From assembly GCF_002874965.1 (NCBI RefSeq), contig NZ_CP025624.1, positions 4,464,001-4,528,000 on the forward strand: a stretch of DNA of 64,000 nt, given 5' to 3'. Made by a program: the position numbers and the translations under genes. Below, piece by piece: positions 1-64,000 of the stretch; the first letter of the stretch is position 1; each line of letters starts with the position of its first letter. The notes beneath the pieces were generated by a model, which had not been told where the DNA came from, ran no database searches, and saw nothing but the letters and a program-made list of their open reading frames with translations. This stretch comes from Pseudomonas sp. NC02 (GTDB lineage Bacteria; Pseudomonadota; Gammaproteobacteria; Pseudomonadales; Pseudomonadaceae).

Positions 1-143
1 AACAACTGCACCACCGTGCGCACAGCCGCCCAGAACAGCTGACGCTCCAGCCCCAGCCGCAACAACAGCGACAGCGCACCGTTGATCAGGATCAGCGAGG
101 CGGCGATGGCCATGTCCAGTGCCGTGAGGTCGTGATAATTCAT
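1..143 (-). CDS. fetB: FetB-type ABC transporter permease (N-terminal part only)
   Basis: Partial gene; the window edge removes all but the first 47 codons. The visible protein begins MNYHDLTALDMAIAASL and is a hydrophobic first membrane segment followed by a basic, amphipathic stretch, as in the YbbM/FetB permeases. In Escherichia coli FetAB exports iron and protects from peroxide stress. Its ATG overlaps the stop of the upstream ATPase gene by four bases (ATGA), so the two are translationally coupled. The identification rests on the short N-terminus plus the partner ATPase. Confidence 0.7.
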   Translation of the reverse strand, partial: MNYHDLTALDMAIAASLILINGALSLLLRLGLERQLFWAAVRTVVQL

Positions 144-817
144 GGCTGCACGGCCCCCGTCAGCACGCCGGCGTCCATATGCAAATGGGTGGTGCTCATG
201 CGTTGCGCCTGCTCAAGGTCGTGGGACACCCAGATATAGGCGTGAGCGCTATCCGCTTCGGCCCAGGCACTGATCAACGCCTCGACCTCCCCGGACGATG
301 CCGGGTCGAGAGCGGCGGTAGGTTCGTCCAGCAACAGCACATCGGGATTGAGTTGCAGGGTACGGATCAGTGACACCACCTGGGACTCACCACCGGATAA
401 ATCCCCGGCATTTTTTGCCAGAAAACCCGACTCCTTGCCCGCGTGGGCCAGCAGCGCCTTGACCGCCTGCGGGTCGAAACTCAGGTGATGCAAGGCCTTG
501 AGGCTGTAGGGGAAACGCAAGTTGTCTTCCACCGTGCCTTCGATCAGCGCCGGGCGTTGGGAGAGGTAGCTGATGCGGCTGCGATACTGCGGGACTTGCG
601 CGTTGGCGATGGGCTGCCCGTTCCAGAGGATATCCCCTGAGGTCGGCGCGTCGAGCAAGGCGAGCGCCCGAAGGAATACACTTTTGCCGGAGCCGGATGA
701 ACCGGTGATGGATAGGCGGTCGGCGCGGTGCAGCTGGAAGTTCGTGGGCTGCAGCAGTTGCAGCTGGCGGCGCTCGTCCATCCGCGTGAGCGCCCGGGTT
801 TCGACTAATACGCTCAT
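140..817 (-). CDS. fetA: FetA-type ABC transporter ATP-binding protein
   Basis: Cytoplasmic ATPase of 225 residues expected to power the adjacent FetB permease (iron efflux in the E. coli FetAB pair). Walker A GSSGSGKS at residues 39-46, Q-loop glutamine near 87, signature LSGGE at 140-144, Walker B LLLDEP at 161-166 and the switch histidine at 199 are all present, so it should be active. The length matches the YbbL/FetA family. It is first in a two-gene minus-strand operon. Family assignment comes from length, motif spacing and the single-permease partner; the substrate is by analogy only. Confidence 0.75.
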   Translation of the reverse strand: MSVLVETRALTRMDERRQLQLLQPTNFQLHRADRLSITGSSGSGKSVFLRALALLDAPTSGDILWNGQPIANAQVPQYRSRISYLSQRPALIEGTVEDNLRFPYSLKALHHLSFDPQAVKALLAHAGKESGFLAKNAGDLSGGESQVVSLIRTLQLNPDVLLLDEPTAALDPASSGEVEALISAWAEADSAHAYIWVSHDLEQAQRMSTTHLHMDAGVLTGAVQP

Positions 818-878
818 GGCGTTGATGATCCTTGTTCCTGATTCAGACGCAAATGGTAAGACAGGGCACGTCCCCCGT

Positions 879-1000
879 GGCGAGGGAGCTTGCTCCCGCT
901 GGGCTGCGAAGCGGCCCCAATAAAGCCACTGCGATACACCTGAAAAAACACCGTTAATTTCTTGGGGCTGCTGCGCAGCCCAGCGGGAGCAAGCTCCCTC
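879..1000. repeat. REPIN-like inverted pair of REP sequences
   Basis: Two nearly identical arms in opposite orientation (about 879-920 and 962-1000) share the core GAGGGAGCTTGCTCCCGCTG and enclose a spacer of about 40 bases. A shorter degenerate echo (GCTCCCTC repeated) continues to about 1035. This is the arrangement of Pseudomonas REP doublets mobilised by RAYT transposases; no RAYT gene is in the window. It fills the gap between the two minus-strand genes. Confidence 0.8.
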
Positions 1001-1048
1001 ACCACAGCAGCTCCCTCACCACAACAAGCTCCCTCGCCTCAGCGTTCT

Positions 1049-1513
1049 TCAGCGCTTGGGCTCCAGCGACACCAGGCGCGGCTTGATGGATTTCTCGCGC
1101 ACCTCAAGCAACGCCAGGGTCACCGGCAACTTGAAACGTCGCCGCCCTGCACTGCCAGGGTTGAGAAACAGCCGCTCGCCGTGCCACTCGATCAATGGTT
1201 TGTGAGAGTGGCCAGTGATCACCAGCCGGATGCCCGGATCAAGCTCCTTCGGCACCTCGGCAATGTCATGCACCAGCAACGCCCGCCAGCCGTTCAAGTC
1301 AAAATCCAGCCGGTCAGCCAAATGCTCTGCCCACGCGGCGTCGAGGTCGTTATTGCCGCGCACCACATGCAATGGCGCAATCGAGGCCAGCAACTCAAGG
1401 ATCTCCGGGCTACCGATGTCCCCGGCGTGAACAATCTGCTCGCACCCTTCCAGGGCCGCCAGGGCCTCGGCACGGAGCAAGCCGTGGGTATCGGAAATCA
1501 CACCAACTTTCAT
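1049..1513 (-). CDS. YfcE/MJ0936-family metallophosphoesterase
   Basis: Small calcineurin-like phosphodiesterase of 154 residues, cytoplasmic, with no signal peptide. The metal ligands are complete: D8 and H10 (ISDTHG), D32 (HAGDIG), GNND at 53-56, H82, and GHSH at 101-104. The reading frame extends upstream to 1954, but the start at 1513 fits the family: it has a good AGGAG ribosome site and the protein then begins MKVGVISDTHG. Physiological substrate is unknown; relatives hydrolyse phosphodiesters with manganese. Confidence 0.85.
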   Translation of the reverse strand: MKVGVISDTHGLLRAEALAALEGCEQIVHAGDIGSPEILELLASIAPLHVVRGNNDLDAAWAEHLADRLDFDLNGWRALLVHDIAEVPKELDPGIRLVITGHSHKPLIEWHGERLFLNPGSAGRRRFKLPVTLALLEVREKSIKPRLVSLEPKR

Positions 1514-1557
1514 GAACGTCTCCTGTGCAAAACCCCGGCGCGATCCACCGGGCGGCT

Positions 1558-1574
1558 TGCAATCAATCATTGCA
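1558..1574. promoter_or_regulatory. Inverted repeat in a divergent promoter region
   Basis: TGCAAT-N5-ATTGCA lies between the metallophosphoesterase (minus) and the DUF1835 gene (plus). The 193-base gap must hold both promoters. The role is unknown; six-base arms can occur by chance. Confidence 0.25.
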
Positions 1575-1706
1575 CTGCCTATATTTCCCGCCTGGCGCCA
1601 TCTACGCCACCATCCGCGGAAAGGGCTGCGCCCAAGACCTTGACTGAATATCACATTTCTACGACTCCCAACCTTAAAGCGGACAAGGTTTGTACAAGGA
1701 GATCGT

Positions 1707-2912
1707 ATGTCGCAATCATTCTCGTCCACTAACGGCCGTATCAACCTTGAGCAGCAACGCAAGCGCGCCAAGGAACTTTTGCAGCGCCTGAAAAGCGCCG
1801 ATGCCGCCGCAACCCCGACCTTATCCGATGCCCAATGGTCGATCGCCAAGGAACTCGGTTTTCCCAGCTGGCCCAAGCTCAAGGCCCACGTCGATGCGGT
1901 GGATTTTGCCGCCCGCCATCCAGGTTTCGACGCCAGCGATGAAGCCCGCACCACTCACTGGCGCTGCGGCAACGATATCGCCCACAGCCTGGGGGTGGCG
2001 GGGTTCAAGGGCCGCTTCCGGATGCTGATTGACCCATTGTGCATGGGCCCGGTGCAGGACCTGCCTGCCGAGCAATACCAGGCCGTTCGCAGCCGCTATA
2101 TCAGCCAGGTGTTTGCCATGGATGAGGCCGAAGTGGCGCGCCGGCATGCGGACGAATATCACCATCTTGAACAACTGGGCAGCGCCGGCCACAGCGTGTT
2201 GTGGTGTGAGGCGGATGCGTACGATCAATTGTTCCTGATTCGCGCGCTGGCTGGGCTTGAGCATCTGCCTGAAAAACTGGAGTTGATCGAAGTCGATCGT
2301 ATCCCCGGCGTGCAGCGTTTTATCGGCATTGGCCAACTGGCGCCTGAAGTATTGGCGTGGTTGTGGCCGCAGCGCCGACAGGTCGACGAGGACATGCTGC
2401 AACTGGCGCGACAGGCCTGGCTGGCGTATTGCGCCAGCTCGCCGATCAAGCTGGCGGAACTGGCCCGGAGTAGCTCCACCTCCCTGCCCTTCCTGGCCCC
2501 GGCATTGCGCCGACAGTTGCAGGAGTTACCAGGTGTGCAGGACGGTTTGTCCCTGACCGAGCGCCTGTCCCTGCAATACGTGGATGAAGCCGGGCCGGTG
2601 CCGTTTGGCCGGGTGTTCGCCGAGCTGATGGGCAAGCGTGAACCGCTGCCGTACCTGGGAGACATGATGTTTCATGCGCTGATGCGGCCGTTGATCGATG
2701 GCGAGAATCCCCTGTTGATCGAGTCCGGGGCCCAGTTGCCATGGCCACAGCGGGTGTTGGCGCTGACTGCGCTGGGTCGCCAGGTTCTGAACGGCGCAGC
2801 CTACTGGCCGGATCATGCAACGGAAGAACGCTGGGTAGGTGGCGTCTGCCTGCGACCGCGCCACCCGCACTGGACAATTGACGAACATGGCATGCCCGTG
2901 TGGCGTGATTGA
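1707..2912 (+). CDS. DUF1835 domain-containing protein
   Basis: Soluble protein of 401 residues. The first 55 residues resemble the short helical leader found before ankyrin or DUF1835 domains (RAKELLQRLKSAD.., then a W-S-I-A-K-ELGFPSWPKLKAHV stretch). The DUF1835 core follows from about residue 85 (GNDIAHSLG, then D-P-L-C-M-G-P, then a conserved W-C-E-A-D-AYDQL segment near 165), and a DUF3658-like tail from about 270. No catalytic motif or transmembrane segment is visible. The family has no firmly assigned function. It has its own promoter region and is followed 59 bases later by a LysR regulator on the same strand. Confidence 0.75.
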   Translation: MSQSFSSTNGRINLEQQRKRAKELLQRLKSADAAATPTLSDAQWSIAKELGFPSWPKLKAHVDAVDFAARHPGFDASDEARTTHWRCGNDIAHSLGVAGFKGRFRMLIDPLCMGPVQDLPAEQYQAVRSRYISQVFAMDEAEVARRHADEYHHLEQLGSAGHSVLWCEADAYDQLFLIRALAGLEHLPEKLELIEVDRIPGVQRFIGIGQLAPEVLAWLWPQRRQVDEDMLQLARQAWLAYCASSPIKLAELARSSSTSLPFLAPALRRQLQELPGVQDGLSLTERLSLQYVDEAGPVPFGRVFAELMGKREPLPYLGDMMFHALMRPLIDGENPLLIESGAQLPWPQRVLALTALGRQVLNGAAYWPDHATEERWVGGVCLRPRHPHWTIDEHGMPVWRD

Positions 2913-2971
2913 TTCTTCGCGACAGCTTTGATCTGTGTCATGTTGAGCCAAACAGGTAACGGTTCAGCGCG

Positions 2972-3898
2972 ATGACCTTACAACAGCTCAACTACTTTCT
3001 CGCCGCCATCGAGCACGGTACGTTCTCCAAGGCGGCGGAAAGCCTGCATATTTCCCAACCCTCATTGTCCGAGCAGATCCTGCGGCTGGAGGAGCACCTG
3101 GGTACCCACGTGTTCATCCGCACCAATCGCCGACTGATGCTCACCGAAGCCGGACGCCGCCTGCAGCCATTTGCACAAGGCATGGTGACGTCAGCACGCC
3201 AGGGCTATGAAGCGGTGCAGGCTGTGCGTGAACTGTCCGGTGGCGTGGCCAGTTTTGGCACCTTCGGCACCGCCCACCACTATTTCCTCACGGACCTGAT
3301 CGAGCAGTTCCGCACCCAGCACCCGGATATGCGGATCAAGATCGTCGGCTATAACTCCTCGGAAATCGCCGAGCTGGTGAGCCAGGGCGAAATTGAAGCG
3401 GGGCTGGTGATGCTGCCGATCAAGCAGCAGAACCTGACCGTCAGCGAGCCGGTCTGGTCGGCCCAGGTCGGCTATATCAGTGCCGACCCGGAGCGACTCA
3501 AGGGCCCGAAAACCATCAGCGACCTGGCGGTAGCACCGTTGATTCTCACCGAGGCGCGCTGGCGCACCGCCGACCCGATTCGCCGGTTGTTGGGGCAATT
3601 GGCGTCCAAGGGCGGCGAGGTGCTGGACCCGATCATCGAAGTGGAGCACCAGATCACCGGCTTCGAGCTGGCTGCGCGCGGACTCGGCGATGTGATTGCC
3701 ACGCGCCCGATCCTGCATCAGCTGGGCTTCAATGATCGCTTGGGCTGGGTGCCGATCAGCCCGGCGATCTTCGAGGTATTCGGCTTTATCCATCGCCACG
3801 ACACGCCTATTTCGCCGCCCACCCGGGTGCTGATCAACCTGATGCGCAGCCACTTGAGCCGCATCCAGAACCTGTATGCGCACCTGGAGACGCTCTAG
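2972..3898 (+). CDS. LysR-family transcriptional regulator
   Basis: Protein of 308 residues with a winged helix-turn-helix at residues 1-60 (LNYFLAAIEHGTFSKAAESL, SQPSLSEQI) and a LysR effector-binding domain from about 90 to 295. It is unusual in being co-directional with, not divergent from, its likely target, the monooxygenase-SDR-transporter-RidA operon that starts 111 bases downstream. A textbook LysR-type site lies directly after its stop codon, between it and that operon. The inducer is unknown. Confidence 0.9.
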   Translation: MTLQQLNYFLAAIEHGTFSKAAESLHISQPSLSEQILRLEEHLGTHVFIRTNRRLMLTEAGRRLQPFAQGMVTSARQGYEAVQAVRELSGGVASFGTFGTAHHYFLTDLIEQFRTQHPDMRIKIVGYNSSEIAELVSQGEIEAGLVMLPIKQQNLTVSEPVWSAQVGYISADPERLKGPKTISDLAVAPLILTEARWRTADPIRRLLGQLASKGGEVLDPIIEVEHQITGFELAARGLGDVIATRPILHQLGFNDRLGWVPISPAIFEVFGFIHRHDTPISPPTRVLINLMRSHLSRIQNLYAHLETL

Positions 3899-3900
3899 CC

Positions 3901-3915
3901 ATAGGGATCACCTAT
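3901..3915. promoter_or_regulatory. Candidate LysR-type operator (ATAG-N7-CTAT)
   Basis: ATAGGGATCACCTAT is an interrupted palindrome with the T-N11-A architecture of LysR-family sites. It sits two bases after the lysR stop codon and 94 bases before the monooxygenase start, a good position for activating the downstream operon. Binding is inferred. Confidence 0.5.
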
Positions 3916-4009
3916 AGGAAACACATGACTTAGCCCATTCATCCACCTCTTGCCGAGCGGGATACTCCAGCCAGCGACGCCACAACAGGCGCTTGAATGG
4001 GGAGCCAGC

Positions 4010-5293
4010 ATGTCCAATCACTACTGCATCATTGGTGCCGGGGCCGCAGGGCTGGCGGCGCTGAAGACCATGACCGACGCCGGTTTCGAGGTGGACTGCT
4101 TCGAAAAGTCCGCGAACATCGGCGGTCACTGGAACAGCGACTACGATGCCTTGCACCTGATCACCCCCAAGAGCAGTTCCTTCTTTGACGGGTTCCCGAT
4201 GCCCGCTGACTATCCGGTGTACCCGAGCCGCGATCAGGTCAAGGCGTACATGAACGCCTACACCGACACCTTCGGCCTGCGCGAAAAGATCACCTTCAAC
4301 ACCGAAGTGCGCAGCCTGAAGCCCCTGGACGAGAACGGCGAAGCGGGCTGGCAGGTGACCCTGGCAGACGGCACCCACAAACACTACAGCGGCGTGCTGG
4401 TGGCCAACGGTCACCTGTGGGATTGCAAGATCCCGCAAGTAAGCAAGGGGTTCACCGGCGTGTCGATTCACTCCGGCGAATACCGCAATGTGCAGCAGGT
4501 GCAAGGCAAGGTGCTGGTGGTGGGGTTTGGCAACTCCGGATGCGACCTCGCAGTAGATGCCGCCCAGGCTCGCCTGGACACCACCATTGCGATCCGACGC
4601 GGCCAGCTGTTCCAGCCCAAGACCCTGTTCGGCCTGCCCCGGGGCGAGCTGCCGCTGCTGGGGCAATTGCCGCCAGAACAGCAGAACATGCTCATGAACA
4701 TGCTGATCATGGCCAGCGTCGGCACCCACAAGAATTACCCCGGGCTACCGGCACCGGATACCTACGACCTGGATGCGCAACCGCCGGTGGTCAACACCTT
4801 GCTGCTGTACTGGATCCAGCACGGCCGAATCAAGGTCGCACCGGGTATCGAGAGCATCCAGGGCAAGACTGTCACGTTCACCGATGGCAGCCAGGTCGAT
4901 TACGACACCATCGTCTGGGCTACCGGTTTCAACACGCGCCTGCCGTTCCTCGATGAACGCCTGCTGCAATGGCGCGACGGTGTTCCGCTGCGTACCGCCG
5001 CGATGACCTTGCCGACCAACCTGGAAGGCCTGTTCTACATCGGCCTGGGCGCCCCACGTGGCCCGCAATGGCCGGTGTATTGCGAGCAGACCCGGCTAGT
5101 GATGCGCTTTCTCACCCTGCGCGAGCGTGGCATGCAAGGCCTGGCGGCGAAGTTTGCCCAGTTGCAGCCGGCCGACTCACGCATCGATATCGTCAAGCGC
5201 GAATGGCTGAGCAACTACCAGGACACCCAGCGCCAACTGGATGTGCTGGAACTGGCTCTGCAACCCGGCACCCCTCTTCCTCAATACGCCTGA
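4010..5293 (+). CDS. Flavin-containing monooxygenase (class B, FMO-like)
   Basis: NAD(P)H- and FAD-dependent oxygenase of 427 residues. FAD-binding GAGAAG at residues 9-14, the FMO fingerprint FxGxxxHxxxY at 148-158 (F148, G150, H154, Y158), and the NADP-binding GFGNSG at 172-177 are all visible. An ATG-T-G-F-N motif near 305 closes the fold. The frame is open from 3950, but the start at 4010 has a GGAG site and begins directly with the beta strand of the Rossmann fold. It heads an operon with an SDR, an MHS transporter and a RidA protein. That suggests uptake and oxidation of a small organic compound, perhaps a ketone or an amine; the substrate is not deducible. Confidence 0.85.
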   Translation: MSNHYCIIGAGAAGLAALKTMTDAGFEVDCFEKSANIGGHWNSDYDALHLITPKSSSFFDGFPMPADYPVYPSRDQVKAYMNAYTDTFGLREKITFNTEVRSLKPLDENGEAGWQVTLADGTHKHYSGVLVANGHLWDCKIPQVSKGFTGVSIHSGEYRNVQQVQGKVLVVGFGNSGCDLAVDAAQARLDTTIAIRRGQLFQPKTLFGLPRGELPLLGQLPPEQQNMLMNMLIMASVGTHKNYPGLPAPDTYDLDAQPPVVNTLLLYWIQHGRIKVAPGIESIQGKTVTFTDGSQVDYDTIVWATGFNTRLPFLDERLLQWRDGVPLRTAAMTLPTNLEGLFYIGLGAPRGPQWPVYCEQTRLVMRFLTLRERGMQGLAAKFAQLQPADSRIDIVKREWLSNYQDTQRQLDVLELALQPGTPLPQYA

Positions 5294-5306
5294 TCGGATA
5301 GCCCTT

Positions 5307-6020
5307 ATGAACACTGCACCGCACTCCAGCGTTATCGTCACCGGGACTTCCTCGGGCATGGGCCAGGCCGTCGCACAGCGCTTTCAGGCTGAAGGCTGGC
5401 ACGTCGTCGCTGTGGACGTAACACCCAGCACACAGCCGGCGAGCCCCTTGTTTTCGCCAGTGGTCGGCGACATCACCCAGGAGGCCACACTGGCCCGTAC
5501 CCTCGATGCCGCCCTGGACGGCAAGGCACCGCTGCGAGCCGTAGTGAATGCGGCGGGGATCTTTCCCACGTCATCCCTGGATAGCTTCAGCGAAGCGCTG
5601 TACCGCAAGATATTCGACATCAACGTGCTGGGCTCACTGAACATCGCACGTATCGGCACCCGTCACCTGAAAGCCGCCGGCGGAGGCGCTATCGTGTTCT
5701 TCGCCTCGGTGGATGCGTTCACCGTGTCGAAAAACCAGTTGCTCTACAGCGCCTCCAAGGCTGCTGTGGTGTCGATGACCCGCTCCCTGGCCATCGAACT
5801 GGCCGGCGACAATATTGTGGTCAACGCACTGGCCCCGGGCTGGGTGGACACCGAAGGCACCCGTGCCGGCGGGCGCATCGAGGCCGCCATCGAATCGATC
5901 CCCTTGAAACGCGCCGCGCGGGTCGAAGAAATCGCCGACTGGGTCTGGCAACTGAGCGCCAAACCCTCCTACATAACAGGCGAATCATTGTGCATCGCCG
6001 GGGGCGTGTATATGCGATGA
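5307..6020 (+). CDS. Short-chain dehydrogenase/reductase
   Basis: NAD(P)-dependent oxidoreductase of 237 residues, with cofactor loop TGTSSGMG at 12-19, NAAG at 81-84 and catalytic S134, Y147 and K151 (YSASK). Classical SDR length. The start at 5307 was chosen because the longer frame upstream overlaps the monooxygenase gene and lacks the TG-x3-GxG loop at the usual distance. It lies 13 bases after the monooxygenase and probably oxidises or reduces an alcohol/ketone in the same pathway. Confidence 0.85.
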   Translation: MNTAPHSSVIVTGTSSGMGQAVAQRFQAEGWHVVAVDVTPSTQPASPLFSPVVGDITQEATLARTLDAALDGKAPLRAVVNAAGIFPTSSLDSFSEALYRKIFDINVLGSLNIARIGTRHLKAAGGGAIVFFASVDAFTVSKNQLLYSASKAAVVSMTRSLAIELAGDNIVVNALAPGWVDTEGTRAGGRIEAAIESIPLKRAARVEEIADWVWQLSAKPSYITGESLCIAGGVYMR

Positions 6021-6111
6021 CCCCAGCCTCCGCAGGCCCCGCGCATCAGACGTGGGCCTGCCACTCCCTATTGACTGCTGCCTCACTACAATTATTCCAG
6101 AGGGCAATATC

Positions 6112-7461
6112 ATGGGCGAAGTTCACGCTTCCTCGATTCATCAAGGGTTTCCCGCCGACCGTGCATCGGCTGAACCCTCACGCAAACGGCTGACCAAAGC
6201 GGTCGTCGGCGTGACACTGGGCAATATGGTCGAATGGTTCGACTTTGCGCTCTACTCCTCTCTCGCCGGCATCATCGGCAAGACGTTCTTCCACAACGAC
6301 AACCCGACCACCCAGTTGATGGCGATCTACGCCACCTTCGCGGCGGGCTTCCTGATTCGGCCACTGGGCAGCCTGGTGTTCGGTCCCATCGGCGACAAGT
6401 TTGGCCGGCGCACGGCGCTGTCGCTGAGCATCACGCTGATGGCCGTCGCAACCTTCGCCATTGCCTTGATCCCGAGTTACGCGAGCATCGGCCTGTTTGC
6501 GCCCGTCCTGTTGATTCTCATGCGTCTGCTCCAGGGCCTGTCGGCGGGTGGCGAGTACGGCGGCTCCTGCACGTTCATCGCCGAGCATTCGCCGGACGAG
6601 CGACGCAGCTTTTTCACCAGTTGGCTGGAATTCGGCAATATCTCCGGGTTCCTGCTGGGCGGTGCAGTGGTCAGCCTGTTTACCCTGGGCCTGGGCGAAC
6701 AAGCCATGCAGGACTGGGGCTGGCGCGTGCCCTTTGCGATTGGCGGCCTGCTCGGCCTGATCGCCCTCTACTTGCGCCTTGGCCTGGAAGAAACACCAGT
6801 GTTCAAGGAAATCCAGGCCAACGAAAAACTGCGAAAGGCGACGGGCGCCGAACCCAGCCTGTTCAGCTTACTGGTCAACGAATGGCCGAAAATCCTGCAA
6901 TGCATGGGCCTGGTCACCGTGTTCAACGTGACCTACTACATCATCCTCGGGTACATCCCGGGTTATCTGGAAAACGTACTCGGGTACAGCAATACGTTCG
7001 CCAGGAACCTGGGGATGGCCGCGACGCTGTTCATGCTGGTGTTGATCCCGGTTTCAGGCTTGCTGGCCGACCGACTGGGCCGGAACCGGATGATCATTAC
7101 CGGCTGCGTGCTGCTGATCGTCATGGCGTTCCCCTGCTTCATGCTGCTGCATACCCAGAGTGTCGGGTTGCTGCTGGCCGCCCTGCTGATCCTGACCCTC
7201 GCCCAGTTGTTTTTTGAAGGAGCGATGCCGGCCACCATGACTTCGCTGTTCAAGGCCCGCGTGCGCTACAGCGCCCTCGCCTTGAGCTACAACGTCGCGG
7301 TCTCGCTGTTCGGAGGCACGGCCCCGCTGATCAATACCTGGCTGATATCGATCACTGGCAACCAGATGATTCCCGCCTGGTACCTGATCGGCGGTGCCGT
7401 GGTCGGCCTGATTTCGATCCTGTTCGTAAAGGACTCCACCGGTAAACCCCTCCCAACATGA
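6112..7461 (+). CDS. MHS-family (MFS) metabolite:proton symporter
   Basis: Inner-membrane transporter of 449 residues with twelve predicted helices. The opening helix carries G-N-M-V-E-W-F-D-F-A, and the loop after helix 2 has GDKFGRR, both hallmarks of the ProP/KgtP/ShiA branch of the major facilitator superfamily. The start at 6112 follows an AGAGGG site; the frame extends back to 6052 without a ribosome site. Its stop overlaps the RidA start. It presumably imports the substrate of the monooxygenase/SDR pathway, likely a carboxylate or zwitterion. Confidence 0.85.
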   Translation: MGEVHASSIHQGFPADRASAEPSRKRLTKAVVGVTLGNMVEWFDFALYSSLAGIIGKTFFHNDNPTTQLMAIYATFAAGFLIRPLGSLVFGPIGDKFGRRTALSLSITLMAVATFAIALIPSYASIGLFAPVLLILMRLLQGLSAGGEYGGSCTFIAEHSPDERRSFFTSWLEFGNISGFLLGGAVVSLFTLGLGEQAMQDWGWRVPFAIGGLLGLIALYLRLGLEETPVFKEIQANEKLRKATGAEPSLFSLLVNEWPKILQCMGLVTVFNVTYYIILGYIPGYLENVLGYSNTFARNLGMAATLFMLVLIPVSGLLADRLGRNRMIITGCVLLIVMAFPCFMLLHTQSVGLLLAALLILTLAQLFFEGAMPATMTSLFKARVRYSALALSYNVAVSLFGGTAPLINTWLISITGNQMIPAWYLIGGAVVGLISILFVKDSTGKPLPT

Positions 7462-7862
7462 GAACCACCATGACCAGTAAAACCACAGCGCGGCAAACTA
7501 TTTCCTCGGGCGGTCAGTACGAAAACGTGTTCGGTTATTCCCGCGCCGTTCGCGTGGGCAACCACCTGCACATCTCCGGCACCTGCGCCTCACCCGATTA
7601 CGAACACAGCAATGCTTACGAACAGGCCCAGGCCATTCTCGTCACCGTCAACAAGGTGTTGGCCGAGGCGGGCATGGGCCCTGAAGACGTAGTGCGCACC
7701 GTGGTCTACCTGCGGGATATCAACGATGCCGCCTCCGTCGCCAAGGCACACAGCGAGGTGTTCGACGCCATTCGCCCGGCCAGCAGCCTGATTCAGGTGG
7801 ATTCGATGCTGCGCCCCTGGCAGAAAGTCGAAATCGAAACGTACGCCATCGTTGCCGATTGA
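7458..7862 (+). CDS. RidA/YjgF-family protein
   Basis: Protein of up to 134 residues of the Rid deaminase family, which hydrolyses reactive enamine/imine intermediates. The conserved arginine is present in the IRPASS segment at about residue 106. ATG at 7458 overlaps the transporter stop (ATGA); an internal ATG at 7470 is an alternative start. Last gene of the operon, followed 16 bases later by a strong terminator. Its presence hints that an amine or imine intermediate arises in the pathway. Confidence 0.85.
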   Translation: MRTTMTSKTTARQTISSGGQYENVFGYSRAVRVGNHLHISGTCASPDYEHSNAYEQAQAILVTVNKVLAEAGMGPEDVVRTVVYLRDINDAASVAKAHSEVFDAIRPASSLIQVDSMLRPWQKVEIETYAIVAD

Positions 7863-7877
7863 CCCAGGCGATGAGTA

Positions 7878-7908
7878 AAAAACCGCGGCTTGGGCCGCGG
7901 TTTTTTTT
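7878..7908 (+). terminator. Rho-independent terminator after ridA
   Basis: Stem AACCGCGG / CCGCGGTT with a six-base loop followed by eight T residues (7881-7908). It separates the monooxygenase operon from the following vitamin-like operon. Confidence 0.9.
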
Positions 7909-7940
7909 GGTCCCGGTTATATCCATAGCAATAAACGATA

Positions 7941-7970
7941 TTGGTATATACCAGATTGCTCCCTTATAAA
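7941..7970 (+). promoter_or_regulatory. Promoter with overlapping GntR/HutC-type operator
   Basis: TGGTATATACCA (7942-7953) is a perfect 12-bp palindrome containing GTATATAC, which fits the GTMTAKAC-type half-site pattern of HutC-subfamily GntR regulators. It overlaps a possible -35 (TTGGTA, 7941-7946) set 17-18 bases before a possible -10 (TTATAA/TATAAA, 7964-7970). The regulator candidate is the UTRA-type GntR at the end of the same cluster. No THI-box (TPP riboswitch) elements are recognisable in the 5' region. Confidence 0.6.
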
Positions 7971-8009
7971 TCGCCCCCATCAAAAGACTGCAGGCTGGAG
8001 AAGCAAGCG

Positions 8010-8930
8010 ATGGTGTCGGTAAAGGTAATGCTGGAGTACTTTCATCCCTGGCCGAATTCGGCGGGTTTGTACCTGGCGCGGGAACGCGGCTGGTACGCCG
8101 AGCTGGGCCTGGATGTGGAGTTGGTGGTGCACGACCCCTACCGTGGCGACACCCTTGAGCACCTGCTGACCGGCGCGGCGGACTTCGGCATTTTCCCCAG
8201 CAACCGCCTGCTGGTCCGGCGCGGCCAGGGGCAAGCCCTGCAAGGCATCGCGGCGATCAATCATGCGGGCCTTGAGTCGATTCAAACCCTGACCGACTCC
8301 GGTATCCGCCGCCCACGAGACCTGGTGGGCAAGCGCCTGGCGCTCAACCCCACGCCACGGGGTTTGGCGATGGTGCGTCACCTGGTGAGCAACGACGGTG
8401 GCGACCCTGATGGCGTGATCCTGGTGGACAGCGGCGTACGTGAGTTGCGGCCCGAACAGTTGGCCGAAGGCATCGCCGATGCCAGTTTCGGCGGCTACTG
8501 GGCCTGGGAAGCGTTGATGCACAGCCCCATCGAAGCAGAACGCCGGGTGGTGTTGCCGGTGGATCAGATTGGCGCACCGGCGTATCACAGCTACCTGTTG
8601 GGCGCCCACGAACAAACCCTCGCCGAGCAGCCCGGGTTGGTGCGTGATTTCCTCGCGGCCACTGCCCGTGGCTATCTCGCCGTGGCCGAAGAGCCAGCCA
8701 TCGCGCTGGCAGCCTATGAGCACACTACACCGTATTTCCCGGCGGAATTGCTCAGCGCATCCCTGCACAAAATCGCTCCGACCTGGCTGCATGACGGTCG
8801 TTGGGGCGAGCAACGCCAGGCGCTGCTGAAACCTTATGCCGAGTGGCTGCACGAGCACGCGGTGCTCGACAATCCGCAGGTGTGGCAAGGGGCAACCAGC
8901 AACGCCTATCTGCCCGGGGCGACGGCATGA
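8010..8930 (+). CDS. NMT1/THI5-like substrate-binding protein without signal peptide
   Basis: Protein of 306 residues with the periplasmic-binding-protein fold of the NMT1/THI5/ThiY group (opening strand then PNSAGLYLARERGWYAELGLDVEL, and a G-A-A-D-F-G-I motif near residue 58). Unusually, the start at 8010 (after CTGGAG) gives a protein with no signal peptide, and the frame back to 7941 adds none. No ABC permease or ATPase is adjacent. It contains no cysteine, so the Cys-rich motif of fungal THI5 pyrimidine synthase is absent. It overlaps the kinase gene by four bases. Family members bind or make thiamine pyrimidines; here the role is inferred from the cluster. Confidence 0.7.
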   Translation: MVSVKVMLEYFHPWPNSAGLYLARERGWYAELGLDVELVVHDPYRGDTLEHLLTGAADFGIFPSNRLLVRRGQGQALQGIAAINHAGLESIQTLTDSGIRRPRDLVGKRLALNPTPRGLAMVRHLVSNDGGDPDGVILVDSGVRELRPEQLAEGIADASFGGYWAWEALMHSPIEAERRVVLPVDQIGAPAYHSYLLGAHEQTLAEQPGLVRDFLAATARGYLAVAEEPAIALAAYEHTTPYFPAELLSASLHKIAPTWLHDGRWGEQRQALLKPYAEWLHEHAVLDNPQVWQGATSNAYLPGATA

Positions 8931-10045
8931 ATCCACAACGCACCGCCCATGGCCTGGGGCTTGATCCGGTAGCTGCCGACTGGCCAGCGCTGCACGAAGC
9001 AGATATCCAACAGCTGCTGCACGAGTACCCGCAACTGGGTCAACTGCGCAGTTTGCATTGGCACAGCCCGCGACCGTTCTCCGCTGCCGGGCTGATCAAT
9101 ACCGGCAGCGCCACCCTGTTCGTCAAACGGCATCACCGGCACGTGCGCAAAGCCGCATGGCTGGAAGAAGAACACCGCCTGATCGCCCACCTGCATCGCC
9201 ACGGCGCACCGGTTGCCGCAGTGGTGCCGAACCGCCACGGTGCAACGGCCACGACGCAAGGTGAATGGACCTACGAGATTCACCATGTCGCCGAGGGCCT
9301 TGACCTGTACCGCGATGCGCTGTCGTGGTCGCCCTTCCAAAGCACTCAACATGCGCAGGCGGCGGGTGTGGCGCTGGCTCGATTGCACCTGGCAGCCGAG
9401 CACTACAGCGCACCCCGCCGTCAAACAGAAGTGCTGCTGGCCAACGCCCGGGTGATCGAACAACCCGCGCCACTGGCCGCGATCGCCAACACCCCCGCGC
9501 TGACCGAGTACCTCGCCGACAAGGATTGGCACGCACGGCTGACCGAGTTGCTGTTGCCCTGGCACGCGCCCCTGCAACCCTTGCTGCACCAACAACCGGC
9601 GCTCTGGACCCATAACGACTGGCACGCCTCGAACCTGCTGTGGCATGCAGACGGCAACGTCGCCAGCGTGCTGGACTTCGGCCTCGCCGACCGCACCTTC
9701 GCCCTCTACGACCTGGCGACCGCCATCGAACGCAACGCCGTGCCCTGGCTGGACCTGGACAGCGGTGGACTGGCAGCAGCGGACCTCGACAGCGTCGACG
9801 CATTGCTCACCGGCTATCATCGGGGCCGGCCATTGAGCGCCCAGGACCTGCACACCCTGAGCGCCCTGCTGCCGTTGGTGCATGTGGATTTTGCCCTGTC
9901 CGAAATCGCGTACTACCAAGGCGTAGTGGGTTCCACCCGCAGCGCCGACGTGGCCTATCACGCCTACCTGCTGGGCCATCTGCAGTGGTTTGCCAGTGCC
10001 CAGGGGCAACGATTGCTCAACCACCTGCGGCGAAAATCCGTATGA
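8927..10045 (+). CDS. APH/ChoK-type small-molecule kinase
   Basis: Phosphotransferase of 372 residues. Putative ATP lysine K67 (LFVKRHH), catalytic HNDWHASN at 229-236 (D231, N236) and the metal-binding D250-FGLAD are present, so an active kinase is expected. This superfamily includes choline, homoserine, methylthioribose and thiamine kinases. The start overlaps the previous stop (ATGA) and its stop overlaps the next start (TATGA), which implies tight co-translation. In a cluster with a vitamin transporter and a periplasmic phosphatase, a salvage kinase that traps the imported vitamin is the simplest role. Confidence 0.75.
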   Translation: MNPQRTAHGLGLDPVAADWPALHEADIQQLLHEYPQLGQLRSLHWHSPRPFSAAGLINTGSATLFVKRHHRHVRKAAWLEEEHRLIAHLHRHGAPVAAVVPNRHGATATTQGEWTYEIHHVAEGLDLYRDALSWSPFQSTQHAQAAGVALARLHLAAEHYSAPRRQTEVLLANARVIEQPAPLAAIANTPALTEYLADKDWHARLTELLLPWHAPLQPLLHQQPALWTHNDWHASNLLWHADGNVASVLDFGLADRTFALYDLATAIERNAVPWLDLDSGGLAAADLDSVDALLTGYHRGRPLSAQDLHTLSALLPLVHVDFALSEIAYYQGVVGSTRSADVAYHAYLLGHLQWFASAQGQRLLNHLRRKSV

Positions 10046-10914
10046 GTATCCTGGTCGATACCGATTGGCTGCATGCCCACCTCGGGGAGCCCGGGCTGGT
10101 GATACTGGACGCCACCGTCGTCCTGCCGTCCCCGCGTTTTGACGGTGATTACCGGGTCGCCAGCGGACATGCCGGTTGGCTGCACGCACATATCCCCGGC
10201 GCACGGCATGCCGATTTGCTGACCGATCTGGCCGACGTTCAAGCGAGCTACAGCTTCGCCCTGCCAACACCGCAAGCCCTGATTCAGGCACTGGCGAATC
10301 TGGGTGCAGGCGTCGGCAGCAACGTGGTGATCTACGATCGCGCCGACGGTTTCTGGGCCGCACGCCTGTGGTGGATGCTGCGCGGGCTGGGCATTCACGC
10401 CGGCGTGCTGGACGGTGGTTTCAACGCCTGGCAACGGGCGGGGTTACCGCAGCACAGCGGGCAGCCTGCGAACACACCCGTCGTCGAACCCTGGCCAATC
10501 AGCACCTACGCACCACTGTGGATCGACCGCGCAGGCGTTGAGGCGGTGGCCGCAGGACAAGCACCCGGCGTACTCGTCTGCGCGTTGGGCAGCGCCTTGT
10601 TCGACGGCACCGCAGCCACCCGCTACGCCCGGCGCGGGCACATTCCCGGCAGCCACAACCTGCCGGCACGCACGCTGTTTGATGCACAGGGTCGCTACCT
10701 GCCCAAGGACGCCCTGGCCGTGGCTATCGGACCCACGCTGCTGCACAGCGACGGTCCATTGATTCTGTACTGCGGCGGCGGAATTTCCGCGGCGGCCAAC
10801 GCCCTGGCCCTGACCCTGCTGGGTCGCCAGGACCTCGCACTCTACGACGGCTCGCTGCAGGAATGGGCCGCCGACGCACGCTTACCAATGACTACCGGAG
10901 CAGCTCCGGCCTGA
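10042..10914 (+). CDS. Two-domain sulfurtransferase (rhodanese/TST type)
   Basis: Cytoplasmic protein of 290 residues with two tandem rhodanese domains. The N-terminal domain (1-135) is non-catalytic. The C-terminal domain carries the active cysteine C244 in YCGGGIS. The loop is CGGGIS, slightly different from the CGSGVTA of mercaptopyruvate sulfurtransferases. Coupled by overlap to the kinase gene. Rhodaneses pass sulfane sulfur to acceptors, including in thiamine thiazole formation, but the acceptor here is unknown. Confidence 0.85.
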   Translation: MSILVDTDWLHAHLGEPGLVILDATVVLPSPRFDGDYRVASGHAGWLHAHIPGARHADLLTDLADVQASYSFALPTPQALIQALANLGAGVGSNVVIYDRADGFWAARLWWMLRGLGIHAGVLDGGFNAWQRAGLPQHSGQPANTPVVEPWPISTYAPLWIDRAGVEAVAAGQAPGVLVCALGSALFDGTAATRYARRGHIPGSHNLPARTLFDAQGRYLPKDALAVAIGPTLLHSDGPLILYCGGGISAAANALALTLLGRQDLALYDGSLQEWAADARLPMTTGAAPA

Positions 10915-11040
10915 CGCCCTTTGCGGCGACCCCGGCTTTTTAATTTCGTACTGGCAACCCGTCCGTTGCGCAGCGCTGGGCCCCTTTGCGCCCAATAAAG
11001 CGCGAGGCGCCAGCGGGCAGGCCCTTGGAGCGCTCCTTTT

Positions 11041-13188
11041 ATGGCAACACCGTACCGTCACACCCTGCTCGCCCTGAGCATCACCCTCGCCGCCACGGCC
11101 GCCCACGCCCAGGACGCGACCCTGGACACCGTCACCGTAGTCGGTGAACAGGCCACCGACTACCAGGCGAAAAAGGCCGCTGTCGCCGGCTTCGATAACG
11201 CCCCGCTGCTGGACACCCCGGCCTCGGTGGCGGTGATCACCGAGGCTCGCCTGAAAGACCAGCAAGCCCGCCTGCTCAGTGAAGTATTGAAGAATGACGC
11301 CTCGGTCGGCGACAGCTATGCGCCGGTGGGTTACTACGAGAATTTCGTGGTGCGCGGTTTCTCGTTGAACCCGGCCAGCAGCTACAAGATCAACGGTCGC
11401 ACCATCACTGGCGAACAGAACGTCGCACTGGAAAACAAGCAGCAAGTGGAAGTGCTCAAGGGCCTGTCCGGGCTGCAAAGCGGCGTGTCCGAACCCGGCG
11501 GCTTGATCAACTACGTAAGCAAGCGCCCGGAGAACGTGCGCTCGGTGACTGTCTCCACCAACGAACACGGCGAGCGCTACCTGGCCACCGACGTCGGCGG
11601 CTGGCTCGGTGCCGAGCAGCAGGTGGGGGTGCGGGTCAACCTGGCCCACGAAGACATCCGTTCCTACGTCGACCACGCCGACGGCCAGCGGGATTTTGCC
11701 TCCCTGGCCCTCGACTGGAACATCAGCCCCAACGCCCTGCTGCAACTGAACGCCGAATACCAGAACCGCGAGCAACGCTCGGTGCCCGGATACCAATTGC
11801 TCGGCGGCACCACCGTGCCCCACAACGTGTCGCCACGGGATCTGCTGGGCTACCAGAGCTGGTCGAACCCGGTGGGCATCAAGTCGCTGAACCTCGACGG
11901 CCTGTTCGAATACCGCTTCAACGAGGCCTGGAAAGCCAGCTTCAGCGCCTCCCGCAGCCGCGTGGTGATCGACGACTACAGCACCTTCGCCTGGGGTTGC
12001 TACGGCGCCGCCAGTTGTGCCAACACCGCAGTGCCCAACCACTTCAGCGCCGAGGGCGACTACGACATCTCGGACTACCGCAGCCCCGATGACACCCGCA
12101 GCAACGAAGAAGCCCAGGCCGCCCTCAACGGCCAGTTCGACACCGGTTTTCTCAAGCATGACCTGACCTTCGGCACCACTGCCTTCCGCCGCCTGGTGGA
12201 CCGGCGTGAATCGGTCAACGAATACATCGGCGAGGGCAATATCTACGAAAAGCCGCCGGTGCTTGACCCCTACGAGGGGCCGCTGGGCCATACCTACCGG
12301 CGCCTGGACAGCCGCCAATACGGGCTGTTCGCCAGCGACCGCATCAGCTTCAACGAGCAGTGGCAAACCATTCTCGGCGGGCGCCAGGTGCGCCTCGACG
12401 AAGAAACCTACGACCAGGCCGGCGACACCACCCGCCATACCCAGCGCAGCGTATTCCTGCCCCAGGTGGCGCTGATCTACAAGCCGCGCCCGGACACCAC
12501 CCTGTACGCCAGCTACAGCAAGGGCCTGTCCCTGGGCGGCACCGCGGCATGGTTCAGCAGCAACGCCGATGAGGTCTTGCCACCGACCACCTCGCGCCAG
12601 CTGGAAGTGGGGATCAAGCGTGACTTCCAGCGCCTGAGCCTGACCGCCGCGCTGTTCCAGATCACCCAGGACCTGCAATACAACCGGCCCAACGATGACG
12701 GCAGCATCACCTTCGTACAGCAGGGCCAGCAGAAGAACGTCGGCCTGGAGCTTTCGGCCAATGGTCGGGTGACCGACAACCTGCAAGTGTCCGCCAGCGT
12801 GGCGGCGATTCGCGCCCGGGTGAGCGGCAGCGGTACCGACGACTACGACGGCCACCAGGCGATCAACGTGCCCAAGCTGCGCGCCAGCCTGCACGGCGAC
12901 TACAGCATTCCCGGAATCAAGGGCCTGGCCCTGCTCGGCGGCGTGCAATACAGCGGCAGCAAGTACGCGAACCGCGAGGCCAGCGTGAAGGTCGACGACT
13001 ACGCGGTGTTCGATGTCGGCGGACGCTACAGCACCAAAGTCGGTGATTACGATACTGTGCTGCGCCTGACCGTCGACAACCTGTTCGACAAACGCTACTG
13101 GCGCGATGTGGGTGAATCGGCGGGCGATGGCTACCTGTTCCTCGGCGCGCCACGCACCGCGCGGTTATCCGCCACCGTCAATTTTTGA
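11041..13188 (+). CDS. TonB-dependent outer-membrane receptor
   Basis: Receptor of 715 residues, with a signal peptide cleaved after AAHAQ (about residue 24), a TonB box DTVTVVG near 28-34, a plug domain of about 55-160 and a beta barrel ending in the aromatic residue of SATVNF. By sequence class it would be called a siderophore receptor. Its neighbours (periplasmic phosphatase, PnuC permease) argue for a phosphorylated vitamin instead. The ribosome site GGAG lies inside the palindrome GGAGCGCTCC (11027-11036). The 126-base gap upstream has no obvious terminator, so read-through from the rhodanese gene is plausible. Confidence 0.85.
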   Translation: MATPYRHTLLALSITLAATAAHAQDATLDTVTVVGEQATDYQAKKAAVAGFDNAPLLDTPASVAVITEARLKDQQARLLSEVLKNDASVGDSYAPVGYYENFVVRGFSLNPASSYKINGRTITGEQNVALENKQQVEVLKGLSGLQSGVSEPGGLINYVSKRPENVRSVTVSTNEHGERYLATDVGGWLGAEQQVGVRVNLAHEDIRSYVDHADGQRDFASLALDWNISPNALLQLNAEYQNREQRSVPGYQLLGGTTVPHNVSPRDLLGYQSWSNPVGIKSLNLDGLFEYRFNEAWKASFSASRSRVVIDDYSTFAWGCYGAASCANTAVPNHFSAEGDYDISDYRSPDDTRSNEEAQAALNGQFDTGFLKHDLTFGTTAFRRLVDRRESVNEYIGEGNIYEKPPVLDPYEGPLGHTYRRLDSRQYGLFASDRISFNEQWQTILGGRQVRLDEETYDQAGDTTRHTQRSVFLPQVALIYKPRPDTTLYASYSKGLSLGGTAAWFSSNADEVLPPTTSRQLEVGIKRDFQRLSLTAALFQITQDLQYNRPNDDGSITFVQQGQQKNVGLELSANGRVTDNLQVSASVAAIRARVSGSGTDDYDGHQAINVPKLRASLHGDYSIPGIKGLALLGGVQYSGSKYANREASVKVDDYAVFDVGGRYSTKVGDYDTVLRLTVDNLFDKRYWRDVGESAGDGYLFLGAPRTARLSATVNF

Positions 13189-13200
13189 GGCTGACTGTTC

Positions 13201-14037
13201 ATGCGTAATCTGATTTTTGCCAGTGTGTGCCTGCTCTCCACCGCCCTCGTCGGCTGCCAGCAGCAACCGCCCGCCAACGACCAGCTGGATGCGGTGCTGT
13301 GGACCCAGACCTCCATCGAGCACGAGCTGATCTACCGCCAGGTGTTCGCCAACGCCACTCGCCAACTGGACGTGGCCCTCAAGACCCCGGACTGGGACGC
13401 CCTGCCCTTGCCACCGCGCAATCTGGCCGGGCTGCCGCCAGCGGTGATCATCGACATCGACGAGACCGTGCTCGACAACATCCCGCTGAATGCCCGGGAC
13501 GTCGTCAACAACCAGGTCTACTCCTACGACCGCTGGAACACCTGGGTCGACCAGGCCAAGGCCCAGGCGCTGCCGGGCGCCGTGACGTTCCTGCAGGCCG
13601 CCAAACACAAAGGCATCACGGTGTACTACATCACCAACCGCGAGCAAAGCCAGGTCCAGGCCACCGTCAACAACCTGCGCCTGCGGGGCTTTCCGGTGGA
13701 CAGCGAGCAGCAGGTACTGGCTGCCGGCACGCCCATTGGCGGCTGCGAACACGCCGGCTACGGCAAGAACTGCCGACGCCAATGGGTCGCCCAACACGCC
13801 CGCGTGCTGATCCTGGCGGGTGATTCCCTGGGGGATTTCGTGCAGGCCGAACACAACACCCTGGACGCCCAGCGCAAGGCCGCCGAACCCTACCTGGGCT
13901 GGCTCGGCCAGCGCTGGTTCGTGCTGCCCAACCCGACTTACGGCAACTGGTACAGCGCGCCGTATGGCGACCAGGAAAAACTGCCCTTTGAACGCAAGCG
14001 CCAGCTCAAGCAACAGGCGCTGCACCTGCAAAACTGA
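13201..14037 (+). CDS. Lipoprotein acid phosphatase, HAD class C/IIIB (e(P4)-like)
   Basis: Protein of 278 residues with a lipoprotein signal and lipobox LVGC (C19), so it should sit in the outer-membrane/periplasmic space. The HAD nucleophile motif is DIDETVLDN (D85, D87), a Y-I-T-N-R motif II follows, and the closing GDSLGDF acidic motif is present. Haemophilus e(P4), the best-known relative, dephosphorylates NMN so that nicotinamide riboside can enter through PnuC. Here the gene lies 12 bases after the TonB receptor and 15 bases before pnuC, the same logical order. It could equally dephosphorylate thiamine phosphates. Confidence 0.85.
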   Translation: MRNLIFASVCLLSTALVGCQQQPPANDQLDAVLWTQTSIEHELIYRQVFANATRQLDVALKTPDWDALPLPPRNLAGLPPAVIIDIDETVLDNIPLNARDVVNNQVYSYDRWNTWVDQAKAQALPGAVTFLQAAKHKGITVYYITNREQSQVQATVNNLRLRGFPVDSEQQVLAAGTPIGGCEHAGYGKNCRRQWVAQHARVLILAGDSLGDFVQAEHNTLDAQRKAAEPYLGWLGQRWFVLPNPTYGNWYSAPYGDQEKLPFERKRQLKQQALHLQN

Positions 14038-14052
14038 CCCTGAGGGGACCGT

Positions 14053-14619
14053 ATGACGCCGCTGGAAATAGTCGCTGTGATCTTCAATATTGCCGGGGTG
14101 TGGCTCACCGCCCGACGGGTGCGCTGGTGCTGGCCGGTCAGCGTGGTCGCGGTGTTGCTGTACGGCTGGATCTTCTTCGACGTGAAGCTGTATTCCGACA
14201 TGCTCCTGCAACTGGTCTTCGCTGTGTTGCAGGGCTACGGCTGGTGGCGCTGGAGCACCGGGCGCATCGACGCGGGCAAGGTGCGGGTGGAACGGCTGCC
14301 GGTCCAGGAAGCATGGCGGCACCTGCTCGCCGGGGTGATCGGCGCGCTGCTGCTGGGCGCCGCCATGCACCACTTCACCGATGCCGCACTGCCGTGGCTC
14401 GACTCGCTGCTCACCGCTTTCAGCCTGGTGGCCAGCCTGTGGGCGGCGCGCAAGTATGTGGTGAGCTGGTGGCTGTGGATCGTGCTGGATACGGTCTACG
14501 TGGGCCTGTTTGTGTACAAGGACCTGCAACTGACCGCTGCGCTGTATGCCGGGTTTGTGGTGCTGGCGGCGTATGGGTTGGTGTCGTGGCAGCGTGACCT
14601 GCGCCAACAGGAACGGTAG
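14053..14619 (+). CDS. pnuC: PnuC/PnuT-family vitamin transporter
   Basis: Inner-membrane facilitator of 188 residues with about seven helices. The family signature near the C-terminus is seen: W-x2-W-I-V-L-D, Y-V-G-L-F-V-Y-K, then L-T-A-A-L-Y-A-G-F. PnuC proteins carry nicotinamide riboside; close relatives PnuT and PnuX carry thiamine and riboflavin, and sequence alone does not let me choose. Diffusive carriers of this type depend on a cytoplasmic kinase to trap substrate, which the APH-type kinase in the same cluster could supply. A GAGGGGA ribosome site precedes the ATG. Confidence 0.85.
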   Translation: MTPLEIVAVIFNIAGVWLTARRVRWCWPVSVVAVLLYGWIFFDVKLYSDMLLQLVFAVLQGYGWWRWSTGRIDAGKVRVERLPVQEAWRHLLAGVIGALLLGAAMHHFTDAALPWLDSLLTAFSLVASLWAARKYVVSWWLWIVLDTVYVGLFVYKDLQLTAALYAGFVVLAAYGLVSWQRDLRQQER

Positions 14620-14657
14620 AGTCACGCCCACGCCAGGCCTGCACACGGAACCCCAGG

Positions 14658-15389
14658 ATGCCTTTCGACCCGATTTCACCGCACTACCAGCGCATTCGCG
14701 AACAGATCGCCCACGATATCGCGGCGGGTGTGCCGCAGGCGGATGAGAAATTCCCGTCCGAACGGGAGATGATCGAGCGCTTCGGCTGCACCCGGGTCAC
14801 CTTGCGCCAGGCCTTGCAGCAGCTGGAAGCCGAAGGCCTGGTGTACCGGGAAAACCGTCGCGGCTGGTTTGTCAGCCCCCGGCGCATCCGCTATGACCCG
14901 ACGCGCATCAGCGGCTTCATGGATTATGTGAGTGCCCAGGGCCGCACGCCGCGCACCGAATGCCTGCACGCAGAGCTGCGCCCCGCGGGCGACTGGCTGG
15001 CCAGGCGGATGGGCCTCGCGTCGGCGGATGAGCCGATGTTTTTCCTGCAACGGCGGCGCTGGATCGACCGGCGGCCGGTGTTGCTGGAGTTCAACGCGCT
15101 GCTGGCCAGCTGGTGCCCTGGGCTGCTGGACGCCGACTTGAATACCTCGCTGACCCAACTGCTGCGGGAGCGGTTTTCCCGGGTGCTGTCGCGGTGTGAG
15201 CTGGAGATGCACATTGGCACGGTGAATGAAGAACAGGCCGAGTTGCTGCAATTGTCCACCGGTTCCACCAGCGTGTATCTGGAACGCTTGAACTTCGGCG
15301 AGGATGACCAGCCGGTGGAGTTTGACCAGGAATTCTGGCGTCCGGATGCATTGTCCGTCGTGATGGAGACGCGCTACCCCGGGACGTGA
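14658..15389 (+). CDS. GntR-family regulator, HutC/UTRA subfamily
   Basis: Regulator of 243 residues: winged helix at about 8-72 (SEREMIERFG, T-R-V-T-L-R-Q-A-L) and a UTRA effector domain at about 90-238. Last gene of the cluster, 38 bases after pnuC and co-directional. UTRA regulators bind small ligands and palindromes with a GT-x-TA-x-AC core, which matches the perfect palindrome at 7942-7953, so it probably represses the whole cluster including itself. Confidence 0.85.
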   Translation: MPFDPISPHYQRIREQIAHDIAAGVPQADEKFPSEREMIERFGCTRVTLRQALQQLEAEGLVYRENRRGWFVSPRRIRYDPTRISGFMDYVSAQGRTPRTECLHAELRPAGDWLARRMGLASADEPMFFLQRRRWIDRRPVLLEFNALLASWCPGLLDADLNTSLTQLLRERFSRVLSRCELEMHIGTVNEEQAELLQLSTGSTSVYLERLNFGEDDQPVEFDQEFWRPDALSVVMETRYPGT

Positions 15390-15390
15390 A

Positions 15391-15415
15391 TTTCACACCT
15401 GTGAAAGCTTGTGAC
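15391..15415 (+). promoter_or_regulatory. Putative regulator site upstream of the first HrpK-like gene
   Basis: TTTCACA-CC-TGTGAAA (15391-15406) is a perfect 7-bp-arm inverted repeat. It overlaps CTGTGAAAGCTTGTGA (15399-15414), a 16-base string found again at 35176-35191 before the second HrpK-like gene. TGTGAAA and TGTGACT recur exactly 10 bases apart. About 80 bases separate it from the start codon. Likely a shared activator site. Confidence 0.6.
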
Positions 15416-15495
15416 TTGTTGCCAACGAACCCGTTTTCACTCGCTTGCAGCCCCTACTATCGAGTCCTCGTGCGCCCCTCACATGGACTGAACCG

Positions 15496-18400
15496 ATGAT
15501 CACCCGCCCCGAAAAATCCGCGTCGCCCCGCGTCGATCAACCCAACGCTCCCGAGCGGGTTTTCGACGCCGTCCTGAACAAAGCCAAAATCCTTGCCAGC
15601 ACCGGGCCGGGCGACAAAACCCTTAAGCCCGAGGACTACAAGGAAGTCACCGCCCTCCCGGCCAAGCTCGACATCGACAAGCTCAAGGTCATTTCCGAAG
15701 ACAAGGACGCCGGGGTGATCTACTTCGAACAGGACGGCGCCAAATACAAGATCAGCGCCGAGGGTGCGGCCAACGCCCAGGACGGCTTCGACGTATTGAA
15801 GAACCTGCGCTTCGGCCATGCCGTAGCCCCGGTCAACCAGGGCGGGCCCGACGAAGGTACCCCGCTGTACACCTTCCTCCAGACCCTGGCCGAAACCCAG
15901 GGCACCCCGGCCGGCAAGGCCATCGTCGAAAGCCTGAAGAACCCCGACCAGCAACTGCTGCGCGAAGACGGCGACGGCGTGCGCCTGGCCAACATCAAAT
16001 CCGTGGGCAAGGCTGAAGACGGCATCCTCAAGGTCAGCCTTGAAAACGGCAAGACTCTGGTCATTTCCGAATTGCTCACGCCCCAGGCGTTCAGCACCTA
16101 CACCCAGGCCGGGGTGACCAAGGAAGCCCTCAATGACGGCAAATCCAAAGGTTATGAAGAAGTCACCAGCCTGCCGGGCGACCTCGATTTCAGCCAGTTG
16201 AAAGTGGTGTCCGAAGACAGCAGCGCCGGAGTGATCCTGTTCGAACACCAGGGCCACAAGTACGCGATCAGCAAGTCCGAAGCCGACCTGCCGCAGCCCG
16301 GCGCCGACCTCAGCAACCCCAACCCCAACGCGGGCGGCACCTTCTACAACTTCCTCCACGCCGTGCACGCCAGCGAAGGCTCGCAGGCCTTCGACTACAT
16401 CAAGAACGCCCAGTCCCTGCCCGGCCAGGAACTGCTGCGCAAGGACGAGGCCAGCCTGAAGCTGGGCGACATCAGCAAGGTCGACGCGCCCATGGACGGC
16501 ATCCTGGTGGTCAACCAGGCCGACGGTAAACTGCTGGTGGTGTCCAAGGACATCACCCCCGAAGCCTTCGCCGCCTACACCAGCAAGGGCCAAACCCTGG
16601 CCGGCATCGAAAAGGCCAAGGGCGACGGCTACACCCTCGCCGCCCCGGACGCTTACCTGGCCTCCACCGAAGACATCATGAGCGTCGGCGGCGCCGGTGA
16701 TTATGGCCCGGGCCTGATCGCCTTCACCCAGCACAAGCCGGGGGGCAGCGAAGAGAAAATCGTGGTGTCGCAAGACAGCAATCCACAGCTGTTCGAGCAG
16801 ATTTCCAGCTACCGCAGCGACATCGCCGCGCAAACCACCGACGTCGACAAGCTGCGCACCGACAACGGCCTGCCGCCCCTCAAGGACGTCTCCGTCGATA
16901 ACCTCACCACCACCGAAAAAGATGAAGGCGGCAACCCGCTGTCGGTGCAGGACCTGTCGATGAAAACCCTGGTGGACAGCTACCGCGCCGGGGTCAAGGA
17001 CGGCAGCATCGGCAAGGACGACCCGCGCGCCAAGTTCCTACGGGCGGTGGAAGCCAGGAGCATGGCCGACAATGGCATGTCGATCATTCCCGAGCACGGC
17101 TTCGGCAACCAGGGCATCGCCACCACGCCCATCGACGTGACCTCGCGGGATGTACGCGACAACATCTTCGACACCAAGGCCATCGACCAGACCATCAACG
17201 ACCTGCTCGGCGACTCGACCATCCAGCACGACATCAAGGCCAACCACGACGCAGCCCTGGGCAAGGTCGACGGCGGCCAGGCGAAGGTCGATGAGACCAG
17301 GCAGCGCCTGATCGACAGCACCTCCTCGGAGAACTTCACCCAGTACATCAAGTCCCTGCAGGACAGCGGCAAGACCGAACTGGCCACCCAGGAAATCCAG
17401 ACCGCCTACACCGCCCTGGCCGATATCGACCCGGCCAAGGCCGACAACTTCCTGCAAAACCTGCAGATCGACGGCTACACCGATGCCGTTGAACAGCTGA
17501 TGGACGATCCCACCAAGATCTCCGACGACAACACCGCCCTGGCCACCACCGACAACACCATGGCAATCCTGTCGATGCTCAAGGGCAGTGCCGACGGCCT
17601 GCCGCGCCAGGCGCTGGGTGTGTATTCGAAGTTCGTCGACCAACTGCTCAAGGACAAAAACGCCGCCGCCGATTTCGGCAAGGCGATGATTTCCCTCGGC
17701 GACACCTGGCAGAAAAACGGCGTGATCAGCTTCAGCGACATCGACAAGGCCGTGAGCAAGGAGATCATGCCGGGCCTCAGCGAAGAGAACCGCAGTTCGT
17801 TCGTGAAGAACCTCAACTTCCTCAAGGACAACGGCGTACTCGGCTCTGTGGGCGGCGCAATCGGCATGGGCCGTATCGTCTACCAACTCGCCGGGCAAGG
17901 CGGCAAGCTGGCGGATACGCCGATGAAGCGCCTGGGCATCGCCAACGACTTCCTCGGCTTCCTCGGCACCGGCTCGCACTTCGCCACGCTGGGCCTGAAG
18001 GTCTACGACAAATTGCGCGGCACCAACGCCTACAAGCTGATGGGCTTCGACCGTTCCCTGCCCGACCTGTGGGCCAAGCCCGGCGAGGGGTACCACGCGC
18101 TGCCCAAGGACGCCGAGGCGGTGCAGAAGAAGTACTTCGAGATCGTCGACCAGGCCATGGACGACGGCAAGGACGTGGGCAAGGCCCTCAACAGCGGCGG
18201 CTGGAGCGACGAAGGTGCGGCGAAGATCCAGGAAGGCATTGAAAAAGGCATCGCCAGCCGCGGCGGCGTGGCCGGGGCCGGGTTTGGCGCGAAGTTCGCC
18301 AGCAGCGCGATCAAGGTGATCGGCATGGCCACCGACGTGGCAGGCGGCGTGATCAGTGTGGTGCAGGCGGCGTTTACCTTGCGTGATGGTGTGCGCGAGA

Positions 18401-18966
18401 AAGACCCGGTGAAAATCGCCTCGGGCTCACTGTCGATGGCCGGTGGTGTCAGCAGCCTGGTGGGCGCGGCCGGCGGCGTGCTGGGCACGCTGGGGGTGAC
18501 CGGGCGGATCATTCCGTTCCTGGGACCGGTGGGTTTCTTGATCTCCGGCGCGTTGTCGTTTGTCGGGGCGATCTTGAGCACGGTGCAGTCCCACAAGCTG
18601 CACAAGATCTCGATGCAGAACTGGGACCAGATCCAGGATTTCAAGCAGGACGGGCTGCTCAAGCCCAACGGAGATGAAGCGTACGTGTGGTTGCAGACGT
18701 ACCTCTCCGACTGGGGCCAGCGGGATGCGCCGCAGGACCAGAGCATTTTTGATTTCCGCAAGGAAGAGTGGGATGCGCGGTCGAGTATCCGCGGGGGCGA
18801 CCATCGGCGGGACCACCCGGACTTTATCGGGGACGGGAATAACCGTAACTCAGAGGACTACAAGTACTCGCTGAAACCGTCGGAATGGACCAATGAGAAC
18901 CACGACATTATCTGGCGGGTGGGGGATGGGTATGGGGGTGAGTACCATGATGTGGACAAGCCATAA
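15496..18966 (+). CDS. HrpK-like giant T3SS-associated protein (1156 aa)
   Basis: Large protein, probably a type III secreted translocator or effector of the HrpK-domain class. Residues 47-205 and 219-363 form a tandem duplication (each opens with an E-V-T-x-L-P segment and contains VISED/VVSED), and a fifth related unit (GPGLIAF..KIVVSQ) lies at 378-436. A long acidic helical middle follows. Three glycine-rich hydrophobic stretches at roughly 930-1040 could insert in membranes. No Sec signal and no cysteine-rich region are seen. It has two counterparts of these elements in the protein at 35604. The start at 15496 is the first ATG but has no clear ribosome site; an upstream in-frame TTG exists at 15445. 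Function is inferred from location and from resemblance to HrpK proteins. Confidence 0.65.
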   Translation: MITRPEKSASPRVDQPNAPERVFDAVLNKAKILASTGPGDKTLKPEDYKEVTALPAKLDIDKLKVISEDKDAGVIYFEQDGAKYKISAEGAANAQDGFDVLKNLRFGHAVAPVNQGGPDEGTPLYTFLQTLAETQGTPAGKAIVESLKNPDQQLLREDGDGVRLANIKSVGKAEDGILKVSLENGKTLVISELLTPQAFSTYTQAGVTKEALNDGKSKGYEEVTSLPGDLDFSQLKVVSEDSSAGVILFEHQGHKYAISKSEADLPQPGADLSNPNPNAGGTFYNFLHAVHASEGSQAFDYIKNAQSLPGQELLRKDEASLKLGDISKVDAPMDGILVVNQADGKLLVVSKDITPEAFAAYTSKGQTLAGIEKAKGDGYTLAAPDAYLASTEDIMSVGGAGDYGPGLIAFTQHKPGGSEEKIVVSQDSNPQLFEQISSYRSDIAAQTTDVDKLRTDNGLPPLKDVSVDNLTTTEKDEGGNPLSVQDLSMKTLVDSYRAGVKDGSIGKDDPRAKFLRAVEARSMADNGMSIIPEHGFGNQGIATTPIDVTSRDVRDNIFDTKAIDQTINDLLGDSTIQHDIKANHDAALGKVDGGQAKVDETRQRLIDSTSSENFTQYIKSLQDSGKTELATQEIQTAYTALADIDPAKADNFLQNLQIDGYTDAVEQLMDDPTKISDDNTALATTDNTMAILSMLKGSADGLPRQALGVYSKFVDQLLKDKNAAADFGKAMISLGDTWQKNGVISFSDIDKAVSKEIMPGLSEENRSSFVKNLNFLKDNGVLGSVGGAIGMGRIVYQLAGQGGKLADTPMKRLGIANDFLGFLGTGSHFATLGLKVYDKLRGTNAYKLMGFDRSLPDLWAKPGEGYHALPKDAEAVQKKYFEIVDQAMDDGKDVGKALNSGGWSDEGAAKIQEGIEKGIASRGGVAGAGFGAKFASSAIKVIGMATDVAGGVISVVQAAFTLRDGVREKDPVKIASGSLSMAGGVSSLVGAAGGVLGTLGVTGRIIPFLGPVGFLISGALSFVGAILSTVQSHKLHKISMQNWDQIQDFKQDGLLKPNGDEAYVWLQTYLSDWGQRDAPQDQSIFDFRKEEWDARSSIRGGDHRRDHPDFIGDGNNRNSEDYKYSLKPSEWTNENHDIIWRVGDGYGGEYHDVDKP

Positions 18967-18994
18967 CTGAACTTCCTGACACCCGGCAGAACCC

Positions 18995-19024
18995 ATGTGG
19001 GAGCGGGCTTGCTCGCTCCCACAT
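18995..19024. terminator. REP-type hairpin between convergent genes
   Basis: ATGTGGGAGCG / CGCTCCCACAT, perfect 11-base arms with an eight-base loop and a T-run on the plus strand. It lies between the HrpK-like gene (plus) and sctU (minus), which converge, and could end both transcripts. Confidence 0.65.
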
Positions 19025-19050
19025 TTTGATCGGTGTTCGGCTCAAGATCG

Positions 19051-20097
19051 TCAGATCAACCGCGCCGCCACCAACCAGTCCGCCACCGCCTGGAACGAAG
19101 CATCCGGCACCGGATCCCCCGGCACCGTCTTGCGCGCAATCGCTTCCGCCAAGCCCTTGTCCGGCGCTTGCGGTATCCCTAAATCAAACGCCTCCTGCAA
19201 CATCCCCAACGCGTCCTCCGGCGAAGCGCGGCACACCACCACCGGCACCGGCGTTTCACCACGCACATAACGCACGCCTATCACCCAGCCATCGGTGGTG
19301 CCGATCATCATCGACGCCCGGCCCAACCCCAGCTTGGTGGCCAGCGCCTGCATCTCCTGGCGCTGGCGTCGCCGTTCGCTCTTGATCAACGGGTCGCCGT
19401 CAATGTCCTTGCGCTCGCGCTTGGTCTCGCTGCGGGTCATTTTCATGTCGCGGCCGAACAGCCAGCGTTGCATCAACACATCCACCCCGCCCACCAGGAT
19501 GAAGGCCGCGAGTACGGTAAACACCAGCGGCTTGAGCACCAGGAAAAACGTCGACTCGATACACCCCGCGCCACACCGCGACGACTCCATCAACGCCTGC
19601 AACGCATGCCGCCCCACCACGTAGAACGCCACGGCCAACACATGCACCTTGATCAGGCCCTTGATGAACTCCACAAAGTTGCGCAGGGCAAACAGCTTCT
19701 TGAAGCCTTCCGCCGGGTTGATACGCTTGAACTCCGGCTTGATCGGCTCCACGGAAAACACAAAGCCACGCATGGTGATGATATTGGTCAGGATCACCAC
19801 CCCGGTGGTCACCGCCATCACCGGCAGGGTAATGCCGATCACCAGTTGCTCGGCATGGTCCAGCACCCGTGGCCAAACCGTGGCGAAGGGTTCGATGTAG
19901 ATCTGCGCAGTCAGGTCGATCAGCGCCGTGACCTGGGCCTGGGCCCGGGGCGCGAGGATGGAAATGCACAGGGTGCAGAACAGGATGACCATGCCCGAGA
20001 CCAGGTCCTGGCTCTTGGCGACCTGGCCTTTCTTTCGCGCGTCCTTGAGTTTTTTATCCGTGGCCGGCTGGGACTTCTCTTCGCTGGTATCGCCCAT
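19051..20097 (-). CDS. sctU: SctU, T3SS export-gate switch protein lacking NPTH
   Basis: Inner-membrane protein of 348 residues: basic N-terminus (KKLKDARKKGQVAKSQDL, typical of FlhB/YscU), four hydrophobic helices between about 30 and 215, and the cytoplasmic domain with D-G-D-P-L-I-K-S. Where other members have NPTH, which self-cleaves to switch substrates, this protein has T267-T-D-G270 (bases 19288-19299). The flanks still align residue for residue (RxS.. before, RYxRGETP after). It should therefore be uncleaved. Last gene of the minus-strand apparatus operon, three bases after sctT. Confidence 0.9.
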   Translation of the reverse strand: MGDTSEEKSQPATDKKLKDARKKGQVAKSQDLVSGMVILFCTLCISILAPRAQAQVTALIDLTAQIYIEPFATVWPRVLDHAEQLVIGITLPVMAVTTGVVILTNIITMRGFVFSVEPIKPEFKRINPAEGFKKLFALRNFVEFIKGLIKVHVLAVAFYVVGRHALQALMESSRCGAGCIESTFFLVLKPLVFTVLAAFILVGGVDVLMQRWLFGRDMKMTRSETKRERKDIDGDPLIKSERRRQRQEMQALATKLGLGRASMMIGTTDGWVIGVRYVRGETPVPVVVCRASPEDALGMLQEAFDLGIPQAPDKGLAEAIARKTVPGDPVPDASFQAVADWLVAARLI

Positions 20098-20100
20098 GCG

Positions 20101-20913
20101 CTACTCCATGCCCGCCAGGGTTTTCAGCAGCTCCACGGTGCCGCGAAATTCCGCCAACTGGTCCAGCATCAACGGAATCAGGAAGCCGATGTAGATCACC
20201 ATCAGGATCGAGAAAAACAGGTTTTTCACCGGCAACGACAGGTCGAAAATATGCAGGTTCGGCGCCATCCGCGACAGGTACGCCAGCATCAAATCAGTGA
20301 CCAGCAGCGAGATGATCAGCGGCGACACCATCAGCACCCCGACGCGCATGATCTGGTCGAGAATCGACAACACCGCCAGCAACGCCGAGCTGGCAAATAC
20401 CGGTGTAAACGCGGTCACCGGCCACAGCTGGTAGCTGTGGTAATAACCGTCGACCATCAGGATAAAACCGCCGGACATGAAGAACAGCGTGATCAACATC
20501 ACCGTCAGCAAGGTGGACATCACACTCGACTCCCCGGTGGACAACGGGTCCACCAGTTGCGCCATGGTCGAACCGCGCTGCAGGTCGATCAACTCCCCCG
20601 CCACTTCCGCCGCCCAGAACGGAATGCCGAACAACAGGCCGATCAGGATACCGATCAGGAATTCCTTGATCAGCAACCCGGCGATAAACAGGCTGCCGTG
20701 GTTGGGCATCGAGGTCATGGCGTCGAACACCGGCATGAACATCGGGATCGAAATCGCCACGGCCACGCAGCCGCGAATCATTCCGGTGAGCCCGAGGCGG
20801 TTGAACGCCGGGGTGATCACCACCACGCCCATGGCCCGGCAGGCCGCCAGCGAGGCCGAGCTGATCACCGGGTAGGCGACTTCGAGAAACTGTGCGGTAA
20901 GGCTGGCATCCAT
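20101..20913 (-). CDS. sctT: SctT, T3SS export gate protein
   Basis: Polytopic inner-membrane protein of 270 residues of the FliR/YscT/HrcT family, with about six to seven hydrophobic segments. The segment A-A-E-V-A-G-E-L-I-D-L-Q-R-G in the first half is typical of the family. With SctR and SctS it forms the export gate. The gene lies between sctS and sctU in the standard R-S-T-U order. Confidence 0.92.
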   Translation of the reverse strand: MDASLTAQFLEVAYPVISSASLAACRAMGVVVITPAFNRLGLTGMIRGCVAVAISIPMFMPVFDAMTSMPNHGSLFIAGLLIKEFLIGILIGLLFGIPFWAAEVAGELIDLQRGSTMAQLVDPLSTGESSVMSTLLTVMLITLFFMSGGFILMVDGYYHSYQLWPVTAFTPVFASSALLAVLSILDQIMRVGVLMVSPLIISLLVTDLMLAYLSRMAPNLHIFDLSLPVKNLFFSILMVIYIGFLIPLMLDQLAEFRGTVELLKTLAGME

Positions 20914-20919
20914 GGGCGG

Positions 20920-21189
20920 TCAGCGCGTCCACAAGGGAAAATTGTCCAGCACCTGGCTGCCGAGTTCCGCCACTTGCCCGGCCAGCACCGGGCCGAGAAA
21001 CACGATAGTCAACAATACCGCCACCAGCTTCACCACCTGGGGCAGGGTCTGGTCCTGGATCTGGGTCAGCGCCTGGAACAGGCCCACGCTCAAACCCACG
21101 ATGATCGCCACCCCCAGCGCAGGCGCGGAGAGCATCAGCACGGTCATCAGTGCCTGTTTCATCAATGACAGGAAAACGTCCTGGCCCAT
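20920..21189 (-). CDS. sctS: SctS, T3SS export gate protein
   Basis: Small inner-membrane protein of 89 residues with two hydrophobic helices and the family loop F-Q-A-L-T-Q-I-Q-D-Q-T-L between them. Homologue of FliQ/YscS/HrcS, an export-gate subunit wrapped around SctR. Six bases separate it from sctT and ten from sctR. Confidence 0.95.
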   Translation of the reverse strand: MGQDVFLSLMKQALMTVLMLSAPALGVAIIVGLSVGLFQALTQIQDQTLPQVVKLVAVLLTIVFLGPVLAGQVAELGSQVLDNFPLWTR

Positions 21190-21199
21190 GGGTCGTGCC

Positions 21200-21853
21200 T
21201 CAGCCGTAACTCAGAATCAAACCGTGCATCAGGCGCGACCAGCCGCTCAATGACACGAACAGGAAGATTTTCAGCGGGATCGAAATCAGGTTCGGCGAGA
21301 CCATCGACATGCCCATCGCCATCAGCACGTTGGACACCAGCAAGTCCACCACCAGGAACGGGATGTACAACAGGAACCCGATCTCGAAGGCCCGGGTCAG
21401 CTCCGAACTGACAAACGCCGGGATCAGCACCACGAGGTCGTCATCCCGCAGGTCGGCACGGGCTTCCGGCGACCAGATGGTCTCGGTGGCCTGCACAAAA
21501 AAGCCGCGCTCGGACTCGTTGGCAAACCGTGCCAGGTGCGCCTGTAGCGGCGGGCGCAGGGCGTCGCCGAGGTCCTTGAGTTGCTCGACGTGCTCGATAT
21601 TCAGGTCGCGGCCCTCTACCTGGCGGTACATGTCGCCAATCAACGGCGTGGTGACGTACACCGAGAGAATCAGCGCGATGCCGTACAGCACCAGGTTCGG
21701 CGGCGTCTGCTGCACGCCCAGGGCGTTGCGGATCAGGAACAGCACCACCGAGATTTTCATGAAGCCGGTGAGGGTCACCACCGCCAACGGGATCAACCCG
21801 ATGGTGGCAACCACCAGGATGATCTCGATCAGGTTCGGCTGATAACCGGTCAT
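21200..21853 (-). CDS. sctR: SctR, T3SS export gate protein
   Basis: Inner-membrane protein of 217 residues. The conserved core T-G-F-M-K-I-S-V-V-L-F-L-I-R-N-A-L-G-V-Q and P-N-L-V-L-Y-G near the N-terminus, and the P-F-L-V-V-D-L-x4-L-M-A-M-G-M motif near the C-terminus, place it in the FliP/YscR/HrcR family. No extra Sec signal like that of FliP is present. Its ATG overlaps the sctQ stop (ATGA). Confidence 0.95.
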   Translation of the reverse strand: MTGYQPNLIEIILVVATIGLIPLAVVTLTGFMKISVVLFLIRNALGVQQTPPNLVLYGIALILSVYVTTPLIGDMYRQVEGRDLNIEHVEQLKDLGDALRPPLQAHLARFANESERGFFVQATETIWSPEARADLRDDDLVVLIPAFVSSELTRAFEIGFLLYIPFLVVDLLVSNVLMAMGMSMVSPNLISIPLKIFLFVSLSGWSRLMHGLILSYG

Positions 21854-22851
21854 GGGGTGGCGAAACTCAGCAGGCGCACGCCCAGGCCGTCACCGATTTT
21901 CACCAGTTGGCCCTGGCCGACGCGACGGCCGTTGACCATCAGGTCGACGCCATCCACGGTCGGCGTATTCAGTTGCAGCAGGCTGCCCGCCCCCAGTTCC
22001 CGCAGTTGCGCCAGGGTCAGTTCCAGGCTGCCGACCTGGCACACCAGCTTGAGGGGCAAATCGTCCAGGGCCGCGGCGGCATCGACGTCAGTCATTGTGT
22101 TCTCCATGTCCAAAAGGGGCGTGTTCAGAGGTTCCTGCACCTGCAGCGACGAGCCGTCGCGCTGGCAGCGGGCTTGCAGGCGGCCCTCAAGGTCCAGCAG
22201 CCAGCCGCTGCCGGGTTCGAGCATCAGCACATCGCCGGGCTGCAGGCTGCGCAGCTCGCCGAGGCTCAACCATTGCCGCCCGGCCACTACCGACAGCGTG
22301 TGGCGCAACGCCGGCAACGGGTCGGCGTCGATCTGGCCGTGCTGCTCCAGCAACTGGCCCACCAGCACTGCAGCGCTTTCACTCAAGTCCAGTTGGGCGG
22401 CCATTGGTGGGTTGTTGCCGAAGGTCAATGTCAGTGCCAGATGCACTGCATAAGGCCGCAGGTCGTCACTGGTTTCGAGCAGTTGCACGGGGTGGCCGAG
22501 CAACGGTTCGAGGCGCTCGATCAGGTCCAGCACGGCCAGTTCCAGCAGCAGCGAACGCGGTAATGCCGGCAGCACTTGCGCGTCGAACTGCAACGCCAGC
22601 GGCACCAGTACTTGTTCCAGGGCGGCAGCCGAGAGTCGCAAGCGCACCGGTGACTGGCCGAGCAACAGCAACACATCCCGGGGTGTTTTCAGCGGCTGGG
22701 GATCGGCGGCCCAGGCGACGCTCAGATCCTGCCCGGCGCAGCGGCCCTGCCACGCATGCCGCCGGCGGTGCAATTGGTTATGCAGCGTGAGCAGCGCCGG
22801 GTCGTAGTGCTCAAGCCAGGGCGCCAACGGGTCGGCAAGGGCCACGATCAT
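21850..22851 (-). CDS. sctQ: SctQ, T3SS cytoplasmic ring (SpoA) protein
   Basis: Soluble sorting-platform protein of 333 residues. The C-terminal 75 residues form a SpoA domain (LKLVCQVGSLELTLAQL, then a D-L-x-V-N-G-R-x-V-G-x-G-Q-L-V motif). A second, weaker SpoA-like part precedes it. Unlike the split HrcQA/HrcQB of the P. syringae Hrp1 system it is a single gene, which agrees with a rhizobial-type apparatus. Overlaps sctO and sctR by four bases each. Confidence 0.85.
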   Translation of the reverse strand: MIVALADPLAPWLEHYDPALLTLHNQLHRRRHAWQGRCAGQDLSVAWAADPQPLKTPRDVLLLLGQSPVRLRLSAAALEQVLVPLALQFDAQVLPALPRSLLLELAVLDLIERLEPLLGHPVQLLETSDDLRPYAVHLALTLTFGNNPPMAAQLDLSESAAVLVGQLLEQHGQIDADPLPALRHTLSVVAGRQWLSLGELRSLQPGDVLMLEPGSGWLLDLEGRLQARCQRDGSSLQVQEPLNTPLLDMENTMTDVDAAAALDDLPLKLVCQVGSLELTLAQLRELGAGSLLQLNTPTVDGVDLMVNGRRVGQGQLVKIGDGLGVRLLSFATP

Positions 22852-23297
22852 GTGCCGAGTCCTTGTTCTTCACGCAGCTCGCCGGCCACCCGTTCGCTGC
22901 TTTCACGCCCGTCCAGCAGGCTTTGCCAGGCATCGGACTGGCGCTGGCGGCTCAGGCGCTCCTGACGGAACAGGTCGCGCTCACGCTCCTGGGTTTGCAG
23001 GGTACTGGACACGTGGCTGACGTCGCCTTCAAGCACCTGCTCATCGTCGGCCAAGCCACGCAGGCGATCCTGGGCGGCCTGCCAACTGGCCACCGACAGG
23101 CCTTCGGTCAGCGAGGCGTAAATCTCGCCGGCTTCATGAGCAACGGCCTCACGGTGCAGGCGCAGTTGTTCCTTGGCGTCGGTCAAGGCGCCGTGGGTTT
23201 GCGCGCAGCGTTGCTGTTGCGCCGCCAACTGGCTCGCCGCCCGCTGTTCGCGCAGCACCCGCAGGGTTTGCAGGGTGCGCAGTTGTTCAGTCTTCAT
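22848..23297 (-). CDS. sctO: SctO-like T3SS stalk/coiled-coil protein
   Basis: Protein of 149 residues, almost wholly predicted alpha-helical coiled coil rich in Q, R, E and L. This is the composition of the YscO/HrpO/FliJ stalk that couples the ATPase to the export gate. Sequence in this family is poorly conserved, so the call rests on size, coiled-coil character and position between sctN and sctQ. No separate SctP (needle-length ruler) gene is found next to it. Confidence 0.75.
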   Translation of the reverse strand: MKTEQLRTLQTLRVLREQRAASQLAAQQQRCAQTHGALTDAKEQLRLHREAVAHEAGEIYASLTEGLSVASWQAAQDRLRGLADDEQVLEGDVSHVSSTLQTQERERDLFRQERLSRQRQSDAWQSLLDGRESSERVAGELREEQGLGT

Positions 23298-23355
23298 CGG
23301 TTCTTTTCTCCATCGTCATACCAACAGCGCACTCACTGAGTGCATGAAGATCGAA

Positions 23356-23465
23356 TGTGGGAGCTGTCGAGCCCCGGCGAGGCTGCGATAGCGGTGGGTC
23401 AGGCAACATTGATGTTGGCTGTGCTGACGCCATCGCAGCCTCGCTGAAGCTCGACAGCTCCCACA
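23356..23465. repeat. REPIN inserted between sctN and sctO
   Basis: Arms TGTGGGAGCTGTCGAGC and its complement enclose a second nested stem (GAGGCTGCGAT..GC with ATCGCAGCCTCGC). It occupies the 192-base gap that splits the otherwise overlapping apparatus operon, just before sctO. Confidence 0.85.
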
Positions 23466-23489
23466 CTGGAGCTTGCTGCGCTTTCGGGC

Positions 23490-24812
23490 TCATGCCAGCA
23501 CCTGGCGCATGCGGATCAAGGTGTGTTCGGGGCTGCTGGGTTCGTCGGCGTTCTGGCGCAGGAAGGCTTCGATTGCCCCATGGCGGGTGATCGCTTCGTC
23601 GGCCAGCGGGTCGCTGCCGGCGGAGTACTCGCCGACGCGGATCAGCATTTCGATCTCGCCGTAGCGCGCCATCAATTCACGGATGCGCATCGCCAGGCGC
23701 TTGTGTTCGTCACCGGCGACCTGCTCCATCAAGCGGCTGCGGCTGCGCAGCACGTCCACCGCCGGGAAATAGTTGCGCTGCGCCAGTTCGGCGCTGAGGG
23801 CGATATGCCCGTCGAGGATCGAACGCGCTTCCTCCGCCACCGGATCGCTGGCGGCGTCGCCTTCGGTGAGCACGGTGTACAGCGCGGTGATGCTGCCGGC
23901 AGGGCCCGGGCCGGCGCGCTCGAGCAACTTGGGCAAGGTGGCAAAAAACGACGGCGGATAACCGCGGCGGGTCGGCGGTTCACCCACGGCCAGGCCAATT
24001 TCGCGCTGGGCGCGGGCGAACCGCGTGAGGCTGTCCATCAACAGCAGTACATTGCGGCCCTGGTCGCGGTGGTACTCGGCCAGGGTGGTGGCGACAAATG
24101 CCGCGCGCACCCGCTCGGCGGCCGGGCGGTCGGAGGTGGCGACGACAGCAACGGTGCGTGCGCGGGCCGTGGCGTCCAGTTGCACATCCAGCAGTTCGCG
24201 CACTTCCCTGCCCCGCTCGCCGATCAAACCGATGACAATCACATCGGCCTCGCTGTTGCGGATGATGCTCGCCAACAAGGAGGATTTGCCCACCCCGGGC
24301 TCGCCGAAGATGCCCATGCGCTGGCCCTGGGCGAGGGTCAGCAAGCCGTCGATGGAGCGGATGCCCAACGCCATGGAGCGCACGATCAATTGCCGGGAGA
24401 ACGGGGCCGGTGGCTCGGCATGCAAGGGGTAGGTCTGCAGGTTCAGGGTTGGCGGTACACCGTCACCGTCGAGAAACTCGCCCATGGGGCTGATCACTCG
24501 CCCCAATTGCGCATCGCCCACGGCCACACCCAGGCTTTCGCCGGTGGCAGTGATTTGCGTGCGGGTCGACAGGCCTTCCATGGAACCGATGGGCGACAGG
24601 ATCGCTTCGTCGCCATCAAAACCGATCACTTCGGCGCTGAGGCTGCGGCCACTGACCGGGTCGCGCAGGTGGCATAGCTCACCGATGCTCGCGCCCGCCA
24701 CGCTGGCCCGCAGCAACACCCCGCGAATGCTCAGCACCGTGCCCTGCATCGGACGCAAGCGGGCCTGGGACAGCCGCTCGGTCAGGCGCGGCAGCAGTTG
24801 ATCGAGGTTCAT
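23490..24812 (-). CDS. sctN: SctN, T3SS ATPase
   Basis: Hexameric ATPase of 440 residues that unfolds substrates and strips chaperones at the base. Walker A is GEPGVGKSS at 170-178, Walker B lies in V-L-L-L-M-D-S-L-T-R-F, and the P-x3-R-x-G-Y-P-P-S motif typical of the FliI/YscN/HrcN family follows. Normal length. The ATG overlaps the sctL stop by four bases. Confidence 0.95.
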   Translation of the reverse strand: MNLDQLLPRLTERLSQARLRPMQGTVLSIRGVLLRASVAGASIGELCHLRDPVSGRSLSAEVIGFDGDEAILSPIGSMEGLSTRTQITATGESLGVAVGDAQLGRVISPMGEFLDGDGVPPTLNLQTYPLHAEPPAPFSRQLIVRSMALGIRSIDGLLTLAQGQRMGIFGEPGVGKSSLLASIIRNSEADVIVIGLIGERGREVRELLDVQLDATARARTVAVVATSDRPAAERVRAAFVATTLAEYHRDQGRNVLLLMDSLTRFARAQREIGLAVGEPPTRRGYPPSFFATLPKLLERAGPGPAGSITALYTVLTEGDAASDPVAEEARSILDGHIALSAELAQRNYFPAVDVLRSRSRLMEQVAGDEHKRLAMRIRELMARYGEIEMLIRVGEYSAGSDPLADEAITRHGAIEAFLRQNADEPSSPEHTLIRMRQVLA

Positions 24813-25387
24813 GCCACGCCCTCTTCGGCAAAGGGCAACAGGCTGCGGCGCAGGCTTTGCAGTTGCGCCTCCAGTCCCAGCTCAACCGAACCCGCCGGGC
24901 TGCTCAGGCGGGCCTGGCCGGCGCCCAGTTGCGCATCGGCCTCCACGGCGATGCCGTCCTTGAGCAACTGTGGGCGCAGGGCGTTCACTTCGGCGGGCGG
25001 CACCCACAACGTCAAGCCCTGGCCCTGGCGAAACGCGCTCAGGGCCTGGCGTGTGCAACGCACCACGCGGTCGGTGTCGTCCAGTTCGCCGAGTACTTCA
25101 CGCACGATGCCCAGGGCCAGGTCCGCCAGCGACGCCTCAAGCCCGGCCAGGTAATGCTGGACCTGGGCCTGGGTTTCCAGCAGCAACTGTGCAACCTGTT
25201 CGGCACCTTCGCGGCGCGCACTTTCAAAACCCTCGGCGCGGGCGGTGTGCAGCCATTGGTCGCTGTCGGCCTTGATCTGCTCGGCGTGCGCCCTGGCGGC
25301 TTGCACAAAGGCAAAGCCATCGGTCCATAACGCCGCTTCATCGGCGCGCAAAATCCGCGCGGCTGGACGGCTGGGTAATTCACTCAT
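24809..25387 (-). CDS. sctL: SctL, T3SS ATPase stator/regulator
   Basis: Cytoplasmic protein of 192 residues of the FliH/YscL/HrpE/NolV family: helical, alanine- and glutamine-rich N-terminal half, then the G-I-V-R-E-V-L-G-E-L conserved region and an acidic globular C-terminal domain. The frame runs back to 25552, but the start at 25387 overlaps sctK by only eight bases and matches family length. It regulates SctN and links it to SctQ. Confidence 0.82.
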   Translation of the reverse strand: MSELPSRPAARILRADEAALWTDGFAFVQAARAHAEQIKADSDQWLHTARAEGFESARREGAEQVAQLLLETQAQVQHYLAGLEASLADLALGIVREVLGELDDTDRVVRCTRQALSAFRQGQGLTLWVPPAEVNALRPQLLKDGIAVEADAQLGAGQARLSSPAGSVELGLEAQLQSLRRSLLPFAEEGVA

Positions 25388-25997
25388 GGGCAAGCTCCTC
25401 GGCGAGTAACCGGGCGGCGACGGTCTGGACGATCTCCAGGTCGCGGGGCAAGCGCCCGCTGTAGCCCTTGGGTGCGACAAACCGCAGGGGCAGCCAGCCT
25501 TGCAACTCGGCAGGCTGGGCTTGCAGCCAGGCGGCGACACAGGTGAGGCCATCGCGGTCGATGGCGTCGATCAACTCGGCGGGCTCGCGCAGCAGGTCGG
25601 CCGCGCCGCCCAACTGCCGGTGCGCGAGGGCCAGGGCAAAGGCTTCCTGGCCAAGGCCCTCGCGCAATTCATTCACCACTTCGCGGCGGATCTCCCGGCT
25701 CAGGGTCGAGCCATGCCAGATCGCACCACACAGCCTGGGCAGACGCGCAAATTGCGCCGGGCTCAGCAGCAGCACCGGCAAATCAGCGGCGGGCGGCGTG
25801 ACCAGATGCGCCAGCGGCGCCAGCTGATAATGGCTGGCCAGCAGTTGCTCCAGCCGCGAGCGAAAACGCGGCTGCCCATGCAGGGCTTGCAGCACCTCGA
25901 CCGGCAGGCCTTCGCCAAAACACTCGCCAAGGCTTTGCTCGCGCACAAACTGCAACGGCTGGGCGATCAGCCCCTGCCAACGCTCAACCAGGCTCAT
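25380..25997 (-). CDS. sctK: SctK-like sorting-platform protein (NolU/HrpD type)
   Basis: Protein of 205 residues, soluble and leucine-rich, located between sctJ and sctL exactly where nolU/hrpD lies in rhizobial and Hrp clusters. Opens with a W-Q-x-L-I-A-x-P-L-Q-F-V segment and has an L-x-R-L-x3-C-G-A-x-W-H-G-S motif in the middle, reminiscent of the YscK/HrpD/NolU family. The family is weakly conserved, so position carries much of the weight. It would bridge the cytoplasmic ring to the basal body. Confidence 0.7.
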   Translation of the reverse strand: MSLVERWQGLIAQPLQFVREQSLGECFGEGLPVEVLQALHGQPRFRSRLEQLLASHYQLAPLAHLVTPPAADLPVLLLSPAQFARLPRLCGAIWHGSTLSREIRREVVNELREGLGQEAFALALAHRQLGGAADLLREPAELIDAIDRDGLTCVAAWLQAQPAELQGWLPLRFVAPKGYSGRLPRDLEIVQTVAARLLAEELAHE

Positions 25998-26776
25998 TCA
26001 CCCTCCTTGAGCACATACAACGCCTGGGCCTGGCGCCGCGCCCATTGCTGGCGGGCCAACACACCACCCGCGCCGAGGGCGAGCAGCAGCAAGCCACCGA
26101 ACAGCAACCGCGCCTGGTTGAGGTTGTCTTCCAACAGCCACAGGCCCATGAAACGCGCGAGTCGCGGTTGCGCCGGGTTCTGGCTGATGGACACCGCGGC
26201 CTTGATCGCGGTCACCGACACACCGTCATAGCTCAGGCCGGAAATGCCGTTGGCAACCAGGGTCTTGATCTGCGGAATCAGCGTGTTGATGTCGGTGCCC
26301 GGGTCGTAGCGCACCAGCACCGAGGCCGACGACGGCGAAATCACCCGCTTGAGCAGGTCATTGTCCGGCAGCACCACGTGCACCCGCGCCGAGACGATGC
26401 CGTCGATCTGCGACACCGAGTGAGACAGTTCTTCGCTCAAGGCATAGATCATCTGCGCCCGCTCCTGCACCGGCGACGACACCAGGCCATTGCCCTTGAA
26501 CACCTCGCCCATGTTGGAAAAGCTCTGCTGCGGCAGGCCGGCGTTGTCCAGCAGGGTCATGGCCTCGGCGAAGCGCTGTTCGTCGACCACCACTTTCAAC
26601 TGGCCGTTGTCCTGCACCTTGCGCGTCGCCGGTATGCCGTCGCGCAGCAGCACCGCGACCATGGCGTTGGCGTCGCGCTCGCTGAGGTTGGTGTAGAGGT
26701 CCATGTCGCAGGCCTGCAAGAGGCTGGCGAGCACGCCGATCAGCAGCAGGCGCAGGGCACGATTCGGGCTTGGCAT
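25994..26776 (-). CDS. sctJ: SctJ, T3SS inner-membrane ring lipoprotein
   Basis: Lipoprotein of 260 residues (FliF/YscJ/HrcJ/NolT family). Signal sequence with lipobox LQAC (C23), two ring-building domains (D-L-Y-T-N-L-S-E-R-D-A-N at the start, then R-V-H-V-V-L-P-D-N-D), and a C-terminal membrane helix at about 222-243. The frame is open to 26947, but the start at 26776 places the signal peptide correctly, and it lies four bases after sctI. Confidence 0.93.
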   Translation of the reverse strand: MPSPNRALRLLLIGVLASLLQACDMDLYTNLSERDANAMVAVLLRDGIPATRKVQDNGQLKVVVDEQRFAEAMTLLDNAGLPQQSFSNMGEVFKGNGLVSSPVQERAQMIYALSEELSHSVSQIDGIVSARVHVVLPDNDLLKRVISPSSASVLVRYDPGTDINTLIPQIKTLVANGISGLSYDGVSVTAIKAAVSISQNPAQPRLARFMGLWLLEDNLNQARLLFGGLLLLALGAGGVLARQQWARRQAQALYVLKEGE

Positions 26777-26780
26777 GGCG

Positions 26781-27218
26781 TTATTGACCCTTGAGCAGCG
26801 TGTTGGCGGAACCGGAAATCTGCGTCGCACCGCGCACCACCATCTGGGTTTCGATGGAGTAGTCGAACATCTTGCCCAGTGAATGGACGATCTGGTCGAC
26901 CTGCTGCTCGGCGACTTTCTTGCCCGGTTCTGCGGTGGGCGAGGCACCCGAGGTGCGGATATCCGCAGCGGCCACTTGCGGCGGCGCCGAGGGGTTATTG
27001 GTGAGCAAATCGGCGCGCTCGGAAAAGGTCCGGGAGCGGTCGATAAAACTGTTCAGGCGCTCCATCAGCCCCGAGCCGATCTGATGGGGGCTGGCGCCCT
27101 CGGGCATGCCCTTGGCCGTATTGGCCATGTGCTCGAACAGATTCTGCGAGGCCCCGGCGGGCCCCGCGCCGGCGGACGGCGGCAAGGCCGTGGCGCTGGC
27201 AGCGAGACTGATGGTCAT
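26781..27218 (-). CDS. sctI: SctI, T3SS inner rod protein (NolB/HrpB type)
   Basis: Protein of 145 residues with a low-complexity alanine/proline-rich N-terminus and an amphipathic helical C-terminus ending in T-Q-I-S-G-S-A-N-T-L-L-K-G-Q. That closing segment is the hallmark of the YscI/HrpB/NolB inner-rod family. It lies directly before sctJ as in rhizobial clusters. Confidence 0.85.
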   Translation of the reverse strand: MTISLAASATALPPSAGAGPAGASQNLFEHMANTAKGMPEGASPHQIGSGLMERLNSFIDRSRTFSERADLLTNNPSAPPQVAAADIRTSGASPTAEPGKKVAEQQVDQIVHSLGKMFDYSIETQMVVRGATQISGSANTLLKGQ

Positions 27219-27227
27219 GGGTGCGCC

Positions 27228-27464
27228 CTACTCTTCGTCGTCATCGGACATGGCGTCATTCAGCATTTCCTGGGCCTTGGGCATGATGATGAATTGGCCG
27301 CCGATGGTGACTGCCTGAGTGATCAGGGCATCGGTGAATTCGGCGTCGGTCATCTCCGGTTTATCGGCGCTCTTGGCGTTGTCCACCGCGGCGTTGAACT
27401 TGGCTTCAGGGCTGGCGCCACCGGGGGCGAGGTTGCTGTCTACGGCGGTTACGGACATGGTCAT
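27228..27464 (-). CDS. Small acidic T3SS-associated protein, unknown
   Basis: Protein of 78 residues (or 76 from the second ATG) between sctC1 and sctI. Predicted helix-rich: an E-A-K-F-N-A-A-V-D-N-A-K helix, then F-T-D-A-L-I-T-Q-A-V-T-I-G-G-Q-F-I-I-M with hydrophobic character, and an acidic tail S-D-D-D-E-E. Size and helix-turn-helix layout resemble exported early substrates (needle or rod subunits) or HrpF-like chaperones. I cannot assign it. Confidence 0.6.
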   Translation of the reverse strand: MTMSVTAVDSNLAPGGASPEAKFNAAVDNAKSADKPEMTDAEFTDALITQAVTIGGQFIIMPKAQEMLNDAMSDDDEE

Positions 27465-27489
27465 GCTCCTTTACTGGGGTTGGGGTGAA

Positions 27490-28056
27490 TCAAGGGGTTT
27501 CGGTGCTCACCTGGGCGCCGCGAAACACCCGCACGCCGTGCTCGCGCGCCACCACCGGCGCGGCGGCCTTGGGCTGCAGGTGATCCACATGCTGCTGGAC
27601 CAGCGCCAGGTACGGCGGCGGCCCGGAGACGAAGACTTCATCGCCCTCGGGGCCGTTACGCATCGATAACTGCTGGCCGAACACATCGAGGTTGTTCAGA
27701 TAGGCCTGCAACTGATCCAGGTTCAGGGCGTTGGCCTTGAACAGCCGGGTGGTGATTTCATCGCTGGCATTGAGGTACAGCAGGTTGCCGTCGAAATACC
27801 AGGTCAGGCCATTGGTGCTGCACAGCGTCTGCAAAAACTCCCCGGCGGTGGCTGCACGCACGGTGCTGCGGGCCTTGCCGCGGACCTTGTCGGAGAGCAC
27901 CAGCGGGATATCGAGGTTGTGGCCGAACTCTTCGAGGGCGGCGCGCACGTCCTGGTCCACCAGCACATAGGCGTAGGGTTTGGCGAACCATTCGGGTTCT
28001 TCGTCGGCGTGGGCGATCGAGGCACCCAACAGCACCGACAGACATAGGAGCGCCAT
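27490..28056 (-). CDS. sctC1: SctC1, N-terminal half of a split T3SS secretin (NolW/RhcC1 type)
   Basis: Periplasmic protein of 188 residues: signal peptide ending near AHADEEPEW, then an N0 domain (V-L-V-D-Q-D-V-R-A-A-L-E-E-F-G, L-V-L-S-D-K-V-R-G-K) and an N1-like domain, and no secretin beta-barrel. In rhizobia the secretin is split into RhcC1 (NolW) and RhcC2; this is the RhcC1 counterpart. The frame continues far upstream (to 29346) through repeat DNA, which I do not regard as coding. The ATG at 28056 lacks a good ribosome site. A divergently transcribed TPR gene separates it from sctC2, so it begins its own transcript. Confidence 0.8.
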   Translation of the reverse strand: MALLCLSVLLGASIAHADEEPEWFAKPYAYVLVDQDVRAALEEFGHNLDIPLVLSDKVRGKARSTVRAATAGEFLQTLCSTNGLTWYFDGNLLYLNASDEITTRLFKANALNLDQLQAYLNNLDVFGQQLSMRNGPEGDEVFVSGPPPYLALVQQHVDHLQPKAAAPVVAREHGVRVFRGAQVSTETP

Positions 28057-28104
28057 GGAAAATATGCTTACATGACGTCCGCCTTCGCCCAACGAGTTGT
28101 GACG

Positions 28105-28869
28105 ATGACCAAACACTTTTTGCTTGCCGGCAGCCTGTTGCTGGCTGCCTGTTCCAATACTGCGCCGAGCGATTCCGACCGCTCGCTGAAGCTGGCCGAC
28201 GACCTGAACAAACGCGGCGACTACGCCAGCGCGGCGGCGCTGTACGAACGTGCGGCCCAGCAACCGGGCGCAAGCATCGACTTGTGGCTCAAACTCGGCC
28301 AGGCACGGCTCGACGGCAACGACGCGGTCGGTGCCGAGCGCGCCTTCCAACAGGCCCTCGGCCTTCAAGCCCACAACGCCGACGCCCTGCTGGGACTGGG
28401 CACCGCGCAACTGCGCCTTGGCAAAAGCCAACGCGCCGTGACCGCCCTGGGCCAGGCCGCCGAGGCCAGCCAGTCGCCGGTCGCCTACACCCGACTGGGC
28501 ATTGCCCAGGTGTTGAACGGCCAGGCGGTCGCGGCACAAACCGCGTTCGCCAAAAGCCTGGGCCTGCAACCCGACGACCTCGACAGCCGCTGCAACCTGG
28601 CCCTGGCCTACGCCCTTGGCGGCCAGGCGCAGCAGGCCTTGGACACCATCGCCCCCGTCACCCAATCGCCCCGCGCGTTGCCACGGCATCAGCGTAATGA
28701 GTTGTTGGTGCTGGTGTTGGCGGGTTACGAACAACGGGTGGCCAGCTTGCCGCTGGACGATATACCGGCGGCTGAGCGCGCACGCCTGATCACGGAAGCC
28801 AACCGCATCAAAGCCATCAGCAATCCGATTGCGCAAGCGCGGGAATTGGGGCTGGTGGATACGCACTAA
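28105..28869 (+). CDS. TadD-like TPR lipoprotein
   Basis: Lipoprotein of 254 residues: MTKHFLLAGSLLLAAC gives a lipobox at C16 (LLAAC), followed by five or so tetratricopeptide repeats between about 28 and 190. Resembles TadD, the TPR lipoprotein acting with the Tad-pilus secretin as a pilotin/assembly factor. It is the only plus-strand gene inside the apparatus cluster and lies between the two secretin halves. An ATG at 28072 in frame is an alternative start but would bury the signal peptide. Confidence 0.75.
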   Translation: MTKHFLLAGSLLLAACSNTAPSDSDRSLKLADDLNKRGDYASAAALYERAAQQPGASIDLWLKLGQARLDGNDAVGAERAFQQALGLQAHNADALLGLGTAQLRLGKSQRAVTALGQAAEASQSPVAYTRLGIAQVLNGQAVAAQTAFAKSLGLQPDDLDSRCNLALAYALGGQAQQALDTIAPVTQSPRALPRHQRNELLVLVLAGYEQRVASLPLDDIPAAERARLITEANRIKAISNPIAQARELGLVDTH

Positions 28870-28872
28870 ATC

Positions 28873-29187
28873 CAACTGCTTTTGATCTTGCTGTTGCCCT
28901 GCTTTTGACGTTGCTTTTGATCTATCAGGCCCCGTTAAACCACGCTGGCCGAACGCAGGCTTTGGAGCGTGGGTAACCCGGCAGGACGCCGGGTTAGCCG
29001 CGCTGGGCCAGGGATGGCCCATCGCGGCGGCCCACGCTCCAAAGCCGGAGTGAGGGCACACCGAGCCTGAGCGAGGTGCCGAGTGGTGGGGCAAAGACCT
29101 TTTGGTTACTTTTGGGGCGTTTGCCAAAAGTGACCCGCTGTAAGAGCGGAACCCTAAGTGGCCGTTACCGCAGGAATGGATATGTAC
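28873..29187 (+). repeat. Long intergenic repeat, copy A
   Basis: Starts with several CTTTTGATCT-like units, then a GCCCCGTTAAACCACGCTGG block, a long palindromic centre around 28960-29035 (AACCCGGCAGGACGCCGGGTT nested in larger arms) and the tail TAAGAGCGGAAC..GGATATGTAC. The same element occurs inverted at 39364-39656 and, with the palindromic centre deleted, at 39829-40086. The 473-base gap between the TPR gene and the CpaD-like gene holds only this and the REP pair after it. Confidence 0.85.
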
Positions 29188-29223
29188 GCGGTAAGCTTCA
29201 AGATCCGGGTCGCCTATCAGTCC

Positions 29224-29322
29224 GCTTTCGCGAGCAAGCCCGCTCCCACATTTGGATGGTGGTGTGGCAGATGGATCTGCTGGGCCTGGAATACCGCTAT
29301 CGCAGGCAAGCCAGCTCCCACA
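29224..29322. repeat. Two REP sequences in the same orientation
   Basis: GCGAGCAAGCCCGCTCCCACA (about 29231-29250) and GCAGGCAAGCCAGCTCCCACA (about 29302-29321) are variants of the same REP type placed head to tail rather than as an inverted REPIN. Confidence 0.75.
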
Positions 29323-29342
29323 GAGGACATGTGAACGCAGGT

Positions 29343-29723
29343 TCATTGCTCCGCTCCCGGAGCGCCCGCCTTGGCCTCTTGCTGAGCCTGACGCCGCTGC
29401 AACTGCTCCCGATCAAACCCCTCGATATACACCTGCGCCGCCCGCCCAACCGGCGCCGCCATCGCTGGCCCGGTGGCCCGCCCCTGATTCAAATCCTGGC
29501 GCTGCTCCACCATCTGCATCAAATTCAGATTATTGGCGCAGCCTAACGGCAAGGTCGCCTTGAAATCCTCGTCCAGTCCAATCTCGTCCTTGGCCGGCGG
29601 CTGCTGGCACTGGCTTGGCACCCCGTCCGCCTGATACTGCGGCGAGTAATACACCGGCGCCAGATGCGTCTTGCAGCCCACCACCAACAGGGGCAAACAC
29701 ATCAACAAACGCGAAACTTTCAT
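29343..29723 (-). CDS. CpaD-like lipoprotein of the T3SS secretin module
   Basis: Protein of 126 residues with a lipobox LVVGC near residue 17. The stretch L-G-C-A-N-N-L-N-L-M-Q-M-V, then D-L-N-Q-G-R and a R-A-A-Q-V-Y-I-E-G closing motif match the C-terminal signature of CpaD, the lipoprotein partner of the Tad-pilus secretin CpaC. It is shorter than CpaD (about 210) and lacks its N-terminal part. The start at 29723 has an AGGGGG ribosome site; an ATG at 29738 overlapping the sctC2 stop is an alternative. Directly follows sctC2. Confidence 0.75.
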   Translation of the reverse strand: MKVSRLLMCLPLLVVGCKTHLAPVYYSPQYQADGVPSQCQQPPAKDEIGLDEDFKATLPLGCANNLNLMQMVEQRQDLNQGRATGPAMAAPVGRAAQVYIEGFDREQLQRRQAQQEAKAGAPGAEQ

Positions 29724-29737
29724 GCCATGCCCCCTCA

Positions 29738-31018
29738 TCAATTCATGTAGAAACCAAACGCCCCACCACTGCGCGGCCCCGCCGCTGCGGCGGTCGCAGG
29801 CTGCGCATCCAGCGGCGTGGCCAGGGTGCGACTGCGCACCGGCTCCACCAGGTACGGCGTAATCAAAATCACCAATTCGGTTTCATTGCGCTGAAAACGC
29901 TTGGAGCGAAACAGGTTGCCCAGGATCGGCAAGTCCCCCAGCAACGGCAGCTTCTCGATGTCCTGGCTGCTCTCACGCTGGAACAAACCGGCAATCGCAA
30001 ACGTCTGCCCGCTGCCCACTTCCACCCGCGTATCGGCGCGGCGCACACTGAACGACGGCACATGGAAATTGCCGAAATCCACCGTGCCGCCACTCACCAC
30101 ACTGCTGACCTCAGGGCGCACTTGCAGGGCGATCCGGCCGTTGGGCAGCAGCGTCGGGTTGAACAACAGCGACACGCCGAACGACTTGTATTCGATCCCC
30201 ACCAGGTCCCGATTCACCGGCACCGGGATCGCCACTTCGCCGCCCGCCAGGAAGCTCGCGGTTTGCCCGGTCATGGCGGTGATGTTCGGCTCGGCCAGGA
30301 TTTGCAGGATCCCGTTGGCCTGCAACGCGTCGAGCATGCCGTCGATATTGGTATTGCCCGAACCGCTGCCCGCTGCCGCCAGGCCACCGGCGGTGGCGGC
30401 GGCCAGCGGTCCGCCGGTGATCAGGCCAAAGGAGAACGTGCCGTTGCTGAACATGGCGTTCCAGTTAACCCCGTAATGCAGCAGTTCCGAGCGGGACACT
30501 TCAGCAAAGCGCACACGCAAGTTGACCTGGGCGGCACCGGCGTACTCAGTGGTGTTGACCGCGCTCTGGAAGCCCTGGCCCTGTGGGTTGAGCAAGGCAT
30601 TCAAATCCGTCGCTTCTCCAACCGAACGCACCGTGCCCTTGGCGATCAATCGGTTACCGGCACCGCTGATCTGCGCGCCATTGCCGGGATGCAATTCCTG
30701 CATCGGCGCGGTCACTGCCTGGGTCGCGCTGCTGACCGCCAGGCTCAGGCTGGCAAGCTGTTTGCCGTCGCTGCCGAGGGCAATCAGGCTGGTATTGCCC
30801 GGCGCCTTGCCGAAGATATAGATCACCCCGGGCGACACCACTTGCAGGTCGGCAATCCCCGGCTCGGCCACCAGTACCGACTCCACCGGGGCCACAAAAT
30901 GCAGGATCCGGCCTTCACCGGAGGCCAGGTTGATAGACCCCTGGGCACCGTTGGCGATGTCCTGGGCACTGCAGAAAAACGAGGTCAACGTCAGCAACAG
31001 CAGACAAAAACGGATCAT
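29738..31018 (-). CDS. sctC2: SctC2, T3SS secretin of the CpaC/RcpA (Tad) type
   Basis: Outer-membrane secretin of 426 residues. Signal peptide ends near FCSAQ; residues about 28-90 form the CpaC-type N-terminal domain (V-A-E-P-G-I-A-D-L-Q-V-V-S-P, then I-F-G-K-A-P-G-N-T). The secretin domain spans about 165-400, with the V-P-V motif, A-G-L-F-Q-R-E, the L-P-L-L-G-D-L-P-I-L-G-N-L-F-R-S signature and L-V-I-L-I-T-P-Y. It completes the split secretin begun by sctC1. Its ATG overlaps the sctV stop. In rhizobial systems the same role is taken by RhcC2. Confidence 0.85.
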   Translation of the reverse strand: MIRFCLLLLTLTSFFCSAQDIANGAQGSINLASGEGRILHFVAPVESVLVAEPGIADLQVVSPGVIYIFGKAPGNTSLIALGSDGKQLASLSLAVSSATQAVTAPMQELHPGNGAQISGAGNRLIAKGTVRSVGEATDLNALLNPQGQGFQSAVNTTEYAGAAQVNLRVRFAEVSRSELLHYGVNWNAMFSNGTFSFGLITGGPLAAATAGGLAAAGSGSGNTNIDGMLDALQANGILQILAEPNITAMTGQTASFLAGGEVAIPVPVNRDLVGIEYKSFGVSLLFNPTLLPNGRIALQVRPEVSSVVSGGTVDFGNFHVPSFSVRRADTRVEVGSGQTFAIAGLFQRESSQDIEKLPLLGDLPILGNLFRSKRFQRNETELVILITPYLVEPVRSRTLATPLDAQPATAAAAGPRSGGAFGFYMN

Positions 31019-33153
31019 GAGGCAGACGCCAGGGAAGTGACGGAAGCCGCGGCAGGTGCACGGCGGTTGGAGATATCGGTAAGGCTGATGGTCACCAGCG
31101 CTTGCAGGTTGTATTCGGTGGCCAGTTCGCGAAACGACAACACCGCCAGCTCCAGTTCACCGCGCAGCACCAGGCGCCGCAGGCTGCGGCGCAGTTCCGG
31201 GTGCACCAGCAATACCGCACTGTTGGCTTCAGTGGTTTTGTCGCAGGCCTGGCGCAGTTGGGCGAGCAACGCGCGGTTGACTTCCTCGGGGATCACTTCA
31301 CGGCTGGGCTCCTGGCGACGCAGGGACGCACGCAACTGGTCTTCCAATCCCGGCGCCAGCACCAGGGCGCCAATCACCCGATTGCGGTCGGCGTACTGAT
31401 GGCTGATCTGCCGCGCCAACCCTGCACGCAGGTGTTCGGCCAGGCGGCCGGCATCGGTTTCCCGGGCGCCCCACTCCACCATGGCTTCGAGCAAGGCCCG
31501 CTGATTGCGGATCGACACGCCCTCTCCCACCAGCAGGCGCAGGGTCTCGGCCACCCGCTGCAACGGCACCAGGCGCAGGGCTTCCTTGACCAGTTCGCCG
31601 TAGGTGGCTTCGGTGCGTTCGAGCAGCAGGCGGGTTTCCTGGATGCCGAGGAAGTCCGCGGCATAGCGGCGCAGGCTGCGTTCCAGCACGCCACGCAGGA
31701 CTTCGTCCGGCAGCAGGAAACCGATGCCGGCGTTGCGCAGTGCGTCTTCGTGCTGACGCTCGATCCAGTGCGCGGCACGGCCGTTGAGGGGCGAATCGGC
31801 TTGCAGGGTGGCGATGTCCAGCAACTGCACATGCACTGGATCGTCCTGCAACAGCAGGCAGTTGATCGGCATCTCGCCTTCGCTGACGGGTACGCCTTCC
31901 AGTGACACGCGGTAGCTGCCCGGCGTGGCCTTGGCGTCCATGTGAATGCCCGGCACCGGCATATCGACGCCGAGGTCGCTGCGAATGTCGTGACACAGCG
32001 CTTCGATGCGTTGGCTCAGTAGTTGGCGCGGGGCGCTGAGGGCCAACGCACTGCCGAGGGTCAGCAATACCCGAGTGTCGGGGGCCACGCCATAATCCTG
32101 CTCGGCCTGCACTTCAACCACCGGTTCCAGGGTCTCGACCAGCGCTTCAGGCTCTACCTGGTTTTCACGGGTATGACGGCGGTACATCACGAAGGCCGCA
32201 CCACCGAACACCAGCGACAACCCGAGGAACACCCAGGTCGGAAAGCCCGGTATCACGCTGACGCCGACCATGATCAGTGCGGTCAAACCGAGGGCGCGGT
32301 AGCTGGCACCCAACTGCTTGAGAATCTCGCTGCCGAGGTCACCCGCTTCGCCGTCGCTGTTGACCCGCGTGACCACGGTGCCCGCCGCTACCGAGATAAG
32401 CAGCGCCGGGATCTGTGCGATCAAACCGTCGCCCACGGTCAGCAGCGAATAGGTGTGCACCGCCGCGCCGAAGGCCATGTCGCGCTCGATCATGCCGATC
32501 AGCATGCCGCCCAGCAGGTTGACCGCGAGGATCACCAACCCGGCAATCGCATCGCCCTTGACGAACTTCATCGCCCCGTCCATCGCGCCGAACATCTGGC
32601 TCTCGCGCTCCAGGCGGGAGCGCCGGCGGCGGGCTTCGGCCTGGTCGATATCGCCGTTGCGCAGGTCGTTGTCGATGCTCATCTGTTTGCCGGGCATCGC
32701 ATCCAGGGTGAAGCGCGCCGCCACTTCCGCGACCCGCTCGGCGCCCTTGGTGATCACCACGAACTGCGCCACGGTGATGATCAGGAATACCACCATGCCC
32801 ACCACCACCTGGCCGGCAATCACGAAGTCACCGAAGGCCTTGACGATATGGCCAGCGTCGCCGTGCAGCAGAATCAAGCGGGTGGTGGTGATCGAAAGCG
32901 ACAGGCGAAACAGGGTGCTGAGCAGGATCAGCGGCGGCAGCGCGGAGAATTCCACCGAGTGGCCGATGTAGAACGCCACGATCAGGATCAGGATGCTCAG
33001 GGCGATGTTCAAGCCGATCAGCATGTCCACCAGGTAGGTAGGCAGCGGGATGATCATCATCACGATCGCCATCAGCATGAACGCGACGATGATCACGTCG
33101 GTACGCTGGGCGGCCATGCGCGCGATGCCGTTCAGGCGATTGAGCAGGTTCAT
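31015..33153 (-). CDS. sctV: SctV, major T3SS export gate protein
   Basis: Inner-membrane protein of 712 residues (FlhA/YscV/HrcV family): about eight helices in the first 330 residues, including the conserved F-R-L-S-L-S-I-T-T-T-R motif and the G-D-A-I-A-G FHIPEP-like region, then a large cytoplasmic ring domain. The frame is open to 33225, but ATG at 33153 overlaps the preceding stop (ATGA). It forms the nonameric ring that receives chaperone-substrate complexes. Confidence 0.95.
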   Translation of the reverse strand: MNLLNRLNGIARMAAQRTDVIIVAFMLMAIVMMIIPLPTYLVDMLIGLNIALSILILIVAFYIGHSVEFSALPPLILLSTLFRLSLSITTTRLILLHGDAGHIVKAFGDFVIAGQVVVGMVVFLIITVAQFVVITKGAERVAEVAARFTLDAMPGKQMSIDNDLRNGDIDQAEARRRRSRLERESQMFGAMDGAMKFVKGDAIAGLVILAVNLLGGMLIGMIERDMAFGAAVHTYSLLTVGDGLIAQIPALLISVAAGTVVTRVNSDGEAGDLGSEILKQLGASYRALGLTALIMVGVSVIPGFPTWVFLGLSLVFGGAAFVMYRRHTRENQVEPEALVETLEPVVEVQAEQDYGVAPDTRVLLTLGSALALSAPRQLLSQRIEALCHDIRSDLGVDMPVPGIHMDAKATPGSYRVSLEGVPVSEGEMPINCLLLQDDPVHVQLLDIATLQADSPLNGRAAHWIERQHEDALRNAGIGFLLPDEVLRGVLERSLRRYAADFLGIQETRLLLERTEATYGELVKEALRLVPLQRVAETLRLLVGEGVSIRNQRALLEAMVEWGARETDAGRLAEHLRAGLARQISHQYADRNRVIGALVLAPGLEDQLRASLRRQEPSREVIPEEVNRALLAQLRQACDKTTEANSAVLLVHPELRRSLRRLVLRGELELAVLSFRELATEYNLQALVTISLTDISNRRAPAAASVTSLASAS

Positions 33154-33485
33154 GGCGCGGCTCTCCGTGCAGCGAGGTAGCGTTTGAAGCACTGGCGCGC
33201 TTCGTCCTTGCGTTCGCCGTACCACAGCGCCCGGGCACGCAGCAGCAACAGGCTGGCAGACTCACCCTCCAGCGCGACCAGCCGATCCAGGGCCGCGAGT
33301 GCGCGGGTGAAGTCGCCGCTGTCGGTGAACGCCAGCACCAGCGAGCGCAGCAGCAGGCCATCGTCGGGCGCGACACTCACGGCAATCAGCAACATCACCA
33401 GCGCGCGCTGGGACTGGCCGTTGCGCCGGTACAGCTCGCCAATGCCCTTGAGCAATTGCACCGCGTCGTCGTTGTCCCGGGGCAT
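33150..33485 (-). CDS. sctY: SctY-like TPR chaperone
   Basis: Small protein of 111 residues made of about three tetratricopeptide repeats (L-K-G-I-G-E-L-Y-R-R-N-G, then D-S-G-D-F-T-R-A-L-A-A-L-D). Its size, TPR fold and position between an SctX-like gene and sctV reproduce the yscX-yscY-yscV order of Yersinia. In Ysc systems SctY binds SctX and both are needed for early export. Overlaps both neighbours. Confidence 0.7.
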   Translation of the reverse strand: MPRDNDDAVQLLKGIGELYRRNGQSQRALVMLLIAVSVAPDDGLLLRSLVLAFTDSGDFTRALAALDRLVALEGESASLLLLRARALWYGERKDEARQCFKRYLAARRAAP

Positions 33486-33841
33486 CAGGCCTGGACCTCC
33501 GAGCGTTGTTGTTCGAGGGTGCGGCGCATCTCGATTTCCTCGCTGATCAGGTCATGGGCCAGCGCCTTGATCTGCGGCTCGGCGTCGAGGTTCGGCAACA
33601 GGTGCTGCATCACGTGTTCCAGCAGTTCCAGGGAACGTGCGCTGCCGAACAGCAGCGAGTCGACGCCAGCGGCGCTGGTGAGTTCTTCCAGGTCACTGCG
33701 CAGGGAGCGGCGGGACTGGACCTTGCGGGTTTTCAGCAACGCTTCGAAAGCCGTGGCCTGACGCGAGTTGACCGGGCGGATCGCCTCGACCGGCGCGCTG
33801 CGCACGTCACTGGGAATCAACGGACGGGGTTCGACTTTCAT
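33485..33841 (-). CDS. SctX-like small T3SS protein
   Basis: Protein of 118 residues located immediately before the TPR chaperone gene and sctV (one-base overlap of stop and start). N-terminal third appears unstructured (P-R-P-L-I-P-S-D-V-R-S-A-P), the rest helical with L-E-E-L-T-S, L-E-L-L-E-H-V-M-Q-H-L-L-P and an E-E-I-E-M-R-R-T-L-E-Q-Q-R tail. Order and size suggest SctX, the exported partner of SctY, but I see no convincing YscX sequence motif. Confidence 0.5.
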   Translation of the reverse strand: MKVEPRPLIPSDVRSAPVEAIRPVNSRQATAFEALLKTRKVQSRRSLRSDLEELTSAAGVDSLLFGSARSLELLEHVMQHLLPNLDAEPQIKALAHDLISEEIEMRRTLEQQRSEVQA

Positions 33842-33869
33842 CCCGGGGCCTTAGCTGAAAAAAGCAGCG

Positions 33870-34763
33870 TCATAGGGTGAAGGTGAAGCGTTCTTCGCCA
33901 CGGGCGAGGATCACCTGGTTGTTCTCGATGCGCTCCAGTACCCAGTTGTCCGCCAGGGCCGCGCCGGGGTACAGGCGCTTGCCGCTGTCATTGATCACGT
34001 AGGGGTTGGCGCCGAACCACACGGCTTGAAAGCGCACCCGTGGCCGGGCTGCATCTGCACGCACGGCGACCCGCGGGTTGAGCACGATCTGCTGGCCGTA
34101 ACGCTGGTCGAAGGCTTGTTGCAGGGCGACCCATTGAGGCTTTTGCGCGCGCTCAAAGGAGCCGACGGCGTTGAGTTGGCCATCGATGTCGTTGACCTTC
34201 ACGGCGTCCAGGTGGGCGGCCTGCAATTGCCCTTCGAACCAGGCCTTGGCCTCGGCACGGGAAGGCTTGGCTGCGGTTGTTTCGGCAACCGGCATTACGG
34301 TTTGCGCTTGCGGTGGATCGTTGCGAAATGCCAGGGCGCCAGCGCACACAAAGAGCAACGCGGTGGCGATGATCCAGGGCGTTAACGTGCGTGTCGTCGC
34401 AGGCGTTTTTTCAGGGCTGCCCGGCAGCGCCAGGCTCACACCCGCCGTGCCGATACGCAGTTGCAGCGGCAGCCGCGCGCGATGGCCGCTGCCTTGGGGA
34501 ATACGGATATCGCCGGCAGTGCCGGTGATCAGTACATCGCCGCCGAGGGCCTCGACGGCCACCTGGGCCCCTTCAAAACGCAGGCGCAGGTGCAACTCGG
34601 CAATCCCGGGATCGCTGAGCTGGAGGTCGGCCGCCAGGGCGGCGCCAAGGGTGTAGACCGGCTGGTCGAGCATCAGGGAACTGCCCTGGTGCAAACCGTG
34701 GGTCACAAGCAGGGTCGGCGCGCCGTTCGCGGCGGGCAGGCCCAGGGAAATCAAGGCTGTCAT
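33870..34763 (-). CDS. sctD: SctD, T3SS inner-membrane ring protein
   Basis: Protein of 297 residues: a cytoplasmic FHA-like domain (about 1-110, with G-S-S-L-M-L-D-x-P-V-Y-T-L-G-A), one membrane helix at about 130-146, and a short periplasmic part. Compared with YscD (about 420) the periplasmic region is short. The start at 34763 has an AAGGGGG site; a TTG at 34799 is possible but less likely. First large gene of the sctD-X-Y-V-C2 transcript. Confidence 0.8.
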   Translation of the reverse strand: MTALISLGLPAANGAPTLLVTHGLHQGSSLMLDQPVYTLGAALAADLQLSDPGIAELHLRLRFEGAQVAVEALGGDVLITGTAGDIRIPQGSGHRARLPLQLRIGTAGVSLALPGSPEKTPATTRTLTPWIIATALLFVCAGALAFRNDPPQAQTVMPVAETTAAKPSRAEAKAWFEGQLQAAHLDAVKVNDIDGQLNAVGSFERAQKPQWVALQQAFDQRYGQQIVLNPRVAVRADAARPRVRFQAVWFGANPYVINDSGKRLYPGAALADNWVLERIENNQVILARGEERFTFTL

Positions 34764-34878
34764 GGTTGGGTTTGCCCCCTTGAGAATCACAGGCCGCAAC
34801 GACGCCTGTGCCGATCAACAACGGTGCAACGGGGTAAGGCAGGTATACGGGCAGCGCCGGCGCTGCCCGCATGGCGAA

Positions 34879-35040
34879 TCAGTTCTGCGGACGCTGTTTG
34901 GTGGCGTCGAGCTCTGCTTTTTTCGCGGTGCTGATCTCGGTGATCTTGGCCGACTTCTCGATGGCCATGTTGAAAGTTGCTTCCATCTTCGCGATAGCGT
35001 CGTCGGCGCCGCCTGCACTTACTGGTGGAGTAGTAGCCAT
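34879..35040 (-). CDS. Candidate T3SS needle/pilus subunit (SctF)
   Basis: Protein of 53 residues starting MATTPPVSAGGADD at 35040 behind a strong AAGGAGA ribosome site, as expected for an abundant subunit. The rest is an amphipathic helix (M-E-A-T-F-N-M-A-I-E-K-S-A-K-I) with a polar tail ending Q-R-P-Q-N. Needle and Hrp-pilin proteins are this small, helical and highly expressed, and often lie first in an apparatus operon, as here. It is shorter than YscF/PrgI (about 80), so the call is tentative. Confidence 0.5.
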   Translation of the reverse strand: MATTPPVSAGGADDAIAKMEATFNMAIEKSAKITEISTAKKAELDATKQRPQN

Positions 35041-35175
35041 GTTCAATCTCCTTGCATCGATAGGGAAGTTAAGCCGCATGCAAACCGAAACAAACTCCCA
35101 GCGTCAGACAGTGAGTTGGCCATGCAGCCATCGGTTTGCATGGGAACCATACTACTCACGAACAAAACGCCTTCG

Positions 35176-35216
35176 CTGTGAAAGCTTGTGAAACGTTCAT
35201 GGCAGGTGCTGTGAAA
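35176..35216 (+). promoter_or_regulatory. Phased TGTGAAA repeat array
   Basis: TGTGAAA at 35177-35183, 35187-35193 and 35210-35216: the first two are 10 bases apart (one helical turn), the third 23 bases further. The stretch 35176-35191 is identical to 15399-15414 upstream of the other HrpK-like gene. Phased direct repeats are the usual binding pattern of OmpR/PhoB-type winged-helix proteins, one of which is encoded at 38895. Confidence 0.6.
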
Positions 35217-35550
35217 AATCCGGCTCAACGTGCCGTTGAGAAAATCTCATCGCCGCGCGGGCGTGGAACCTTTGTTAAAAAACCAATACACGACGAGACC
35301 CAATGTTTACGGGGGCACAACCTGGAAAACGAACCAACTCGAACAATTTACGAGCCCGTTACCCCTGGGTAAAAACGTTGATCACTCAACAATTCCAGAA
35401 AATAAATCCGACAACTTCACACTTTTAACTAATAGCCATTTGCCCAACTTTGCAGATATTTCCATTTGTAACAAAACCGACTTGATCATCGCGTTTGATA
35501 GCTCGGCGCGGGTTAACCCAATAACACTTCGCAACTTTCGCCCGCCCCAG

Positions 35551-35568
35551 TTAGTGCACTTGCACTAA
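35551..35568. promoter_or_regulatory. 18-base palindrome in the hrpK2-like promoter
   Basis: TTAGTGCACTTGCACTAA: perfect eight-base arms around a CT centre, 36 bases before the start codon. Its position next to the likely transcription start suggests an operator. No regulator can be named from sequence alone. Confidence 0.5.
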
Positions 35569-35603
35569 ATATCGACTGATATAAAACAACTTCCAGGTGA
35601 TCT

Positions 35604-38600
35604 ATGACTGCGATCCCGAATGGCCTTGACCCTGCCGACAACAAAGGCCCGGATGGCTCCCGGAGCACGTTCGAAAAAGCCCTGTTCACCGCCGTCGACA
35701 AGCCGGTATTCGACCCCTCGAAAATCCGCGGGCCGTCCATTCCGCTGCCGTACCAGAACGTGCAGGCACCGGTGAACAACAGCATTACCTACACCCCGCT
35801 GGGCAGCGACAAACCGGTGACCCTCAAGCAGATCGACAACCCCAGGCTGTTTGAGCAATTGGTCAACCAGTACAACGCACAGCAAAGCGACGCGACCCTT
35901 GAGAAGAATCTGGCCGACAGCAAAGGCGCCGGCTACAAGGAGGCAGACGCCAGCACCGTGGCGCCTGGCCTGGGCAACTACAAGGCGATCGGCAGTACCA
36001 CCGAATTGGGCCCCGGACTGATCCGCTACGAGACCAGTGCCGGCGACAAAATCGTGGTCAGCCAGAAGGAAACACCCGCGCTGTTCGCCCAGGTCAGCGG
36101 CGACTCGGCCAAGCTCTTTGCGATCAATGCCAGCCAGGCCGAGGGCTACCGCCTGGCCGGCCCCACGGAAACCATGGACCCGGCAGCGAATATCGGCCCG
36201 CCCGAAGAAGTCGGCCCGGGCCTGATTCGCTATACCACGGCGTCGGGCGACAAGGTGATCGTGTCCCAGGACATCACCCCCGCGCTGTACGACCAGGTGG
36301 CCAAACTGTATGCCGGCAGCACCGGCGCGGCGGGCGCCTCGGACACGTCCTGGATCGACACCTCATCGTTTGGCGTGTCGGGTGCCAAGGACTGGGACAC
36401 CATCACCGGCAACACCAGCGGCACGCCGACCAAGGAAGAACTCGACCTGAACCGGCCCAAGGCGGCCGCGCAATTGCTCTCGCAAAACTGGGACGCCTGG
36501 GGCCTGCATGGCGCGCCGATCGACTTCGCCAACCCACCCACGACACTCCCCCCCGAGGCTCAGGCCGTACTCAAGTACGTGGCCAGCAGCCCGAGCCTGA
36601 TGGCCGCGCTGGATACCGGCGGGCGTGGCAAGGCCGACAATGTGATCACCCATTCCGATGTCGACCATTTCATCGACAACGCCGGCAAGGACCTCGGCGC
36701 CGCGTCGAAATCCTATGGCAGTTTCCTCGGCAGCAAACCCGGTGACCTGGCCAAGGCGAATGCCAAGTCGGCGGCAATCCTGATGGCCAACGAGAGCCTG
36801 GCCGCTGGCGCAGGTCCGGCGATGCGCCCCGGTGACGCCAACCAGCGCAGCAACGACGGCATGCTGCGCAGCGACAACCTGCAAGCCTTGGGCAGCGATT
36901 CGGCCCTGAGCACCGAGCTGACCGGCGCGGCGGCCATGTGGTCCAGACCCGGGATGTTCCACGCCCTGGAAACCGGCGGCGACAACCCCGCCACCGGCAA
37001 GTCGGACGGCATCGGCACCCGCGACAACATCGGCGCCTGGCTCGAAAAACAGGCGCCGAAAACCGACAGCGACACCCTGACCTTCCTCGACGGTGCCGCC
37101 ACTCGTGATGCCGTCGCCGGCGTCGACACCTCGGGCCTGACCGCCGACATCCTGGCCAACCCGCAGAACTACAGCGGCGAACAGAAAGCCGCGGTGCTGG
37201 TGCAGTTGACCGATGCACAAACCCGCCTGCTGGTCAGCGACTACGTGCCCCACGCCGGGTTGATGGACAAGTACACCTCGCCCCACTACGGCCTGAACCC
37301 CAACGAAGACAAAATCAAGGCACAGCTGCAAAGCGGCATCGAAACCCTCTCGGCCGACCCGGACGTGCAAGGCTTCCTGCAAAACAATCGCGGCCCGGCA
37401 CTGGCCGACATCGTCGACAGCAACCCGGCGATGAAAGTCGCGATGCAGAACTACTACACCGACGACATCGAGACCGGCAAAAACCTCACCGACAATCTCA
37501 ACGCCAAGGACCAGAACGGCAAGCAGATCGACATGGGCATGGGCCTGCAAAACGCGGCCAACGATACGACCATCGCCAACCTGGCGCTGGGGGGCAACGG
37601 CCATGTGGACCTGACCGGTATCGCCGACAAGGCCGGGCAAAGCGACAACATCCAGCAGTACTACAAAAACCAACTGGTGACCGGCAAGGCCTTTACCGAC
37701 GCGGTGGCCGGCGGCATGGACCCCACCGTGGCGGCCAGCAGCTTCGCCGCCAGCACGGCCTCGGCCCAGGCCTTCCTCGGCGACAAGGCCTCGGCGGATG
37801 ACGCCGCCACCTTGCAGGTGAATTTCAACGAAGCCCTTGGCGACGCCCTGCTCGGCGGCGCCACCACCGACACCCTGAACATCACCCTGGGGGACGGCAA
37901 GGGCAACTTCGACGAAGCCAAGGTCACTGCCGCGATCAACGACGCCCAGCAAAAAGATCCAGAGATGTTCGTCACCTCGGATGGCGGCAAGATCGACCCG
38001 GCGCAAGTGGTGTCGATGCTGCGTTCGGTATGGGACATCGGGCGCCAGGGCAACAAGATCGCCGACGCACTGCCCAAGGCCATCGAAGGCATGAAGTTCG
38101 GCGACGTCAGCCCGGCATTCAAGCAAGGCCTGCTGCACATCGGCAGTGCGGTGTTGATGAGCGGCGTGCTGATGGCCCGTTCGGCCAGCGGCAGCAACAC
38201 GCCGGTGGCGGACGCGAACCGGGTATCCGCCGGGCTGCAATTTGCCGGGTTGTTGATGGAGGGCGGCACCAAATACGCCAAGGAAGCGGGTTACGGCATC
38301 ACCTGGGTCAACCGCCCGGATGGCGGCACCATTGGTGACTTCCCCGGCAAGGTACCGGTGGGCAAAGGCCCGTTGAGCCCGCAGCAAATCGCCAACCTCG
38401 GCGCGGCCGGCAAGATCATTGGCTCGGCGGGCGGGATTATCGGCGGTGTGATCGGGGTGATTGGCGGTGTCGACTCGTTGAAAAAAGGCGACTACCTGAG
38501 CGGCAGTTTCTCGGTTGCCACCGGCGTGCTGGGTACGGGTGCGGCGGTGGCCGGGTTGGTGGAAGCCGGGGCCGGGTTGTACGGGGCCACGGAAATCGGC

Positions 38601-38822
38601 GCGGTGGCCGGGACCATCAGCGGGATCCTCGGCGGGGCTACGGCGATCCTTGGCGGGATCGGCAGCGCGTTCCTGCCCTTCGCCCTGGCTGATGCCCATG
38701 GCAAGGCGCAGGACGCGTTCTATGGCCAGCTTGCGCCGGTGCTCAAGCAATACGGCTTGACTGGCGGGCCTACGGAGCCGGGTGATTATCCTGAAGACCC
38801 GATCCCGGCGATCAACACCTGA
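35604..38822 (+). CDS. Second HrpK-like giant T3SS-associated protein (1072 aa)
   Basis: Large, probably secreted protein related to the one at 15496. Residues 110-164 and 181-232 are two copies of the same unit (E-L-G-P-G-L-I-R-Y, G-D-K-I-V-V-S-Q, then P-A-L-F/Y-x-Q), matching the fifth unit of the other protein. A long polar, Asp/Asn-rich helical middle follows. Residues about 925-1045 hold several glycine-rich hydrophobic segments able to enter membranes. No Sec signal. A good AGGTGA site precedes the ATG. Likely a translocator or effector; no separate translocator genes of the SctB/SctE type are present. Confidence 0.65.
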   Translation: MTAIPNGLDPADNKGPDGSRSTFEKALFTAVDKPVFDPSKIRGPSIPLPYQNVQAPVNNSITYTPLGSDKPVTLKQIDNPRLFEQLVNQYNAQQSDATLEKNLADSKGAGYKEADASTVAPGLGNYKAIGSTTELGPGLIRYETSAGDKIVVSQKETPALFAQVSGDSAKLFAINASQAEGYRLAGPTETMDPAANIGPPEEVGPGLIRYTTASGDKVIVSQDITPALYDQVAKLYAGSTGAAGASDTSWIDTSSFGVSGAKDWDTITGNTSGTPTKEELDLNRPKAAAQLLSQNWDAWGLHGAPIDFANPPTTLPPEAQAVLKYVASSPSLMAALDTGGRGKADNVITHSDVDHFIDNAGKDLGAASKSYGSFLGSKPGDLAKANAKSAAILMANESLAAGAGPAMRPGDANQRSNDGMLRSDNLQALGSDSALSTELTGAAAMWSRPGMFHALETGGDNPATGKSDGIGTRDNIGAWLEKQAPKTDSDTLTFLDGAATRDAVAGVDTSGLTADILANPQNYSGEQKAAVLVQLTDAQTRLLVSDYVPHAGLMDKYTSPHYGLNPNEDKIKAQLQSGIETLSADPDVQGFLQNNRGPALADIVDSNPAMKVAMQNYYTDDIETGKNLTDNLNAKDQNGKQIDMGMGLQNAANDTTIANLALGGNGHVDLTGIADKAGQSDNIQQYYKNQLVTGKAFTDAVAGGMDPTVAASSFAASTASAQAFLGDKASADDAATLQVNFNEALGDALLGGATTDTLNITLGDGKGNFDEAKVTAAINDAQQKDPEMFVTSDGGKIDPAQVVSMLRSVWDIGRQGNKIADALPKAIEGMKFGDVSPAFKQGLLHIGSAVLMSGVLMARSASGSNTPVADANRVSAGLQFAGLLMEGGTKYAKEAGYGITWVNRPDGGTIGDFPGKVPVGKGPLSPQQIANLGAAGKIIGSAGGIIGGVIGVIGGVDSLKKGDYLSGSFSVATGVLGTGAAVAGLVEAGAGLYGATEIGAVAGTISGILGGATAILGGIGSAFLPFALADAHGKAQDAFYGQLAPVLKQYGLTGGPTEPGDYPEDPIPAINT

Positions 38823-38894
38823 CCTTCCCTTGCAGCCTTGCGCGAAGGGAGCCGCGCGGGGTTGTGTTTTTGAACATGCACAAAGGTTAATCAC

Positions 38895-39347
38895 ATGACG
38901 TATTCACACCGCGGCCACCTTGAAGACAGCGCTATTGAAATCCACTTTGGCCCTTATCAACTGCTGCCCCGACGTCATCTGCTGCTGAAAAACGGTGAGC
39001 CGGTGAGCCTGGGGAGTCGGGCCCTGACGTTGCTGATTGCCCTCGCTTCGCGGCCTGGTGAGCTGTTGGAGAAGACCCAATTGCTGGACATCGCCTGGCC
39101 ACGGTTGGTGGTGGAAGAGTGCAACCTGCGGGCGCAGATCAAGGCGATCCGCCGGGCGTTGGGGGATGATGATTCGGTGTATATCGCGACGGCGACGGGC
39201 CAGGGGTATCGGTTTGTTGCGCCGACCTGGGTGGAGCGTGGGGAGCAGAAAAAGCCGGTGGTGTTGGGGGTTTATAGTTGTCGGCGTTGTTTGGGGGGTG
39301 AGGTGAAGCCGGTGCTCGGCGTGCGGCAGGAGAGGCTTAACAGTTGA
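38895..39347 (+). CDS. Orphan winged-helix regulator (OmpR/ToxR/CadC-type DNA-binding domain)
   Basis: Protein of 150 residues consisting of a single Trans_reg_C winged helix at about 14-110 (L-G-S-R-A-L-T-L-L-I-A-L, V-V-E-E-C-N-L-R-A-Q-I-K-A-I-R-R-A-L-G-D, then the wing G-Q-G-Y-R-F-V). No receiver domain and no membrane helix, unlike OmpR or ToxR/CadC; the last 40 residues are basic with two cysteines (C-R-R-C). It follows the HrpK-like gene by 72 bases and is the only transcription factor inside the T3SS locus, so it is the best candidate for its activator. Confidence 0.75.
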   Translation: MTYSHRGHLEDSAIEIHFGPYQLLPRRHLLLKNGEPVSLGSRALTLLIALASRPGELLEKTQLLDIAWPRLVVEECNLRAQIKAIRRALGDDDSVYIATATGQGYRFVAPTWVERGEQKKPVVLGVYSCRRCLGGEVKPVLGVRQERLNS

Positions 39348-39363
39348 GGGGGGGATTTGGATC

Positions 39364-39656
39364 GGGGGCATATCCATTATTTGGGTGATGGCTTATATCG
39401 GTTCCGCTCTTACAGCGGCTCACTTTTGAACAGCGCAAAAGTAAGCAAAACGCTCTTGCCCCACCACTCGGCACCTCGCCTGGGCTCGGTGTGCCCTCAC
39501 TCCGGCTTTGGACCGTGGGCCGCCGTCATGGGCCATCCTTGGCCCAGGACGGCTAACCCGGCGTCCTGCCGGGTTACCCACGCTCCAAAGCCTGCGTTCG
39601 GCCAGCGTGGTTTAACGGGGCGCCCAAGATCAAGATCAAAAGCAGATCAAAAGCAC
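39364..39656 (-). repeat. Long intergenic repeat, copy B (inverted)
   Basis: Reverse-complement copy of the element at 28873-29187, including the palindromic centre (GGCTAACCCGGCGTCCTGCC) and the GATCAAAAGC units at its right end. The 752-base gap 39348-40099 holds only copies B and C and the REPIN between them; no gene is visible there. Confidence 0.85.
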
Positions 39657-39721
39657 AGCGGCCTACCGGCCGGCTTGAGTGTTTAAAAGCCAAATCAAAA
39701 GCTAAAGCGGGCACGGTCCAC

Positions 39722-39809
39722 TGTAGGAGCTGGCTTGCCTGCGATGGCATCACCTCGGTGTACCTGCAAGACCGAGTTGCCTGCATCGCCGGCAAGCCAG
39801 CTCCTACAG
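39722..39809. repeat. REPIN between repeat copies B and C
   Basis: TGTAGGAGCTGGCTTGCCTGC and its complement (ending GCAAGCCAGCTCCTACAG) bracket a short spacer; the arms are variants of the GGAGCTGGCTTGCC REP class. Confidence 0.85.
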
Positions 39810-39828
39810 AAAAGCAGATCGGTTTTCG

Positions 39829-40086
39829 CTTTGGCTTTTGATCTGGCTTTTAACACTCAGGTCGGCTTTCAGGCCGCCGTGCTTTTGCTTTTGATTTTGA
39901 TCTGCGAGCCCCGTCAACCACGATGGCCGGAGTGCGGGCATGCCGAGCCTAAGCGAGGCACCGAGTGGTGGGGCAGAGACCCTTTGGTTACTTTTGGCTG
40001 GGCCGGCATTCCGGGCGTTTGCCAAAAGTGACCCGCTGTAAGAGCGGAACCATAGGCGGCCGTTACCTAAATAATGGATATGTACC
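39829..40086 (+). repeat. Long intergenic repeat, copy C (palindrome deleted)
   Basis: Same orientation as copy A; carries CTTTTGATCT units, GCCCCGTCAACCACGATGGCC, the GAGCCTAAGCGAGGCACCGAGTG part and the TAAGAGCGGAAC..GGATATGTAC tail. The large central palindrome is missing, an apparently clean internal deletion. Confidence 0.8.
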
Positions 40087-40099
40087 CCGAACAAAAACC

Positions 40100-40960
40100 T
40101 CAGCGCACCAAGCTCAAATCCACCCGCCCATCACGCACCGGCGGACACCAGTAATACCCCCCAGTCAACGGCTTGCTAATGCGATACAACCCATCAACAA
40201 TCCCATCCTCAAGCCCACTCATGCGGCGCAGTTGGGCTTCAAACGCATCAAACGAATGCCCAAACGCCAGGAACATCAACCCCGCCTGACCATTCTCGGC
40301 CCATGGCATCGACCGCCGCACCACAAACGCCTCCGGGGTAAAACTCTCCTGAGCCGTACGCTTGGTGTGCGCCGACTCCGGCGCGTCCTCCAGCTCCTCA
40401 TTATCGCCATGGCGCCGACCAATAATGTGGTCCCGCTCCAGAGCTGGCAACGCCGCAAACCCATCCAGATCATGCTGCCACTGCTGGATCGCCGCAAAAC
40501 TCGCACCACCCTGCGCCACCGCAGCCTCCACCGCCGCATCATCATGCGGATTCTCAGTGCCGTCCTCATAGTCGGTCAGGTCAAACCCGGTCTTGTAGCG
40601 AAACCCCTCGGTCATCTGCACCAGACCAAACCCCGGCGCCAGGGCCTTCTCGAACGCCCGGCTGCGCAACAGCAACTCACCGCGATCCACACCGTGCAAC
40701 CAGACCCACAGCGCCTGCTGGGTCGACGGATTCTCCGCCCCCGGCCCGCTCACATGAGGGAACGCCCGCAACCCGTCAATCCGGGCGCCAAGGGCATTGA
40801 CCAGCGGCTCACCAAAACCGACCACCGCACTGGCGTCCACCAACTGCACCAGCGCATCCAGTGCGGCAGGCACGGCATCCAGCGACTCAATGGCAAAAAA
40901 CAGATGGCGTGCCTGCAACGGCACCGGTGCGGCAAGAATGCCCGGCTGGTACTGACTCAT
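40100..40960 (-). CDS. DyP-type heme peroxidase (YfeX/class B-like)
   Basis: Peroxidase of 286 residues. The DyP signature is visible as D-Y-E-D-G-T-E-N-P (catalytic Asp in the GxxDG-type motif, here EDGTENP), with a candidate proximal histidine in E-S-A-H-T-K-R-T and the R-R-S-M-P-W segment downstream. No Tat signal, so cytoplasmic. The frame is open to 41062, but ATG at 40960 has an AAGGAG site and begins MSQYQPGILAAP, the usual family start. Substrates of such enzymes include dyes, phenolics and possibly porphyrins. Confidence 0.88.
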   Translation of the reverse strand: MSQYQPGILAAPVPLQARHLFFAIESLDAVPAALDALVQLVDASAVVGFGEPLVNALGARIDGLRAFPHVSGPGAENPSTQQALWVWLHGVDRGELLLRSRAFEKALAPGFGLVQMTEGFRYKTGFDLTDYEDGTENPHDDAAVEAAVAQGGASFAAIQQWQHDLDGFAALPALERDHIIGRRHGDNEELEDAPESAHTKRTAQESFTPEAFVVRRSMPWAENGQAGLMFLAFGHSFDAFEAQLRRMSGLEDGIVDGLYRISKPLTGGYYWCPPVRDGRVDLSLVR

Positions 40961-41119
40961 GTGAACTCCTTCAAGAAAGCCGCGCAGTTTACCCGGCGAG
41001 CTCACGGTTGTGCTCAAGGTTTTCCAAGGTTCGCGGGTTAATGCGTCTAGCCCTTGCCACACGGGGCGTTGATGGGTGAATCTCTAGTCACGTTTTGCAA
41101 CCACTCCAGGGGTAGCGAC

Positions 41120-42745
41120 ATGACCACCGACAACCTGCTCGCCCAGCTGTTTCCCACTGCCGCCGAGATTCCCGAGCAATTCCGGCTCGCGGCGCCCATC
41201 GAACAACGTGATTACCTGGTCGGCGGCCAGTTACATGTGTGGAACGGCCCTTTGGCCGAAGTACGCAGCCCGGTGCAGTTGCGCGGCACCGACGGTGACA
41301 CGCCGGTGATCATCGGCAGCACCCCGCTGCTGGACGCCGACACCGCCTTGACCGCCCTCGACGCTGCCGTGGCCGCCTACGACCGTGGCCAGGGCGCGTG
41401 GCCGACCATGCGCGTGGTGGATCGCATCCAGCACGTCGAAGCGTTTTTGCGGCGTATGCGCGAACAGCGTGACGCAGTGGTCAAGCTGCTGATGTGGGAG
41501 ATTGGCAAGAACCTCAAGGACTCGCAGAAAGAGTTCGACCGCACTTGCGACTACATCACCGACACCATCAACGCCCTCAAGGAACTCGACCGCCGCTCCA
41601 GCCGCTTCGAGCTGGAACAGGACACCCTGGGGCAGATCCGCCGGGTGCCGCTGGGCGTGGCGCTGTGCATGGGCCCCTACAACTACCCGCTGAACGAGAC
41701 CTTCACCACGCTGATCCCGGCGCTGATCATGGGCAACACCGTGGTGTTCAAGCCGGCCAAGCTCGGCGTGCTGCTGATTCGCCCGTTGCTGGAGGCGTTC
41801 CGCGACAGCTTCCCGGCCGGCGTGATCAACGTGATCTACGGCAGCGGCCGCGAAACCGTCAGCGCGCTGATGGCCAGCGGCAAGATCGATATCTTTGCGT
41901 TTATCGGCACCAACAAGGCCGCCAGCGATTTGAAGAAACTGCACCCGAAACCGCACCGGCTACGCGCGGCGTTGGGCCTGGATGCAAAGAATCCCGGGAT
42001 CGTGCTGCCGCAGGTCGACCTGGACAATGCGGTCAACGAAGCTGTCACCGGTTCGCTCTCGTTCAACGGCCAGCGTTGCACCGCGTTGAAGATCCTGTTT
42101 GTGCATGAGGACGTGGTCGACAGCTTTATCGAGAAATTCAACCGCAAGCTGGCGACCCTCAAGCCTGGCATGCCGTGGGAAGACGGTGTGTCGCTGACGC
42201 CACTGCCCGAGCAGGGCAAGGTGGATTACCTCGGCGGCCTGGTGACCGACGCACTGGCCCATGGCGCCAAGGTGGTGAACGAGAATGGCGGCGCCAGCCG
42301 TGGCTCGTTTTTCTACCCGGCGGTGCTGTACCCGGTGAACCCGCAGATGCGCGTGTACCACGAGGAGCAGTTCGGCCCGGTGGTGCCGATCGTGCCTTAC
42401 CGCGACCTGGAGACGGTGATCGACTACGTGCTGGAGTCGGACTTCGGCCAGCAACTGAGTATCTTCGGCACCAGCCCGAGGGAAGTCGGGCGCCTGGTGG
42501 ACGCGTTCGCCAACCAGGTGGGCCGGATCAACATCAATGCCCAGTGCCAGCGCGGGCCGGACAGTTTCCCGTTCAACGGGCGCAAGAACTCGGCCGAGGG
42601 CACGCTGTCGGTACATGATGCGTTGCGGGTGTTTTCGATCCGTACCCTGGTGGCGACCAAGTTCCAGGCGAGCAACAAGGAACTGGTCAGTGACATCCTG
42701 CAGGAACGCACGTCGAGCTTTCTGACCACTGACTATATTTTCTGA
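41120..42745 (+). CDS. gapN: NADP-dependent glyceraldehyde-3-phosphate dehydrogenase, non-phosphorylating
   Basis: Aldehyde dehydrogenase superfamily member of 541 residues, close in length to the long GapN-type enzymes annotated in pseudomonads. Seen: M-G-P-Y-N-Y-P-L-N-E near 190 (substrate/cofactor entry), P-A-K-L-G-V-L cofactor lysine region, F-I-G-T-N-K-A Rossmann glycine, and the nucleophile cysteine in F-N-G-Q-R-C-T-A. It would oxidise glyceraldehyde-3-phosphate to 3-phosphoglycerate with NADP. Start chosen at 41120 behind AGGGG; the frame begins earlier at 41054. Confidence 0.8.
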   Translation: MTTDNLLAQLFPTAAEIPEQFRLAAPIEQRDYLVGGQLHVWNGPLAEVRSPVQLRGTDGDTPVIIGSTPLLDADTALTALDAAVAAYDRGQGAWPTMRVVDRIQHVEAFLRRMREQRDAVVKLLMWEIGKNLKDSQKEFDRTCDYITDTINALKELDRRSSRFELEQDTLGQIRRVPLGVALCMGPYNYPLNETFTTLIPALIMGNTVVFKPAKLGVLLIRPLLEAFRDSFPAGVINVIYGSGRETVSALMASGKIDIFAFIGTNKAASDLKKLHPKPHRLRAALGLDAKNPGIVLPQVDLDNAVNEAVTGSLSFNGQRCTALKILFVHEDVVDSFIEKFNRKLATLKPGMPWEDGVSLTPLPEQGKVDYLGGLVTDALAHGAKVVNENGGASRGSFFYPAVLYPVNPQMRVYHEEQFGPVVPIVPYRDLETVIDYVLESDFGQQLSIFGTSPREVGRLVDAFANQVGRININAQCQRGPDSFPFNGRKNSAEGTLSVHDALRVFSIRTLVATKFQASNKELVSDILQERTSSFLTTDYIF

Positions 42746-42765
42746 GCCCGACACCGATCTAAAAA

Positions 42766-42855
42766 TGTGGGAGCGGGCTTGCTCGCGAAAGCGGTGGTTC
42801 AGTCACCGGATGTATTGACTGACACGCCGCCTTCGCGAGCAAGCCCGCTCCCACA
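42766..42855. repeat. REPIN after gapN
   Basis: TGTGGGAGCGGGCTTGCTCGC and its complement enclose an inner stem (GCGAAAGCGG..CCGCCTTCGC) and a short AT-richer loop. Confidence 0.9.
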
Positions 42856-42899
42856 TTGGAACTGAGTGAAGCCTGAACAACGAGGTTACCCTGATACCA

Positions 42900-43961
42900 A
42901 TGAATCTCCCTCTCTTCGCCCGCCGCTTGCTGCGTCCCTTGCTGGACCCGTACCGGCGCTACCGTCACGCCAAGTTGATCCACGCGGTGCGGGTTTCCAT
43001 TGGGTTGCTCGCAACGATCCTGCTCACCACCGGCATCAACCTGCCCCATGGTGAGTGGGCCTCGGTGACGATGCTGATCGTGATCGGCGGTTTGCAGCAC
43101 CACGGCAATATCGGCAAGAAAGCCGTCGAGCGCGCCTACGGCACGTTGATCGGCGCCAGCGTCGGTTTGCTGCTGGTGCTGCAACAGGCGTATCTGGGGC
43201 AGCCACTTTTGACCTATTTGCTGATGTCGGTGGTGTGCGGGTTCTTTTCCTATCACGCCATCGGCAAGGGCGGATACATCGCGTTGCTGTCGGCCATCAC
43301 CGTATTTATCGTTGCGGGCCATGGCGATAATCCGATATCGGACGGGCTGTGGCGCACGGTCGACATCCTGATCGGGATCGTCCTGGCCCTGGCGTTTTCC
43401 TTCGCCCTGCCGCTGTATGCGGTGTATTCCTGGCGCTACAACCTGGCCAGTGCCTTGCGCGATTGCGCGGCGATTTATAGCCGGATCATCAGCGGCCAAT
43501 CGGTCACCGATGATGAACACCTCAAGCTGCTGAATCGCCTGAACGCCGCGATGCTGCAACTACGCTCGCTGATGCCATCGGTCTCCAAGGAAGTGCGGAT
43601 TTCCATGACCGAGCTGGACACCCTGCAGCGGCATTTGCGGATGTGCATCAGCACCCTGGAGATCCTCGGCAACACCCGCCCCGACCCACGGGACAAGGAA
43701 GCCCTGGCGCGCATGCAGGTGGCGTTGAAAGCCGAGCACCGGCAGATTCGGGTGCAGTTGATCGGGATGGCGCGGGCGTTGCAATCCGGGGCCACCGACC
43801 GGCTGGAACGTCCGAGCACCACGCCGACCCACGAACAGACCTTTGAAGTGCCGGTGGTCAACGCGTTGGACGGTTACCGGTTATTGACCCTACAACTGGC
43901 AGCCAATATTGACGCCATGCGCCAGCGCCTGGCCAAGAGCGCCAGCCACTGGAAAATCTGA
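42900..43961 (+). CDS. FUSC-family inner-membrane protein
   Basis: Protein of 353 residues with about six hydrophobic helices in residues 30-180 followed by a soluble helical domain. The helices include a G-E-W-A-S-V-T-M-L-I-V segment and K-A-V-E-R-A-Y-G-T-L-I-G, typical of the fusaric-acid-resistance/YccS/aromatic acid exporter group. Single gene behind a REPIN, no membrane fusion partner next to it, so it is probably a stand-alone member. Substrate unknown. Confidence 0.8.
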   Translation: MNLPLFARRLLRPLLDPYRRYRHAKLIHAVRVSIGLLATILLTTGINLPHGEWASVTMLIVIGGLQHHGNIGKKAVERAYGTLIGASVGLLLVLQQAYLGQPLLTYLLMSVVCGFFSYHAIGKGGYIALLSAITVFIVAGHGDNPISDGLWRTVDILIGIVLALAFSFALPLYAVYSWRYNLASALRDCAAIYSRIISGQSVTDDEHLKLLNRLNAAMLQLRSLMPSVSKEVRISMTELDTLQRHLRMCISTLEILGNTRPDPRDKEALARMQVALKAEHRQIRVQLIGMARALQSGATDRLERPSTTPTHEQTFEVPVVNALDGYRLLTLQLAANIDAMRQRLAKSASHWKI

Positions 43962-44590
43962 TCAGCCCCGGTGCAGCGCCTGTATCAACAGCTGCTGCAA
44001 CGCCTGTAACCGAGGCGCGGGGCTGTCCTCGGCAAAGCGCAACACGTTCGCCACTTCGGGCAGCGGCATCCGCTGGTCGAAGGGGCGATACACTTCCACG
44101 CGCTTGTCGAGATGGTCACTGCTGAGCAGGCCGATGCCCAACCCGGCGGCGATGGCCGATACCACACCCTCCACCGACCCACATTCCACCACCACCTGCC
44201 AGCGAATGCCCAAGGCGCTCAGGCGTTCCTGGGCCAGTTGCCGGTAAAAACAGCCGGGGCCGAAGGTGATGAGCCGCACGCATTCGTCAGGCGCAGGCTG
44301 CCAGCCGGGCCGGGCGCACCAGTGCACCTGTTCGGTCCACAGCAATTGGTCCCGCGCTTCGATACGCGGGATAAAATCCTGATGCAGCGCCAGGTCCAGC
44401 TCGCGGTCCACCAGGGCCTGGCGAAGCACGTGGCTCTGCTCCACCACAATTCGCACATCCAGTTGGCGGTGTTGCCGGGAAAACTGGCCGAGCAAGTTCG
44501 ACAACTCGGCCATCGGCACCTGTTCGGTGGCGCCCAGGCGGATGGAACCTTGTAACTGCACCGGATTGAAATGCGTCAGCGCCGCGTCGT
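43962..44590 (-). pseudogene. LysR-family regulator remnant, DNA-binding half deleted
   Basis: Codes for only the effector-binding domain (about 200 residues: L-G-A-T-E-Q-V-P-M-A-E-L, then V-V-E-Q-S-H-V-L-R, D-L-A-L-H-Q-D-F, G-L-G-I-G-L-L). The 90-residue winged helix and linker that should precede it are absent. Upstream, the sequence changes at about 44585-44597 into the 3' end of an oppositely oriented hydrolase gene. The product could not bind DNA as a LysR protein. Confidence 0.8.
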
Positions 44591-44728
44591 GGGCGCCTGC
44601 GCAACGACATCCGTGGGGCCGTGCTGCAGGTGGTGCAAAACGCCGGGCACTTTCTGATGGAGGATACGCCGGAACGGGTGAGTGAGTACCTTGTAGACTT
44701 TATCGGCCAGGTTCACAGTAAACGCTGA
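44585..44728 (+). pseudogene. Alpha/beta-hydrolase 3' remnant
   Basis: A 47-codon open stretch ending in TGA at 44726-44728 reads as the C-terminus of an alpha/beta hydrolase: V-V-Q-N-A-G-H-F-L-M-E-D-T-P-E-R-V followed by E-Y-L-V-D-F-I. The GH-F motif contains the catalytic histidine. Nothing upstream continues the protein; the LysR remnant starts there on the other strand. Most of the gene is missing. Confidence 0.7.
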
Positions 44729-44850
44729 CTGCCATTTGTCGGGATTACACAAGCCAATAGACTTCACACTTTCTCTTACATATTTTTCACGTTTTATTCA
44801 CATCCAGAGACGTAGGGTAAAGCCTCATCCGTTACAAACGTTGTAGTTAA

Positions 44851-44879
44851 AAACCCGCCGCCCCAGCGGGTTTTTTTTG
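44851..44879. terminator. Bidirectional rho-independent terminator
   Basis: AAAACCCGC / GCGGGTTTT with a seven-base loop, A-run on one side and T-run of eight on the other. It lies after the TetR gene (minus) and after the hydrolase remnant (plus) and can serve both directions. Confidence 0.85.
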
Positions 44880-44934
44880 CCCGGGATTTGAGTGGCCACA
44901 CGGTTTCTGAAGAGAGGAGTCGAAGCAAACCGGC

Positions 44935-45711
44935 TCATTGCGAGCCGGTCTTGATGGGGCAACGAGCCACCTTGTTGACAGGCGACGCCGCTTGCTCACG
45001 TATCGCGCGCTGGGTATCGAGCACCCGCGCCAGGGCCGTTTCGGCTTCAGGACTTTGCTGCGGCACACGAATCGCCGCCGACACCAGGGTAATCAGCTTG
45101 GCCATGACCTCGGCATCCGTGGCCGGGCGTCCCAGGCTCATGGAGTTCATCAGCAAACGCAGCTCGGTACCGGCCATCACCCCGGAGATCGCCTTGAGGG
45201 CAAATTGCAGGCGCACCCCCAGCTCGTTGCGCGGCAAGTCCGGAAGCGCCAGGGCGAAGGCTTCGAAGAAGCGCTGGAACACCGGCTGGTAATGCACCTT
45301 GAGGTATTCCTGGATAAACGGCGACGTGTCGCTGTACACCCGCCCCAGGAACCGGATGAATGAACGCCCTTCCCCGCTGGCCGGGTCGCTGCGTTCCAGG
45401 CCCATGGCCGGGGCGAACAGCACCCCGAGCAAGGTGTCGCAATCCAGCGGGCCGTCGGATTCGGCTTCGCACCGGGCGAGCAACTCCAGGCGCTGCTCGT
45501 TGAGCGGCTCCAGGCGCTGCATCAGCAGGGTTTTCATCAGGGAGTCCTTGTCCCCGAAGTGGTAATTCACCGCAGCGAGATTGACCTGGGCCCTCTCGGT
45601 TATCTGCCGCAACAAAACAGCGTCATAGCCGTATTTGATGAAAAGAGCCTCTGTCGCATCCAGCAATCGGGTCTTGGTAACGTTTGGAGCGCTGAGTTTC
45701 TTCGCGACCAT
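44935..45711 (-). CDS. TetR-family regulator of the adjacent efflux operon
   Basis: Regulator of 258 residues: helix-turn-helix at about 15-60 (T-R-L-L-D-A-T-E-A-L-F, Q-I-T-E-R-A-Q-V-N-L-A-A-V-N-Y-H-F) and a large all-helical ligand domain with an extra C-terminal tail. Divergent from a four-gene ABC efflux operon across 363 bases, the classical layout for local repression. Two copies of an 11-base motif lie near each gene start. Confidence 0.88.
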   Translation of the reverse strand: MVAKKLSAPNVTKTRLLDATEALFIKYGYDAVLLRQITERAQVNLAAVNYHFGDKDSLMKTLLMQRLEPLNEQRLELLARCEAESDGPLDCDTLLGVLFAPAMGLERSDPASGEGRSFIRFLGRVYSDTSPFIQEYLKVHYQPVFQRFFEAFALALPDLPRNELGVRLQFALKAISGVMAGTELRLLMNSMSLGRPATDAEVMAKLITLVSAAIRVPQQSPEAETALARVLDTQRAIREQAASPVNKVARCPIKTGSQ

Positions 45712-46074
45712 AGGGATTGGGGTTCCACTGCGGAAATATTGTTTTAAAAATTAATTTGATTTTTTATACCGGGGCCGCTGCCTGAAAGCAAGTAGTGACA
45801 CAGCGCCATACTATTCAAAGCCAACAGCAACGGGCTCATTGAGGATAGCTGATGGATTTTTGCAGCGCCGGAAACGTCCCTTTGAAGAATCGTTTCAAAG
45901 GGTAAAACCGCTCTATATCCATGGCTGGCGGAACGGCTGGATCGCGGTTAGTATTCAAACAATATTTTAAAAACAAGAAATAAAACCAGTCCGTGACGTG
46001 TACCAGGCAGCTCCTGAACTTGTTACAAGGATTTTCGGGGGAAGCACGGCGCTGTCGAGGCTGCAGGCGTAGTC
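45712..46074. promoter_or_regulatory. Divergent tetR-efflux promoter region with mirrored motifs
   Basis: AAATATTGTTT at 45734-45744 and its exact reverse complement AAACAATATTT at 45957-45967 flank the region, one near each start codon. Between them, CCCTTTGAA-N7-TTCAAAGGG (45878-45902) is a perfect nine-base-arm inverted repeat. The region is A+T-rich at both ends. The outer pair are the best TetR operator candidates. No small gene is visible. Confidence 0.5.
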
Positions 46075-46782
46075 ATGATGACAGATACCCCCGCGCACCC
46101 AGGCTTTATCTCCTTGCAAGGCATCGGCAAAAGCTATCAGCTGGCCGGTCAACACCTGTCGATTCTCAATGATGTATGCCTGGCCATCGAAACCGGTGAC
46201 AGCTGCGGCATCCTCGGCGCCTCCGGCTCCGGCAAAAGTACCCTGCTCAATATTCTCGGCCTGCTGGATTTGCCCGACTGCGGCCAGTACCGCTTTGCCG
46301 GCCATGACATCTTCAGCGCCAGCCCCGATCAATTGGCGGCGATCCGCAATCAGCAGATCGGTTTCGTCTTCCAGAGTTTCAACCTGCTGCCACGCCTCAG
46401 TGCCCTGGACAACGTCGCCCTGCCCCTGAGCTACCGCGGCGTGTCACGCCACGACTCGGTGGAACAGGCCCTGCGCATGCTCGACCAGGTGGGCCTGGCC
46501 GAGCGCGCCCACCATCGCCCGGCCGACCTTTCCGGCGGCCAGCGCCAACGGGTCGCCATCGCCCGGGCATTGGTCGGCAACCCGTCGGTGATCCTCGCCG
46601 ACGAACCCACCGGCAACCTCGACAGCACCACCGCCCAGGAGATCATGGACCTGTTGCTGGCGCTCAACCGCGAGCAGCAGGTGACGCTGATCATCGTCAC
46701 CCACGACCCGCACATTGCCGAACGCCTGAATCGCAAGATCCTGGTGCGCAATGGTGTGGTGCAAGAGGCCGGGCGCCTATGA
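46075..46782 (+). CDS. MacB/LolD-type ABC transporter ATPase
   Basis: ATPase of 235 residues with Walker A G-A-S-G-S-G-K-S-T near residue 45, the Q-loop F-V-F-Q-S-F-N-L-L-P typical of the MacB/LolD/FtsE class, signature LSGGQRQRV and Walker B V-I-L-A-D-E-P-T-G-N-L-D-S. ATG at 46075 or 46078. First gene of an efflux operon with permease, outer-membrane channel and periplasmic adaptor; the stop overlaps the permease start. Confidence 0.9.
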   Translation: MMTDTPAHPGFISLQGIGKSYQLAGQHLSILNDVCLAIETGDSCGILGASGSGKSTLLNILGLLDLPDCGQYRFAGHDIFSASPDQLAAIRNQQIGFVFQSFNLLPRLSALDNVALPLSYRGVSRHDSVEQALRMLDQVGLAERAHHRPADLSGGQRQRVAIARALVGNPSVILADEPTGNLDSTTAQEIMDLLLALNREQQVTLIIVTHDPHIAERLNRKILVRNGVVQEAGRL

Positions 46783-47978
46783 GCCTGCGGGTCGAACAAA
46801 GCCTGAGCCAGTTGCTGCACGAGGCGTTTGTCAGCCTGCGCACCCTGGGCAAGCGCTCGATCCTGGCCTTGCTGGGCATCGTCATCGGCAGTTCCTCGGT
46901 GGTGGCGCTGATCAATATCGGGCACAACGCCGCCGAAGACGCGGCGATGATTTTCAAGGACATGGGCACCGACACCCTGGTGGCGCAATTCCCGCCCAGG
47001 GGTGCCAGCACTGCGCAAATGCCCGCCAGCCTGGACCTGGAAGCCGTGCGCCGCAGCGTTCCAGGCATTGCCCATATCGGTGCGGTCTCGCTGTTCAGCG
47101 GGCCAGTGGTGTTCCATGGCCGTACCTGGAACGCAAGCCTCGTCGGCAGTACGCCGGACCTCAAGGATGCCATGCGCCTGTCGGTGCGCGACGGGCGCTT
47201 CCTGTCGAGTTTCGATGCTGGGGAAACCTATGCGGTCGTCGGTGACCAGGTCGTCCAGGCCTTGAGCGTGCCCGGCGACCCGCTGCAACTGGGCGACCGG
47301 GTACGTATCAACGATTACCTGTTCCTGATCGTGGGCATTCTGCACAGCCAGCCCCGGGCAATGCTGATTCCCGTACAGGCCAACGAATCGCTGTTCGTCC
47401 CCGCCCCGGGCATGCGCCGGATCTACGCCAGCCCGCAAATCGGCAACGTGATCATCCGTGCCACCCCCGGCCAGGATATGGAACGCCTCGCCCAGGACTC
47501 AGCCGTGGCACTGCGAGCCCAGCTCACCGACCACGATGTCGACATTCAGGTGCCCCAGCAAATGATCGATGGCATGACCCGCCAAAGTCGGACCTTCGCC
47601 TACCTGCTGTTGGCCCTGGGCGCGATCTCCCTGGTGGGCGGCGGCGTCGGCGTGATGAACGTGATGCTGATGAACGTCTCGGAGCGGCGCCGGGAAATCG
47701 GGATTCGCATGGCCCTCGGGGCGCGCCAGCGCGACATTCGCAACCTGTTCCTGCTGGAAGCCGTGACCCTGACCGCCGTGGGTGCGGTATGCGGCGCGGT
47801 ACTGGGCATGACCGCCGCGTACCTGTATGCCAGGCTGTCCGGCTGGCAGTTTTCCCTGGCAGTGGCCGCGCTGCCGCTCGGGGTCGGCAGCACGTTGCTG
47901 GTGGGGCTGTTTTTCGGGATCTATCCGGCGGTGTCGGCCTCGCGGCTGCAGCCGGTGGAGGCCCTGCGCGATGAATAA
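46779..47978 (+). CDS. MacB-type ABC transporter permease
   Basis: Inner-membrane protein of 399 residues with the MacB topology: one N-terminal helix (about 25-45), a large periplasmic domain (about 50-270), then three helices near the C-terminus with the FtsX signature G-V-G-V-M-N-V-M-L-M-N-V-S-E-R-R-R-E-I-G. The ATPase is separate, not fused as in E. coli MacB. Overlaps both neighbours. Confidence 0.9.
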   Translation: MSLRVEQSLSQLLHEAFVSLRTLGKRSILALLGIVIGSSSVVALINIGHNAAEDAAMIFKDMGTDTLVAQFPPRGASTAQMPASLDLEAVRRSVPGIAHIGAVSLFSGPVVFHGRTWNASLVGSTPDLKDAMRLSVRDGRFLSSFDAGETYAVVGDQVVQALSVPGDPLQLGDRVRINDYLFLIVGILHSQPRAMLIPVQANESLFVPAPGMRRIYASPQIGNVIIRATPGQDMERLAQDSAVALRAQLTDHDVDIQVPQQMIDGMTRQSRTFAYLLLALGAISLVGGGVGVMNVMLMNVSERRREIGIRMALGARQRDIRNLFLLEAVTLTAVGAVCGAVLGMTAAYLYARLSGWQFSLAVAALPLGVGSTLLVGLFFGIYPAVSASRLQPVEALRDE

Positions 47979-49452
47979 ACGGCTGCTGTTGTTGACCGCC
48001 TTGGTAAGCCTGCACAGCGTGGCCGCCGACGTGGTGATTCGCCCCTCCGCGCCCAGTACCACCCGCAGTGGCTATGAACGCAGCGTGTCGCTGAATGCCC
48101 AGTCCACCACCCTGACCCTGGGGGATGCGGTGTACCTGGGCCTGCGCAACAACCCGGCGATTCGCAGCGCGTACCTGCAACGGGTGGCGCAGAAATTCGA
48201 CCTGCGGGTAGCTGAAGACACGTTCAACCCCAAGCTGACCCTGAACAGCTACTACCGCACGACTAAAGGCACTGAAGACAGCTCCCGCAACGCTAACCTC
48301 GCGCCTAATGCCACCTTGCTCGGTGAGTACGGCACGCGCCTGAGCATGAACTGGACCCAACAACTGAACAACGCCGATCGCGCCGGACGCTACCGCAGCG
48401 ACGGCCTCGACCTGTCACTGATCCAACCGCTGATGCGCGGTGCCGGCTGGGACGCCACCACCGCCCCGCTGCGCCTGTCACGCCTGTCGGAACAGGCCAA
48501 CCGCCTGAACCTCAAGGCCAACGTGGCGCAGACCATCAGCAACATCATCGCCACCTACCGCGAGTTGCTGCGGGCCCAGGAACAACTGAGCATCGTGCAG
48601 GACGCCCTCAAGCGCTCCGGCACCTTGCTTGAAGTGAACAAGGCGCTGATCAGCGCCGGGCGCATGGCCGAGTTCGAGATTGTGCAGACCGAAGCCGATA
48701 TCGCCACCCAGCAACTGGGGGTGGAAGAAGCCCAGAACCAACTGGACACCAGCCGCCTGGCCCTGCTGCGCCTGCTGGCGCTCGACCTGTCGACACCGAT
48801 ACGCGCCACCGAGGCCCTTGAAGCCAAGCCCATGGACATCGACAAACGCCAGGCTTTCGTGCTGGCGCAGAACCAGCAGCCGGAATACCTCGCCACCCTG
48901 CTCGGCAGCCAGCAGGCCGACCTCAACCTGGTGATCGCCAAGGACTCCGGCCGCTGGCAAGTGGACCTGGTGGCCGGTGCCAACCAGATTCGGGCCGCCA
49001 CCAATGACGATAACGGCTACAACAGCAATCGGCGCTGGGACAGCTACGCCGGCGTGCAGGTGCAGATTCCCATCGGCGACATCAGTACTCGCCAGGCCGA
49101 GGTGCACGCGCGGGTCGATGTGGAAAACCAGGAGATCATCATCGCCGACGCCCGCCAGCAACTGGAGCGCGACGTCAACGATGTGGTGCGCGACCTCGGT
49201 ACCCGCTGGCGCCAGTATGAAATTTCCCAGCGGGCGGTGGAGTTGTCCAAGCGCAAGATCGAAATCGAACGGGAAAAACTCAGCGCCGGGCGCTCCACGA
49301 ACTTCCAGGTATTGAGTTTCGAAACCGACCTGCGTAACGCCGAGAACTCACGGCTCAATGCGCTGATTGCCTATTTGAACGCCCAGACTCAGCTCGACCT
49401 GACCCTGGGCATGACGCTGGAAAGTTGGGAAATCGCCCTCAATGACTACTAA
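47971..49452 (+). CDS. TolC-family outer-membrane efflux protein
   Basis: Outer-membrane channel of 493 residues, with a signal peptide cleaved after V-A-A near residue 18, two OEP repeat regions with long heptad helices (about 125-240 and 340-470) and alternating beta segments. The start at 47971 overlaps the permease gene by eight bases; the frame also extends back inside that gene. No lipobox. It supplies the exit duct for the tripartite pump. Confidence 0.88.
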   Translation: MNKRLLLLTALVSLHSVAADVVIRPSAPSTTRSGYERSVSLNAQSTTLTLGDAVYLGLRNNPAIRSAYLQRVAQKFDLRVAEDTFNPKLTLNSYYRTTKGTEDSSRNANLAPNATLLGEYGTRLSMNWTQQLNNADRAGRYRSDGLDLSLIQPLMRGAGWDATTAPLRLSRLSEQANRLNLKANVAQTISNIIATYRELLRAQEQLSIVQDALKRSGTLLEVNKALISAGRMAEFEIVQTEADIATQQLGVEEAQNQLDTSRLALLRLLALDLSTPIRATEALEAKPMDIDKRQAFVLAQNQQPEYLATLLGSQQADLNLVIAKDSGRWQVDLVAGANQIRAATNDDNGYNSNRRWDSYAGVQVQIPIGDISTRQAEVHARVDVENQEIIIADARQQLERDVNDVVRDLGTRWRQYEISQRAVELSKRKIEIEREKLSAGRSTNFQVLSFETDLRNAENSRLNALIAYLNAQTQLDLTLGMTLESWEIALNDY

Positions 49453-50707
49453 TAAGAAGCGCCTGTTGGGCGCCGTGTTGATTGTGCTGGTGGCCGGCGT
49501 CGGCATCACGCTGCTCAGCCGTCAAAGCCCGGCCGCCAACCAGCCCGGCAACGCCGAGCAGTGGCTGGCGGTGAAGGTCGACCCGCTGGTGCATCAGATC
49601 GGCCTGGTGGGCAAGATCGAGCCTGACACCACCATCACCCTCACCGCGCCGTTCGACGGTAATGTGCAGGCCAACCTGGTGGAACAGGGCCAGCGGGTCG
49701 AGGCCGGCCAGGTGCTGCTGCGCATGGACCCGGCCACCCTCGAAGTGCAACTGCGCGACGCCCTCTCCGCCCAGCTCAAGGCCCGGCGCACGGTGCAGGA
49801 AATGCAGGACTGGGACAGTGGCCAGCAAGTCGGGCGCGCCCGCCGCACCCTGCGCACTGCCGAAATGACCGCCAGCAACACCCAGCGCAAACTGACCGAA
49901 AGCGAGAACCTGTTCAAGCGCGGCATCATCCCGCGCAACGAACTCGACGACCTGAAACAGCAGGCCACCCAGCAACAACTCGACCTGACGGCCGCCCGCG
50001 CTGAGCTGCAACAGGCAGTTGAACAAGGCCAGGGCGAATACCGGCAGATCGCCGATATGGAGCTGACCAACGCCACGGTGAAATATGAAGCCCTGCGCAC
50101 CCTGCTCGATGGCAAGGAGGTCAAGGCACCGTTCTCCGGCATTGTGGTGCCGGCGCCGGGCAGTAACTCATCGACCCAGGGCGGCGGGAGCAATAGCGCG
50201 CCGGTGCAGGCCGGGAGCAAGGTCAGCCAGGGCCAGGTGCTGTTTGGACTGGCGAATATCGAGAAACTGAAAATCGTCGCCAAGGTGTCGGAGCTGGACA
50301 TCAACCAGTTGCACCAAGGGCAAGCGGTGGAGGTGATGGGCGACGGGTTTGATGGGGAACGGCTGACGGGGTCGGTCAGCGTGGTCAGTGGCCTGGCAAT
50401 TGCCAGCGACAGCCAGGGCAGCGCGCAGTTTCCGGTGACCCTGTCGATTCCCAAGCTGACCCCACAACAGTTGCAACGGGTAAGGTTGGGGATGAGTGCG
50501 CGGTTGACCATTGTGACCTACAACAATGACCAGGCGATTGTCGTACCGGCCCAGGCGATCAGTCGCGGGGATGGGGTGATGACGGTGGAATATCGGGCAG
50601 CGATGGATAAACCGGTGGAGCGGGTGACGGTGACCACCGGGCAGTCGACGGCCCAGGGGGTTGAAGTGTTTGGGTTGAAGCCTGGGTTTGTGAAGGTCGG
50701 TCCATGA
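49442..50707 (+). CDS. Periplasmic adaptor (HlyD/MacA-like)
   Basis: Membrane fusion protein of 421 residues: N-terminal anchor (K-K-R-L-L-G-A-V-L-I-V-L), biotinyl-lipoyl half domain (P-F-D-G-N-V-Q-A-N-L-V-E-Q-G-Q-R-V), alpha hairpin about 105-215, the second lipoyl half (K-A-P-F-S-G-I-V-V) with a serine/glycine-rich loop, and a beta barrel. It overlaps the channel gene by 11 bases. It is the last gene, an unusual order since the adaptor often precedes the permease. Confidence 0.88.
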   Translation: MTTNKKRLLGAVLIVLVAGVGITLLSRQSPAANQPGNAEQWLAVKVDPLVHQIGLVGKIEPDTTITLTAPFDGNVQANLVEQGQRVEAGQVLLRMDPATLEVQLRDALSAQLKARRTVQEMQDWDSGQQVGRARRTLRTAEMTASNTQRKLTESENLFKRGIIPRNELDDLKQQATQQQLDLTAARAELQQAVEQGQGEYRQIADMELTNATVKYEALRTLLDGKEVKAPFSGIVVPAPGSNSSTQGGGSNSAPVQAGSKVSQGQVLFGLANIEKLKIVAKVSELDINQLHQGQAVEVMGDGFDGERLTGSVSVVSGLAIASDSQGSAQFPVTLSIPKLTPQQLQRVRLGMSARLTIVTYNNDQAIVVPAQAISRGDGVMTVEYRAAMDKPVERVTVTTGQSTAQGVEVFGLKPGFVKVGP

Positions 50708-50716
50708 ACCCGACCT

Positions 50717-50804
50717 GCAGGAGCTGGCTTGCCTGCGATAGCAATCTCTCAGTTGATAAAGATGCAGCTGACCCACCGCTATCGCAGTCAAGCCAGCTCC
50801 CACA
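50717..50804. repeat. REPIN after the efflux operon
   Basis: CAGGAGCTGGCTTGCCTGCGATAGC and the complementary arm ending GCCAGCTCCCACA lie between convergent genes. Confidence 0.85.
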
Positions 50805-50810
50805 TTAGAT

Positions 50811-52229
50811 TCAGAGGTGTGCCAACCTCGCGGCCAGCGCCTTGGCCTGAATCGCGACATCCGTCACTGCGGTACTTTCCCACCACATCCCGCGCAACGG
50901 CGGGCCCATGGCAAACAGCCGCCGGCTGACATTCCCGTGGGCATCCAGCACCGCCCCCGACACATCCGCCGCAATCCCCAACGCCAACGGCCCGGGCTGA
51001 ATCAGCCCGCGCTTGAGCAACTGCCTGGGCAACGGCCGGGCCACGCGCCGCCAGTCATATTCAATCCCGCTGGAGTTGATCAGCGCTGCCCCTGACACCT
51101 GCACCACATCCTGCTCTCCACGATGACGCAGGCGGATCGTCACCTCACCTTGCGAAGGTACCAGCCCCTTGTACGAAGCCGCCCGGATCCGCAGCCGCCC
51201 TTCCCCATGCAACCGCGTCACCAACTCGGCACTCAACGGCGGCGAACGGTGGTGGTGGCTTTCCCACCAGGGCCGCACATGCCGCACGAACTGACGTTTC
51301 TCGCCCTCGCTGGCCTGGCTCCACAACCGCCCGATGTTGGCACGCACGGTGTCCAGCGGCGCTTGCCAGTCAATCCCCTGCTCCAGCGCGAGCCGGCATT
51401 GGCGCCGCACCTCCCGCAGCAATTGCCGGGGGCTGCGCAGGCTGTGGTCTTCTCCCAGGAAGTCGACCCAGGCCGGCGGCTGCCGACGGACATGGGGCAA
51501 CAGGCCGTGGCGCGAAAAAATCTCGATGGGCCCGCGATGGCCGGCCTGTTCCAGGGACACCACGGCGTCCACCATGGTCAGCCCGGAACCGATGATCAGC
51601 ACGGTGGATTGGGGGTCCAGTTGGGTCATGGCCGGTACATCCCACGGGTCGACGGCAGCGGCATTCAAGCCGCTGGATTCGGTCTGTGGCGTGCGTGCCG
51701 CCGGGAACATGCCGGTGGCCAATACCGCACAGGCACCGCGCAGTTGCTGGCCGTCGCTCAAGGTCAGCCGTGTGGCGTGTTCATCCACCTCAAGGTCTGT
51801 CACCTCGGCGCGAATGTGCTCGACGGTCGACGCGGAAATCGCCTTGGCCTCGGCCAGCCGCTGCTGCGCGTACAGGCCAAAAATCCCGCGGGGCGGAAAC
51901 AGTTCGCTGATGGGCACGTGCTGCTGGTCCGACTCGGGCCAGCCGCCGCCGGCGATGTAGGCGGTCAGCCACTGGGTCAGGTCATCGGCGTTGTCCGGGT
52001 CGACGCTCATGCGCGCGGCGTTGCCGTTCAAGGTGTGCCCAAGCTCTACCGCACTGTAGGCCTCGCCGCGCCCCAGTTCCTGGCGCGGCTCGATCACCAG
52101 GATCTGCCGCGTGCCCGGCAGGCGCAGCAACTGCACCGCCAGCATCGTCCCGCTCAGGCCGCCGCCGACAATCAGCACATCGGCGTTGCGAATGGCGCTC
52201 GTCGCCTGTCCGCGTTCGGTTTCACTCAT
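50811..52229 (-). CDS. FAD/NAD(P)-binding protein (YdhS/HpnW-like oxidoreductase)
   Basis: Protein of 472 residues with an N-terminal dinucleotide motif G-G-G-L-S-G-T near 23-29, a G-R-G-E-A-Y-S motif typical of the FAD-NAD(P)-binding (PF13454) group, and a second Rossmann motif G-S-G-L-T-M-V-D near 215. Cytoplasmic, no membrane segment. It ends the minus-strand sulfur-related group, 86 bases after the truncated adenylation gene. Substrate unknown; the family includes siderophore-type hydroxylases. Confidence 0.75.
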   Translation of the reverse strand: MSETERGQATSAIRNADVLIVGGGLSGTMLAVQLLRLPGTRQILVIEPRQELGRGEAYSAVELGHTLNGNAARMSVDPDNADDLTQWLTAYIAGGGWPESDQQHVPISELFPPRGIFGLYAQQRLAEAKAISASTVEHIRAEVTDLEVDEHATRLTLSDGQQLRGACAVLATGMFPAARTPQTESSGLNAAAVDPWDVPAMTQLDPQSTVLIIGSGLTMVDAVVSLEQAGHRGPIEIFSRHGLLPHVRRQPPAWVDFLGEDHSLRSPRQLLREVRRQCRLALEQGIDWQAPLDTVRANIGRLWSQASEGEKRQFVRHVRPWWESHHHRSPPLSAELVTRLHGEGRLRIRAASYKGLVPSQGEVTIRLRHRGEQDVVQVSGAALINSSGIEYDWRRVARPLPRQLLKRGLIQPGPLALGIAADVSGAVLDAHGNVSRRLFAMGPPLRGMWWESTAVTDVAIQAKALAARLAHL

Positions 52230-52315
52230 GAAATTGCGCCCTTACTGTCTGCCTGAATGGTTGTGGTAAAAATCGCCCCGTGCAGTATCCAGCACATCGA
52301 CCCGGGACGCCTAGT

Positions 52316-52903
52316 TCAGCCCGACTGCGGGAAGCCCAGGCTCTGGCCGCTAATCAGCCATTGCTCCAGCACCGTCGCCAGGCCGCCTTGCCAATGGGTG
52401 CTTTCCCCGCTCCACAATTCGGTCTTGCCCGAAGGCTGCCACCAGCGACAGAGCCGTTGTGAGGTGTCCACAGGGTCGATCCGTCGCACCATCGCCAACG
52501 TCTGGAACCCAGGGGCATACGCGTGGGTAGGCCGGATGCGCCACACTTGTTGCTGCAGGGCAGCGGGCTCGAGGTCATCCGCCAGGGTCAGGATCTGGCC
52601 ACCGATCACCTGGGCGGCCAGGGCCAGCAGCAATAGGCCGGGTTCGAAGGCACCGCTGAGGGCCAGCCGCGACTGCTCGGTAAAGCCCTGCTGACGCAAG
52701 CCATCAGCCAGGCGCTCGACATCCCGCAACGCATCAATCCAGCGCCAGGCATACCACTGGCCGTCACGTTTGTGGCGCAGGGCGCTGTGCAAAGGGGTCA
52801 CCTGTGCCCAATGGCGCAACTGCGCCAACGCCTCGGGCAACACCGTGACCCGTTCGGCGGGCCATTCCACATCCAACGCAAGTTCAAGTTCATGCACGCT
52901 CAT
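52316..52903 (-). CDS. Truncated AMP-binding (acyl-CoA synthetase-like) N-terminal domain
   Basis: Protein of 195 residues resembling only the first domain of long-chain acyl-CoA synthetases: A-L-R-H-K-R-D-G-Q-W-Y-A-W-R-W near 42, L-A-D-G-L-R-Q-Q-G-F, then L-L-A-L-A-A-Q-V-I-G-G. The P-loop T-S-G-T-T-G-x-P-K-G and everything after it are missing, so no adenylation is expected. It has its own AGGAG site and reads cleanly to a stop, so it may be a maintained small protein rather than a fresh truncation. Confidence 0.55.
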   Translation of the reverse strand: MSVHELELALDVEWPAERVTVLPEALAQLRHWAQVTPLHSALRHKRDGQWYAWRWIDALRDVERLADGLRQQGFTEQSRLALSGAFEPGLLLLALAAQVIGGQILTLADDLEPAALQQQVWRIRPTHAYAPGFQTLAMVRRIDPVDTSQRLCRWWQPSGKTELWSGESTHWQGGLATVLEQWLISGQSLGFPQSG

Positions 52904-52944
52904 AGGGTGATGCTCCTATTGGTGAAACAAGCATGCGGTGGTCC

Positions 52945-53061
52945 GCTGGCCGGATTTATGTGGGCGGCGGTGGGACGGCTCGACTCGCTCGCGAAACGGT
53001 GCGTCAGGCAACATCAATGCTGAATGTCAGTCCGCATTCGCGAGCAAGCCCGCTCCCACAT
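52945..53061. repeat. Degenerate REPIN overlapping the LLM gene end
   Basis: A good arm GCGAGCAAGCCCGCTCCCACA at about 53040-53060 faces a decayed arm near 52958-52990. The good arm lies inside the last codons of the monooxygenase gene that follows on the minus strand. Confidence 0.7.
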
Positions 53062-54442
53062 TTGTTTTATGTACACCCGACAAATCACGATAGCTGGCCC
53101 CCGGATGGTTGTCCGCCAACCGCGCGCCGTCCCCAAACAATTTCTCCCGCAGGGTGCCCTGGGCATATTCGGTCTTGTATACGCCGCGCTTCTGCAACTC
53201 GGGCACCAGCAACTCGACCGCGTCGATAAAGGTCTCGTGGGTCAGTGCATAGGCCAGGTTGAAGCCGTCCACATCGGTCTCTTCAACCCATTCCTGCAAC
53301 AGATCGGCCACGGTTTCCGGGCCGCCGACGAACAACGGGCCGAAGCCGCCGATGCCGACCCAGTCTGCCAGTTCATTCGGGGTCCAGACCTTGTTCGGGT
53401 CGGCAGTGGAGAAGGCTTCCACCGCCGATTGAATGGCGTTGGTATGCACATGCTTGAGGGGTTCATCGGGCTTGAACTGGCTGAAGTCGATGCCGGTCCA
53501 GCCGGAGATCAGGGCCATCGCGCCTTCGTAGCTGACGTAGGATTTGTATTCGTCGAATTTGGCCTTGGCCTTGGCATCGGTCTCGCCAACGATCACCGTC
53601 TGCAGGTTGAAGATCAGGATTTTCTTCGGATCACGGCCTGCCTCAGCCGCACGCCGACGGATGTCAGCGACGGTTTTCTTCAGCAGCACTTTCGACGGTG
53701 CGGCAACGAACACGCATTCGGCCTGTTCGGCGGCGAACTGTTTGCCACGGCTCGACGCCCCGGCCTGGTACAGCACCGGCGTGCGTTGTGGCGACGGTTC
53801 GCACAGGTGAATGCCGGGCACCTGGAAGTGTTTGCCGACGTGGCGGATCTCGTGGATCTTGCTCGGGTCGCTGAAGATCCGCCGTTCGCGGTCGCGTAAC
53901 ACCGCGCCCTCTTCCCAGCTGCCTTCCCAGAGCTTGTAGCAAACCTCCAGGTATTCCTCGGCGTAGTCGTAGCGCGCATCGTGTTCGGTCTGGGCTTTCT
54001 GGCCGAGGTTCTTCGCGCCGCTTTCCAGGTACGAGGTGACGATGTTCCAGCCGACGCGGCCCTTGGTCAGGTGGTCGAGGGTGGAAAGGCGCCGGGCGAA
54101 CGGGTACGGGTGTTCGAAGGACAGTGAAGCGGTGAGGCCAAAACCCAGGTGTTCGGTGACCAGCGCCATGGGTGCGATCAGCGACAGCGGGTCGTTGACC
54201 GGCACCTGGGTCGCCTGGCGAATCGCTGCGTCACCGTTGCCGTTATAGACGTCGTAGATGCCCAGCACGTCGGCGATGAACAGGCCGTCGAACTTGCCGC
54301 GCTCGAGAATTTTTGCCAGGTCGGTCCAGTATTCCAGGTCCTTGTACTGCCATGAGCGGTCACGCGGGTGGGCCCACAGACCCGGCGACTGGTGGCCGAC
54401 ACAGTTCATGTCGAAGGCATTCAAACGGATTTCACGAGGCAT
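53027..54442 (-). CDS. LLM-class flavin monooxygenase (NtaA/SnaA/DszA type)
   Basis: FMNH2-dependent oxygenase of 471 residues. The N-terminal M-N-C-V-G-H-Q, F-D-G-L-F-I-A-D-V-L-G, R-V-G-W-N-I-V-T-S-Y and Y-Q-A-G-A-S-S-R-G segments mark the NtaA/SnaA/DszA branch. Neighbours (SfnB and a related C-terminal domain) suggest desulfurisation or sulfone oxidation during sulfur limitation. The final residues (N-V-G-A-G-L-L-A-N-A-D) are encoded by a REP element, so the natural C-terminus probably ended near 53060. Start overlaps the previous stop by one base (TAATG). A separate flavin reductase is not in the window. Confidence 0.85.
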   Translation of the reverse strand: MPREIRLNAFDMNCVGHQSPGLWAHPRDRSWQYKDLEYWTDLAKILERGKFDGLFIADVLGIYDVYNGNGDAAIRQATQVPVNDPLSLIAPMALVTEHLGFGLTASLSFEHPYPFARRLSTLDHLTKGRVGWNIVTSYLESGAKNLGQKAQTEHDARYDYAEEYLEVCYKLWEGSWEEGAVLRDRERRIFSDPSKIHEIRHVGKHFQVPGIHLCEPSPQRTPVLYQAGASSRGKQFAAEQAECVFVAAPSKVLLKKTVADIRRRAAEAGRDPKKILIFNLQTVIVGETDAKAKAKFDEYKSYVSYEGAMALISGWTGIDFSQFKPDEPLKHVHTNAIQSAVEAFSTADPNKVWTPNELADWVGIGGFGPLFVGGPETVADLLQEWVEETDVDGFNLAYALTHETFIDAVELLVPELQKRGVYKTEYAQGTLREKLFGDGARLADNHPGASYRDLSGVHKTNVGAGLLANAD

Positions 54443-54783
54443 TAAACGTTACTCCGGGGGGCGACACCGTTGAGGTGGTAGTTGCCGACAATCTGGTATT
54501 TCCAGCGCAGGGGATCATCAAGGGTCGGCGGCAGCGCAGTACGCTGGCCGGTGAGTTCGAATTCGGCGTTGCTGACAGCGATGAGGGCCTCGGCAGCCGC
54601 TATCTGGGCTTCTGTGAGGGCCACCGGGCCTGGGTGGGTTTCGGCACGCTCAAACAAAGCAGCCGCTACCTCCACGCGAATCTGCAAATCGCCAAAGCGG
54701 CTGATCACGTAGGGGTCATCACTTTTCTCGACAAAGCGCCGGGTGCTTTCCAGCAGTTGGCGCGCCTGATTCAGTGCGGTCAT
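54442..54783 (-). CDS. Free-standing acyl-CoA dehydrogenase C-terminal domain (SfnB-related)
   Basis: Protein of 113 residues that aligns with the last 130 residues of the neighbouring SfnB: D-P-Y-V-I-S-R-F-G-D-L versus D-P-F-T-I-A-A-I-G-D-L, and D-P-L-R-W-K-Y-Q-I-V-G-N versus D-P-A-R-W-K-Y-H-L-I-G-N. The loop between (A-G-T-R-S and the F-W-R-N-A-R-T-H segment of SfnB) is missing. It keeps a start, a stop and tight coupling to the LLM gene, so it may be a real accessory subunit born from duplication. Confidence 0.7.
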   Translation of the reverse strand: MTALNQARQLLESTRRFVEKSDDPYVISRFGDLQIRVEVAAALFERAETHPGPVALTEAQIAAAEALIAVSNAEFELTGQRTALPPTLDDPLRWKYQIVGNYHLNGVAPRSNV

Positions 54784-54795
54784 GGATGCAGCTCC

Positions 54796-55992
54796 TCAGT
54801 TCCAGGCATGGCGTGCGGGCTTGACGCCGTTGAGCACGAAGTTGCCGATCAGGTGGTATTTCCAGCGGGCCGGGTCGTGCAGGGTGTGGGTACGCGCGTT
54901 GCGCCAGAAGCGGTCGAGGTTGTGCTTGCCGGACACCGAGCGGGTGCCGGCCAGTTCGAAGAGTTTGCTGCTGGCGAGCAAGGCGGTTTCCGCCGACAGC
55001 ACTTTGGCCTGGGCGACGACCAACGAGGCATTGGCCACGGTGTCTTCGTTGGGGTTGGCCAGGGCCTGGTCGACGGCAATGCCGGCCTTGGCGAGGATCG
55101 CTTCGGTGCCGTGGACCCGCCATTCCAGGTCGCCGATGGCGGCGATGGTGAACGGGTCTTGCCAGCCGTGATCCTGCTGGCTGTCGATCCAGGGCCGGGC
55201 CTGGCGTGCATGAATCTTGGCTTGTTCCAGGGCCCCGAGGGCGATGCCGGTGTCGACGGCCGCCTGGATGATCTGCGAAATCGGGCCGTTGGCGGTGGGT
55301 TGGTCGAAGGCCTGGTGCGCGGGGATCACCGCACTCAGCGGCACCTTCACACCGTCGAGGGTCACGCCGCCGCTGGCGGTGGTGCGCTGGCCGAAGCCGT
55401 CCCAGCTGTCGATCACTTGCAGGCCCGGCGCGTCCCGTTCGACAAAGGCGATGAACGCCTGGTCCTTTTCGTTGACGCCCACCGTCGGCACGATATGGGC
55501 GAACAGTGCGCCGGTGCAGTAGAACTTCTCGCCGTTGATGTACGCACTGTCGCCGTCAAAGCGCACTTGTGTGTCAAACGTGCCGGCGTTCTTGCTCTTG
55601 GCTTCGGAGAAGGCATTGCCGAACCGATAGCCCAGCAGGACCTTGGCGAAGTAGTGCTGCTTTTGCTCCTCGCTGGCGGTTTGCAGGAGGATGTCGACGA
55701 CGCCCAGGTGGTTCTGCGGAATCTGCCCCAGGGACGGGTCGGCGGCGGAGATCAGCTTGATCACCTCGGCCACCGTCACATAGGACACTCCCGCGCCGCC
55801 GTAGGCCTTGGGAATGGTGATGCCCCACAGGCCACTGGCAGAGAATTCGTCCAGCTCGGCCACCGGCAGGCGTCGCTCGCGGTCGCGCACGCCGGCGTCC
55901 ACGGCAAAACGCTTGGCCAACTCGGTGGCAACCGCAATGGCCTCGGCGTCCGAACGGATGATGTGGGCAGGTTGTAGGGGTTGGGCTGACAT
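54796..55992 (-). CDS. sfnB: SfnB-family sulfur acquisition oxidoreductase
   Basis: Acyl-CoA-dehydrogenase-fold flavoprotein of 398 residues, full length for SfnB/DszC. N-terminal helices with L-P-V-A-E-L-D-E-F-S-A-S-G-L-W-G, the Y-G-G-A-G-V-S region, flavin-contact N-A-F-S-E-A and the C-terminal F-E-L-A-G-T-R-S and F-W-R-N-A-R-T-H motifs are intact. SfnB-like enzymes take part in growth on sulfones such as dimethylsulfone under sulfate limitation. First gene of the sulfur-like operon. Confidence 0.88.
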   Translation of the reverse strand: MSAQPLQPAHIIRSDAEAIAVATELAKRFAVDAGVRDRERRLPVAELDEFSASGLWGITIPKAYGGAGVSYVTVAEVIKLISAADPSLGQIPQNHLGVVDILLQTASEEQKQHYFAKVLLGYRFGNAFSEAKSKNAGTFDTQVRFDGDSAYINGEKFYCTGALFAHIVPTVGVNEKDQAFIAFVERDAPGLQVIDSWDGFGQRTTASGGVTLDGVKVPLSAVIPAHQAFDQPTANGPISQIIQAAVDTGIALGALEQAKIHARQARPWIDSQQDHGWQDPFTIAAIGDLEWRVHGTEAILAKAGIAVDQALANPNEDTVANASLVVAQAKVLSAETALLASSKLFELAGTRSVSGKHNLDRFWRNARTHTLHDPARWKYHLIGNFVLNGVKPARHAWN

Positions 55993-56146
55993 GGGCCGAC
56001 TCCAGGCTCCAGAGAGATACTGGAGTGATTGCAGGAGTCGTGCCCGAATGCAATGTGCAATGAAATCAGCGGGTTGCCGGTATATCAGGGAAGTCGTTGG
56101 CGGTTCAAAACAGCAAAGTGTCCAACCACTGTTGCACTGCCAACAG

Positions 56147-56722
56147 TTAAATCACCACGTTGCGCACAAACCGCACCGCCACGTCGCCGTCATTGCGATA
56201 GGCGTGAAGGTAGCGGCTGGCGAACATCAGGAACTCACCGGTGGCGACGTTTTTTTCCTCATCCCCCAGCACCAGCGTCAGGGTGCCTTCGAACACAAAC
56301 AACTGCACGCTCCAACCCTCGGGGTCCGGTTCAGGCATGTAGCGATCGCCGGGCTCCAGGCGCATCTCCCATAGTTCCACTTCGCGACGCGCGGTGGCCT
56401 TGGCCAGCAGCACGGCTTTGCTGCCGGGGATGTCACCGGCCCAGGCCAGTTCGTTGATACGGCTGTGATCAGCGGCATCCGGGGCCTGGATCAAGTCGCT
56501 GAAGGCCACGTCCAGGGCTTCGGCCACCCGGTCGAGGGTCGACAGGCTGACGTTTTTCTCCCCCGCCTCGATTGCCACCAGCATGCGCCGGCTGACGCCG
56601 GATTTTTCGGACAGCGCCGTCTGGCTCAACTCAGCCGCATGGCGCAGGCGCCGAACGTTCTGGCTGACGTGTTGCAGGACCGAGGCCCGTTGCGGATTTT
56701 CTTTGTGCACTATATTGCTCAC
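56147..56722 (-). CDS. XRE-family regulator with C-terminal cupin
   Basis: Regulator of 191 residues from a GTG start at 56722 (protein begins V-S-N-I-V-H-K-E-N-P). Helix-turn-helix at about 12-68 (L-S-Q-T-A-L-S-E-K-S-G-V-S-R-R-M-L), cupin domain at about 105-190 (E-P-D-P-E-G-W-S-V-Q-L-F-V-F-E-G, then H-A-Y-R-N). The frame extends further to 56818, across the promoter of the divergent gene, which argues against a longer product. It probably controls the EamA exporter opposite it. Confidence 0.82.
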   Translation of the reverse strand: MSNIVHKENPQRASVLQHVSQNVRRLRHAAELSQTALSEKSGVSRRMLVAIEAGEKNVSLSTLDRVAEALDVAFSDLIQAPDAADHSRINELAWAGDIPGSKAVLLAKATARREVELWEMRLEPGDRYMPEPDPEGWSVQLFVFEGTLTLVLGDEEKNVATGEFLMFASRYLHAYRNDGDVAVRFVRNVVI

Positions 56723-56735
56723 AGGGTGGGGTTGC

Positions 56736-56747
56736 GCAGTATACTGC
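56736..56747. promoter_or_regulatory. Candidate XRE operator
   Basis: GCAGTATACTGC is a perfect 12-base palindrome in the 80-base gap between the XRE-cupin gene and the divergent transporter, 13 bases from the GTG start of the regulator. A natural autoregulatory site. Confidence 0.5.
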
Positions 56748-56802
56748 CCAGCTTGCGGCGCATTGTGCGGTCCGCGCCCTTCCTGTGCAAGACCGAGCCG
56801 CC

Positions 56803-57723
56803 ATGACCACCTCCCCATTGTTTTCCCGTTTCAGCAAAGCCGAATGTGTATTGGTGGTGATCACCATGTTTTGGGGCGGCACCTTTTTGCTGGTGCAGCA
56901 CGCCATGGCGGTCAGCGGCCCGATGTTTTTCGTCGGCCTGCGTTTTGCTGCAGCGGCGCTCATCGTCGGGGCGTTCTCATTCCGCAGCCTGCGGAACCTG
57001 ACGCTGTTTGAATTGAAGGCTGGCTGCTTTATCGGTGTGGCGATCATGTTCGGCTACGGTTTGCAGACCATTGGCTTGCAGACGATCCTGAGCAGCCAGT
57101 CGGCATTTATTACTGCGCTGTATGTGCCATTCGTGCCGCTGCTGCAATGGCTGGTACTGGGACGGCGGCCGGGGTTGATGCCGAGCATCGGCATCATGCT
57201 CGCGTTTACCGGGCTGATGCTGCTGACCGGCCCGGCCGGGGCATCATTGAATTTCAGCCCCGGTGAAATCGCCACGTTGATCGGTGCGGTAGCGATTGCC
57301 GCCGAGATCATCCTGATCAGCGCCTTTGCCGGGCAGGTGGATGTACGCCGGGTAACGGTGGTGCAACTGGCCACGGCGTCGGTGCTGTCGTTCCTGATGG
57401 TGGTGCCGATGGGCGAGGCGCTGCCGGGGTTTTCCTGGTTGCTGCTGTTCAGCGCGGTGGGCCTGGGGCTGACCAGCGCGGTGATTCAGGTGGCGATGAA
57501 CTGGGCGCAGAAAAGCGTCTCGCCGACTCGCGCCACGCTGATTTATGCCGGGGAGCCGGTGTGGGCCGGCGTAGTCGGGCGGATTGCCGGGGAGCGCTTC
57601 CCGCCGATTGCCATGGTGGGCGCGGCGTTGATCGTGGCGGCGGTGATTGTCAGTGAGATGAAAACCCGCCGGCAGCGGCTCGCCGAGCCCCAGGCCGAAC
57701 TGGAACATGAAAACCAGGGTTAA
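56803..57723 (+). CDS. DMT-superfamily EamA transporter
   Basis: Inner-membrane protein of 306 residues with ten predicted helices in two EamA repeats (M-F-W-G-G-T-F-L-L at the start, the second repeat from about residue 150; E-P-V-W-A-G-V-V-G near the end). Such proteins export amino acids or metabolites. ATG at 56803; an in-frame GTG at 56785 is possible. Divergent from the XRE-cupin regulator and convergent with the ABC-F gene six bases after its stop. Confidence 0.88.
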   Translation: MTTSPLFSRFSKAECVLVVITMFWGGTFLLVQHAMAVSGPMFFVGLRFAAAALIVGAFSFRSLRNLTLFELKAGCFIGVAIMFGYGLQTIGLQTILSSQSAFITALYVPFVPLLQWLVLGRRPGLMPSIGIMLAFTGLMLLTGPAGASLNFSPGEIATLIGAVAIAAEIILISAFAGQVDVRRVTVVQLATASVLSFLMVVPMGEALPGFSWLLLFSAVGLGLTSAVIQVAMNWAQKSVSPTRATLIYAGEPVWAGVVGRIAGERFPPIAMVGAALIVAAVIVSEMKTRRQRLAEPQAELEHENQG

Positions 57724-57729
57724 GCGGCC

Positions 57730-59307
57730 TCAGAGGCGCAACTCACCGTCCAGGTTGATGGCCTGCAGGAACGCCTCGTCATGGGACACCACGATCAGCG
57801 CGCCCTGGTACTGATTGAGCATTTGCTCCAGGGCAATCCGGCTGGGCAAATCCAGATGGTTGTCGGGTTCGTCCAGCAACAACAATTGAAGCGGATGCTC
57901 GGCGTAGAGCTGTGCGGCCAGGGCAATTTTCAGACGCTCGCCGCCGCTCAGTTGGCAGGTGTCGAGCATCGCGCGGTCAGCATCAATGCCCATTTGCGCC
58001 AGCCGTGTACGCGCTTCGCTTTGCGCCAGTAGCGGATTACTTTCGTAAAGCCATTGCACCGCCGTGCGCTCGGGGTGCTCCAGCCCGGCGTGTTGGTCCA
58101 GCCAGCCGATATGGCAACTGCGCGCCAACTCACCGGCAGCCACCGGCAACTGGCCGGCAATCACCCGCAGCAGGGTCGACTTGCCACTGCCATTGGCTCC
58201 CAGGATCGCCATGCGCGTCGGGCCGGTCAGGGTGAGATTGATCGGCGCCGGGCTGCCAAACGGCAACACCACGTCGTTCAACTGCAGCACCAGCTTGCCC
58301 TGGGGCACCACGCTTTCCGGCGACAGCATCATGCGCTGGATCTCGGGCGCACACCGCGCACGCGCCTCGGCGATCCGCTGCTGTTGCTGCTCACGCGCCA
58401 GCTGCTGATTGAGGCGCAACTTGCCCTGGCTGTTTTCACTGCGCTCTTTCTGGGCGTTGGTGATCAGTTTGCTCTGGTTGCCATCCCGGGCCTGGCGGTC
58501 GCCCCGGGCATTGCGGCGCTGCTGACGCTCCATCTGGATAACCGCTTCACGCTGCTCACGTTTGGCGTGCGCGCGCTCCCCCTGCAACGCCGACTGGAAC
58601 GCCTGCTGCTCCTGCTCTCGTGTCGCCGCATAGTGGCTGTAATTACCGCCGTACACCGCCAAGCCCTTGGGCGACAGTTCGACAATCTCGCCCATGTGCT
58701 CCAGCAACCCGCGATCATGGCTGATCAGCACCAGGCCGCCGGACCAGCGATCAATCTGCTGGGCAAGCTTGTGCTGCTGATCGATGTCCAGGTGGTTGCT
58801 GGGCTCATCGAGGATCAACCAGTCTGCCCTCGACAACCAGGCGCCCAGCAAAGCGACGCGCTGGCGTTCGCCGCCACTGAGGGCCGCGGTTGGCGAGTCG
58901 GCAGTCAAGTGCCCCAGGCCGATTTGCTCCAGGGCCGCCGCCAGTCGAGGCGCTCAATCCCATTGATCAACGGCCAGTGCATGGTCCTGTTCGTCCACGC
59001 TGCCCTCGGCGATGCGCGCCAACGCCGCCAGCACTTGGTCGACACCTGCCAGCGCCGCCACGCTGGAATAGCGTTCGGGCTCCAATAGTTGCGTCACCGC
59101 GTACACACTGCCCTCGCGGCGCACATGCCCGCGGGTGGGCTGCAGGGTGCCCGCGAGCATTGCGCCCAGCAAGGACTTGCCCGTCCCGTTGGCCCCCACG
59201 AGGCCGGTCGCCCGGGCGCTGAAGGCATGGTTCAGATTGTCGAACAGGCTGCGTCCATCCGGCAGGCTGCAGGCGACATGGTCAAGGTGGAGCAATCGCT
59301 GGGTCAT
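57730..59307 (-). pseudogene. ABC-F ATPase gene interrupted by an in-frame TGA
   Basis: One continuous frame of 526 codons that codes for a full ABC-F protein (two ATPase domains: Walker A G-A-N-G-T-G-K-S near 40 and G-A-N-G-S-G-K-S-T near 350; signatures L-S-G-G-E-R-Q-R-V and L-S-G-G-E-R-L-K). A single TGA at 58956-58954 (codon 118) breaks it after D-Q-W-D; the reading continues in the same frame as A-P-R-L-A-A-A-L-E-Q-I-G. A TGG to TGA change is the simplest cause. No frameshift is needed. Restart at the ATG at 58908 would make the second part only, lacking Walker A of domain one. ABC-F proteins act on ribosomes, some in antibiotic resistance; this one is unassigned. Confidence 0.8.
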
Positions 59308-59325
59308 CACACGTCCTTATGCAAC

Positions 59326-59404
59326 AGGCTGAAAAAAACCTTTAAACAGCATACCTGCCCTGGATACGGGCATTGAAACAATGCCAAACAGCCTTTTTCA
59401 GCCT
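59326..59404. repeat. Long-loop inverted repeat before the pha operon
   Basis: AGGCTGAAAAA (59326-59336) and TTTTTCAGCCT (59394-59404) are perfect 11-base arms 57 bases apart, between the ABC-F gene (minus) and phaA (plus). Possibly a regulatory or termination structure for transcripts from either side. Confidence 0.45.
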
Positions 59405-59493
59405 ACCTTGTAGGATCCTGCCACATCTTGCCGTTTGGTGATCAAGATTCCGGCACGTATGATGCATCCCAAACTCCCGCAGATTAGAAGCCT

Positions 59494-62415
59494 ATGTCCC
59501 TGATAGTTCTACTGCTTCTGCCTTTTATCGGCAGCTGTCTGGCGGCCTTGCTGCCGCACAACGCACGCAACACAGAGTCCCTGCTGGCCGGCCTTGTGGC
59601 CCTGGTCGGGACGGTTCAAGTCGCCCTGCTCTACCCCCAGATCGCCCACGGTGGCGTGATACGTGAAGAATTCATGTGGTTGCCCAGCCTCGGGCTGAAC
59701 TTCGTATTGCGCATGGACGGTTTTGCCTGGTTGTTCTCGATGCTGGTGCTGGGCATCGGGACCCTGGTGTCGCTGTACGCCCGGTATTACATGTCGCCGG
59801 AAGACCCGGTGCCGCGCTTCTTCGCGTTTTTCCTGGCCTTCATGGGTGCGATGCTCGGCCTGGTGATCTCCGGCAACCTGATCCAGATCGTGTTTTTCTG
59901 GGAACTCACCAGCCTGTTCTCGTTCCTGCTGATCGGCTACTGGCACCACCGCGCCGATGCCCGGCGTGGCGCCTATATGGCGCTGATGGTCACCGGCGCA
60001 GGCGGCTTGTGCCTGCTGGCGGGGGTGATGCTGCTCGGGCATATCGTGGGCAGCTACGACCTGGACCAGGTCCTGGCTGCCGGTGATCAGATCCGTGCCC
60101 ATTCGTTGTACCCGATCATGCTCGCCCTGGTGCTGATCGGCGCCCTGAGCAAAAGCGCGCAATTCCCCTTCCACTTCTGGCTGCCCCACGCCATGGCTGC
60201 ACCGACGCCGGTGTCGGCCTACCTGCACTCGGCAACGATGGTGAAGGCCGGCGTGTTCCTGCTGGCCCGCCTGTGGCCGTCGCTGTCCGGCAGCGAAGAG
60301 TGGTTCTGGATTGTCGGCGGTGCCGGTGCCATTACCCTGCTGCTCGGCGCTTATTGCGCCATGTTCCAGAACGACCTCAAAGGCCTGCTGGCCTACTCCA
60401 CCATCAGCCACCTCGGGCTGATCACCTTGCTGCTGGGCCTCAACAGCCCGCTGGCCGCTGTCGCCGCCGTATTCCATATCCTTAACCACGCCACTTTCAA
60501 GGCGTCGCTGTTCATGGCGGCGGGGATCATCGACCACGAAAGCGGCACCCGTGACATCCGCAAGCTCAGCGGCCTGTTCAAGCTGATTCCGTTTACCGCC
60601 ACCCTGGCGATGGTCGCCAGTGCGTCCATGGCCGGCGTGCCGCTGCTCAACGGCTTCCTGTCCAAGGAAATGTTCTTCGCCGAAACCGTGTTTATCTCCG
60701 CCACTGCCTGGGTTGAAATCGCCCTGCCGGTCATCGCAACTATCGCCGGTACCTTCAGCGTGGCCTATGCCCTGCGCTTTACCGTGGATGTGTTCTTCGG
60801 CCCCAAGGCCACCAACCTGCCCCACACCCCGCACGAGCCGCCACGCTGGATGCGTGCGCCGGTGGAGTTGCTGGTGTTTACCTGCCTGCTGGTGGGGATT
60901 TTCCCCGCCCAGGTGGTCGGTTCGATCCTCGCCGCAGCGGCCCTGCCGGTGGTCGGCGGCGAACTGCCGGAATACAGCCTCGCCATCTGGCACGGCTGGA
61001 ACGCGCCGATGATCATGAGCCTGGTGGCCATGTCCGGCGGCGTGGTGCTCTATCTGCTGCTGCGCAAGCAACTCAAGTTGGGCCGCTTCAAATACCCGCC
61101 GATCATCAGCTACTTCAATGGCAAGCGCGGCTTCGAGCGCTGCCTGGTGGTGATGATGCGCGGGGTGCGCAAGATCGAAAAACGCATCAGCACCAAACGC
61201 CTGCAAACCCAGCTGTTCCTGCTGGTGCTGGCGGCGGTGATCGCCGGGTTGATCCCGATGCTCTACAGCGGCATCAGTTGGGGCGACCGGCCGAAGATCC
61301 CGGGCTCCATCGTGTTCGTCACCCTGTGGCTGCTGGCAATCGCCTGCGCCCTGGGCGCCGCCTGGCAAGCCAAGTACCACCGGCTGGCAGCCCTGACCAT
61401 GGTCAGCGTGTGCGGGATGGTGACCTGCGTGACCTTCGTCTGGTTCTCGGCGCCAGACCTGGCGCTGACGCAACTGGTGGTGGAAGTGGTCACCACCGTG
61501 CTGATCCTGCTGGGCCTGCGCTGGCTGCCACGGCGGATCGAAGAAGTTTCCCCACTGCCCAGCTCGCTGCGCAAGGCACGCATCCGCCGCCTGCGGGACT
61601 TCCTGCTGTCCACCGTGGTCGGTGGCGGCATGGCGCTGCTCTCCTACGCGATGCTGACCCGCCAGACGCCCAACGACATCTCCTCCTTCTACCTCAGCCG
61701 TGCCCTGCCAGAAGGCGGTGGCAGCAATGTGGTGAACGTGATGCTGGTGGACTTCCGGGGCTTCGACACGCTGGGAGAAATCACCGTGCTCGGCGCCGTG
61801 GCGCTGACCGTCTACGCCCTGCTGCGCCGCTTCCGCCCGTCGAAGGAAAGCATGGAACTGCCCGCGCAACAGCGCCAACTGGCACCCGACGTGGCCACCG
61901 ACCTGATCAACCCGCGCCAGGCCAGCGACACCGCCCTGGGCTTCATGATGGTGCCGGCGGTGCTGGTGCGCCTGCTGCTGCCGATTGCGCTGGTTGTCTC
62001 GTTCTACCTGTTCATGCGTGGGCACAACCAACCGGGCGGCGGGTTTGTCGCCGGCCTGGTGATGTCCGTCGCGTTCATCCTGCAATACATGGTCGCCGGT
62101 ACCCAGTGGGTCGAGGCACAGATGAGCCTGCGGCCGATGCGCTGGATGGGCTTTGGCTTGTTGTCGGCAACCCTGACCGGGCTGGGCGCACTGCTCGCCG
62201 GCTACCCGTTCCTCACCACGCACACCTGGCACTTCAGCCTGCCGGTGCTGGGGGACATCCACGTCGCCAGCGCGCTGTTCTTCGACGTCGGTGTGTACGC
62301 CATGGTGGTCGGCTCGACCTTGCTGATGCTCACCGCCCTCGGCCACCAATCGGTGCGCGCCCATAAACCCAGTAACCAGGCGAAAGCCGTTGCCAGCCCA
62401 GGAGGAGCCGCCTGA
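59494..62415 (+). CDS. phaA: Pha/Mrp Na+(K+)/H+ antiporter subunit A (fused A-B)
   Basis: Inner-membrane protein of 973 residues with about twenty-five helices. The N-terminal two thirds resemble NADH-quinone oxidoreductase subunit L (proton channel core with H-A-M-A-A-P-T-P-V-S-A-Y-L-H-S-A-T-M-V-K-A-G near 230). The C-terminal third carries the MrpB-like domain (F-M-R-G-H-N-Q-P-G-G-G-F). That fused layout is the PhaAB form seen in Pseudomonas. The antiporter maintains pH and Na+/K+ balance. It overlaps phaC by one base (TGATG). Confidence 0.93.
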   Translation: MSLIVLLLLPFIGSCLAALLPHNARNTESLLAGLVALVGTVQVALLYPQIAHGGVIREEFMWLPSLGLNFVLRMDGFAWLFSMLVLGIGTLVSLYARYYMSPEDPVPRFFAFFLAFMGAMLGLVISGNLIQIVFFWELTSLFSFLLIGYWHHRADARRGAYMALMVTGAGGLCLLAGVMLLGHIVGSYDLDQVLAAGDQIRAHSLYPIMLALVLIGALSKSAQFPFHFWLPHAMAAPTPVSAYLHSATMVKAGVFLLARLWPSLSGSEEWFWIVGGAGAITLLLGAYCAMFQNDLKGLLAYSTISHLGLITLLLGLNSPLAAVAAVFHILNHATFKASLFMAAGIIDHESGTRDIRKLSGLFKLIPFTATLAMVASASMAGVPLLNGFLSKEMFFAETVFISATAWVEIALPVIATIAGTFSVAYALRFTVDVFFGPKATNLPHTPHEPPRWMRAPVELLVFTCLLVGIFPAQVVGSILAAAALPVVGGELPEYSLAIWHGWNAPMIMSLVAMSGGVVLYLLLRKQLKLGRFKYPPIISYFNGKRGFERCLVVMMRGVRKIEKRISTKRLQTQLFLLVLAAVIAGLIPMLYSGISWGDRPKIPGSIVFVTLWLLAIACALGAAWQAKYHRLAALTMVSVCGMVTCVTFVWFSAPDLALTQLVVEVVTTVLILLGLRWLPRRIEEVSPLPSSLRKARIRRLRDFLLSTVVGGGMALLSYAMLTRQTPNDISSFYLSRALPEGGGSNVVNVMLVDFRGFDTLGEITVLGAVALTVYALLRRFRPSKESMELPAQQRQLAPDVATDLINPRQASDTALGFMMVPAVLVRLLLPIALVVSFYLFMRGHNQPGGGFVAGLVMSVAFILQYMVAGTQWVEAQMSLRPMRWMGFGLLSATLTGLGALLAGYPFLTTHTWHFSLPVLGDIHVASALFFDVGVYAMVVGSTLLMLTALGHQSVRAHKPSNQAKAVASPGGAA

Positions 62416-62759
62416 TGGAAGAAGTCATCGCAATTGCCATTGGGGTCCTGGCGGCCTCCGGCGTCTGGCTGATCCTGCGGCCACGGACGTTCCAGGTGGT
62501 GATGGGCCTGTGCCTGCTCTCCTACGGGGTCAACCTGTTCATCTTCAGCATGGGCAGCCTGTTCATCGGCAAGGAGCCGATCATCAAGGATGGCGTGCCG
62601 CAAGACTTGCTCAACTACACCGATCCGCTGCCCCAGGCCCTGGTGCTGACGGCAATCGTGATCAGCTTCGCCATGACCGCACTGTTCCTGGTGGTGCTGC
62701 TGGCATCCCGGGGCCTGACCGGCACTGACCATGTGGACGGCCGGGAGCCCAAGGAATGA
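62415..62759 (+). CDS. phaC: Pha/Mrp antiporter subunit C
   Basis: Protein of 114 residues with three helices, homologue of NuoK (L-C-L-L-S-Y-G-V-N-L-F, then D-P-L-P-Q-A-L-V-L-T-A-I-V-I). Its stop overlaps the phaD start (ATGA). The symbol here means the antiporter gene, not polyhydroxyalkanoate synthase. Confidence 0.93.
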   Translation: MEEVIAIAIGVLAASGVWLILRPRTFQVVMGLCLLSYGVNLFIFSMGSLFIGKEPIIKDGVPQDLLNYTDPLPQALVLTAIVISFAMTALFLVVLLASRGLTGTDHVDGREPKE

Positions 62760-64000
62760 CCTGGATGAATCAACTGATCATCGCGCCGATCCTGCTGCCG
62801 TTGCTGACCGCCGCGCTGATGCTGATGCTCGGAGAGAAGCACCGCCCGCTCAAGGCGCGGATCAACCTGTTCTCCAGCATGGTGGGCCTGGGCATCGCTG
62901 TGCTGTTGCTGTACTGGACCCAGAAAGGCGGCCCCGGCTCCATCGGTGTGTACCTGCCGGGCAACTGGCAGGTGCCGTTCGGCATCGTGCTGGTGGTGGA
63001 CCAACTCTCGGCGATGATGCTGGTGCTCACCGGGATCATTGGCGTCAGCGCCCTGCTGTTCGCCATGGCCCGTTGGGATCGGGCCGGCACCAGTTTCCAT
63101 GCGCTGTTCCAGATTCAGCTGATGGGCCTGTATGGCGCCTTTCTGACCGCCGACCTGTTCAACCTGTTCGTATTTTTCGAAGTGCTGCTGGCGGCCTCCT
63201 ACGGCCTGATGCTCCACGGTTCCGGCCGGGCGCGGGTGTCGGCGGGGCTGCATTACATCTCGATCAACCTGCTGGCCTCGACCTTGTTCCTGATTGGCGC
63301 GGCGCTGATCTATGGCGTCACCGGTACCCTGAACTTTGCCGATCTGGCACTGAAAATCCCCCTGGTGCCGGAAGCCGATCGCGGCCTGCTGCATGCCGGT
63401 GCGGGCATCCTCGCCGTCGCCTTCCTGGCCAAGGCCGGGATCTGGCCGCTGAACTTCTGGCTGGCGCCTGCCTACTCCTCGGCCAGTGCGCCAGTGGCGG
63501 CGATGTTTGCGATCATGACCAAGGTCGGCGTGTACACCGTGCTGCGTCTGTGGAACCTGCTGTTCTCCGGCCAGGCGGGTGCCTCGGCGCTGTTCGGTGG
63601 CGACTGGCTGATCTACGGCGGCATGGCGACCATCGTCTGCGCGGCGCTGGCGATGATTGCCGCGCAACGCCTGGAACGCATGGCCAGCCTGAGCATTCTG
63701 GTGTCCGCCGGGATCCTGCTGTCGGCGGTGGGTTTTGCCCAGCCAAGCCTGACCGCCGGGGCGCTGTTTTATCTGGTCAGCTCCACCCTGGCGCTGAGTG
63801 CGCTGTTCCTGCTGGCCGAATTGATCGAGCGTTCGCGCTCGGCCAACGACATGCCCCTGGACGACGAAATCGAAGCCCTGCCCAAGGCCATGGAATCCCT
63901 GCATCCACCGCCCGGCACCAACCTCGACGATGAACAGAAAGCCGTGGTCGGCCAGGTGATTCCCTGGACGGTGGCGTTCCTCGGCCTGAGTTTTATCGCC
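62756..64000 (+). CDS. phaD: Pha/Mrp antiporter subunit D (3' end outside window)
   Basis: At least 415 residues visible, still open at the window edge. NuoM/N-type proton channel: L-N-L-F-V-F-F-E-V-L-L-A near 138, the lysine-bearing F-L-A-K-A-G-I-W-P-L-N-F-W and the A-P-A-Y-S-S-A-S-A-P-V-A segment. ATG at 62756 overlaps phaC; a second ATG at 62765 is possible. The remaining pha genes (E, F, G) presumably follow outside. Confidence 0.92.
   Translation, partial: MTWMNQLIIAPILLPLLTAALMLMLGEKHRPLKARINLFSSMVGLGIAVLLLYWTQKGGPGSIGVYLPGNWQVPFGIVLVVDQLSAMMLVLTGIIGVSALLFAMARWDRAGTSFHALFQIQLMGLYGAFLTADLFNLFVFFEVLLAASYGLMLHGSGRARVSAGLHYISINLLASTLFLIGAALIYGVTGTLNFADLALKIPLVPEADRGLLHAGAGILAVAFLAKAGIWPLNFWLAPAYSSASAPVAAMFAIMTKVGVYTVLRLWNLLFSGQAGASALFGGDWLIYGGMATIVCAALAMIAAQRLERMASLSILVSAGILLSAVGFAQPSLTAGALFYLVSSTLALSALFLLAELIERSRSANDMPLDDEIEALPKAMESLHPPPGTNLDDEQKAVVGQVIPWTVAFLGLSFIA

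Follow-up and report, generated by a model that had tools for sequence, protein, structure and literature searches.

The T3SS-2 locus of Pseudomonas sp. NC02, contained in the 64-kb stretch of DNA analysed here (the window), raises the question of what turns such a secretion system on. In the available passages of a study of the P. syringae T3SS-2 (Gazi 2012, PMC3574062) no hrp boxes are reported, the conditions of use are given as unclear, and regulation is left open with a candidate regulator untested. The NC02 locus belongs to the same lineage by gene content, its SctC being 73 and 75% identical to those of two P. syringae-named loci, and it has the core Sct genes and the HrpK homologue that define an Rhc-type T3SS-2, with Pfam matches including PF23893 (Y4YQ_C) and PF16937 (Table 1). 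The SctO match falls below its Pfam cut-off. With regard to the split secretin of Rhc-type systems, the 426-residue SctC has secretin and pil_N regions, and 27490-29346 gives a weak match of N0 type (26.3 bits vs a cut-off of 27). The small gene that follows the box B promoter probably encodes the needle, to judge from its size and position; its full-length matches are 77-100% identical and sit at the corresponding position of the loci fetched, and it finds no match in NCBIfam.

The absence of the two familiar T3SS promoter elements, noted in the initial annotation, was borne out by pattern searches. Hrp box matches with up to two mismatches are at chance level (18 and 23 vs 22.2 and 21.5 expected), and a 20-base part of the tts box pattern, as given in passages of PMC3009519 and PMC5748692, has 0 matches at up to three mismatches. 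Both systems resemble the one considered below in that an element is common to T3SS promoters; HrpL, which serves the Hrc-Hrp1 T3SS, is a sigma factor, while the tts box, with its dedicated regulator TtsI, differs in sequence from the present box.

Table 1. Features of the T3SS-2 locus, in window coordinates
Feature	Position	Strand	Description or match
Box A	15391..15414	+	TTTCACA-CC-TGTGAAA-GCT-TGTGA; one inverted and two direct units
-10-like TACTAT of the 15496 promoter	15455..15460	+	55 bp past direct-repeat start
HrpK-like (one segment) protein	15496..18966	+	1156 aa
T3SS core	19051..34799	-	SctD, SctV, SctC, SctJ, SctL, SctN, SctO, SctQ, SctR, SctT, SctU and small genes (Pfam)
Needle-like gene	34879..35040	-	53 aa; first after box B promoter
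-10-like TAGTAT of the needle promoter	35149..35154	-	22 bp past box B
Box B	35177..35193	-	TTTCACA-AGC-TTTCACA towards needle gene; two units, 10-bp period
Third TGTGAAA unit	35210..35216	+	33 bp from first
HrpK1/HrpF-type translocator gene	35604..38822	+	PF16937, 160 bits
Short regulator, OmpR-type winged helix	38895..39347	+	PF00486, 50.9 bits

The candidate element is CTGTGAAAGCTTGTGA, which occurs on the plus strand at 15399-15414 and 35176-35191. In both places its units recur with a period of 10 bases (TGTGAAA at 15400 followed by TGTGA at 15410; TGTGAAA at 35177 and 35187), and additional units lie at 15391 (TTTCACA) and 35210 (TGTGAAA), all of them at the coordinates first assigned. 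The five copies of the heptamer on both strands of the window are confined to these two places. An exact search of the whole 6.89-Mb genome, for which many random hits had been named in advance as a refutation, returned the two window sites only. The repeat of a 16-mer was dropped as stand-alone evidence, since such repeats are common in the window: it contains 32 runs of repeated 16-mers, some of them real repeats, as against 3.1 on average and at most 8 in 30 first-order Markov resamples. It is on account of their place and conservation that we rank this pair above chance. Across the genome, TGTGAAANNNTGTGA has 2 exact matches (the window sites) and 7 with one mismatch, a total of 9 vs 7 for the reversed control, and at up to three mismatches the 15-mer gives 72 matches vs 93 for the reversed control. 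Hence, this genome gives no sign of a wider regulon: relaxed searches stay at control level and yield no further targets of the box. Box A as a whole has a single genomic occurrence when up to three mismatches are allowed, shows few changes across all 10 aligned promoters, and its region has no match among plasmid records.

The relation of the box to the needle promoter is constant. In Pseudomonas T3SS-2 loci, TTTCACA-N3-TTTCACA stands upstream of the needle gene and is followed after 22 bp by a TAnnnT -10 box, with TTTAACA replacing the TTTCACA unit in one clade. The distance from site start to TAnTAT start is 39 bp in 26 of the 28 needle promoters examined, and the gap between box and TAnTAT is 22 bp in every one of the 26 exact-box promoters; the other two have TTTAACA units at unchanged spacing. 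The exact composite of box and -10 element is found in 27 of 398 Pseudomonas genomes, in one copy each and with 0 control hits, and all 27 fall within the 39 genomes with a T3SS-2 secretin. The fair count for the 15-mer comes from genomes chosen by the short regulator, where it is present in 17 of 17; its identity across 19 genomes was not counted, these having been chosen by the 15-mer itself. The shared phased T3SS promoter element proposed at the outset is supported. A sigma-factor -35 element, usually 16-18 bp from the -10 box, was considered for TTTCACA and rejected because 22 bp is too long and the geometry on the HrpK side also differs; an RNA element was ruled out by the position of the box upstream of the -10 box.

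In the second geometry the repeat is reversed and TAnnnT follows 54-56 bp on, in all 26 HrpK-side boxes (the 16 from named genomes being pattern matches at distances above 250 bp from the needle gene, with matchless loci uncounted); a HrpK-like gene lies on the box side in each of the 7 loci checked. Opposite orientation at two promoters is unusual for a single activator, and we count it against such an explanation. Both window sites had been placed before HrpK-like genes. This is correct for 15399-15414, which lies 81 bp from the ATG of 15496. The site at 35176 belongs instead with the minus-strand needle/T3SS operon: it stands 412 bp from the 35604 gene and precedes the needle ATG (35040) by 136 bp, the fixed-spacing -10 box stands on its needle side, and sites of this type keep their position in 7 genomes whose fetched stretches contain nothing matching the 35604 product. 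The HrpK label likewise holds for the 35604 product, which matches HrpK/HrpF, and far less for that of 15496, which has no match in Pfam and whose sole HrpK likeness is a segment of ~90-100 residues sharing about 30% identity with the 35604 product. The 35604 promoter falls outside what the box explains, another point counted against the single-activator explanation. The TGTGAAA at 35210 was tried as a HrpK-type promoter of this gene and rejected, there being by eye no TAnnnT ~55 bp downstream; the TGTGAA of this third unit is retained in 17 near-clade genomes and missing there in G037 and G044.

As to the protein that might read the box, the T3SS-2 genomes offer a short regulator, encoded at 38895 in the window, and a long one. 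Both surpass the curated PF00486 (Trans_reg_C) cut-off of 26.2 bits, the long one with 44.4, and both lack the receiver domain of a two-component response regulator. PF00486 is the only domain recognised in the short protein, with no receiver, sensor or other domain found. The long regulator couples this winged helix (57-131) to a STAND/AAA ATPase domain (PF13401, 183-283) and a further C-terminal part. It thereby shares the domain plan of PSPPH_2539, described in the passages available as a protein with a PhoB-like domain, an AAA ATPase and TPRs (Gazi 2012, PMC3574062). In the window's genome the long regulator is encoded ~2 Mb from the T3SS (C1:2461407), with no box at a PWM score of at least 11 within 20 kb around it, rather than next to the cluster, near which it is found in many other genomes. 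The helix VEECNLR[AT]QI is common to the short and most of the long T3SS regulators seen. It is unchanged in the TTTAACA clade; thus, no protein-DNA covariation is seen, the unit having changed while the helix stays. We count this, too, against the activator explanation, as we do the distance of the long regulator from the T3SS and the lack of further targets in the window's genome. The DNA-binding domain of the short regulator is under purifying selection (Ka/Ks 0.03-0.20 in 11 pairs over 102 codons).

PhoB-, OmpR- and CadC-type domains bind head to tail to repeats about one helical turn apart, and the short protein shares their winged-helix family but not a receiver domain; among solved structures its best match is CadC (5ju7), followed by OmpR and PhoB entries. 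HilA and EilA are OmpR-type winged-helix proteins that drive enteric T3SS. In NCBIfam the short protein matches NF009037 best (2.9e-11), over the DNA-binding part only, and scores of 42.5 bits for it and 50.5 bits for the long regulator, against a cut-off of 589, place neither in the HilA/EilA family, from which the long regulator also differs by its STAND/AAA ATPase.

Regulator and promoter are inherited together. T3SS-2 is present in 39 of the 398 Pseudomonas genomes, and 35 of these have a T3SS-type winged-helix regulator at E <= 1e-29, a cut-off chosen once the gap between 7.8e-30 and 9.6e-27 was apparent. All 35 carry the promoter (27 exact, 8 variant), whereas the four without the regulator have none, their best candidates showing 7-9 mismatches. 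A named set of 21 out of 59 records, partly overlapping with the genus set, gives the same picture: the composite is present in 12/12 genomes with a regulator at this cut-off, absent from 8/8 without a close regulator, and intermediate in the one genome whose regulator is also intermediate. These counts are not independent events, as the genomes are related. They favour an OmpR-type winged-helix regulator as the likely reader, as initially suspected; the 38895 protein in particular, however, did not prove to be the family-wide partner. Among the matches listed (the search scored 9 candidates per genome), the short form is found in 17 of the 35 promoter-bearing genomes, and all 17 carry the long form too, in one case cut by a contig end. 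The 18 genomes without a 38895-type gene have long forms among these matches, G056 excepted, where a contig end intervenes; in two of them, G037 and G044, the sole short relative is a distant one (55-56%) encoded on another contig, and the remaining 16 show no clear short form among the matches listed. The 38895 protein may still bind, given the recognition helix common to the short and long forms.

Taken together, genome comparison makes it likely that a dedicated activator of the Rhc-type T3SS-2 binds at this repeat, which would serve the T3SS-2 operon and an HrpK-like gene. Its fixed distance to the presumed transcription start and, in the genomes examined, the company of one regulator family suggest that the repeat is probably the missing on-switch of this secretion system. 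A HilA-like regulator would bind the units phased at 10 bp through two winged-helix domains arranged head to tail. At the needle promoter the box would lie at about -51 to -35, numbering from the presumed -10 box, where it could replace a weak -35 element and directly recruit RNA polymerase; on the HrpK side the reversed box, at about -67 to -51, would act from one and a half helical turns further upstream. The long regulator, with its STAND/AAA ATPase and C-terminal part, would be the main reader and would sense a signal, and the short 38895 protein, a domain-only relative kept by selection and with a nearly identical recognition helix, would probably read the same box and adjust the response. 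We offer more tentatively the joint reading in which a sensing STAND-ATPase activator and a sensor-free short copy compete for or share one box, placed in opposite orientations and 1.5 turns apart at needle and translocator promoters, and reaching an unlinked thaumatin-like gene in one clade. If true, this would constitute a two-regulator switch, with the short copy setting a floor or a brake on the injection system.

Conceivably, the 38895 protein could be the sole cognate activator, with the boxes serving the two HrpK-like genes. Its winged helix, its gene adjoining the T3SS, the constraint on its DNA-binding domain and the box in every genome that has it all fit; yet its restriction to about half of the promoter genomes, invariably alongside the long form, and the persistence of the box at the needle gene where the 35604 product has no match render this unlikely. 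More improbable still is control of the T3SS as an incidental target of an unlinked regulator, such as one of the Vfr/CRP or GntR type. A CRP half-site resembles the TGTGA of the box, and a GntR-type gene (14658-15389) ends directly before box A; but the units are direct repeats and not TGTGA-N6-TCACA, in G059 the 4.9 kb preceding box A contain no GntR match, the exact composite is confined to T3SS-2 genomes among the 398, and the box is absent where the T3SS regulator is absent.

That the string is a functionless shared repeat or a chance match can practically be dismissed. Repeated 16-mers are not rare in the window, relaxed patterns do no better than control, and G362, which lacks T3SS-2, has two exact copies inside a repetitive reading frame; conservation already contradicts chance, and neither the fixed -10 spacing nor the co-inheritance with a regulator would be expected of such a repeat.

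Returning to the dedicated T3SS-2 box, we found no description of it in the literature searched, which included several papers in passages only. The available passages of PMC3574062 contain no binding box, and the long regulator and PSPPH_2539 agree in having a PhoB-like domain, an AAA ATPase and a long C-terminal part; the present analysis differs in defining a box and two promoter geometries, and the present locus in having a second regulator that consists of the DNA-binding domain only. Such a box, fixed in its geometry, supplies start sites to map, DNA for binding tests and a pattern for finding co-regulated genes. While this pattern adds nothing further in the window's genome, its first yield, in three genomes of one clade, is the unlinked thaumatin-like gene, whose product is a candidate secreted protein.

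A 16-mer occurring identically at 15399-15414 and 35176-35191 had drawn attention in the initial annotation, and a genome-wide exact search recovered it at these two sites only, as it did TGTGAAANNNTGTGA. TGTGAAA/TTTCACA has five copies in the window (15391, 15400, 35177, 35187 and 35210), every one of them at these two places. Relaxed searches of the whole genome gave no excess: TGTGAAANNNTGTGA with one mismatch had nine matches versus seven in the reversed control, and the 15-mer at three mismatches had 72 versus 93. By itself, the repeated 16-mer is weak evidence: the window holds 32 such runs, against an average of 3.1 and at most 8 across 30 Markov resamples. Repeats of 32-291 bp (73-100% identical) also occur inside and next to open frames in the T3SS neighbourhood (28900-29254, 39353-40099, 42763-42857 and 52984-53064).

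Boxes and T3SS-associated genes in the window
Feature	Coordinates	Strand	Remarks
Box A	15391-15414	+	before the 1156-aa gene
1156-aa gene	15496-18966	+	segment ~30% identical to the 35604-38822 product; no Pfam match of the product
T3SS gene set	34799 down to 19051	-	Pfam matches
Needle gene, 53 aa	34879-35040	-	precedes the T3SS set; taken as the needle gene
Box B	35177-35193	-	promoter of the needle operon
HrpK1/HrpF-type gene	35604-38822	+
Short winged-helix gene	38895-39347	+

Comparison across genomes establishes the motif as a real, lineage-wide T3SS-2 promoter box, which is conserved in sequence, spacing and orientation and is co-inherited with a regulator. The 15-mer TGTGAAAGCTTGTGA has 25 matches in 20 of 398 Pseudomonas genomes and none in the control; 19 of these genomes have it in front of the needle gene of a T3SS locus, while the twentieth (G362), where no T3SS-2 secretin was found, has two copies inside a repetitive reading frame. 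In the direction of the needle gene the element reads TTTCACA-N3-TTTCACA-N22-TAnTAT, and its spacing is identical in 26 of 28 promoters examined; the other two (G164 and G355, the latter also locus L214) have TTTAACA units with period and spacing unchanged. This exact composite occurs once per genome in 27 of the 398, with no control matches. Having been proposed to precede two HrpK-like genes, the motif retains one of them as a presumed target, and the needle operon should take the place of the other.

An alignment search with SctC retrieved 59 named loci from Pseudomonas, Stutzerimonas, Salinicola, Falsirhodobacter and one unclassified gammaproteobacterium, the nearest (99%) being those of P. 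yamanorum and Pseudomonas sp. ATCC PTA-122608. The composite is present in 44 and absent in 15 (L207, L212, L222, L224, L225 and L227-L236), a chance repeat at L227 being left out of the count; read by eye, L222 carries a near form whose spacer is shorter by one base. The needle upstream regions of L207, L212 and L280, T3SS-2 loci lacking both regulator and box, share a different sequence, the stretch around GTTGAACTGTAATGTT, which may represent a replaced control element.

Regulator matches occur in 256 of the 398 genomes, mostly as generic relatives. At E <= 1e-29, our cut-off for the T3SS type, they narrow to 35 genomes, all inside the 39 with a T3SS-2 secretin (E <= 1e-80). Every one of the 35 carries the needle promoter, 27 of them exactly, G241 and G056 with one mismatch, and G001, G357, G381, G393, G164 and G355 in the TTTAACA form. 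In the four T3SS-2 genomes without a regulator at this cut-off (G035, G043, G309 and G388; SctC of G388 contains a stop) the best needle-promoter match has 7-9 mismatches. Among 21 named records the composite is present in 12/12 with the regulator and missing in 8/8 without it, with one intermediate; the genomes being related and the sets overlapping, these counts are not independent events.

The winged-helix protein encoded at 38895 had been put forward as the regulator; the class is probably right, but this gene is not the whole answer. Among the matches listed, the short form is found in 17 of the 35 genomes, all of them among the 19 T3SS loci with TGTGAAAGCTTGTGA, and a distant short relative (181-183 aa frame, 55-56%) in G037 and G044. 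A long form, combining the winged helix with a STAND/AAA ATPase, is listed in all but G056; a contig end truncates the single match of G056, and the long form of G206 is truncated too. Long frames listed span 637 to 1009 aa in the genus set and 516 to 955 aa among named-record matches at E <= 2.3e-26. That of Pseudomonas sp. NC02 has PF00486 and AAA/STAND matches and is PSPPH_2539-like by the description in Gazi et al., 2012 (PMC3574062). With few exceptions, short and long regulators share the helix VEECNLR[AT]QI (such as VAECNLRAQI in L254 and L255, and V or M as last residue in some), one generic relative, L252, having VEDTNLRVHV. The DNA-binding domain of the short regulator is under purifying selection (Ka/Ks 0.03-0.20 in 11 pairs, drawn from 15 of these 17 genomes). 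Since TTTAACA boxes co-occur with an unaltered recognition helix, protein-DNA covariation lends no support. We infer that the regulators bind the box and thereby activate transcription; the ATPase part of the long form would sense a signal, and the short protein would read the box as well, modulating the response.

Facing the HrpK side, box A shares the form TGTGAAA-N3-TGTGA(AA) with the second boxes found in P. syringae-type loci. Across 26 such boxes (ten 15496-type gene promoters and sixteen pattern-picked boxes of named loci, with an HrpK-like gene on that side in 7/7 loci checked for one), TAnnnT lies 54 bp downstream in 12, 55 bp in 13 and 56 bp in one, against a background rate of 0.4% when offsets 20-45 of these sequences are scored. 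An extra inverted unit accompanies box A in 10/10 15496-type promoters. G321, which yielded no 15496-type gene, still has a sequence like box A on the opposite strand, altered at one position (L121:5746).

A palindrome, TTAGTGCA-CT-TGCACTAA, lies at 35551-35568, 35 bp upstream of the 35604 gene. Of 8 near-clade sequences listed, 7 have it in perfect form and G197 has it altered; it is possibly an operator of another regulator. A strongly conserved noncoding block (~35420-35510), in which no match to known promoter types was recognised, precedes the 35604 gene, or the short regulator in loci that lack this gene.

To look outside the cluster, 378 genomes of the family were searched with a relaxed pattern, which gave 24 matches in 21 of them and one control match. 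Needle promoters account for 21 (14 checked, 7 already known); the remaining three (L300-L302, ~1500-2480, from TTTAACA-clade genomes) precede an unlinked gene. Its products in L301 (295 aa) and L302 (299 aa) have thaumatin-like matches of 25.3 and 30.1 bits (cut-off 27.4), making it a candidate member of the box regulon. G241 and the TTTAACA clade have weaker boxes in front of their long regulator genes (L149:3778 and 10426, L141:1399, L143:1930 and L145:7025), which suggests autoregulation in these genomes.
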